Of a DNA stretch of 33,949 bases, positions 1 through 33,949 are shown piece by piece. Position numbers and translations under genes: made by a program. The notes under the pieces were generated by a model, which ran no database searches, was not told the origin of the DNA, and worked only from the letters and a program-made list of their open reading frames with translations. Source of the stretch: an uncultured Opitutaceae bacterium (GTDB lineage: Bacteria > Verrucomicrobiota > Verrucomicrobiia > Opitutales > Opitutaceae); NCBI GenBank assembly GCA_903916755.1, contig CAIWXW010000147.1:1-33949 (forward strand). The letters run 5' to 3'. Within the stretch, counting starts at the first letter, position 1. Each line of letters begins with the position of its first letter.

Positions 1-509
1 ATGCGCTTGGGGCCGAAGACCGGCCCCCAGGTCGGCATGCCCTTGGCCGGAACGCCATTGGTGACCGTCTGGATGATCTCGGTCGGACGCCCGCCGTGGA
101 TCCAGACTTGGTCGGTGAGATCGACGCCCACCGCGGTCGGGTTCTCGGACTTGCCGCGCAGACTGGACAGGTGGCAGCTGGCGCAGATCGAATTGAAGGT
201 GGCCCTCCCCGCCTCCACGAACTGGGGGTTGCGGCTCATGCGCCACAGGGTGGCGTCGTCCAGATGGGTGGCGGCCACCGCGCTCAGCTTCTGGGTCTCA
301 ATCCGCTGGAGGGCGACCGCCAGCTGCTGCGGGCCGTTGCGGCCCTCGTGCCACGACTCGAAATACGACCAGTAACCGATCCAGAAGAGGATCGCGCCGT
401 AGAGCGTGAAGAGCCACCAGTTCGGCAGCCGCTTGTCGAATTCGCGGATGCCGTCGTAGGTGTGCGGCCGGAGGGGATCTTCAGTGGGAGGGGTCGGCGG
501 GGGATTCAC
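1..509 (-). CDS. ccoP: cbb3-type cytochrome c oxidase subunit III (CcoP), partial
   Basis: Membrane-anchored cytochrome c subunit that passes electrons from soluble cytochromes c to the CcoO/CcoN core of the cbb3 oxidase. The visible 169 residues contain the typical CcoP opening (YDGIREFDKRLPNWW, about residues 18-32), one transmembrane segment (about 31-49) and one heme c site, CASCH, at 109-113. The following GVDLTDQVWIHGG and GMPTWGPVFGP stretches are family-typical. The reading frame is open at the left edge, so any second heme lies outside the window. No ATG is available before the conserved opening. I chose the GTG at 509, which overlaps the end of ccoQ by 29 bases; no Shine-Dalgarno is obvious. 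Last visible gene of the cco operon. Confidence 0.9.
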   Translation of the reverse strand, partial: MNPPPTPPTEDPLRPHTYDGIREFDKRLPNWWLFTLYGAILFWIGYWSYFESWHEGRNGPQQLAVALQRIETQKLSAVAATHLDDATLWRMSRNPQFVEAGRATFNSICASCHLSSLRGKSENPTAVGVDLTDQVWIHGGRPTEIIQTVTNGVPAKGMPTWGPVFGPKR

Positions 510-681
510 GGGTGGCGGGAGGAGTGGGTGCGGCAAACGGCAGGTCGCCCAGGCGCCGGATGTCGGCTGGACGCAGGCGCAGGGTTCGCAGGCTGATGGT
601 GAGGTAGATCACCGCGGCCACCACGAAGGCGACCAGGGTGAAGGCCGAGGCTGAGTGCTCGAAGATGACGCGGGTGAACAT
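481..681 (-). CDS. ccoQ: CcoQ-like small subunit of cbb3 oxidase
   Basis: A 66-residue protein with a single N-terminal transmembrane helix (about residues 10-32) and a hydrophilic, proline-rich tail. Its size and its position between ccoNO and ccoP are those of CcoQ/FixQ, which stabilises the cbb3 complex. Sequence conservation in this family is weak, so the call rests mainly on position and topology. It starts 21 bases after the ccoNO stop codon. Confidence 0.75.
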   Translation of the reverse strand: MFTRVIFEHSASAFTLVAFVVAAVIYLTISLRTLRLRPADIRRLGDLPFAAPTPPATRESPADPSH

Positions 682-702
682 GGCGGAATGGGAGGCAGGG
701 CC

Positions 703-3047
<2,345 letters not shown>

Positions 3048-3048
<1 letters not shown>

Positions 3049-3227
3049 CACAGGGCGGGAGGCTCGGTCGGGCGGCCGGCGGAGGCGCGTCCCTCCGGGG
3101 CGAGCGGCAGCAGTGAGTCGCGCTCGGCGCTGCTATGCCGGCTCCGATTCCGTTCGCCGATGAAGCAGACGACGAAGGTGAAAACGAGCAGGAGGCTGAT
3201 GATGAGGGTGAGCGGTACGACCGGCAT
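3048..3227 (-). CDS. ccoS: cbb3 oxidase assembly protein CcoS
   Basis: A 59-residue single-span membrane protein starting MPVVPLTLIISLLLVF, with a hydrophilic C-terminus containing GERNRSRH. CcoS proteins are this size and are needed to insert cofactors into the cbb3 oxidase. It lies directly upstream of ccoNO and shares a base with its start codon. A longer frame begins at 3290, but that start lies upstream of the predicted transcription start (about 3248). The ATG at 3227 leaves a leader of about 20 bases and is preferred. ccoS is more often downstream, next to ccoI; here it leads the operon. Confidence 0.8.
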
Positions 3228-3254
3228 CTCGGGAAGGATGGAATTCACCCGGAC

Positions 3255-3317
3255 AGGATACCGTGGCGCGGCCGGACCGTCTCCGCACACGTTGCCGGAC
3301 GCCGCGCATTTCTTGCC
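3255..3317 (-). promoter_or_regulatory. Promoter of ccoS-ccoNOQP with tandem 21-bp boxes
   Basis: Read on the minus strand: box 1 GGCAAG (3317-3312) with GCGCGG after 4 bp; box 2 GGCAAC (3296-3291), exactly 21 bp later, with GCGGAG after 4 bp; then -10 TATCCT (3260-3255), 36 bp after the start of box 2. The -35 position reads GAGACG, far from TTGACA, which suggests activator dependence. The same layout recurs at nine other promoters in this window. Seen in sequence; function inferred. Confidence 0.7.
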
Positions 3318-3337
3318 GCGGCGCGCTGGGCGGCTAA

Positions 3338-3883
3338 TCAGCCGGCCCGCGGCGTCCCGGCGGGCGCGAAGGCCATCACGATGACGCCGAGATAGTTGGC
3401 GGCGGTCATGGGATCGACGTCCGGCTTCTGCACATTCAGGCCGCGCGTGGTCCAGCCGTCGGCCTGGAGCCGCACAAGGTAGTGCGCGACCCGGAGGCCG
3501 TCGGCCCGGCGAAAGACGGCCGTCATGCCCTCTTTGAGCGTGGCATACGGGATCGGCTCGACCACCAGGAGCGTGCCCGGAAGGTAAAGCGGCATCATGC
3601 CGACGTCATCGCCGCGCATGACGAGGGCGTTCGGGCGCAGACTCGCGTAGTACTCGGCGGCGGCGAGGATCTTGTCCCGCGGGAGCACGACGGCGAGGGG
3701 CGAAAGGGCGACATAGACCCGCTGGGCCGGATCCTCCCGGCTGCACCCGCTCGGCCAGCCGCCGCACAGGATGACCAGGACGAGCACGGGAACCGTGACA
3801 AACCAGAAGAGCAGGCGCTTGGCCCGGGGATCATTCCCCTGCTGGTTCCCGGGCGCGGGGCTGAATGGCAAGGTCCGGTTCAT
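3338..3883 (-). CDS. Membrane-anchored S24/S26 peptidase-like protein lacking the catalytic serine
   Basis: A 181-residue protein with one N-terminal transmembrane helix (about 23-41) and a C-terminal part resembling signal peptidase/LexA-type serine peptidases. Where the family has GxSMxP followed by PGD, this protein reads VGMMPLYLPG (94-103), with Gly95 in place of the nucleophilic serine. It retains LKEGM, a histidine in VAHYLV (H134; a histidine serves in Sec11-type signal peptidases), and RGLN and NYLGVI near the end. It is therefore probably not a peptidase, and its true role is unknown. It lies upstream of ccoS in the same direction with its own predicted promoter, and could help oxidase assembly. 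The family resemblance is moderate; absence of the serine is read directly. Confidence 0.6.
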   Translation of the reverse strand: MNRTLPFSPAPGNQQGNDPRAKRLLFWFVTVPVLVLVILCGGWPSGCSREDPAQRVYVALSPLAVVLPRDKILAAAEYYASLRPNALVMRGDDVGMMPLYLPGTLLVVEPIPYATLKEGMTAVFRRADGLRVAHYLVRLQADGWTTRGLNVQKPDVDPMTAANYLGVIVMAFAPAGTPRAG

Positions 3884-3888
3884 GCCGC

Positions 3889-3951
3889 ACCTTACCCCTT
3901 CCCCTCCCCCTCCGCTCCGCGCTTCTTGGCGAAGATGGAGGGTCTATTGGT
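3889..3951 (-). promoter_or_regulatory. Promoter upstream of the S24/S26-like gene and cco operon
   Basis: Minus strand: weak box 1 ACCAAT (3951-3946), box 2 GCCAAG (3930-3925) followed after 4 bp by GCGGAG, then -10 TAAGGT (3894-3889), exactly 36 bp after the start of box 2. Only 5 bases separate the -10 from the ATG at 3883, so the transcript may be leaderless. The upstream end overlaps the last codons of the NarL-type regulator gene. Confidence 0.6.
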
Positions 3952-4645
3952 CCGAACCCTCGGTTTCGACCCAGCGGACCGCGTGCCGGACGAGCGCCGT
4001 CACCTCGCTCAGCCCCAGCTTCTCCTTGATGTGGCCGCGGTGGACGTCGACCGTCTTGGGGCTGAGATGGAGCTGGGCGGCGATCTCGCGCGTGCTCTTC
4101 CCCTGCCCGATCAGCCGGAAAACCTCGAACTCCCGGTCGGTCAGGGTCTGGATCGGCGAGGTCGACGCGCGCGGCTTTCGCTGCGACAGGTTCTCGAGAA
4201 TCTTGGCCGACAGCTGGGGGCTCACGTAGATCTCGCCGCGCAGCACCTGGCGGATCGCCAGCAGCAGGTTCTCGCCGCCCGCCTCCTTCATGATGTAGCC
4301 GCGGGCACCCGCCCGCAGCAGACGCTCGGCGTAGATTCCCTCGTCGTGCATCGACACGACCAGGATCGCCAGCTTGGGATGGGACGCGCGCAGATCCTTG
4401 ATGAACTCGATGCCGCTGCGTCCGGGCATCGTGAGATCAGTCAAGACCAGGTTGACCGAGGTCTTGCCCAGAAGCGTCTTGGCCGCGGCCGGATCCCCCG
4501 CCTCCCCGCAGACCATCAGGTCGGCCTGGCGGTCGATCAGCTGGGCCAGGCCGGCCCGCATGAAGGGATGGTCGTCGACCACCAGGATGCGATACTTTGC
4601 CGGGGCCGGAAGGGGCGCCGGGGGGCGGAGGCGGACCGGTTTCAT
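3944..4645 (-). CDS. NarL/FixJ-type response regulator
   Basis: Receiver domain plus LuxR-type helix-turn-helix, about 233 residues. The receiver starts near ILVVDDHPFMRAG, with acidic pair D24/D25, phosphoacceptor D70 in VLTDLTMPG and the switch lysine in GYIMKEAG. The DNA-binding domain is near the C-terminus (LTDREFEVFRLIGQGKSTRE, then LSPKTVDVHRGHIKEKL). The start codon overlaps the stop of the upstream kinase gene (ATGA); ATG at 4654 is an alternative. The partner is almost certainly the HisKA_3 kinase next door, since that kinase class normally pairs with NarL-type regulators. It is a candidate for the factor acting on the repeated promoter boxes in this window, but nothing in the sequence proves it. 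Confidence 0.92.
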   Translation of the reverse strand: MKPVRLRPPAPLPAPAKYRILVVDDHPFMRAGLAQLIDRQADLMVCGEAGDPAAAKTLLGKTSVNLVLTDLTMPGRSGIEFIKDLRASHPKLAILVVSMHDEGIYAERLLRAGARGYIMKEAGGENLLLAIRQVLRGEIYVSPQLSAKILENLSQRKPRASTSPIQTLTDREFEVFRLIGQGKSTREIAAQLHLSPKTVDVHRGHIKEKLGLSEVTALVRHAVRWVETEGSDQ

Positions 4646-5694
4646 TTTGGCCATGGCAGGAGGCAGGTGACGGTGACACCCTGGTCGCGGGTCGATGTGA
4701 TGGCCAGCTTGGCCCCGATCATCCGGGCGCGGTGGTCCATCACCCCCAGTCCCATCCCCCGCCCCTTGGTTTTCGGCAGGCCGCGGCCGTCGTCGGAAAT
4801 CTGGAGTTGGAGCGCCGCTCCGCGGCGTCCCAGGCGCACGACCACGGACCGGGCGTGCGCGTGCTTCAGCGCATTGTTGATCGCCTCCTGGCCGATTCGA
4901 TAGAGGTGGCCGGCCACGGCCCGGTCCGCGATGAGAATGGGGCCCGCGCACTCCAGCCGGCACTTGATCCGGCCCACGGCATTGGTCCGCTCGATCAATT
5001 CCATCAGCCCGGTCCGGAGAGCGTCGGGGTCGTCGCTTACGGGCACCAGCCCCCGCGCGAGCATCCGGGTCTGGCCGACCGCCTCGCGCAGCAATTTGGA
5101 CATTTGGCTCAGGCGGGTCGCGAGCCCGGGATGAACGGCGGACGCCTCCTCCTGCAGGCCGGCGCAGAGGAGCTCAATCGCGGTCAGCTGCTGGCCCAGG
5201 CCATCGTGCAGGTCCTCGCCGATCCGCCGCTGCTCGCGTTCCGTGGTGTGGAGAATTTCCGCCTCGAGCCGCCGCTGCTCGAGCTGCGCGGCCGCGAGCA
5301 CCTTCTCCTTCTCGATCGTGGCGAGAGCCTGGCGCACGACGCCGGGCAGCAGGTCGAGCAGCCCCATGTCCTTCATGACATAGTCGAGCGCCCCCTGCTT
5401 CATGACCGCGGCGGTGGCCTTGGCGTCGCCCTGGCCGGTGATGACGACAAACGGGACCGGCGCCGCGCGCTCCCGCAGCCGCTCCAGCAGCGCGTTGCCC
5501 CCGACTTCCTTCATCTTCAGGTCGAGCAGCATCAGGTCGGGCCGGTGGCCCTCCAGCCAGCGGAGCGCGGCGGCGCCCGACGGGGCGGTCGCGACCGTGA
5601 ACCCCTCCGCGCGCAGCGTCTCGGCGATGAGGATCAGGATGCCCTCGTCATCATCGACGGCGAGAATCTGGACGGCTTTGTCGGCGGGGCGCAC
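4642..5694 (-). CDS. Receiver-HisKA_3 hybrid histidine kinase
   Basis: A 350-residue cytosolic protein with no membrane segment. An N-terminal receiver domain (acidic patch D14-D16, phosphoacceptor D58 in LMLLDLKM, lysine in DYVMKD) is followed by a coiled linker, a HisKA_3 dimerisation domain with the phosphorylated histidine H163 in EDLHDGLGQQL, and an HATPase_c domain (N box EAINNALKHAHA; G boxes DDGRGLP and GMGLGVMDHRARMIG). A receiver ahead of a NarL-type kinase suggests that its activity is set by phosphorylation from another kinase, probably the PAS kinase in the same operon. It overlaps the downstream NarL-type regulator gene by 4 bases and lies 12 bases after the single-domain regulator. 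Confidence 0.9.
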   Translation of the reverse strand: MRPADKAVQILAVDDDEGILILIAETLRAEGFTVATAPSGAAALRWLEGHRPDLMLLDLKMKEVGGNALLERLRERAAPVPFVVITGQGDAKATAAVMKQGALDYVMKDMGLLDLLPGVVRQALATIEKEKVLAAAQLEQRRLEAEILHTTEREQRRIGEDLHDGLGQQLTAIELLCAGLQEEASAVHPGLATRLSQMSKLLREAVGQTRMLARGLVPVSDDPDALRTGLMELIERTNAVGRIKCRLECAGPILIADRAVAGHLYRIGQEAINNALKHAHARSVVVRLGRRGAALQLQISDDGRGLPKTKGRGMGLGVMDHRARMIGAKLAITSTRDQGVTVTCLLPWPK

Positions 5695-5706
5695 CGGCGG
5701 GCCAGA

Positions 5707-6153
5707 TCAGGACGCGGCCACCGCGGGCATCTGCATGAGCGAAATGAACATTCCCAGACGCCGGATGGCTTCCGCGAAGCGCTCATAGTCCACGGGCTTC
5801 TGGATATAGACGCTGCAGCCCAGCTGATGGCAGCGCTCGACCTCGCGGGTGTCATCAGTGGTGGTCAGCATGATGATCGGCAGCTTGCGCAGCTCGGGAT
5901 CGAGCTTGAGCCGGCGCAGGACCTCGATGCCGTCGACCTTGGGCATCCGGATGTCGAGGAGGATGAGATAGATTCGCCCGCCTTCCATGCTCGGATTCGG
6001 GCCGGACTTGAAAAAGAAATCGAGGATCGCCTGGCCGTCGCGAAAATGCCGCACCTCGTTGTTCAGGCCGCCGGCGGCCAGGTTTTCCCGCACCAATATG
6101 GCGTGGCCCTCGTCGTCGTCTACGATCAGGATGATGGGGGCGTACTTCTTCAT
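5707..6153 (-). CDS. Single-domain response regulator (CheY/Rcp1-like)
   Basis: A 148-residue stand-alone receiver with acidic residues D12-D14, phosphoacceptor D67 in YLILLDIRMPK, the TTTDD stretch and the switch lysine in YIQKPVD. The insertion near residues 47-60 and the DFFFKSG segment resemble the Rcp1 family that partners phytochrome-like kinases. With no output domain, it most likely shuttles phosphoryl groups between the PAS kinase just upstream (4-base ATGA overlap) and the receiver-kinase just downstream. Confidence 0.9.
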   Translation of the reverse strand: MKKYAPIILIVDDDEGHAILVRENLAAGGLNNEVRHFRDGQAILDFFFKSGPNPSMEGGRIYLILLDIRMPKVDGIEVLRRLKLDPELRKLPIIMLTTTDDTREVERCHQLGCSVYIQKPVDYERFAEAIRRLGMFISLMQMPAVAAS

Positions 6154-7415
6154 GGCGGGCTGGAGCTGGAATCTCCGGCCTTGGGCAACGCTAGGTGGAA
6201 AGTGGAGCCGACTCCCACCTGGCTCTCAACCCAAATCTTGCCCCTCTGCCGCTCGAGGAGGCGTTGGGCAATGGCGAGACCTAATCCCTCGCCCGGCGTC
6301 GCTTCAGGATCGAGCTTGTGGAAGATTTCGAATATCTTCGCCTGGTGCTCAGGCGCGATCCCGATGCCATTGTCGGCCACGGTGTAGATCGCTTGCTCCG
6401 CATCGATCCGTCCGCTGACCGTGATGCGCAACGGCCTACTGGAATCCCGGTACTTGACGGCATTGTCGATCAGGTTGGCGATGACCTGGTTGATATGGAC
6501 CCGGTCGCCGAGACAACTGGGCAGCGGCTGCACGATGACTTCGGCCTCGGCCTGGGTCAGCTGGAACTTCATGGCGGCCAGGATTTCTGCGACGATGGCG
6601 TTCACGTCCAGGGTGGCGATCGTGACCGAAACATGGCCCAGGCGGGAATACCGCAGGATGCCGGCCAGCAGCATCTCCATCTTGTTGGCACCGGCATTGA
6701 TGAATCGCAGGGCCTGCGGGATGGCGACATCGAGCGGCGCCTTGAGCTCGGTGGCCGGCACGGGCTTGCCGTCGGCGGTTTTGAGCACGCGGATGATCTG
6801 GTCACAGGCGCGCGCCAGCTGGCGGCTGAACCCCTGCACGTTCACCAGGGGCGAGCGCAGGTCATGCGAGATCGTATAGACAATGGCCTCGAGCTCCTTG
6901 TTCTTGGCCGCGAGGTCGGAGGTCGAGCGCTGCAGCTCCGCTTCATTGGCCTTGCGCTGGGTCACGTCGGTGCGGATCGCCACATACTGCAGCGGCCGGC
7001 CCGCCGGGTTGAGCCGGGGAAAGATCGTGGTTTCCACCCAATAGAGGGAGCCGTCCTTGGCCCGATTTTGGATCTCGCCATGCCAGACCCGGCCGTGCCC
7101 GATGGTGGCCCAGAGGTTGCGGAAGAATTCCTTGCCGTGGCGCCGCGAATTGATGATCCGGTGGTCCTTCCCGATCAGCTCCTCGCGGGAGTACTGCGAG
7201 ATGGCGCAGAACTTGTCGTTGACATAGGTGATCTTGCCGGCGGCGTCGGTGATCGCGACGATCGAATGCTCGTCGAGCGCCGCCTTGATGTCCCGCAGCT
7301 CCCGGACGGCGGACTCGGGCAGGAGCAGGCCTTTCTTGGGCCGGGCCGCCGGCTTCCGGCGCGGCGCGGGACGGGCGCGGCTGGATTTAGGCGGGGTCTT
7401 TTCTTTCCGGGGCAC
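6150..7415 (-). CDS. PAS-domain sensor histidine kinase
   Basis: A 421-residue soluble kinase. A basic, low-complexity N-terminus (1-30) precedes a PAS domain (about 40-155) of the type reading RHGKEFFRNLW, VWHGEIQNRAKDG, YWVETTI, and then a HisKA domain with H184 in ISHDLRSPL. The HATPase_c domain follows (NLIDNAVKYRD, ADNGIGIAPE, EGLGLAIAQRLLE). This PAS subtype resembles the flavin-binding Aer/NifL group, so redox or oxygen sensing is plausible but unproven. There is no transmembrane segment. The start is GTG at 7415. A -10-like TAGAAT lies only 7 bases upstream, so the transcript may be leaderless. First gene of the four-gene relay operon. Confidence 0.9.
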   Translation of the reverse strand: MPRKEKTPPKSSRARPAPRRKPAARPKKGLLLPESAVRELRDIKAALDEHSIVAITDAAGKITYVNDKFCAISQYSREELIGKDHRIINSRRHGKEFFRNLWATIGHGRVWHGEIQNRAKDGSLYWVETTIFPRLNPAGRPLQYVAIRTDVTQRKANEAELQRSTSDLAAKNKELEAIVYTISHDLRSPLVNVQGFSRQLARACDQIIRVLKTADGKPVPATELKAPLDVAIPQALRFINAGANKMEMLLAGILRYSRLGHVSVTIATLDVNAIVAEILAAMKFQLTQAEAEVIVQPLPSCLGDRVHINQVIANLIDNAVKYRDSSRPLRITVSGRIDAEQAIYTVADNGIGIAPEHQAKIFEIFHKLDPEATPGEGLGLAIAQRLLERQRGKIWVESQVGVGSTFHLALPKAGDSSSSPP

Positions 7416-7422
7416 GAGGGCG

Positions 7423-7450
7423 ATTCTAGGCGCCTAATCCCGCGCCGCAA
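7423..7450 (-). promoter_or_regulatory. Predicted promoter of the phosphorelay operon
   Basis: Minus strand: -35-like TTGCGG (7450-7445), 16-bp spacer, -10 TAGAAT (7428-7423), then 7 bases to the GTG start. It lacks the 21-bp boxes found at the respiratory promoters. Confidence 0.45.
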
Positions 7451-7467
7451 GGTCAGAGCGGATTCAT

Positions 7468-7484
7468 CTAGGGAAATTCCCTAG
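7468..7484. promoter_or_regulatory. 17-bp palindromic operator between divergent regulators
   Basis: Perfect dyad CTAGGGAA-A-TTCCCTAG in the 126-bp gap between the PAS kinase gene (minus) and the PocR-AraC gene (plus). It lies upstream of both predicted -10 elements, about 48 and 54 bp from their first bases. It could serve either direction; the binding protein is unknown. Confidence 0.55.
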
Positions 7485-7506
7485 CGAGATCGGGCTCCGG
7501 CTCCGA

Positions 7507-7535
7507 TTCACGGTCTGCGCGTCTTTTGCTATTGT
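7507..7535 (+). promoter_or_regulatory. Predicted promoter of the PocR-AraC gene
   Basis: -35-like TTCACG (7507-7512), 17-bp spacer, -10 TATTGT (7530-7535). Six bases separate the -10 from the ATG at 7542, so the start codon would be at or next to +1 (leaderless). No Shine-Dalgarno sequence precedes the ATG. Confidence 0.45.
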
Positions 7536-7541
7536 CAGCGC

Positions 7542-8513
7542 ATGCAAGCAGCCCTCGCCCTTCCGATTCCCGCCGCCGATTGCAGCAAGACCGACCGCGA
7601 CCTGATCACCCACCTGGAGAAATCCGAGATCTACCGCACCTACCAGCGCGCCTTCGAGATGACGACCGGCCTGCCCCTCTCCCTCCGCCCGGCCGGCTCC
7701 TTCCATGGGCCGCTCCACGGCTCAAAGCACGCCAATCCCTTCTGCGCCCTGCTGGCGGCCCGGAGCAAGAGCTGCTCGGCCTGCCTGCAGCTCCAGGACG
7801 CCATGGAGAAGGATCCCCAGGGGGACTACTGCACCCGGGAGTGCTTTGCCGGATTGAGTGAGTCCTCGATCCCGATCCGCCTGGGCGAGCGGATCGTGGC
7901 CTTCCTCCAGACCGGCCAGATCCTCCGGCAGAACCCGTCGGAGGCCCAGTTCGGCCGCACCATGCGCCAGCTGCGGGAGCTGGGATCGGACTATGACGAA
8001 AAGCGGCTCAAGGTTGCCTACTTCCAGACCCGGATTGTCACGCGGGCCCACTATGACTCCGTCCTGCGCCTGCTCTCGATCTTCGCGCGCCATCTTTCCG
8101 AACTCAGCAACCAGCTGATGGTGCAGGAAAGCGCCGCCGAGGCGCCGGTGGTGGCCCGGGCCCGCGCCTTCATCACCGAGCACCAGGGCGAACAGCTCTC
8201 CCTCTCCCAAGTGGCACAGGCGGTGAACATGAGCTCGTTCTACTTCTGCAAGGTGTTCAAGCGGGAGACGGGGCTCACCTTCACTGAGTTCCTCGCGCGG
8301 ATGCGCGTCGAGGCCGTCAAGAAGCTGCTCCTCAACCCGCACAAGCGCGTGAGCGAGGCCGCTTATGAAGCCGGCTTCCAGTCGCTGTCGCAGTTCAACC
8401 GCGTGTTCCGCCGGATCGTCGGGGATGCCCCCTCGGACTACCGGGACAAGCTGCACGGCGCCGAAGCGGCGCCGCGGGCGGGTCTCCCGCTCCGTCTCGT
8501 GCTCGCGAATTGA
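7542..8513 (+). CDS. PocR sensory domain / AraC-family transcriptional regulator
   Basis: A 323-residue cytosolic regulator. The N-terminal half (about 25-185) is a PocR-type ligand-binding domain with conserved cysteines in CSACLQLQ and CTREC and the IPIRLGERIVAFLQTGQ segment; related domains bind small hydrocarbons. The C-terminal third (about 205-305) is an AraC-type double helix-turn-helix (LSLSQVAQAVNMSSFYFCKVFKRETG, shown here only as a landmark: VNMSSFYFCKVFK, then EAAYEAGFQSLSQFNRVFRR). It diverges from the phosphorelay operon across a 17-bp palindrome and may regulate itself and that operon. The four or more cysteines of the sensory half could bind metal or sense redox state, but this is not shown. 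Confidence 0.88.
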   Translation: MQAALALPIPAADCSKTDRDLITHLEKSEIYRTYQRAFEMTTGLPLSLRPAGSFHGPLHGSKHANPFCALLAARSKSCSACLQLQDAMEKDPQGDYCTRECFAGLSESSIPIRLGERIVAFLQTGQILRQNPSEAQFGRTMRQLRELGSDYDEKRLKVAYFQTRIVTRAHYDSVLRLLSIFARHLSELSNQLMVQESAAEAPVVARARAFITEHQGEQLSLSQVAQAVNMSSFYFCKVFKRETGLTFTEFLARMRVEAVKKLLLNPHKRVSEAAYEAGFQSLSQFNRVFRRIVGDAPSDYRDKLHGAEAAPRAGLPLRLVLAN

Positions 8514-8535
8514 CGGGCCGCGCCGGCCGCTGGCC

Positions 8536-8598
8536 GGCAACGCAGGCGCGAAGAATGGCAAGGGATGCGGAGCGCGGGCGCGGGTCTGCGGTTACGTT
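8536..8598 (+). promoter_or_regulatory. Promoter of the DUF2934 gene with tandem 21-bp boxes
   Basis: Box 1 GGCAAC (8536-8541) with GCGCGA after 4 bp; box 2 GGCAAG (8557-8562) with GCGGAG after 4 bp; -10 TACGTT (8593-8598), 36 bp after the start of box 2. The 13-mer GGCAAGGGATGCG here is identical to that at the hydrogenase promoter. Confidence 0.65.
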
Positions 8599-8611
8599 TC
8601 CGAGGTGATTG

Positions 8612-8899
8612 ATGTGCAAAAAATTCACCCCTCGAAATCCCATGAAAACGAATCTCATACCCACGGCGACCCCGGTTGCCCCGTCCGAGGCTGATATCCG
8701 CGATTTCGCCTATCATCTCTATGTCCAAGGCGGCTCGATCCCGGGGCGCGACCTGGAAGATTGGCTGGAGGCGGAGGCTTGCCTGCGCGCCTGCATCCCC
8801 GCGGCTCAGTCCCAGGGTCGCCTCCACCACCATCTGCGGCGGATGGGGCGGGCGTTGCCCGCCGCGGGAGCCAGCGACCGGAAGGTTCCGCGCCGCTGA
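8612..8899 (+). CDS. DUF2934 domain protein
   Basis: A 95-residue basic protein whose middle (SEADIRDFAYHLYVQGG and then GRDLEDWLEAEACL) is the DUF2934 signature, a short helical motif of unknown function common in bacterial stress-related genes. The C-terminus is rich in Arg and His. I chose ATG 8612, preceded by GAGGTG; the adjacent TTG 8609 and the ATG at 8642 are alternatives. It has the shared respiratory-type promoter, implying regulation together with the oxidase and hydrogenase. Its function is unknown. Confidence 0.75.
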   Translation: MCKKFTPRNPMKTNLIPTATPVAPSEADIRDFAYHLYVQGGSIPGRDLEDWLEAEACLRACIPAAQSQGRLHHHLRRMGRALPAAGASDRKVPRR

Positions 8900-8908
8900 T
8901 AGGGGCTT

Positions 8909-8930
8909 GGCCTCCGGCCGGCCGGAGGCC
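8909..8930. terminator. 22-bp GC-rich palindrome between convergent genes
   Basis: Perfect inverted repeat with 11-base arms (GGCCTCCGGCC and its complement) in the 44-bp gap between the DUF2934 gene (plus) and the cytochrome c gene (minus). No T run follows on either side, so it is at best an atypical bidirectional terminator. Confidence 0.5.
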
Positions 8931-8943
8931 GGGCCGCTCGCCT

Positions 8944-9276
8944 TTATTTGGCGAGCGTGCGCACGTAGGCGACCAGCGTCTTGATCTCGTCGTCGGAGAG
9001 CTTGTCGCTGAACGGCTTCATCTTGTCCTTGCCGTCGGCGTCCTTGAAGCCCTCCTTCACGGCCTTGAAGGCCTGGTCGTCGCTGAAGGTTTTGAGGTAG
9101 GCAGCGTCGGTCAGATCCTTGGCATGGAGCAGCCGGCCGGCCTTGGTATGGCCGGCGCCGTCGGCGCCATGGCAGGAAGCGCAGTTCTTGGCCCAAGTGT
9201 CGGGGGCGTCGGCGTGGGCGGCGACGGCGGCCGTCAGCAGGCAGGCAACGGAGGCGAGGACGGAATAGGATTTCAT
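8944..9276 (-). CDS. Small periplasmic monoheme cytochrome c
   Basis: A 110-residue class I cytochrome c. Signal peptide about 1-22; heme motif CASCH at 32-36; GADGAGHTKAGR follows; the likely axial methionine is M86 in DGKDKMKPF; the ending LVAYVRTLAK is a typical C-terminal helix. It resembles the cytochrome c at 30563-30910 closely enough to be a paralogue. It probably shuttles electrons between quinol-oxidising complexes and the cbb3 oxidase. It is transcribed alone from a promoter of the shared type; the transcript has a predicted leader of about 42 bases. Confidence 0.92.
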   Translation of the reverse strand: MKSYSVLASVACLLTAAVAAHADAPDTWAKNCASCHGADGAGHTKAGRLLHAKDLTDAAYLKTFSDDQAFKAVKEGFKDADGKDKMKPFSDKLSDDEIKTLVAYVRTLAK

Positions 9277-9324
9277 GGTGGAATCGGGTTCGAGGCGGAG
9301 CCGCAGAAAGGGCGGGACGCGGCA

Positions 9325-9387
9325 ATAATGCCATGGATGGCGGCGGGGCGCTCACCGGAACTTGCCATTCACTGCGCATCCCTTGGC
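9325..9387 (-). promoter_or_regulatory. Promoter of the small cytochrome c gene with tandem 21-bp boxes
   Basis: Minus strand: box 1 GCCAAG (9387-9382) with GCGCAG after 4 bp; box 2 GGCAAG (9366-9361) with GGTGAG after 4 bp; -10 CATTAT (9330-9325), 36 bp after the start of box 2. Box 1 faces box 1 of the divergent PatZ-like gene, and together they form a perfect 10-bp inverted repeat with an 8-bp spacer (9382-9409). Confidence 0.65.
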
Positions 9388-9403
9388 GGGTGCATTAGAA
9401 CCC

Positions 9404-9466
9404 GCCAAGATCCGGGCAGGATAAGGCAAACCGCGCGGAGGCTGGCGGGGCGTATTCCAGTAGCCT
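9404..9466 (+). promoter_or_regulatory. Promoter of the PatZ-like gene with tandem 21-bp boxes
   Basis: Box 1 GCCAAG (9404-9409) with GGGCAG after 4 bp; box 2 GGCAAA (9425-9430) with GCGGAG after 4 bp; -10 TAGCCT (9461-9466), 36 bp after the start of box 2. Seven bases separate the -10 from the ATG at 9474, suggesting a leaderless or near-leaderless transcript. Confidence 0.65.
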
Positions 9467-9473
9467 GACTGCC

Positions 9474-12194
9474 ATGTCCGCACCCGCGTTCCAGGCCATG
9501 CCCAGCGTCCCCCACCGGCCCCTGGATTTTCTCTTCAATCCGCGGTCCGTCGCCGTGATCGGCGCCACGGACAAGGCCGGCAGCGTGGGGCGGGCGGTCC
9601 TGGAGAACCTGCGCGGCTTCGGCGGGGCGGTCTATCCGGTCAATCCCAAGCGGGCGCGCGTCCTCGACCGGCCGGCCTTCCCCGCCGTCGGGGCGATCCC
9701 GTCACCGGTGGAGCTGGCGATCATCGTCACACCGGCCGCGACAGTTCCCGGCCTCATCCGCGAATGCGTGGAGGCGGGGGTCAAGGGAGCCATCATCCTC
9801 TCGGCCGGCTTCAAGGAATGTGGGGCGGAGGGCATGGCCCTCGAGCAGCAGGTGCTGGACGAGGCCCGCCGTGGCGGCCTGAGGATCGTCGGTCCCAACT
9901 GTTTGGGCGTGATGGCCCCGCATGCCGGGTTCAATGCCACCTTCGCCTCGGCGCTGGCGCGGCCGGGCAACATCGCCTTCATCAGCCAGAGCGGGGCGCT
10001 CTGCACCGCCATCCTCGGCTGGAGCTTCCGGCGGAATGTCGGCTTCAGCGCTTTTGTCTCGGTGGGCTCGATGCTCGATATCGGCTGGGGCGACCTGATC
10101 TATCACCTCGGGGAGAATCCCCACACCCACAGCATCGTGATCTACATGGAATCGATCGGGGACGCCCGCGCATTCCTGTCGGCGGCCCGGGAGGTCGCCT
10201 TCACCAAGCCCATCATCGTCATCAAGGTGGGACGGACGGAAGCGGCGGCGAAGGCGGCCGCGTCCCATACGGGCGCCCTCACCGGCAGCGATGAGGTGCT
10301 GGACGCGGCGCTGCGGCGCGTGGGCGTGCTGCGGGTCGAGACCATTGAGGAGCTCTTCAACCTGGCGGACGTGGTCGGCAAGCAGCCCCTGCCCCGCGGG
10401 CCGCGCCTGACCATCGTGACGAATGCCGGCGGCCCGGGCGCGCTCGCGCTGGACATGCTCGTGACCGCCGGCGGCCAGCCCGCCGCCCTCGCCCCGGCGA
10501 CCCTCGCATCGCTCGATGCTTTCCTGCCCGGGCCTTGGAGCCATGGCAACCCGATCGACATCCTGGGCGACGCCGATGCCGGCCGCTATGCGCAGGCGGT
10601 CGACTGCGCCGTCCGCGAATCGGAGAGCGACGGGGTCCTTGTTATCCTTACGCCCCAGGCCATGACCAATGCCGCCGCGACAGCCACGCTGCTGAAGCCC
10701 TTTGCGCAGGTTGCTGGCAAGCCGATCCTGGCCAGCTGGATGGGCGGCGCCGAGGTGGATGAGGGCCGCCGGATCCTGACGGAGATGGGGGTGCCGGTTT
10801 TCGACTATCCCGACACCGCCGCGCGGGCCTTCGGCTACATGTGGAGCCGCAGCTCCAACCTGCGGTCCCTGTACGAGACCCCGGAGCTGTCGCTGCCCTC
10901 GGACGGCGGCCACGGGGCGCGGTCCCGCACCGCCGCGATCCTCCGGAAGGCCAGCGCCGCCGGCCGCACTCTCCTGAGCGAGCATGAGGCGAAGGCCATC
11001 GTGGCCGCCTACGGCATACCGACGATCGAGACCCGCGTGGCGCTGAGTGAGGCGGCTGCCGTGCTGGCGGCCAAGGACGTCGGGTTTCCCGTGGCGGTGA
11101 AACTTCATTCCGAGACGCTGACCCACACGACGGACGTCGGCGGCGTCTGCCTCGATGTCCCCGATGCCGACGCGGTGCGCGCCGCCTGGCGCGCAATCCA
11201 TGATTCGGTCGAGGCCAAGGCCGGTCCGGGTCACTTTCTCGGGGTCACGGTCCAGCGCATGGCGCCGCGGGACGGCTACGAGCTCATCCTGGGCAGCAGC
11301 GTCGATCCCCAATTCGGGCCGATTCTCCTTTTCGGCGCCGGCGGCCAGTTGGTGGAGGTGTTCAAGGACCGCGCGCTGGCGCTGCCGCCGCTCACGCTGA
11401 CGCTTGCCCGCCGGATGATGGAGCAGACGAAGATCCTGGGCGCGCTCAAGGGGGTCCGGGGCCGCCCGCCGGTCGATCTCGCGGCGCTGGAGCAACTGCT
11501 GGTCCGTTTCAGCCAGCTCGTGGCCGAGCAGCCCAGAATCAGGGAGATCGACATCAACCCGCTGCTGGCGGCGCCCGGCGGATTGGTCGCCCTCGACGCG
11601 CGGATCATCCTGCACGACGCCGCGCAGCCGGAAGCGGACCTGCCCCGGCTGGCGATCCGCCCCTATCCCCTCCAGTACGTCACCACGTCAATCCTGCGCG
11701 ACGGCGCTCATGTGACCATTCGCCCCATCCGTCCCGAGGATGAGCCGATGATGGTGAAGTTTCACGGGACCCTTTCGCCGACCACCGTCTACAACCGCTA
11801 TTTCGGGTTTCTTGACCTCGAGGAGCGCACCGCGCACGAGCGGCTGGCCCGGCTCTGCTTCATCGACTACGACCGGGAGATTGCGCTCGTGGTGGAGCAC
11901 CACGACGTGCACGGCGGTGGCAGGGCCATCCTGGGGGTGGGACGCCTGAGCAAGCTGAGTGACCCCAAGTCGGCGGAGTTCGCGCTACTGATCAGTGATG
12001 GTTGGCAAAACCGCGGCCTCGGCAGCCGGCTCCTGCGCCTGCTGGTGCAAATCGCCCGCGACGAGCAGGTCGTGCGGCTGGGCGGGGTGCTTCGCTCGGA
12101 CAACCATGCGATGAAGGCGGTCTGCCGGCGGCTGGAATTTGACCTGGAGGGTCCCTCCACGGAGGGGGTGATCGAGGCGTCCCTGCGATTATGA
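9474..12194 (+). CDS. Acyl-CoA synthetase (NDP-forming)/GNAT acetyltransferase, PatZ-like
   Basis: A 906-residue protein with the domain order of bacterial protein lysine acetyltransferases Pat/PatZ (Pka). In order: CoA-binding domain (about 18-115, [16 protein letters not shown]); succinyl-CoA-ligase-like domains (about 150-460) with SHTG at 264-267; ATP-grasp-like domain (about 480-725); and a C-terminal GNAT domain (about 745-900, with NRGLGSRLL near 846-854). In ADP-forming acyl-CoA synthetases the SHTG histidine (H265 here) is phosphorylated. In some Pat enzymes it is lost, so here the synthetase half may still be active. Likely roles are acetylation of metabolic enzymes or acyl-CoA/ATP interconversion. 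Monocistronic or leading into usp, which has its own promoter. Confidence 0.9.
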
Positions 12195-12206
12195 TCACCG
12201 CTGATT

Positions 12207-12269
12207 GGCAAGGAGTGCGCTCGTTATGGCAAACGCTGAGCAGCCTGCCGGCGGCAAAAACGGTAGGCT
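12207..12269 (+). promoter_or_regulatory. Promoter of usp with tandem 21-bp boxes
   Basis: Box 1 GGCAAG (12207-12212) with GCGCTC after 4 bp; box 2 GGCAAA (12228-12233) with GAGCAG after 4 bp; -10 TAGGCT (12264-12269), 36 bp after the start of box 2. The predicted +1 near 12276 lies downstream of the in-frame starts at 12205 and 12226, supporting the start at 12292. Confidence 0.65.
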
Positions 12270-12291
12270 GGATGAAGGAAATTACCCCCGT

Positions 12292-12768
12292 ATGAAGTCC
12301 ATCCTCGTCCCCCTTGATTTTTCGCCCGTGAGCAAACGGGTCACCGACGAGGCCCTCCACCTGGCCCGGGCGCTGAAGGCCCGCCTGGTGTTTATCCACG
12401 TGGTCCAGCCGCCGGTCATCGTGACCGACTACGCCGGCATGACCCTGGAGGATACCGCCATCCTCATGAGCGACGCTCGCCATTCCGCCGCCCGGCACCT
12501 GGTGAAATTGCGGGCCCGGCTCCGCACCCTGCGGGTGAACGCGGGCACCATCCTTGAAACGGGTGCGCCGGTGCCGTGCATCATCGAGGAAGCCAGGCGC
12601 CTGAAAGCCTCCCACATCGTGATCGGGTCGCACGGACACACCGCTTTCTTCGACCTCCTGATCGGCAGCACCACCTGCGGGGTGCTCAAACGCTCCCCCT
12701 GTCCCGTGGTCGTGGTTCCGGCGGCTTCGCCGATCGCCCCCCCGCGCCGCCCCAAGGCCCGGGCGTGA
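12292..12768 (+). CDS. Universal stress protein (UspA family)
   Basis: A 158-residue single-domain Usp. It starts with the usual hydrophobic strand MKSILVPLDFS and ends with the ATP-binding motif G-2x-G-9x-G-S (GSHGHTAFFDLLIGST), then PCPVVVVP. This motif marks the nucleotide-binding subclass. The frame is open further upstream (ATG 12226, TTG 12205), but homologues start at the chosen ATG, AAGGAA lies 11 bases before it, and the predicted transcription start is downstream of the other candidates. It is followed after 20 bases by a small gene in the same direction. Usp genes commonly respond to anoxia or starvation, which fits the shared promoter type. Confidence 0.9.
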   Translation: MKSILVPLDFSPVSKRVTDEALHLARALKARLVFIHVVQPPVIVTDYAGMTLEDTAILMSDARHSAARHLVKLRARLRTLRVNAGTILETGAPVPCIIEEARRLKASHIVIGSHGHTAFFDLLIGSTTCGVLKRSPCPVVVVPAASPIAPPRRPKARA

Positions 12769-12788
12769 TCGCCTGGGCTTCCGTCACC

Positions 12789-13250
12789 ATGACGAGCGCA
12801 GACGTTGCCGACCTGGCCGCCCGCCGTGACTCCATCCGGACGCGGTGGACGGAGGTCCTCGGGCTGGACCGGGCGTCGTCGGCGCTCGCGAGTCCGGAGA
12901 TCCTGGTCTACATGATCGACCACACGCTGGACGACTTGTTCGCCGCGCTCGCGCGCCAGGTCGGGGAGGCCATTCCAGCTCCCCCGCCCGCCACCTGCGC
13001 CTGCGGGCGCAACCCCTACCTGCAATATTTCGCGGCGGGCCGCCAAGCCGTGCTTGAAGCCCTGGTCTTGGGACAGTCGATCGTCCTCGGCCTCAACCCG
13101 GCTGAGCGCGATCTGGCGCTGCGTGAGCTCGAGCGGGCCTACAATTCAATTGAGCGTGAGCACATCGAGAATTTCTGCGCCATATGCCAGTTCAACCCGG
13201 CCCGGGGCGCTCCGGCGAATCTCGCCAGCCTCCCGGCCTGGGATCGCTGA
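12789..13250 (+). CDS. Unrecognised small protein with CxC and CxxC motifs
   Basis: A 153-residue soluble protein that I do not recognise. It is mostly helical, with hydrophobic segments around 36-57 and 77-105, and four cysteines in two pairs: CAC at 70-72 and CAIC at 130-133. The pairs sit before and after a helical core, which would suit a metal or Fe-S site or a redox disulfide. It follows usp by 20 bases and is probably cotranscribed, which points to a stress or redox role. Its 3' end lies 14 bases from the convergent UbiA-like gene. Confidence 0.65.
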   Translation: MTSADVADLAARRDSIRTRWTEVLGLDRASSALASPEILVYMIDHTLDDLFAALARQVGEAIPAPPPATCACGRNPYLQYFAAGRQAVLEALVLGQSIVLGLNPAERDLALRELERAYNSIEREHIENFCAICQFNPARGAPANLASLPAWDR

Positions 13251-13264
13251 AGCGGCGGCGAAAC

Positions 13265-14179
13265 TCAGGCCCGGCTCCAAAGCAGGCCCGCCGCGGTCGC
13301 CGCGGCCAGGAGCGTGAAGCATTGGAGGGTCCAGGCCTGCGCGGGGACCAGCCGCGCGACATTTTCCGGGGCGGCGATGGTCCGGCGGGCGGCCGCCACG
13401 GCCAGCGGCAGCGCCGCCAGGCCCAGCCAGACACCCCGTGGTTCCGCGAGCAACGGAAGGAATGCCTGCAGGGCAAAGGCGGCGGCGAGAATGACGGCGA
13501 AGGCGCGGGCCGCGCGGGCCCGCCCCAGGCGCACGACCAGATTGAGCTTTCCGGTTCCCAGATCGGCCCGGTAGTCGGGAAATTCATTGATCCAGAGAAA
13601 GCCGGCGATCAGCAGTCCCAAGGGAAGCGAGAGCCAGACGATCGACCAGGGAAAAGCGTGCCGCTGGACGAGATAGGTCCCGCCGCAGATGAGCGGTCCG
13701 TAGACCGCGGCTACGGCGAGTTCGCCGACTCCACGGTAGGCCAGCCGGATCGGCGGGGCGCCATAGCACCAGGCCAGTCCGGCGCCGGCCACGCCCAGCG
13801 GGATAACCCTCCATTCCCGAAAGCAGGCGATGGCGAGGCCGAGGACGATGCCCAGGCCGTAGGTGGCCAGGGAGATCCTCCGGGTTTCGCCTCGCGTCAG
13901 GAGGCGATCAACCAAAACCCGCCGACCGCCGGAAAAGGGACTGCGGTCCTCCGGCTCGACGGCGAGATCGGTGCCGGAGTCGAAATCCGCGATTTCTCCG
14001 GAAGCGTTCTTGGCGATCTCCAGCGCGACGATGCCGCCGACGCACATGGCCAGCCAGCCGCCGTCAAGGGGTCCGGCCCTTGCCGCCGCCGCGGCGCCGA
14101 GCCCCATCGAGCTCAGCGACGCCAGCGTGAGGCGCGGATCGGCCAGGCGCCAAACCCCGCGGACCCAGGTGCGGCTCAT
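13265..14179 (-). CDS. UbiA/MenA-family prenyltransferase
   Basis: A 304-residue integral membrane protein with about eight hydrophobic helices. Two Asp-rich loops are visible: NASGEIADFDSGTD (about 57-70, a variant of the NDxxDxxxD motif with Glu for the first Asp) and NEFPDYRADLGTGKLNLVVRLG, whose GK-VRLG ending is typical of MenA-type enzymes. The family transfers prenyl chains to aromatic acceptors, as in menaquinone synthesis, but also makes other lipids. The neighbouring DUF3419 and DoxX-like genes make the acceptor uncertain. It overlaps the DUF3419 gene by 4 bases (ATGA), and the three genes form one operon under the shared promoter. Confidence 0.82.
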   Translation of the reverse strand: MSRTWVRGVWRLADPRLTLASLSSMGLGAAAAARAGPLDGGWLAMCVGGIVALEIAKNASGEIADFDSGTDLAVEPEDRSPFSGGRRVLVDRLLTRGETRRISLATYGLGIVLGLAIACFREWRVIPLGVAGAGLAWCYGAPPIRLAYRGVGELAVAAVYGPLICGGTYLVQRHAFPWSIVWLSLPLGLLIAGFLWINEFPDYRADLGTGKLNLVVRLGRARAARAFAVILAAAFALQAFLPLLAEPRGVWLGLAALPLAVAAARRTIAAPENVARLVPAQAWTLQCFTLLAAATAAGLLWSRA

Positions 14180-15066
14180 GGCTGGCCCTCAACGGGGCGG
14201 ACTTCGACCGTGCCCCAGATGAACGCGCGGTCGTCTGGCGCGCGGTTGGGCCACGGCGAGGGCATGGGCTCCCTGAAACTGCGGCGGACGATGATGGCGT
14301 CTGGAGCCGCGGCCCGGCGGACGGCCCGGTCCAGGCGCGCCGCAAATTCGGCTGAGGCGCCGTCGTGGATATTGGAAAGGGCAAAGCCGTCAAAGGCCCC
14401 GGCCGGGCATCGCTCGAGGAAGCCCGCGGCTTCCACGCAGAGGAAGCGGATGGGCCGCCCGGTCGGCCGGGTGGCGGCAGGGGCGTGGCCGGTCAGCAGC
14501 GCACGGGCATAGGGATTGCTTCCGTTCGAATGGGTGCGCCAGCAACGCTCCATGCGCGCGCGCAGCACCCGGTCGAATGCCGGCGGGAGGGCGCGGATCA
14601 GCGGGGTCTGGTACCCGAACCGCAGGACGGGCCCGGAAAGCAGCATAGCCAGCGCGGCGCGAAAACGCCGGGTGTCGAGGTGCTCCGACCAGTAGGCGAG
14701 CTGATCGGAGGTGGCGCGCAGCGCCATGAACTCCTCCAAGCGGGGCTGGGTCCAGCCCACGAGAGGCAGAAGGTGCCGGCCGAGGGCCATGCGCTTTTCG
14801 GCCTGCCCGTCCTGATACGGCCCTCCTGCCGCCCGCGTTCGCGCGTACGCAAGTTGCGCGGGATTGAGGTCCACGGCGGTGACATCGCGCGTCCCGGCGA
14901 GGGCCAGTGCGGTGCAACCCGCTGAGGCGATGCAGAAAATTCGGCTGCCGGGCCGGAAGGCCGCTTCCTCGATCGCTGCATCCTCATACATGCGGCCAAA
15001 GTTGACCTTCCAGGGGCCGTGGCGTGGGCCCAGTTGGCCGAGAGTCCATGGGCTGCCGGTGGCCAT
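14176..15066 (-). CDS. DUF3419 family protein (BtaA-like SAM-dependent transferase)
   Basis: A 296-residue protein with the DUF3419 features: an opening YEDAAIEEAAF; a SAM-binding region RIFCIASAGCTALALA; VTAVDLNPAQLAYARTR; and later an FDGFALSNIHD segment. DUF3419 includes BtaA, which transfers the 3-amino-3-carboxypropyl group of SAM to diacylglycerol in betaine-lipid synthesis. Several members have other or unknown substrates. No BtaB methyltransferase is adjacent. The start at 15066 leaves 23 bases after the DoxX gene. The neighbouring prenyltransferase suggests that the substrate may be a prenyl or diacylglycerol-like lipid, which is only an inference. Confidence 0.8.
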   Translation of the reverse strand: MATGSPWTLGQLGPRHGPWKVNFGRMYEDAAIEEAAFRPGSRIFCIASAGCTALALAGTRDVTAVDLNPAQLAYARTRAAGGPYQDGQAEKRMALGRHLLPLVGWTQPRLEEFMALRATSDQLAYWSEHLDTRRFRAALAMLLSGPVLRFGYQTPLIRALPPAFDRVLRARMERCWRTHSNGSNPYARALLTGHAPAATRPTGRPIRFLCVEAAGFLERCPAGAFDGFALSNIHDGASAEFAARLDRAVRRAAAPDAIIVRRSFREPMPSPWPNRAPDDRAFIWGTVEVRPVEGQP

Positions 15067-15089
15067 CGGGGAGAGCGGAATGAGCGGCG

Positions 15090-15461
15090 CTAGGGGCGGA
15101 GGGCCGCGGCCACCCAGGTGAGAACGACCAGCACCAGATTCTTGAGGACCATGCCGGCGGGGTCGTGAATCTGCTGACGGGCGTAGGTCAGGCCCACCGT
15201 GTTCATTGCGGCCAGCGCGAGGGTGGAGAGGAGCGCGGCCCACCACGGCTGCCAGCCGGAGAGAAGCCAGGCGCCCAAGAGGCACTCCGCATAGCCCAGG
15301 GCGGGAAGAAACCAGCGGGCGCCGTCCGGGCCGAGTCCGGGCACCGCGGCCACGATGCCCGGCTGGCCCCGCGCGCCGCCCAGGATCTTGCACCACAGCC
15401 CCTCATAGATCCAGACGGCCGCGACGACTAGGCGGATGAGCAGGAGCGGGGGCATGCTCAT
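15090..15461 (-). CDS. DoxX-like membrane protein
   Basis: A 123-residue protein with four hydrophobic helices, beginning MSMPPLLLIRLVVAAVWIYEGLWCKI, a layout typical of DoxX-like proteins (landmark: VVAAVWIYEGLWCK). DoxX-like proteins are poorly characterised; some relate to quinone-linked oxidation or membrane redox stress. First gene of an operon with DUF3419 and UbiA-like genes. The -10 element TAGAGT abuts the first ATG. The predicted +1 falls on the second ATG (15455), so translation may start there on a leaderless message. Confidence 0.72.
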   Translation of the reverse strand: MSMPPLLLIRLVVAAVWIYEGLWCKILGGARGQPGIVAAVPGLGPDGARWFLPALGYAECLLGAWLLSGWQPWWAALLSTLALAAMNTVGLTYARQQIHDPAGMVLKNLVLVVLTWVAAALRP

Positions 15462-15524
15462 ACTCTAGGCGAAGACGGGTCCGCCCGCGCGGCGCCGCTT
15501 GCGCATCGCTCCGCAAATCTTGCC
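15462..15524 (-). promoter_or_regulatory. Promoter of the DoxX-DUF3419-UbiA operon with tandem 21-bp boxes
   Basis: Minus strand: box 1 GGCAAG (15524-15519) with GCGGAG after 4 bp; box 2 CGCAAG (15503-15498) with GCCGCG after 4 bp; -10 TAGAGT (15467-15462), 36 bp after the start of box 2. It diverges from the hupE promoter. Confidence 0.65.
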
Positions 15525-15541
15525 GCCTGCGGCGGGCGCGC

Positions 15542-15604
15542 ACCAAAGCATGCAACGGTTCCGCCAAGATCCGAGGAGCGGCCCCGGGGCTGATGTGCGA
15601 GAAT
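15542..15604 (+). promoter_or_regulatory. Promoter of hupE with tandem boxes
   Basis: Box 1 ACCAAA (15542-15547) with GCAACG after 4 bp; box 2 GCCAAG (15563-15568) with GAGGAG after 4 bp; -10-like GAGAAT (15599-15604), 36 bp after the start of box 2. The 13-mer CCGCCAAGATCCG (15561-15573) also occurs at the PatZ-like and hydrogenase promoters. The -10 is weaker than at the other sites. Confidence 0.55.
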
Positions 15605-15634
15605 GCGGGAATCGAATCCCAATCCCCAAGTCCC

Positions 15635-16231
15635 ATGCATGCTTCCTCGCTCCGTTCCGGCCGGCTTTCGCGGCTCGCCTGGCTGCCCCTCCTCCTGGCC
15701 ACTGCGGCTCCGGGGCTGGCCCACCCCGGCTATCATCACCTCTTCAGCGCCTCGCGCGGCTTTGCCCATCCGTTCAGCGGCTGGGACCACATCCTCGCCC
15801 TGGTCGCCGTTGGCGTCTGGGCGGCGCAGCGCGGCACCTCCCGCGCGCTGCCGGCCCTTTTCCTCCTGGCGATGGCGGCGGGCGCTCTGGCCGGCCACGT
15901 CACCGGCGTTTGGCCCGGCCTCGACCAGGGGATCGCCGCCTCGGTCTTTGCGCTGGGGCTGCTCATTGCCACCCGGACCACGGTGACCAATCCCGTCGCC
16001 TATGCCCTGGTCGGGCTGTTTGCCGTCTTTCACGGTTGGGCCCACGGGGCCGAGATGCCCGCGACGGCGGCAGGTCTCTCCTACGGGGTCGGCTTCCTGG
16101 CCGCATCCACCTTGCTGATCGCCGGTGGCGTGGCGCTGGGGCGGGAGTTCGGCCGCCGCTCTGCGTGGCTGCCGATGCTCGGCGGAGCGACGCTGGCCAT
16201 CGGCGGGCTCGCGCTCGCCTTCGGGGGCTAG
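15635..16231 (+). CDS. hupE: HupE/UreJ-family membrane protein (nickel transport)
   Basis: A 198-residue protein with a signal peptide (about 1-30, cleavage near GLAHPG), then HPFSGWDHILALVAVG, the HupE signature, and five or six membrane helices rich in histidine (HVTG, FHGWAHGAEMP). HupE/UreJ proteins are nickel permeases or facilitators serving hydrogenase or urease. No urease genes are visible, so supply of Ni to the adjacent hydrogenase is likely. A longer frame starts at 15593, but that lies upstream of the predicted +1 (about 15611), so ATG 15635 is chosen. Its TAG stop shares the sequence CTAG with the stop of the convergent protease gene. Confidence 0.9.
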   Translation: MHASSLRSGRLSRLAWLPLLLATAAPGLAHPGYHHLFSASRGFAHPFSGWDHILALVAVGVWAAQRGTSRALPALFLLAMAAGALAGHVTGVWPGLDQGIAASVFALGLLIATRTTVTNPVAYALVGLFAVFHGWAHGAEMPATAAGLSYGVGFLAASTLLIAGGVALGREFGRRSAWLPMLGGATLAIGGLALAFGG

Positions 16232-16728
16232 CCCGGCACTTCCATCCCCGCCAGCCGGGCGGCCTGGCGGCGGGCGGAGGTCACGACCCACGGCAGCGCG
16301 CCGGCGACCGCCGCCGAGAGCTCCGTACACATGGGGCGGATCGTCTCGACCGCCACCGTGTAAAGATGCACTTCGGGCAGGATGCCGAGCAGCGCCGCGG
16401 CGACGAATAGGTCCTTGAGTCCGAAATCATGCGCGCCGAGTTCGGGCGGCAGGCGTCCGAAGCCGCCATGGCGCCGGTAGTGATACTGCACCGTCCCGGC
16501 CGGCGTCCCGTCGCGGGTGGCGTCGATCAGCACAATCGCGGTCAAGCCGCCGAATTCGGCCAGCAGGTTGACGCCGCCAGTGCCGCCATCCAGCAGGCGA
16601 ATTCCGGCCGGAAGCGGTTCCCGCTCGAGGCGCCGCAGGGCGTGCACCCCCACCCCTTCGTCGCCCATCAGCACGTTGCCAATGCCGAGCAGGAGCACCC
16701 GTCCTTCGGCCGGCGCCGCCGCCAGCAT
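16228..16728 (-). CDS. hupD: Hydrogenase maturation protease (HyaD/HupD family)
   Basis: A 166-residue nickel-dependent endopeptidase that cleaves the C-terminal extension of the hydrogenase large subunit after nickel insertion. Motifs: LGIGNVLMGDEGVGVHAL, with the Ni-sensing Glu (E24) in GDEGVG; an Asp in LLDGGTGG; and a His in GAHDFGLKD, matching the three metal ligands of the family. ATG 16728 places the conserved strand at the usual distance. GTG 16770, which overlaps the cytochrome b stop (GTGA), is an alternative that would give translational coupling. Last gene of the hydrogenase operon and convergent with hupE. Confidence 0.92.
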   Translation of the reverse strand: MLAAAPAEGRVLLLGIGNVLMGDEGVGVHALRRLEREPLPAGIRLLDGGTGGVNLLAEFGGLTAIVLIDATRDGTPAGTVQYHYRRHGGFGRLPPELGAHDFGLKDLFVAAALLGILPEVHLYTVAVETIRPMCTELSAAVAGALPWVVTSARRQAARLAGMEVPG

Positions 16729-16766
16729 CGTCCCCGCGCCGGCCTCGGGCGCATCGATGAGCTCTC

Positions 16767-17582
16767 TCACGGCGCGGTGGGAGGCTGCTGGCCGCCGGTG
16801 GCCGCCCGGCTGCGCCGCCGCCGGCCGCCCCCGGACAGCCCCTGGGCCTGCGGACTCGCCGCGACGTCCCGGGGCACAAATTTCCAACCGCCGATCATTG
16901 ATGAGATGGCGCCGCGGCCGTCGACATAGTCCTCATAGATGCAGAGGTAGACATGGATCAGGACGAAGAGGGCAAAAAGCCACAGGGCGGCATGATGCCA
17001 CGCCCGCAGGGTGTATTCGCTGCCGAACCAGGGTATGATCCGGATGAAGAGGTGGGGAAACCAGGACTGGCTGGTCGCGGCGTAAAGCGCGAAACCCGAG
17101 ACGATGGAGAAGAGCGCGAGCAGAAATGTGCCGGCATAGGTGAAGTACGCGACGACGTTGTGGCCCATCGGCTCGAGGGATTCGTTGCTCACCTGCAGCA
17201 GTTCCACCTTGGCGACCTGGACGGCGTCGCGCGCCTGCTGGCGGGTGAGCGGCAGGAAGTTCCGCCACCGGGCGTATTTGTTGCCGGCGAAGGCCCAGTA
17301 GAGCCGGAGCATCATGACCGCGACAAAGAGGTAGGCGGCCAGGAAGTGGACGAAACGGACGGTGCCGAACCAATAGCCCGAGGACGCGTCCCCGCTGGTC
17401 AGGAAAGCGGGCGGGCTGCCGATCAGGTAACCGGTTGCTCCCAGCGTCAGGAGGCAGGCTACGTTGGCCCAGTGGAACAGCCGCACCGGGGCCTCCCACA
17501 CGTAGACCCGGATGAAGGCCCGCGGCGCGGCCGCCGGGGCCGCCGGCCTAGCGCACTCCGATTTCATGGCGTCCGATTTCAT
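16767..17582 (-). CDS. hupC: Ni,Fe-hydrogenase b-type cytochrome subunit
   Basis: A 271-residue di-heme membrane cytochrome b that anchors the hydrogenase and passes electrons to quinone. Features: IRVYVWEAPVRLFHWAN at the first helix; four main membrane helices; histidines in FHWAN, VHFLAAYLF, WHHAALW and LIHVYLCIYED; and the terminal family segment ISSMIGGWKFVPR. The C-terminus is longer than usual and Arg/Gly-rich. Of four clustered ATGs (17594, 17588, 17582, 17567) I chose 17582 because GAGG lies 6 bases ahead of it. It overlaps the end of the large-subunit gene by 35 bases. Confidence 0.92.
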   Translation of the reverse strand: MKSDAMKSECARPAAPAAAPRAFIRVYVWEAPVRLFHWANVACLLTLGATGYLIGSPPAFLTSGDASSGYWFGTVRFVHFLAAYLFVAVMMLRLYWAFAGNKYARWRNFLPLTRQQARDAVQVAKVELLQVSNESLEPMGHNVVAYFTYAGTFLLALFSIVSGFALYAATSQSWFPHLFIRIIPWFGSEYTLRAWHHAALWLFALFVLIHVYLCIYEDYVDGRGAISSMIGGWKFVPRDVAASPQAQGLSGGGRRRRSRAATGGQQPPTAP

Positions 17583-19272
17583 TGCCATCCTCATAGAGGT
17601 GGACCGCGCAGGCCAGGCAGGGATCGAAGGAATGGATCGTGCGGATGATCTCCAGCGGCTGCTTGGCGTCGTGCACCGGCGTCCCGATCAGCGCGGCCTC
17701 GTAGGAGGAGCGCTGCCCCTTGGCGTCGCGGGGCGACGCATTCCAGGTTGACGGAACCACCAGCTGATAGTTTTCGATCTTGCCGTCCTTGATCACGATC
17801 CAGTGCGCGAGGGCTCCCCGCGGCGCCTCGGCCGTGCCCACGCCCCGGGCCTCGGAGGGCCACGTCGCCGGATCCCACTTCTCCTTGGTGAAGGTGCGGG
17901 TGTCGCCCGCCTTGATCAATTGGACCAGCTGATCGTAAAAATCGATGTTCCATTGGGCCATCAGCCGGGCCTCGATGCCGCGGGCCGCCGTCCGGCCGAG
18001 GGTGGAGAAGAGCACGGCCGGCGGCGCCTGGAGCACCCCCAGGGCCTCGCTGACGGCGTCCTTGATCTGGGCATTGCCGCCGGCATAGCCCACCAGCATG
18101 CGGGCCAGCGGGCCGACCTCCATGGCGTGGCCCTTCCAGCGGGGCGTCTTCAGCCAGCTGTACTTTTGGGTGACGTCGAGATGCGAGTAGGGCGTCGGCG
18201 GACCGCTGTATTTCAGGCGGGTTTCGCCCTCCCAGGGATGGAGGCCGCGGCCCGGGGCTCCGGAGTATTCATACCAGGAGTGGTCGATGAACTCCTCAAT
18301 CCCCTCGCGCGTGTCCCGCGGATCCACCGGATGGATCTCGTTGAGATTGCGCCCCAAAATCGCCCCGCGCTGGAATTTATAGCCGGAAGGATCCGCAAAT
18401 CCGTTGGTCGGGAGGTCGCCGTAGCAGAGGTAGTTCTCGAGGCCGCCGCCGATGCCCGCCCATTCCAGGTAGTAGGGAGCGATCGCCAGCAGGTCGGGAT
18501 AGTAGACCTGCTCGACAAAATCCTTGGCTTCCTTGAGCAGCTTGGCGACCTGGCCAAGCTGCGTGGCGTTGATGCCGCCCGCCTCCTCCAGGTTGAAGGA
18601 ACACGGCATGCCGCCGACGAGGTAGTTCGGGTGCGGGTTCTTGCCGCCGAAGATGGCGTGGACCTTCACGATTTCCTTCTGCCACTCGAGCGCCTCGAGG
18701 TAGTGGGCGACGGCGATCAGATTGAGCTCGCTCGGCAGCTTGAAGGCGGGATGCCCCCAGTAGGCGTTGGCGAAGATCCCGAGCTGCCCGCTCTGGACGA
18801 AGGTCGTGAGCCGCTTCTGGAGGTCGGAGAAATACCCGGGGGAATTCTTGGGCCAGCGGGAGGTGCGCTGGGCGAGCTGGGAGGCGGCGACGGGGTCGGC
18901 CTTCAGCGCGCTGACCACGTCCACCCAGTCAAGCGCGTGCAGGTGATAGAAGTGCACCACATGGTCCTGCACGTTCTGGGTGCAGTGCATGATGTTCCGG
19001 ATCAGCTCGGCCGCCGGAGGCACCTGGATGCCGAGGGCGTCCTCGACCGCCCGGACCGAGGCCAGCGCGTGCACCGTCGTGCAGACGCCGCAGACGCGCT
19101 CGCAGAAGGCCCAGGCGTCCCGGGGGTCCCGGCCCTTGAGGATGATCTCGAGGCCGCGGACCATGGTGCCCGCGCTCCAGGCGTCCACGATATGGCCATC
19201 CTTGACCTCGGCCTCGATGCGGAGGTGGCCTTCAATGCGGGTGACGGGATCGACGACAATGCGTTCGCTCAT
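17548..19272 (-). CDS. hupL: [NiFe] hydrogenase large subunit
   Basis: A 574-residue catalytic subunit carrying the NiFe(CN)2CO site. The N-terminal motif RVCGVCTTVHA has C61 and C64, and the C-terminal motif DPCLACAVH (550-558) has C552 and C555. The 16 residues after H558 are the extension removed by the maturation protease encoded two genes downstream. RIEGHLRIE at 12-20 is the usual L0 region. The length and motifs match periplasmic group 1 uptake enzymes. It starts 12 bases after the small-subunit gene and is exported together with it, since only the small subunit has a Tat signal. Confidence 0.96.
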   Translation of the reverse strand: MSERIVVDPVTRIEGHLRIEAEVKDGHIVDAWSAGTMVRGLEIILKGRDPRDAWAFCERVCGVCTTVHALASVRAVEDALGIQVPPAAELIRNIMHCTQNVQDHVVHFYHLHALDWVDVVSALKADPVAASQLAQRTSRWPKNSPGYFSDLQKRLTTFVQSGQLGIFANAYWGHPAFKLPSELNLIAVAHYLEALEWQKEIVKVHAIFGGKNPHPNYLVGGMPCSFNLEEAGGINATQLGQVAKLLKEAKDFVEQVYYPDLLAIAPYYLEWAGIGGGLENYLCYGDLPTNGFADPSGYKFQRGAILGRNLNEIHPVDPRDTREGIEEFIDHSWYEYSGAPGRGLHPWEGETRLKYSGPPTPYSHLDVTQKYSWLKTPRWKGHAMEVGPLARMLVGYAGGNAQIKDAVSEALGVLQAPPAVLFSTLGRTAARGIEARLMAQWNIDFYDQLVQLIKAGDTRTFTKEKWDPATWPSEARGVGTAEAPRGALAHWIVIKDGKIENYQLVVPSTWNASPRDAKGQRSSYEAALIGTPVHDAKQPLEIIRTIHSFDPCLACAVHLYEDGNEIGRHEIGVR

Positions 19273-19284
19273 GGGAGGGTCCGG

Positions 19285-20448
19285 TTAGATTTCGGGATTG
19301 GCGGGGCCGTCCGGCGGGGTCGGTCGGCTGGCCTCGGCGGCCTCGGCATTTTCGCCCGGCTGCTCGCCAATCGTATCCCGCTTGCGGACGCGGGTCACGG
19401 CGGCGTGGGCGGCCAGCGCCACGGCGGTCGCGCCCAGCGCGGTGACGCCCAGGCGGTCGGCCGTGGACTCGATGCCGAAGCCGGGCACATTGGTCAGCCT
19501 CCGATAGAACGGCCCGTTGTCCCAGAATCCCGCCTCCGAGCAGCCGAGGCACGGGTGCCCGGACTGGATGGGGAAACTGGTGCCGTTGTTCCACTTGAGG
19601 GAACCGCAGGCGTTGTAGGTGGTGGGGCCGCGGCAGCCCATCTTGTAGAGGCAGTACCCCTTCTTCGCGTTGGCGTCGTCGAAGGTCTCGACGAAAAGGC
19701 CCGCGTCGAAGTTCGGCCGGCGGTAGCAGGTGTCGTGGACCCGCGCGGAGTAGAAGACCTTGGGCCGCCCAAGCGCGTCGAGCTGCGGCAGCCGGTCGAA
19801 GGTCAGCAGATGGACCAGGACGCCGGCCATCACCTCGGCGATCGGCGGGCACCCCTGCACATGGATGATCGGCTTGTCCTTGATGATCGCCTTGACCGGC
19901 ATGGCCTGGGTGGGATTCGGGTTGGCGCTCTGGACACAGCCGGCGCACGCGCAATTGCCCCAGGCGATGATCGCCTTGGCGCCGGCGGCGACCTCGCGGA
20001 CGGAGTCGATGGCGGATTTTCCGCCGACCACGCAGTACGCCCCGTCCGCCCCGATGGGGATCGAGCCCTCCACCAGCATGACGTATTCGCCGCGGTAGCG
20101 CTTGATCGTGTCCTGCAGCACCTCCTCGGCCTGCTGGCCGGCGGCGGCCTGGAGGGTCTCGGTGTAGTCGAGCGAAAGCTTGTCGAGCAGGATGTCCGCG
20201 ACGATCGGATGCGAGGAGCGGAGGAACGACTCGCTGCAGCAGGTGCATTCCTGGAAGTGCATCCAGACCACGGGCAGCCGCCGCCGGGTCTCGATGGCCC
20301 GCGCGATCTGCGCGATCCCGCTTTCCTGCAGTCCGAGGTACGCGCTCATCCAGGCGCAGAATTTGAGAAAGTCCCGGCGGTTCACGCCGCGGGACTGCAT
20401 CTGCTCGTAGATCGTGGGAACAACCGGGGATTCAAGGAGCGCGGGCAT
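19285..20448 (-). CDS. hupS: [NiFe] hydrogenase small subunit, oxygen-tolerant type
   Basis: A 387-residue Fe-S subunit. The Tat signal is NRRDFLKF (23-30), and a C-terminal membrane anchor lies at about 342-360. The proximal-cluster region reads ECTCCSESF (C68, C70, C71) and GNCACAGCVQ (C166, C168, C171). Subtracting 51 gives positions 17, 19, 20, 115, 117 and 120 of E. coli HyaA numbering. The supernumerary Cys19 and Cys120 that define the oxygen-tolerant [4Fe-3S] cluster are therefore both present, and there is one more cysteine at 117. The whole protein follows HyaA closely (PIAEVMAGVLVHLLTFDR, CYRRPNFDAG, SGHPCLGCSEAGFWD). First gene of the hydrogenase operon, transcribed from a shared-type promoter. 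Confidence 0.95.
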   Translation of the reverse strand: MPALLESPVVPTIYEQMQSRGVNRRDFLKFCAWMSAYLGLQESGIAQIARAIETRRRLPVVWMHFQECTCCSESFLRSSHPIVADILLDKLSLDYTETLQAAAGQQAEEVLQDTIKRYRGEYVMLVEGSIPIGADGAYCVVGGKSAIDSVREVAAGAKAIIAWGNCACAGCVQSANPNPTQAMPVKAIIKDKPIIHVQGCPPIAEVMAGVLVHLLTFDRLPQLDALGRPKVFYSARVHDTCYRRPNFDAGLFVETFDDANAKKGYCLYKMGCRGPTTYNACGSLKWNNGTSFPIQSGHPCLGCSEAGFWDNGPFYRRLTNVPGFGIESTADRLGVTALGATAVALAAHAAVTRVRKRDTIGEQPGENAEAAEASRPTPPDGPANPEI

Positions 20449-20477
20449 GGGGAATCTTGGTTTGGGGAGCGGGGCTG

Positions 20478-20495
20478 AAGAGGCGTCGGCCTCTT
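20478..20495 (-). other. Hairpin in the 5' leader of the hydrogenase transcript
   Basis: On the minus strand AAGAGGC-CGAC-GCCTCTT, a perfect 7-bp stem with a 4-base loop, lies between the predicted +1 (about 20499) and the small-subunit ATG at 20448. It is not followed by a T run. It would sit at the very 5' end of the mRNA, where it could protect the message or affect translation. Confidence 0.5.
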
Positions 20496-20505
20496 TCTGG
20501 CGGCG

Positions 20506-20568
20506 ACTATACTCCTCCCGGAGCGGGTCGGAAACGCATCCCTTGCCAATCGCTCGGCGGATCTTGGC
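20506..20568 (-). promoter_or_regulatory. Promoter of the hydrogenase operon with tandem 21-bp boxes
   Basis: Minus strand: box 1 GCCAAG (20568-20563) with GCCGAG after 4 bp; box 2 GGCAAG (20547-20542) with GCGTTT after 4 bp; -35-like TTTCCG (20534-20529); 17-bp spacer; -10 TATAGT (20511-20506), 36 bp after the start of box 2. It contains exact copies of both 13-mers found elsewhere: CCGCCAAGATCCG and GGCAAGGGATGCG. Confidence 0.7.
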
Positions 20569-20629
20569 GGGACGGCAGTATCGGCTGGACCGCGTCCCCC
20601 CACCGGCCGTCTCTAGCAGTGCACCCCCT

Positions 20630-20974
20630 ATGCACGAGATCGGCATCATGTCCTCCACGCTGGCGGCCGTGGCCGCGGAAGTCCGCCGCCAGGGGGCGAC
20701 TCGCGTCGAGCGGATCCTGCTGCGGGTGGGCGCCCTCTCCGGGGCCGAGCCCGCCGCGCTGCAGTTCGCCTTTGCGGCCGTTTCTCCCGGCACGGCGGCG
20801 GCCGGGGCGGTCCTGGAAATCGAGCTGCTGCCCGCGCGGGCCGTGTGCCCGGACTGCGCCGTCGAGTTCGAGGCGGGCCCGGGCTTCATCACCGCCTGCC
20901 CGCGCTGCCGCCGGTTCTGCGGCGAGCTGCGCCAGGGCCGTGAGCTGGAACTCACCCGCATCGAAATGACCTGA
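20630..20974 (+). CDS. hypA: Hydrogenase nickel incorporation protein HypA
   Basis: A 114-residue nickel/zinc metallochaperone. It begins MHEIGIM, where Met1, His2 and Glu3 form the Ni site, which fixes the start codon. The zinc site is C73-C76 (CPDC) and C90-C93 (CPRC). It delivers Ni to the large subunit together with HypB. It leads hypABFCD on the plus strand and diverges from the hydrogenase genes. I see no convincing 21-bp box array facing this way, so hypA may have a different, perhaps constitutive, promoter. Confidence 0.95.
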   Translation: MHEIGIMSSTLAAVAAEVRRQGATRVERILLRVGALSGAEPAALQFAFAAVSPGTAAAGAVLEIELLPARAVCPDCAVEFEAGPGFITACPRCRRFCGELRQGRELELTRIEMT

Positions 20975-20986
20975 CTCCCAACCTTT

Positions 20987-21721
20987 ATGCTCGTGACCAC
21001 TGACTACAAGGACGAGGCCGGGGACGGATTCACCGTCATCGCCTCCGGACCGGCCCCCTCGGGCCGCACGACGGTTGAGCTGCGGCTGCCGCTGCTGGAC
21101 CTGAACGACCGGCAGGCCGCCCTGAACCGCGCCCATTTTCGCGCGCAAGGCATCACGGCCTTCAATCTCGTCTCCTCGCCCGGCTCCGGGAAGACCGCCC
21201 TCCTCGAGCGGACGCTCGACGAGTTTGCGCATGCGGTAAAATGCGCCGTGCTGGTCGGCGATCTCGAGACCGATTGCGATGCCCGGCGCCTGCGGCGCCC
21301 GCACGCGCCCGTCGCACAGATCACCACGGGGTCGTCCTGCCATCTCGACGCCGCCATGGTGGCCGGGGGGGCCAACGCGCTCGATCTCGAGGGCGTCCGG
21401 CTCCTCTTCGTCGAGAACGTCGGAAACCTGGTTTGCCCGGCGGCGTTTGACCTCGGCGAGGCGGTGCGGGTGGTCCTGCTCTCCGCCGCCGAGGGCGAGG
21501 ACAAGCCGCTCAAGTACCCGCCGATCTTCAAGTCGGCGCAGGTCGTGGTCGTCACCAAGCTGGATCTGGTCGAGCCGCTGGGGTTCGACCTGGCGACCGC
21601 GCTCGACAACATCCGCCGGATCGCGCCCCAGGCGAAGATCCTGACGGTTTCATCCCGGAGCGGCGCCGGGTTGTCCGATTGGTATGCGTTCCTGCGAACC
21701 ACGCTGGAGGCGGGCGCCTAG
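20987..21721 (+). CDS. hypB: Hydrogenase accessory GTPase HypB
   Basis: A 244-residue GTPase powering nickel delivery. P loop SSPGSGKT at 63-70; GDLETDCDA; TTGSSCHLDA, where the Cys and His bind metal at the dimer interface; ENVGNLVCP; and the G4-like TKLDLVEP. The N-terminus lacks the CXXCGC motif and the poly-histidine stretch of some HypB proteins, so nickel storage by HypB is not expected here. It starts 12 bases after hypA. Confidence 0.95.
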   Translation: MLVTTDYKDEAGDGFTVIASGPAPSGRTTVELRLPLLDLNDRQAALNRAHFRAQGITAFNLVSSPGSGKTALLERTLDEFAHAVKCAVLVGDLETDCDARRLRRPHAPVAQITTGSSCHLDAAMVAGGANALDLEGVRLLFVENVGNLVCPAAFDLGEAVRVVLLSAAEGEDKPLKYPPIFKSAQVVVVTKLDLVEPLGFDLATALDNIRRIAPQAKILTVSSRSGAGLSDWYAFLRTTLEAGA

Positions 21722-21736
21722 GCCGGAGGACGCCGC

Positions 21737-24073
21737 ATGCTCGACACGATCCATCCCCCCGCGCGCGCCCCCGTGGCGGCTGCGACCGACCTCCTCCTCC
21801 GGGTGCGCGGCATGGTGCAGGGCGTGGGTTTCCGGCCCTTCGTGCGGCGGAGTGCGGCGGCGCTTGGGCTGCGCGGCTGGATCCGGAACGATAGCGACGG
21901 CGTGCTGATCCGGATGGTCGGGCCCAGGGCGGCCGTCGCGGAACTCGTGCGCCAGCTGCGCGCGGAGGCCCCGGCGGCGGCCCACGTGGAGGAGATGGAG
22001 GCCTGTGCGCCCTTCGCCCTCGAGCCGGCTCCGGGCGAGATGTTTTCCATCCTGGCGAGCGAGGAAGGCGACCGGCCCGTGGCCACCGATGTGCCGCCGG
22101 ATCTCGCCCTCTGCCCGGCATGCCGCGGCGAGATGGCGGATCCGGGCGACCGCCGGCACCGGTATCCCTTCATCAATTGCACGCAGTGCGGCCCCCGCTA
22201 CTCAATTCTCCTGCGCCTCCCCTACGACCGGCCGCACACGAGCATGCGGGAGTTTCCGATGTGCGCGGCCTGCGCGGCGGAGTACGCGGATCCGGCCGAC
22301 CGCCGCTACCATGCGCAGCCCATCGCCTGCCCGCAGTGCGGGCCCGCGATCTTCCTCACTTTGGTGACCGGGGCCGAGGTGCCGGGCGAGGCGGGACTGG
22401 CCGAAGCGGTCCGCCTCCTGCGTTGCGGCGGGATCCTGGCGGTGAAGGGCATTGGCGGCTACCACCTGATGGCCGATGCCACCCGGGAGGACGCCGTGGC
22501 GGAGCTGCGCCGCCGGAAGGGCCGCGACGCCAAGCCGCTGGCCGTCATGTTTCCCAACCTGGCGGCGGCGGGGAAGGCGGTTGAGCTCACCCCCGAGGCC
22601 GAGGCCCTCCTGCTCTCCCAGGCCGCGCCGATCGTGCTGCTGCCGCGCCGCGCCGAGGCGGGGCTCGCGGCCGCAATCGCGCCGGGCAATCCCTGGATCG
22701 GAACGCTCCTGCCCTATGCCCCCCTGCAGGTCCTCCTGCTCGAGGCCTTTGGCGGCGCGCTGGTGGCGACCAGCGCCAATCTTTCCGAGGAGCCCCTGTG
22801 CCATGACAACCATGACGCGCAGCGCCGGCTGGCGGGCATCGCCGACGCGTTTCTGGAGCACAATCGGCGGATCGTCCATCCGGTCGACGATTCGGTCGTG
22901 CGGCTGGCGCCGGGCGGCCCGATCCGGCTCCGACGGGCCCGCGGGTATGCGCCCTCGACCCTGCGGCTTCCGACCGAACTTGCGGGGACCTGGCTCTGCG
23001 CGGGCGCGCAGATGAAGGCCACCCTGGCCGTCGCCTCGGGCCACCGGGTCATCGTGAGCCCCCATGTGGGAGACCTGGGCAGCCTCGCTTCGCGAAGGGC
23101 CTACGCCCACACGGCGGAAACCCTGGCGGAATTGAACGGCGCGCACTTCACCGCGGTCGCCTGCGACCTGCACCCCGATTACGCCTCCACCCGCTTCGCG
23201 ACCGAACTCGGATTGCCGCGGGTTTCCGTGCAGCACCATCTGGCGCATGTCCTGGCTTGCCTGCTGGAGCACCGCGAGAGGCCCGAAGGGGTGCTAGGGG
23301 TCGCCTGGGACGGGACCGGCTACGGCGTCGACGGGACGATCTGGGGCGGCGAGTTCCTTCTCCTGGAAAAGGGCGAGGCGAGCCGCTTTGCGCGGCTGCG
23401 CCCCTTCCGGCTGCCGGGCGGCGAGGCGGCGATTCGCGACGCCCGGCGCACCGCGCTCGCGCTCGCCCGCACAATCTCGCATCCGGGCTATGAGGAATTG
23501 GGCGAACGCCTGGGCCTGGCCGCCACCGCCCATGCGCTCGGCCACATGCTCGAGCACGGACTGAATTCGCCGGTCACGACAAGCGCGGGACGGCTGTTTG
23601 ACGCGGCGGCGGTCCTCCTCGGGTTGGGGACCGAAAACCACTACGAAGGCCAGCTGCCCCTGGCGCTGGAGGCCGCGGCGCTGCGCGCGACCGGCGCCGA
23701 CGCCCTGCCCTGTCCGGTGCGCGCGGTCCCGGCCGGGGGCGGCGCGGTCTGCGAGCTGGATTGGGCGCCGCTCGTCGATGCGATCCTCTCCGCCCGCGCG
23801 GCCGGCCGGGACGCGGGGGAGCTCGCCGCCTCCTTCCATCGGGGGCTGGCGGACGGCATCGTCGCGGTGGCCCGGCGCGCGGGCGTCGGCACCGTGGCGC
23901 TGAGCGGCGGCTGTTTCCAGAATGCCCGCCTGCTGGGGGAGACCTCGCGGGCGCTGGCGACGGCCGGCTTTCGGGTGCTCTCGCACCGCGAGCTGCCCCC
24001 CAATGACGGCAATATCGCCGCCGGCCAGGCGCTGGCCGTCCTCACCGGCCTCAACTCGGTCCACCTGCCCTGA
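21737..24073 (+). CDS. hypF: Carbamoyltransferase HypF
   Basis: A 778-residue enzyme that makes the cyanide ligand precursor: it carbamoylates the C-terminal cysteine of HypE from carbamoyl phosphate. Domains in order: acylphosphatase (about 15-105, RVRGMVQGVGFRPFVRRSA); two zinc fingers (CPAC, CTQCGPRYS, CAAC, CPQCGP, about 120-205); YrdC-like domain (about 215-400); and Kae1-like domain (about 410-770, with AHVLACLLEH and SGGCFQNARLL). Length is normal. It follows hypB by 15 bases. Confidence 0.96.
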   Translation: MLDTIHPPARAPVAAATDLLLRVRGMVQGVGFRPFVRRSAAALGLRGWIRNDSDGVLIRMVGPRAAVAELVRQLRAEAPAAAHVEEMEACAPFALEPAPGEMFSILASEEGDRPVATDVPPDLALCPACRGEMADPGDRRHRYPFINCTQCGPRYSILLRLPYDRPHTSMREFPMCAACAAEYADPADRRYHAQPIACPQCGPAIFLTLVTGAEVPGEAGLAEAVRLLRCGGILAVKGIGGYHLMADATREDAVAELRRRKGRDAKPLAVMFPNLAAAGKAVELTPEAEALLLSQAAPIVLLPRRAEAGLAAAIAPGNPWIGTLLPYAPLQVLLLEAFGGALVATSANLSEEPLCHDNHDAQRRLAGIADAFLEHNRRIVHPVDDSVVRLAPGGPIRLRRARGYAPSTLRLPTELAGTWLCAGAQMKATLAVASGHRVIVSPHVGDLGSLASRRAYAHTAETLAELNGAHFTAVACDLHPDYASTRFATELGLPRVSVQHHLAHVLACLLEHRERPEGVLGVAWDGTGYGVDGTIWGGEFLLLEKGEASRFARLRPFRLPGGEAAIRDARRTALALARTISHPGYEELGERLGLAATAHALGHMLEHGLNSPVTTSAGRLFDAAAVLLGLGTENHYEGQLPLALEAAALRATGADALPCPVRAVPAGGGAVCELDWAPLVDAILSARAAGRDAGELAASFHRGLADGIVAVARRAGVGTVALSGGCFQNARLLGETSRALATAGFRVLSHRELPPNDGNIAAGQALAVLTGLNSVHLP

Positions 24074-24078
24074 TTCCC

Positions 24079-24336
24079 ATGTGCCTCGCCGTCCCCGGCC
24101 AGATCCTCGACATCAAGGGTGATGATCCCCTGCTCCGCAGCGGGCGCGTCAGCTTCGGCGGCGCCATCCGCGAGGTGAACCTCGGCTGCGTGCCGGAGGC
24201 GCGCGTCGGCGACTACGTGCTGGTGCATGTCGGGCTGGCCCTGAGCGTGGTCGATCCGGCGGAGGCCGAAGCCACCTTCCGCTACCTGCGCGCCATGGGC
24301 GACCTCGACGGCCTCGACCCTTCCCCGCCCCCATGA
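24079..24336 (+). CDS. hypC: Hydrogenase assembly chaperone HypC
   Basis: An 85-residue chaperone starting [10 protein letters not shown]. The N-terminal Cys2 carries the Fe(CN)2CO unit with HypD, and this start is invariant in the family. The mid-protein [20 protein letters not shown] is typical. It overlaps hypD by 4 bases (ATGA) and lies 5 bases after hypF. Confidence 0.95.
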
Positions 24337-25430
24337 AGTTCGTGAACGAATACCGCGACTCCTCGGTCGTCGCCACCCTGGTCGGGGCGATCGCCCGCGT
24401 GGCGACGCGGCCCTGGACGGTGATGGAAATCTGCGGCGGCCAGACGCATGCGATCGTGAAGTTCGGCCTCGACGAGATGCTGCCGCCGGGCCTGACCCTG
24501 GTCCACGGCCCGGGCTGCCCGGTGTGCGTCACGCCGGTGGAGCTGATCGACCAGGCCGTGGCGCTGGCCCAGCGGCCGGAAGTGATCCTCTGCTCGTTCG
24601 GCGACATGCTGCGCGTCCCGGGGACCACGATCGACCTGCTGACCGCCAAGGCGCGCGGCGGAGACGTCCGGATGGTCTATTCGCCGCTGGATGCGGTGGC
24701 GCTGGCCCGCAGCCATCCGCAGCGCGAGGTGGTCTTCTTCGCCGTCGGCTTCGAGACCACGGCCCCGGCCAACGCCCTGGCGGTCCTGCAGGCCGAGCGC
24801 GAGGGGCTGCGGAACTTCTCGGCTCTCGTTTCCCATGTCCTGGTGCCCCCGGCCATGCGGGCGATCCTCGCGGCGCCCGACAACCGCGTCCAGGGCTTCC
24901 TGGCGGCCGGGCATGTCTGCGCGGTGATGGGCACCGCGGAATACGGGCCCCTGGCGCGGGAATTCGGGGTTCCGATGGTCGTCACCGGCTTCGAGCCGGT
25001 CGACATCCTCGAGGGCCTGCTGCGCTGCGTCCGCCAGCTGGAGGCGGGCCGGGCCGAAATGGAAAACGCCTATGCCCGGGCCGTGCGCGAGACGGGGAAC
25101 CCGTCGGCCCGCGCCCTGGTCTCCCGCGCCTTCACGGTCGTCGACCGCAACTGGCGGGGCTTGGGGCCGATTCCGGCGAGCGGCCTCGCGCTCCGGCCGG
25201 AGCTGGTCCGCTTCGCGGCCGAACGGAAATTCGGGCTCGCCCCGGCGCTCCTGGGGCCGGCCGGCGAATGCATCAGCGGGTCGATCATGCGGGGAATCAG
25301 GAAGCCCCATGACTGCCCGGCCTTCGGCACCCGCTGTACCCCGGATCGCCCCCTGGGCGCCCCGATGGTGTCCAGCGAGGGCGCCTGCGCCGCGTACTAC
25401 CGGTACCGCCACCGGGCGTCGGCGGCCTGA
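24333..25430 (+). CDS. hypD: Hydrogenase formation protein HypD
   Basis: A 365-residue Fe-S protein, the scaffold on which Fe(CN)2CO is assembled with HypC. Signatures: [30 protein letters not shown], and the C-terminal cysteine set in [18 protein letters not shown] and [13 protein letters not shown]. The TGA stop at 25428-25430 is only two bases from the stop codon of the convergent hypE, leaving no room for a terminator between them. Confidence 0.96.
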
Positions 25431-25432
25431 CC

Positions 25433-26485
25433 TCAGCAGATTCGGGGCAGTTGCTCGCCGCTCAGGCGATCGAGCACGCGGTCGACGCCGATTTCGCTGC
25501 GCAGCACCACGCCGTGTCCCGGCCCCGGCTGGACGGTGCCAATCCGAATGGGGCCGCCGCCGCGGGCGTGGCGGGCGAGGATCGCGACGGCCGCGTCCGC
25601 CTGGGCCGCCGGCAGGATGCAGACAAAGCGGCCTTCGTTGGCCACATAGCAGGGATCGAGGCCCAGGACCTCGCAGGCGCCGCGTACGGCCTCGTGCACG
25701 GGAATGGCGGCCTCCTCGACGCTGAAGGTCCGTCGGCTGGCCTGCGCGAGCTCGATCAGCGCCGTGGCCAGCCCGCCGCGCGTCAGGTCGCGCAGGCAGT
25801 GGATTTCGAGACCCGCGGCCAGGAGCGCCTGGACAGGTTCGGCCAGCGGCGCGCAATCGCTTTCAATCGGATTTTCGAATTCCAGGCCTTCGCGCAGGGC
25901 CAGGACGGCCATTCCATGGCGGCCGATGTCGCCGCTGACCACGATGGCATCGCCCGGGCGGATGGAGGCCGGCACGATGGAAAGCGTGTGCTCGAGGACA
26001 CCGATCCCGGAGGTCGTAATGTAGACGCCGTCGCCCTTTCCGCGCTCGACGACCTTGGTGTCGCCCGTCACCAGGCTCACGCCGGCGGCGGCCGCGGCGG
26101 CGCCCATGGCAACGGCGATCTCGTTCAGGCGGGCCAGCGGGAAGCCCTCCTCGAGGACGAAGGCGGCGCTCAGCCAGCGTGGGCGGGCGCCGCACATCGC
26201 GAGGTCGTTCACGGTTCCGTTGACCGCAAGGGTGCCGATGTTGCCGCCAGGGAAAAAGAGGGGGCTGACGACATGCGCGTCGGTCGTGAAGGCCAGGCGG
26301 ACGCCCGCGGTCTCGAGGACGGCCCCATCATGCTCGGCATCCGGCGCCGGGCTGGCGAAGGCGGGCTTGAAGATGCGATTGATCAGATCCTGGGTCAGCC
26401 GCCCGCCCCCGCCGTGGCCCACCGTGACCTCGCTGTGCTGCGAAAACGGCAGGGGGCAGGCGAGCCCGGGGGCGGCGGCGTCCAT
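25433..26485 (-). CDS. hypE: Hydrogenase maturation protein HypE
   Basis: A 350-residue ATP-dependent dehydratase that converts the carbamoylated C-terminal cysteine to a thiocyanate; the CN is then passed to iron. The C-terminus LPRIC is the invariant PRIC-type end. VGHGGGGRLTQDLI near the N-terminus and LTTDAHVVSPLFFPGGNIG-like strands (here FTTDAHVVSPLFFPGG) form the ATP site. The start ATG 26485 gives the usual length. Unusually, it is separated from hypABFCD and lies on the opposite strand, 13 bases behind ccsA, so it is probably cotranscribed with cytochrome c biogenesis genes. Confidence 0.95.
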   Translation of the reverse strand: MDAAAPGLACPLPFSQHSEVTVGHGGGGRLTQDLINRIFKPAFASPAPDAEHDGAVLETAGVRLAFTTDAHVVSPLFFPGGNIGTLAVNGTVNDLAMCGARPRWLSAAFVLEEGFPLARLNEIAVAMGAAAAAAGVSLVTGDTKVVERGKGDGVYITTSGIGVLEHTLSIVPASIRPGDAIVVSGDIGRHGMAVLALREGLEFENPIESDCAPLAEPVQALLAAGLEIHCLRDLTRGGLATALIELAQASRRTFSVEEAAIPVHEAVRGACEVLGLDPCYVANEGRFVCILPAAQADAAVAILARHARGGGPIRIGTVQPGPGHGVVLRSEIGVDRVLDRLSGEQLPRIC

Positions 26486-26498
26486 GGAAGGGCGGGGA

Positions 26499-28280
26499 TC
26501 AGGCGGCGGCGGGGCCATTCCGGCTGCGCCAGCGGGCCCGGGGGATCGCCGCCAGGGCGATGACGGCCAGCTGGCAGCCCACAAAGAGGATCAGGCCGTG
26601 GAAGGCCGCGTTGGTGAAGCCATAGCTGTGCAGGCCGACTCCCAGCATGTTTGTGCCGAACCAGCTCCAGGCCGTCACGATGTTGCCAAAGACGGCCAGC
26701 GCCATCAGGCCACGCTGGCGGACGAGTCCGCCCCACCGGCAGTGCAGGATCACCGCGTTCCAGATCACGATCAGGAGGGCGCCATTCTCCTTTGGATCCC
26801 AGCCCCAGAACCGGCCCCAGGACTGGTCGGCCCAGATGCCGCCGAGCATGGTGCCGACAAAGCTGAACAAGGTGGCGAAGCAGACGATGCCGTAGACCAT
26901 CCGGGCCAGGGCGTCGGCGGTGCGGGCATCGAGCGAGCGGGTGAAGACGCCGCGAACGATGTAGATGATCGCCAGGAATCCGGCGAGGAAGGTGGCCGCA
27001 TACCCGGTGGTGACCGTCACGACGTGGGTCGAGAGCCAGAAGTTCGAGTCAAGCACCGCCCGCATCATCTCCATCGTGTCCCCGCTCAGGGACAGGTGGT
27101 GGGCGATGATCAGGGTGCTGAATCCGATCAGGCTGCCGGCCGCGCTCGCGACCCCGTTGCGGTTCATCCGCTCGAGGATCAGGCAGAGGCCCACCGAGCC
27201 CCAGCCGATGAAGAGCGCGGAGGAATACAGGTTGGTCACCGGCGGCCGGGCCTCCAGCCACATCCGCGCGGCGATGCCGGCCGTCGCGAGGAGGAAGGCG
27301 AGCGCCATCAGGCGGAAGGCGGCCCGGCCGAGCTCCTCCGGCCAAACGAGCCAGGATAGGGCGGCGAGCAGGAAGGCGGCGACGTAGAGATAGAGGCTCG
27401 TGATGAAGGGCTCCGCCCGGTCAAAGGCGGCCTCGAAGCGGGCGCGCCGGATCGCGTCGGGGAAGGGGTCGGCCAGCTGGGCCTCATAGGTGCCGAGCAC
27501 GGCATTGAAGGCCGCGGGGCTGCGGTCGCGCCAGGCCTGCCCGAGCACAGCATAAGCCCGCACCGCCGGCGGAACCTCCGCCGGGCCGGTCACCGCGTGG
27601 AGGGCGTGGCCGACGTTCTGCCAGAGCGCCGGATCCGGGACGCCGGATAACGGGGGCACCGCCCGGAGGAGACTGTAGGTGTCCATCGAGGCAAAGGCGG
27701 TCTGCTCGGCGCGGAGGCGGTCGGCGTCGGCGATTTCCGCCGCAAAGTCGGCCCGGTCCGGCGGCTGCAGGCTGAACTTCAGGCGGTCGTAGTAGGCGAC
27801 GTGCTCCCGCAGCTCGACCACCGCCCGCTGGAACGAGGTCCGCGCGGCGTTTTCGACCGGCTCGGCAAGCCGGGCCTGCCGGTCGAGTTCGTCGAGGCCG
27901 GCTTCGAGCTGGTGGAACGAAAAGCGGGTGCCCCCCTCCCCGTCCGCCGGGGAAAGGTTGAAAAGCAGCAGCACGTCAGGGCTGTCGATGCGGAAGATCC
28001 GCTCGGTGTCCGCCTTGCTCCCCTCGAAGAACAGGTCGAGCAGCCATTCCTCCGGGGTAAGGCGCGAGCCCTCCGGTGCGATGACGCGCTGCCGCCCCTG
28101 GAGCATCAGCAGGCTCGTTCGGGCGATGGTGGCCATCGGCTTGATCCGCCCGTCGGCGAGCACGGGCAGGCGGCCGAAGCGGGCGAGCGCAAATTCACCA
28201 GCATCAGGCCGCGGCGCCAGCGAGCCGGCGACGACGGTCAGGGCGAGCAGGAGGACGAAGAGGGGAAAATAGGTTTTCAC
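26499..28280 (-). CDS. ccsA: System II cytochrome c biogenesis protein CcsA (ResC-like)
   Basis: A 593-residue membrane protein of the heme-handling family with the WWD signature WGRFWGWDPKEN at 488-499. The arrangement is one N-terminal helix, a large extracytoplasmic segment (about 25-290), then eight or so helices with conserved histidines (IIAHHLSL, STHVVTV, VGLHSYGF). With ResB it exports heme and attaches it to CxxCH apocytochromes in the periplasm, which are abundant here. The N-terminal extracytoplasmic part is longer than in short CcsA proteins. It overlaps the ResB gene by 4 bases (ATGA). Confidence 0.92.
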   Translation of the reverse strand: MKTYFPLFVLLLALTVVAGSLAPRPDAGEFALARFGRLPVLADGRIKPMATIARTSLLMLQGRQRVIAPEGSRLTPEEWLLDLFFEGSKADTERIFRIDSPDVLLLFNLSPADGEGGTRFSFHQLEAGLDELDRQARLAEPVENAARTSFQRAVVELREHVAYYDRLKFSLQPPDRADFAAEIADADRLRAEQTAFASMDTYSLLRAVPPLSGVPDPALWQNVGHALHAVTGPAEVPPAVRAYAVLGQAWRDRSPAAFNAVLGTYEAQLADPFPDAIRRARFEAAFDRAEPFITSLYLYVAAFLLAALSWLVWPEELGRAAFRLMALAFLLATAGIAARMWLEARPPVTNLYSSALFIGWGSVGLCLILERMNRNGVASAAGSLIGFSTLIIAHHLSLSGDTMEMMRAVLDSNFWLSTHVVTVTTGYAATFLAGFLAIIYIVRGVFTRSLDARTADALARMVYGIVCFATLFSFVGTMLGGIWADQSWGRFWGWDPKENGALLIVIWNAVILHCRWGGLVRQRGLMALAVFGNIVTAWSWFGTNMLGVGLHSYGFTNAAFHGLILFVGCQLAVIALAAIPRARWRSRNGPAAA

Positions 28281-29515
28281 AACGGAAGGGGGGCGGGCTG
28301 GCGGACAGCGGCGGCCGCGGCGGAGCGCCGCCGCAGGGATCCGAAGAGGCCGAGGCCGAATTGGACGAGCAGCCCCAGGGCGATCATCCCGCAGGACCAG
28401 TACGGAATCTGCCAGCTGGGATTGCGGACCGCCTGCAGGACGGAGGTGCGGTCATTGTTGGCGAAGCCCGCCTGGTAAAAGGCGTATCCGGCCGTGCGCA
28501 GCGGCTTATTCATCGAGATCTGCACCACCCGGTCGTCACCGCCGCTGTCTCCCCGCAGCTGGAGCGTGCTGGCGAAGTTCTTCGGGATGTCGGTTCCGGG
28601 GTAGATGTCGTGGGTGAACTTTTTAAGCGTCAGGGTGAACGGCAGGTAGTCCCGGCGGGCCCGGAGGGCCAGCTGCCAGGAACGGCCCTGGTAGGTGAAC
28701 GTCTGGGGCTGCTCCAGGAGGGTCGATACGAGCCACGTGCCGAGCGGACCGTCCGGGCCGGCCAGCTCGATGTAGCTGCTCGGCCAGTTCGTCTCGTCGG
28801 GCTTATAGGTGACCGGGGCCGGATCGACCAGCAGGTCGGTGCCGTCGCCCGCGGTGGCCACAGCCGGCGGGGGGGTGGTGAGCTGGCTGCGCACCCGCAG
28901 CTTCGCGTTTTCGAAGAATGCCACCGGGCGGATGGAGAAAGGCAGGCGGGGATCCTGGAGGGTCTCGGTCGCCTGCAGGTGCGCCACGGGGATGGCGACG
29001 ACCAGGTCGTTGCGGGGATCGGTGGTGTCGGTGACGGCGAGCTCATTCTCGCGGAAGCTCTCGACGTAGCGCTGGCTTTGGCCCACATCGAGCCGCACCT
29101 GGCCGTCCCTCTGCAGGAGGCCGGAGACGCCCTCGCCGATCAGCAGGAGGATCAGGCCGCAATGCGTCAGCCAGATCCCCGCCTTCTTCGCGGATAGCCG
29201 GAAACGGCACAGATGCGCCGTGATGAGGTTGACCAGCAGCGCGCCTCCGAGGAGATAGCCGCCGGGGAAGACCGGAAGCGAGATCGCCGTGCCCGGCAGC
29301 TTAACCCAGACGAGGAAGGCGTGAAAATACTTCTGCTGCACGCCCCAGACGCCGAGATGAACCTGGTCGAGGGTCGCGACGAAGATCATCACCAGCGAGA
29401 GGCAAAGCAGTCCGACGGTGAGCCGCAGGGAGGCGCAGGCGCCGAGGATCGCCCGGAGGGAGCCGCGCCCATGGGGGCGGTCGGCGGCGGGAACGGGCGG
29501 GCGGGAGGTGTTCAT
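28277..29515 (-). CDS. resB: System II cytochrome c biogenesis protein ResB (Ccs1)
   Basis: A 412-residue protein with three N-terminal membrane helices, a large periplasmic domain (about 150-365) and a last helix near 370-392. The first helix region (LRLTVGLLCLSLVMIFVATL), GIWLTHCGLILLLIGEGVSG and the late segment RTAGYAFYQAGFAN are typical of ResB/Ccs1. It acts with CcsA as the cytochrome c synthase. ATGA overlaps on both sides, with the lipoprotein upstream and ccsA downstream, imply tight cotranslation. Confidence 0.9.
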   Translation of the reverse strand: MNTSRPPVPAADRPHGRGSLRAILGACASLRLTVGLLCLSLVMIFVATLDQVHLGVWGVQQKYFHAFLVWVKLPGTAISLPVFPGGYLLGGALLVNLITAHLCRFRLSAKKAGIWLTHCGLILLLIGEGVSGLLQRDGQVRLDVGQSQRYVESFRENELAVTDTTDPRNDLVVAIPVAHLQATETLQDPRLPFSIRPVAFFENAKLRVRSQLTTPPPAVATAGDGTDLLVDPAPVTYKPDETNWPSSYIELAGPDGPLGTWLVSTLLEQPQTFTYQGRSWQLALRARRDYLPFTLTLKKFTHDIYPGTDIPKNFASTLQLRGDSGGDDRVVQISMNKPLRTAGYAFYQAGFANNDRTSVLQAVRNPSWQIPYWSCGMIALGLLVQFGLGLFGSLRRRSAAAAAVRQPAPLPL

Positions 29516-30585
29516 GGCGCCTGGACGGTCTGCAGGAAGGAGAGGAACGCCGGCCGGGCGCCTTCAACCACGGTGTCCGGGCCGGTCAGCTTGAAGAACC
29601 AGGTGGCGCCCTGCCACGAGACCAGGGCGGCGAGGATCCGCTGCCCGCCCGCGTCGGCGGTTCCGGCGCAGTCGACGAGGGTGAAGGTCAATCCATGGGC
29701 CGTCAGGGTCTCGGTGGCGCCGGGAACGGCTGAGGGTTCGAGTTCGGGCAGCCCGACCTGGCCGCGCCAGCGGTTCACATTGGCGGCCAGGCCGCCCACG
29801 TCGCCCGGGAAGGCGGTGACGGAAAGGTCGGCCGGAGTGGCCTCGGGGCCCACCCCGTAGCTGCCCTTGCGCATCGCGGATACGGGCTTGGCCCGCCAGG
29901 CTGCGGGAGCCTGCCACCGGAGGGAGGCGCTGTCACTTTGATCGGCGCCGGCGACCACAAAGGGGGTCGTGGCCGCGGCCGCGGGTGCGGGGACGCCGGC
30001 GTCGGGGTGCACCGAGCGCAGGAGCGCAAAAAAGGCATCCCGCTGAGCGGCCACCGCGGGTTGCGGGCCCATCATCTTGAAAAACCACACCCGTCCGGAT
30101 ACCTCCAGCCACGCTCCGAGAATGCGGGTGGCCGGGGCGCCGCCCGCGGAGCCGCCCAGGATGTCGGCGATGGAAAAACTGCCGGCGGGAGTGGCGAGCG
30201 CCTCGATTAGCGCCGGCAGCTGGGCGGCGGTCACCGGCTCAAGCTTCAGCTGGCCGCGCCAGCGGTTGATGTTCGCCAGCACGTCCCCGCCGGCGCCGCC
30301 GAACGTCACCACCGAGACATCGGCGCTGGTTCCATCAGGTCCGGGGGCGGCGAAGCTCGCGATCCGCAGGCCGGAAGCGGGCTGGGCCTGCCACCCGGCG
30401 GGCGCGGCCCACCGCAGATCCATCGTGGCGGGAGCCGAAGGAGCGGCGGCCGGCGCCGGGGCGGGCGCCGCGGCCGCAACGGCCGCGTCCTTGGGCACGC
30501 GATAGCTGGTGATGTCCTTGTCCGTGCAGCCGGCCAGACCGAAGGCCAGCCCGGCGGCCAGGCTATTTCTGCAGCGAGCGAACAT
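29512..30585 (-). CDS. Lipoprotein with tandemly duplicated domain, function unknown
   Basis: A 357-residue protein. A short signal peptide ends in the lipobox LAGC (Cys20), followed by an Ala/Pro-rich linker (about 35-50). Two copies of a domain of about 145 residues follow. The first has LRWAAPAGWQAQP and ANINRWRGQLKLEP; the second has LRWQAPAAWRAKP and ANVNRWRGQVGLPE. Both end in a strand reading VWFFKMMGP or TWFFKLTGP. No heme motif is present. It lies between a cytochrome c gene (23-base overlap) and resB (ATGA overlap), so a role in cytochrome c assembly or delivery in the periplasm is plausible. The domain family is not one I can name. Confidence 0.7.
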   Translation of the reverse strand: MFARCRNSLAAGLAFGLAGCTDKDITSYRVPKDAAVAAAAPAPAPAAAPSAPATMDLRWAAPAGWQAQPASGLRIASFAAPGPDGTSADVSVVTFGGAGGDVLANINRWRGQLKLEPVTAAQLPALIEALATPAGSFSIADILGGSAGGAPATRILGAWLEVSGRVWFFKMMGPQPAVAAQRDAFFALLRSVHPDAGVPAPAAAATTPFVVAGADQSDSASLRWQAPAAWRAKPVSAMRKGSYGVGPEATPADLSVTAFPGDVGGLAANVNRWRGQVGLPELEPSAVPGATETLTAHGLTFTLVDCAGTADAGGQRILAALVSWQGATWFFKLTGPDTVVEGARPAFLSFLQTVQAP

Positions 30586-30910
30586 GGGCGACCAGGTCGG
30601 TGATTTCGGCATCCGTGAACTTGTCCCCGAAGGCGCGCATTTTCTCCTTGCCCGAGGCGTCCTTCAGGCCGCCCTTGATCCGCTGCGTCGCCTCGGCGTC
30701 GGTGAAACCCTTCTGGTAGGCGGGACTCGTCATGTCCTTCACCTGCGCCATGCGGCCGGCCTTGGTGTGTCCGGCCCCGTCGGGGCCGTGGCAGGCGGCG
30801 CAGTTGGTCGTCCAGTTTTCGGTGGCATCCGCGCAATGGGCGGCCGTGGCCCCGCCCAAGAGGGCGAAGGCCAGGGACAGGAGGGTCGCGGTCGGTTTGA
30901 TTGGGATCAT
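30563..30910 (-). CDS. Small periplasmic monoheme cytochrome c
   Basis: A 115-residue class I cytochrome c with a signal peptide (about 1-26, ending TAAHCADA) and heme motif CAACH at 37-41. GPDGAGHTKAGRM, a likely Met ligand in GKEKMRAFGDKF, and the C-terminal helix DLVAHVRSLQK follow. It is a paralogue of the cytochrome at 8944-9276, sharing the GAGHTKAGR stretch and the overall layout. First gene of the operon continuing through the lipoprotein, resB, ccsA and hypE. Confidence 0.9.
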   Translation of the reverse strand: MIPIKPTATLLSLAFALLGGATAAHCADATENWTTNCAACHGPDGAGHTKAGRMAQVKDMTSPAYQKGFTDAEATQRIKGGLKDASGKEKMRAFGDKFTDAEITDLVAHVRSLQK

Positions 30911-30984
30911 GGTGGTTGGGGATGAGAGGAGTGCGGTGCGAGTCCCATGGTCGAATTCCGCCCCCGGATTGTCCAAGTCAATGG

Positions 30985-31021
30985 CTGCGCAGTTATTGTG
31001 ATTGTCTCCGCGAGCCTTGCG
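30985..31021 (-). promoter_or_regulatory. Box array upstream of the cytochrome c-ccs operon
   Basis: Minus strand: CGCAAG (31021-31016) with GCGGAG after 4 bp, then CACAAT (31000-30995), 21 bp after the first box, with GCGCAG after 4 bp. The spacing equals that of the other arrays, but no good -10 lies 36 bp after the second box. If CGCAAG is the proximal box, the -10 position reads only GCCATT. The array is clear; the promoter is uncertain. Confidence 0.45.
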
Positions 31022-31040
31022 GGCGGACGGCGCCTCGCCG

Positions 31041-31103
31041 GACAAAAACTGCGGCGCGTTGGGCAAGGGATGCCCCGACGGGAAGGCGCCCGTCGCGTAT
31101 GCT
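31041..31103 (+). promoter_or_regulatory. Promoter of the pentaheme cytochrome operon with tandem boxes
   Basis: Box 1 GACAAA (31041-31046) with GCGGCG after 4 bp; box 2 GGCAAG (31062-31067) with GCCCCG after 4 bp; -10 TATGCT (31098-31103), 36 bp after the start of box 2. The -10 ends 12 bases before the ATG at 31116. Confidence 0.65.
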
Positions 31104-31115
31104 GCGACCTTCCCC

Positions 31116-31890
31116 ATGGAGCCCAATCGTAAGGCCACTCTCGTCCAGGCCATCCTGGCAGTCGCATTCATTGCACTGGCGATTGTCTTTATCCGCCAGC
31201 CGGCACGGCCCGGCATTCTGAAGCTGCCGCCCCTGGTCCCGCGGGATGCCCTGGCGATCATCCCGGGCGGGACGGTGCGGATTTCGGCCGGCCAGCTGAT
31301 CCGCAGCGGCGGGGATGTGTCCGGACTGGCGTGCTACGCCTGCCATCATCCGGGGAGCCCGCCCGAAGTGAAGTTTGACGCCGAACACCGGATCATCCTG
31401 CCCCGCGAGCACTCCGATCTTATCATCAGCATGCGCAACTGCGCCGAATGCCATCCGGCGAACGACCCGGTGAAGCTCGAGTACGATGCCGACGGCACGG
31501 TGATCGCGCCGAAGGCGCATCGGGGGCTGCTTGCCATGGCCCACGGCCGCAATTTCCGCAACGAGAACTGCTACAACTGCCACGATCGCGACCAGCTCGA
31601 TCAGTTGCACACGGCGGAGGGCACCAAGCTCAAGTTCACCCAGGCGACGCTCCTGTGCGCCGGCTGCCACGGCCCCACCTATCGCGACTGGGAGGCGGGC
31701 GTGCACGGGCGGACCGGCGGCTATTGGGACCGGAAGGCCGGCCCGATCGTGCGCGAGGAATGCACCTCCTGCCATGATCCGCACGCCCCCGGCCTTCACC
31801 GGCCTGATCCCGATGCCGGGCCCCCATCTGCTTCATCCCCTCCCCCCTGCCCGCCCTTCCGCCCCCGATGCTCCCTCCCATGCCCTCTGA
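31116..31890 (+). CDS. Membrane-anchored pentaheme cytochrome c (apparent frameshift near its end)
   Basis: One N-terminal transmembrane anchor (about 8-26) and five heme c motifs: CYACH 73-77, CAECH 109-113, CYNCH 152-156, CAGCH 181-185, CTSCH 216-220. Size and layout recall the pentaheme subunits of NrfD-containing quinone complexes (ActA of alternative complex III, QrcA). After DPHAP (221-225) the uninterrupted frame turns into an Arg/Pro/Cys-rich tail running to 32063, deep inside the next gene. Dropping one base near 31786-31794 gives AFTGLIPMPGPHLLHP and a stop at 31890, just overlapping the next start. That is the more natural end (257 residues). The extra base may be a sequencing error or a real mutation. 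Confidence 0.8.
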
Positions 31891-32809
31891 TCCCTCCGAA
31901 CGCGGGATGTCCCGCCGCAGCTTCCTGCGCACGTCCACCCTTCTCGCGGGGGGCGTGGCGGCGGTGGCCGCGGGCCTCGCGCCCCTGCGCAAGCTCGGCG
32001 AGCACGGCTCGGTCGACGAGTTCCTGCAAAAGTACTACAAGGAGCTCACCCCGGAGGAAATGAAGCAGGTCCTGACCCGGATCGAGGACGAGGTGCAGCG
32101 GGAATACGGCATCCGGCCCCATGTGCGCGACTACAAGCCCATGAACGGCGTGGAGTTCGTCTACGCCCTGAACCTGACCCGCTGCGTCGGCTGCCGCAAG
32201 TGCGTCCACGCCTGCGTCGCGGAGAACAACCAATCGCGCAACCCGGAGATCCAGTACATCCGCGTCCTCAAGATGCCGAACGACGGCACCTTCGACATGG
32301 ATAAAGGAGACCACAACTACGCGCCCAAGTCCGTGCCGGAGCCGGGGTTCTTCTTCATGCCGGTCCAGTGCCACCAATGCCGCAACCCCCCTTGCGTGAA
32401 GGTCTGCCCGGTGAAGGCGACCTGGCAGGAACCCGACGGGATCACGGTGATCGACTACAACTGGTGCATCGGCTGCCGCTACTGCGAGGCCGCCTGCCCG
32501 TACTTTGCCCGGCGGTTCAACTTCACGGCCCCTTCCATTCCCCCGGAGCAGCTCAACCCGAACATGTCCTACCTGGGCAACCGGCCGCGCTACAAGGGCG
32601 TGATGGAAAAATGCCATTTCTGCACCCAGCGCACCCGGGTGGGGCGCTACCCCGCCTGCGTGGAGGTCTGTCCGACCGGCTCGCGCAAGTTTGGCAACAT
32701 TCTGGACCCCAACAGCGAGGTTTCCTCCATCCTGAAGAATAAGCGCGTGCTCATCCTGAAGGAGGAGCTCGGGACCCTTCCGCGCTTCTTCTACTACTTC
32801 GACATCTGA
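31880..32809 (+). CDS. Tat-exported four-cluster 4Fe-4S ferredoxin-type subunit
   Basis: A 309-residue periplasmic electron-transfer subunit. Tat motif SRRSFLR at 11-17 with a hydrophobic stretch to about 36. Sixteen cysteines form four [4Fe-4S] sites: C102-C112 (CVGCRKCVHAC); C164-C176 (CHQC..C...C); C196-C206 (CIGCRYCEAAC); and C245-C264 (CHFC...C...C), the last two followed by Pro. It resembles DsrO/HybA/ActB2-type proteins, which hand electrons between a catalytic or heme subunit and an NrfD-type membrane partner. That is what its neighbours encode. ATG 31868 and 31907 are alternative starts. The gene ends 5 bases before the NrfD gene. Confidence 0.9.
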   Translation: MPSDPSERGMSRRSFLRTSTLLAGGVAAVAAGLAPLRKLGEHGSVDEFLQKYYKELTPEEMKQVLTRIEDEVQREYGIRPHVRDYKPMNGVEFVYALNLTRCVGCRKCVHACVAENNQSRNPEIQYIRVLKMPNDGTFDMDKGDHNYAPKSVPEPGFFFMPVQCHQCRNPPCVKVCPVKATWQEPDGITVIDYNWCIGCRYCEAACPYFARRFNFTAPSIPPEQLNPNMSYLGNRPRYKGVMEKCHFCTQRTRVGRYPACVEVCPTGSRKFGNILDPNSEVSSILKNKRVLILKEELGTLPRFFYYFDI

Positions 32810-32814
32810 CCCCC

Positions 32815-33949
32815 ATGGCCAACTACCTGCGATTCCTGCGCCGCTGCCTGCGCGTCTCCCTCGAGGGGGACTGGCGCTATTATGCCTGGACCGGCACCCT
32901 GGCCCTCCTCTGCGTGGTCGGGCTCAACGCCTATGCCAAGCAATTCGTGGCCGGCCTCGAGACGACGGGGATGAGCGACCAGGTCTCGTGGGGCGTCTAC
33001 ATCGCCAACTTCACCTTCCTGGTGGGCATGGCGGCCGCGGCGGTCATGCTCGTGATCCCCGTCTACATCTACAAGAACGAGGACCTGCACGATCTGGTGA
33101 TCTTCGGCGAGCTCTTTGCGATCGCCGCCATCCTGATGTGCCTGGCGTTCGTCACGGTGGACCTGGGCCGGCCGGACCGCTTCTGGCACCTGATCCCGGG
33201 GATCGGCGTCTTTCATTTCCCCGGGTCGATGCTCAGCTGGGACGTCCTGGTCCTCAACGGCTACCTCGCGCTCAATCTCTATATCTGCGGCTATCTGATC
33301 TACTGCCGCTACCAGAATCGGAAGCCGCGGAAGTGGCTCTACCTGCCCTTCGTCTTCACCGCGATCGTCTGGGCGATCTCCATCCATACCGTGACGGCGT
33401 TCCTCTACGTCGGACTGGGCGGAAGGCCCTTCTGGAACTCGTCGATCGTGGGACCCCGGTTCCTGGCCTCTGCGTTCACCGCCGGCCCCGCCTTCATCAT
33501 CCTGTCGCTCCAGGTCATCCGGTGGGCGGTGACATCGGCCCGGGCCGGGACGCCGGCCAGCGGGGCAGCCGGGCCGGTGGCGCGCGGCCAGCGCCGCGGC
33601 GCCACCCTCGACGACCTGGACCGGCTCGCCCGCCAGCTACCCGAGCTGGCCGCCGTTGCCACGGAGGAGCGGCGGGTCTGCCTCCTCGGCGCCACGGTCT
33701 GGAGCGTCTCCGCGGGTGACATCCTCCTCCAGCAGGGGGCGCTCGACGACGACGCCTACTTTGTGCTCCGAGGCCATGTCGTGGTCCGCCGGGAGGAGAA
33801 GGGAGGCTCGCGCCTCCCTCGCAGCGTCGGTCCCGGCGAGCAGTTCGGCGAGGTTTCTGCCCTGGCGGGAACGCCCCGCGCGGCCACCGCCTGCGCCGGG
33901 GAGGAGACGGAGGTGCTCTGCCTTCCGGCCGATTCGCTCCGTCTCCAGA
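32815..33949 (+). CDS. NrfD/PsrC-type membrane protein with cyclic-nucleotide-binding domain, partial
   Basis: Open to the right edge; 378 residues visible with no stop. Residues 1 to about 240 are an NrfD-type quinone-interacting membrane protein with about six helices. Landmarks are SWGVYIANFTFLVGMAAAA, VDLGRPDRFWHL, FPGSMLSWDV and GPRFLASAFTAGPAF. After an Ala/Gly/Arg linker (240-262), residues about 265-378 form a CRP-type cyclic-nucleotide-binding domain. Its phosphate-binding cassette reads FGEVSALAGTPRAATACA (344-361), with the Glu (E346) and Arg (R355) that contact cAMP/cGMP. NrfD proteins usually have eight to ten helices, so the rest of the membrane part may resume beyond the window. 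Quinone oxidation or reduction by this complex may be controlled by a nucleotide. It follows the ferredoxin gene by 5 bases. Confidence 0.85.
   Translation, partial: MANYLRFLRRCLRVSLEGDWRYYAWTGTLALLCVVGLNAYAKQFVAGLETTGMSDQVSWGVYIANFTFLVGMAAAAVMLVIPVYIYKNEDLHDLVIFGELFAIAAILMCLAFVTVDLGRPDRFWHLIPGIGVFHFPGSMLSWDVLVLNGYLALNLYICGYLIYCRYQNRKPRKWLYLPFVFTAIVWAISIHTVTAFLYVGLGGRPFWNSSIVGPRFLASAFTAGPAFIILSLQVIRWAVTSARAGTPASGAAGPVARGQRRGATLDDLDRLARQLPELAAVATEERRVCLLGATVWSVSAGDILLQQGALDDDAYFVLRGHVVVRREEKGGSRLPRSVGPGEQFGEVSALAGTPRAATACAGEETEVLCLPADSLRLQ

Follow-up and report, generated by a model that had tools for sequence, protein, structure and literature searches.

Tandem promoter arrays of respiratory and stress genes in an uncultured Opitutaceae bacterium and a PocR-AraC protein as their candidate activator

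Related activators and the Opitutaceae locus

AraC-type proteins are usually local regulators, and AraC itself occupies araI1-araI2 in a 21-bp register. The sites araI1 and araI2 are both proximal, and binding to araI2 recruits RNA polymerase (PMC4760080). XylS recognises a pair of 15-bp direct repeats that each comprise a box A (TGCA) and a box B (GGTA); its monomers occupy the repeats in tandem and make contact with RNA polymerase, and the protein responds to benzoates (PMC5481539). Here we analyse a window of 33,949 nt (the whole stretch of DNA, contig CAIWXW010000147.1 of an uncultured Opitutaceae bacterium, whose numbering is used for all coordinates) that contains a series of promoter arrays. 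The arrays resemble the sites of XylS/Pm in that a direct repeat occurs twice and that, in both copies, box A on the 5' side is followed about one turn further on by box B on the 3' side. The core of box A is SCAA in the Opitutaceae arrays and TGCA in XylS. Unlike the benzoate-responsive XylS, the candidate regulator, P0001, has a PocR sensory domain, and full arrays number 18 in the genome, many of them upstream of respiratory genes.

P0001 also differs from AraC, whose sugar sensor is replaced by PocR. The same joining of a PocR sensory domain to an AraC-type DNA-binding domain characterizes PocR, the propanediol regulator. However, we recognised no genes for propanediol utilisation in the set of targets scanned, and most of the P0001 clade has an extra cysteine that makes a CxxC motif. 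On the other hand, the low-oxygen regulons of FNR/Anr and DosR include cbb3 oxidase, hemN, hydrogenase, Usp and nitroreductase genes. These target types overlap with those of the arrays, whereas the protein families and sites of FNR/Anr and DosR are unrelated to P0001 and the arrays. In a limited literature search, we recognised neither an iron-sulphur PocR or AraC oxygen sensor nor a regulon of this kind in Verrucomicrobia/Opitutaceae. The statement of an earlier note on this DNA that no described regulator has such a site nevertheless needs amending: the geometry is that of classical AraC/XylS operators, and a candidate of this family is encoded at 7542-8513.

Promoter arrays in the window, the genome and relatives

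The note had described ten promoters in which two G(S)CAA(G/A)-N4-GCGGAG-like units, separated by N5, precede a -10. The hexamers that it listed are present in all ten arrays. The geometry of 21 and 36 bp is exact, so that box 1 lies 57 bp before the -10 in 10/10 cases. The consensus is GnCAAGAnATGCGCAGnnTTnGGCAAGnnnTGCGGAGC-N19-TAnnnT. Each half-site is made of two unlike boxes one turn apart, and the half-sites form a direct repeat of about 21 bp, as seen in both the window arrays and the consensus. From the positions in the sequence, box 2 starts 36 bp before the -10 and the proximal half-site overlaps the -35.

The ten arrays were all recovered by the matrix and by the genome scan. The array before the ccoS-like/ccoNO genes (3255-3317, minus strand) has box 1, box 2 and the -10 TATCCT, and 42 of the 44 ccoS-like homologues in relatives' loci also have an array. 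Upstream of the S24-like ORF (3338-3883), the array at 3889-3951 (minus) has no counterpart in front of either of two homologues. Next to the P0001 gene (7542-8513, plus) lies the array of the DUF2934 gene (8536-8598, plus; homologues with an array, 18/18). It is followed by the arrays of a cytochrome c gene (array 9325-9387, minus; gene 8944-9276; 4/5) and of a PatZ-like acetyltransferase gene (array 9404-9466, plus; gene 9474-12194; 4/10). The usp array (12207-12269, plus; 15/20) precedes usp and, after it, a gene for a CxCGRNP...CxxC protein (12789-13226, by tblastn). Further along are the arrays of a DoxX-like gene (array 15462-15524, minus; gene 15090-15461), for which no homologue was found in 78 relatives' loci, of hupE (15542-15604, plus; 2/2), of hupS/hupL (20506-20568, minus; hupS, 2/2) and of a multihaem cytochrome gene (31041-31103, plus; 0/1).

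An eleventh array had been placed before a second cytochrome c gene (30984-31021, minus). Its boxes hold, with a score of 18.5, while the sequence at offset 57 is GGGGCG and not a -10. This array is absent from the genome matches of profile R1 at E<=10, and a search of the 78 relatives' loci found no homologue of the second cytochrome c gene.

When each array was scored with a matrix built from the other nine, the scores ranged from 9.2 to 31.9, and seven of the ten exceeded the best score in 20 shuffled strands (17.7). The S24-like (9.2, the lowest), PatZ-like (15.5) and hupE (16.9) arrays fell below it. With an outside matrix made of 60 arrays from other genomes only, which is partly dependent on the window because these arrays were first found with the window matrix, the ten arrays scored 20.5-38.9 and the rest of the window gave nothing above 9, except the eleventh array (31021, minus). 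Single-base shuffles gave 0.05 matches above 9 per window. The highest score over 100 shuffled windows was 18.3, which the 18.5 of the eleventh array barely exceeds.

Elsewhere in the genome, eight further arrays, all with a -10 in register (8/8), precede hemA, hemN, cytochrome, Usp, DUF2934, nitroreductase and small-protein genes. In the 78 relatives' loci, the matrix gave 206 matches versus 2 for the reversed matrix. Although the -10 is not part of the matrix used there, a -10 was found at offset 57 in 131/206 matches, as compared to 0-9 at each other offset between 50 and 65; 54/206 have no -10 in register. Pairs of SCAA with a -10 in register (loci L009-L086) numbered 83 at spacing 21, versus a mean of 2.4 and a maximum of 13 at the other spacings from 10 to 40. 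The note had named an equal spread of matches over coding and intergenic DNA as a refutation, and the outcome favours its reading: 95 of the 206 lie outside ORFs called with a crude gene finder, whereas random 38-mers do so in 10.1% of cases. An array was found upstream of 87/104 homologues of the array-bearing window genes, versus 19/290 homologues of other window genes (85 of these 290 being the AraC gene itself). Finally, 20 neighbourhoods of distant relatives contained 12 box matches above 18, versus 0 for the control, and 7 of the 12 lie less than 1 kb from the AraC gene.

Overall, the genome scan, the conserved 57-bp offset and the same target genes with arrays in other genomes strongly support the proposal of a common activator just upstream of and over the -35 at respiratory and stress promoters. 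The eleven window sites each appear to be the same double landing site of one regulatory protein, for joint activation of low-oxygen respiration and stress genes. A micro-oxic signal is plausible because the targets include the cbb3 oxidase, the oxygen-independent HemN, the uptake hydrogenase, Usp and a nitroreductase.

P0001 and other candidate binders

The Pfam matches of P0001 are limited to HTH_18 (1.9e-24), an N-terminal PocR domain (PF10114, 1.2e-19) and HTH_AraC. Its C-terminal fold is that of a two-HTH AraC DNA-binding domain, with AdpA-DNA, AraC and MarA domains as Foldseek matches, and its own genome contains a single close copy. Arrays were found in 28 of 188 genomes of the class. 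A P0001 relative (E<=1e-20, a threshold that also admits more distant PocR-AraC proteins) is present in 27 of these 28 genomes versus 61 of the 160 array-negative ones (Fisher 1.8e-9). Within the family, arrays occur in 15/16 genomes with a relative and in 0/2 without. In the 61 genomes that have a relative and show no array by the profile used, the site has perhaps drifted. One genome, with a relative of 56% identity (G069), has no array genome-wide at E<=0.001, nor around the gene of the relative.

In the second recognition helix, Q284 is invariant in 79 sequences, and at the corresponding loci position 33 of the array is C in 65/69 arrays. In contrast, this C is found in 3/15 arrays of H284 loci; at Q284 loci outside the family, it is found in 1/3. 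This covariation is uncorrected for phylogeny and may reflect a single event. The set was selected for SCAA in both boxes, and constancy of box A is therefore not claimed, including for distant families. A matrix-free count at the 39 loci whose second recognition helix contains TH gave only a weak signal: with the -10 in register, there were 8 pairs at spacing 21, whereas the other spacings averaged 1.8 pairs and reached at most 6. In the PocR domain, four cysteines, C68, C78, C81 and C101, are invariant in close relatives of P0001, and three of the four are general to PocR domains of the class. Self-regulation of the AraC gene was also considered, as arrays in distant families seemed to lie just before AraC genes. 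It was dropped because, once strands were checked, 0/12 arrays proved to be directed at an AraC start 40-420 bp away; at Opitutaceae-type loci, an array aimed at the regulator's own gene was found in 0/85 cases.

With a GC content of 69% and three of ten arrays undistinguished in the leave-one-out scoring, the arrays could be viewed as a by-product of base composition or repeats in a GC-rich genome. The reversed-motif control (2 versus 206), the fixed -10 offset and the conserved target genes refute this explanation and leave it practically no credence. Among real binders, a LuxR/FixJ-type response regulator is encoded in the window (3944-4612, minus) next to genes for a PAS kinase and for a receiver-kinase protein, and 27 homologues are found in relatives' loci; driven by these kinases, it would act as FixJ and DosR do in micro-oxic regulons. 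However, a close orthologue (at least 67% identity) is present in only 6/18 family genomes. It is missing in 9 of the 15 array-bearing family genomes, which carry at best homologues of lower identity and in some cases none at E<=1e-30, and for this reason we reject the protein as a general binder. In addition, sites of the LuxR/FixJ family are usually inverted repeats, unlike two dissimilar sub-sites in tandem at 21 bp. Taken together, this regulator is very unlikely to be the binder. As for a Crp/FNR regulator, also rejected, no Crp-type HTH (PF13545) was detected at E<=1e-6 in the own genome, which is 93% complete.

Another widely conserved factor could bind the arrays, the PocR-AraC gene being merely linked; examples would be a response regulator of the OmpR type or some other AraC protein. 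OmpR-type regulators also bind direct repeats with 10-11 bp steps; one is encoded near three arrays on another contig (C36), and arrays are missing from some P0001-positive genomes. On the other hand, a 21-bp repeat unit with two unlike sub-sites is in keeping with a single protein whose two HTH units differ, and box B differs between loci according to whether the second recognition helix of the P0001 relative has Q or H at position 284. We consider such a factor improbable. P0001 is the likely binder because 27/28 array-bearing genomes carry a relative, the LuxR-type orthologue is often missing, and recognition helix and box B change together.

Proposed mechanism and its meaning

From sequence comparison, we consider it probable that a single activator of the AraC/XylS family, the PocR-AraC protein of 7542-8513, uses the arrays as tandem operators. 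In each 16-bp half-site, box A (GSCAAR) would be read by the first helix-turn-helix and box B (YGCGSAG), one helical turn on, by the second. Two P0001 monomers in head-to-tail orientation, offset by 21 bp, would cover the DNA between about -69 and -33. With the proximal half-site over the poor -35, the activator may recruit a sigma-70-type RNA polymerase to a -10 that lies 36 bp from box 2. Arrays, whether single or divergent, would bring about joint expression of the operons for cbb3 oxidase, cytochromes, haem synthesis, hydrogenase, Usp and related functions. The sensor is probably the N-terminal PocR domain with its four cysteines, responding to low oxygen, to redox state or to a metabolite formed when oxygen limits growth. 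More tentatively, the Opitutaceae PocR-AraC protein could fill the place of FNR as a global activator at low oxygen, with a redox- or oxygen-labile cofactor on the four PocR cysteines.

The analysis provides a concrete candidate regulator, an operator and a target list for respiratory control in Opitutaceae, and singles out four cysteines and one recognition-helix residue as directly testable. If the proposal is true, an AraC-type protein would be a multi-operon respiratory regulator; on the more tentative reading, the role of FNR would be filled by a PocR-AraC protein, here in a genome without a Crp/FNR-type regulator detectable at E<=1e-6.

Arrays in the window and in the rest of its genome

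The window constitutes the entire contig C147 of a 3.35-Mb genome (227 contigs, 93% complete). Pfam searches identified genes for a fused ccoN-ccoO, cytochromes c, a multihaem cytochrome, cytochrome c assembly proteins, a ferredoxin-type protein, a NiFe hydrogenase with cytochrome b, HupE, Hyp-type maturation, a PAS kinase, a receiver-kinase protein, a receiver protein, a LuxR-type response regulator and a PocR-AraC regulator, as well as DUF2934, PatZ-like acetyltransferase, Usp and DoxX genes. No Pfam family was found for the ccoS and S24-like ORFs, whose names are those of the earlier note. The ccoN and ccoO domains (COX1 plus FixO) are fused in a single 782-aa ORF (703-3051, minus strand).

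The ten arrays described in the earlier note were all found with identical letters, box 1, box 2 (+21) and the -10 (+57) being in exact register. Leave-one-out scores ranged from 9.2 to 31.9; seven of the ten exceeded the best of 20 shuffled strands, and the S24-like, PatZ-like and hupE arrays fell below it. A matrix built from 60 arrays of other genomes, a test only partly independent because these arrays were originally found with the window matrix, yielded exactly eleven window sites above 9, as compared to 0.05 per shuffled window (maximum score 18.3 in 100 windows). These are the ten arrays plus the proposed eleventh, before the second cytochrome c gene (30984-31021, minus strand), which scored 18.5 at 31021 and has no -10 in register. 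At 15455-15467 (minus strand), the DoxX -10 immediately adjoins a start codon, so that the transcript is predicted to be leaderless or nearly so.

Across the same genome, a sequence-only profile (R1) built from 70 arrays, 60 from relatives and 10 from the window, gave 19 matches at E ≤ 0.01, the ten window arrays being included by construction. Eight others, on contigs C36, C40 and C148, all carry [TCG]A...T exactly at offset 57. They precede genes for Usp, DUF2934, a 96-aa protein, HemN, HemA (read from the translated gene start), a NapC/NirT-type cytochrome, a multihaem cytochrome c and a nitroreductase. The nineteenth match (contig C87) is partial and overlaps an opposite-strand ORF. The window represents 1% of the genome and contains 10 of the 18 full arrays.

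Arrays and target genes in relatives

The nearest relatives of P0001, the PocR-AraC protein of the window (7542-8513, plus strand), belong to Opitutaceae/Opitutae and other Verrucomicrobial assemblies. We scanned 78 loci around such relatives, drawn from the 80 highest-ranking among 157 matching stretches, with a window-only matrix of 38 positions leaving out the -10. This gave 206 matches scoring above 16 versus 2 with the reversed matrix, and 159 versus 0 above 20; 71 of the 78 loci had at least one match above 14. A [TC]A...T element was observed at offset 57 from box 1 in 131 of the 206 matches, and in 0-9 at each other offset from 50 to 65. With a crude ORF caller, 95/206 matches lay outside called ORFs versus 10.1% of random 38-mers. 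The matrix scan of the genome and its relatives proposed in the earlier note, and the coding-versus-intergenic comparison that it set as a refuting condition, both support the pattern. Divergent array pairs whose box 1 starts are separated by -10 to 120 bp numbered 46 in relatives, 19 of them at 18-20 bp; the window's three pairs are spaced by 17, 18 and 20 bp.

In 14 relatives (L018, L019, L027, L031, L042, L047, L051, L052, L061, L067, L072, L074, L080 and L085), an array without an in-register -10 is directly followed by a CTTTGCTC-like element, before ORFs of 430-451 aa with a DWKSRAVSA-like start, which are perhaps CoA-transferases. These arrays may reflect a different promoter type or a different mode of action.

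We scanned 141 distinct ORFs preceded by arrays that have a -10. The best 25 of 44 Pfam families include DUF2934 (13), Usp (10), HemN (7), TonB C-terminal (7), COX1 (3), GNAT (3), HupE (2), hydrogenase small subunit (2), glutamyl-tRNA reductase (1) and nitroreductase (1). Of 104 homologues of the 11 array-bearing window gene classes, 87 are preceded by an array at 50-420 bp, versus 19 of 290 homologues of other window genes (AraC genes make up 85 of the 290, and ccoNO behind ccoS 13 of the 19); owing to overlap between some loci, a few genes are counted twice. The regulon is therefore largely conserved gene by gene, which alone does not name the regulator because the loci were picked around the AraC gene. 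In the relatives' loci, DoxX and the second cytochrome c have no homologue, and no S24-like or multihaem cytochrome homologue has an array.

Self-comparison of the 141 target ORFs delineated a cysteine-bearing family of about 155 aa with 48 members. The window member (12789-13226, plus strand), located 3' of usp, has a CxCGRNP...CxxC pattern. Many members in relatives lie near the AraC gene, each behind its own array. Two examples, L065 and the window ORF containing the homologue, gave no Pfam match. This protein is a possible partner of P0001.

The candidate regulator

The arrays show the layout of AraC/XylS operators: the half-site is asymmetric, its boxes A and B differ, and its direct repeat at 21 bp ends over the -35. 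In XylS sites, a 15-bp direct repeat with box A TGCA and box B GGTA occurs twice (PMC5481539).

Of 188 genomes from the class, 88 contain a P0001 relative (E ≤ 1e-20), 28 contain arrays (E ≤ 0.001) and 27 contain both; the sole array-positive genome without a relative, G097, has a single match (1.9e-4). In the 18 family genomes, arrays are present in 15 of 16 with a P0001 relative (G069 is the exception) and in neither of the two without. The arrays could instead be bound by the LuxR-type response regulator also encoded in the window (3944-4612, minus strand). However, a close orthologue exists in only 6/18 family genomes and is absent from 9 of the 15 array-bearing ones, making this binder very improbable.

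Recognition helices of the P0001 group were compared with the arrays. FCK in the first helix is kept in 79/79 Opitutaceae-type proteins and 54/57 from other families, while the second helix carries Q284 in 79/79 of the former and H284 in 47/57 of the latter. Arrays were selected that have SCAA in each box, the -10, G32 and AG at 36-37. Among them, uncorrected for phylogeny, C is found at position 33 in 65/69 (Opitutaceae-type, Q284) versus 3/15 (H284 group), and at position 12 in 56/69 versus 2/15. Since SCAA was required, this set says nothing on box A constancy. Three arrays from loci that have Q284 but lie outside the family do not fit the pattern cleanly (C at position 33 in 1/3). In the stretches flanking 20 distant relatives, 12 R1-type boxes scored above 18 versus 0 in the control, 7 of them no more than 1 kb from the AraC gene. 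Self-regulation of the AraC gene was considered and dropped, as 0/12 of these arrays point at its start.

Overall, the regulon is real and conserved, with an AraC/XylS-type operator, and these sequence comparisons make P0001 its likeliest master, with good probability.

Sensing and physiological role

P0001 consists of a PocR domain and a DNA-binding domain; in its predicted structure (mean pLDDT 82, pTM 0.56), the latter resembles AraC-family structures. In an alignment of 79 sequences, C68, C78, C81 and C101 never vary. In PocR domains of the class (22 recovered from 25 loci), C68, C81 and C101 are each kept in 21/22 versus 15/22 for C78, so the fourth cysteine marks the clade. This conservation makes a metal or redox sensor possible; that the PocR domain is a cysteine-based sensor is a speculative and rather doubtful proposal.

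Known low-oxygen regulons include cbb3 oxidase, oxygen-independent HemN, uptake hydrogenase, Usp and nitroreductase, and the array targets share all of these with them, pointing to a likely low-oxygen role. No Crp/FNR-type HTH was found in the window's genome at E ≤ 1e-6. Such a domain is present in 12/18 family genomes, so that a P0001-type regulator as a general FNR substitute is unsupported. Two genomes, G155 (contig C33, near position 51923) and G064 (contig C34, near position 43110), carry a Crp/FNR-type HTH gene at a distance of roughly 1-1.3 kb from the AraC gene, which suggests a regulatory cascade in both. The operator and the activator are of a known kind; what would be new is PocR-AraC control over a multi-operon respiratory regulon.
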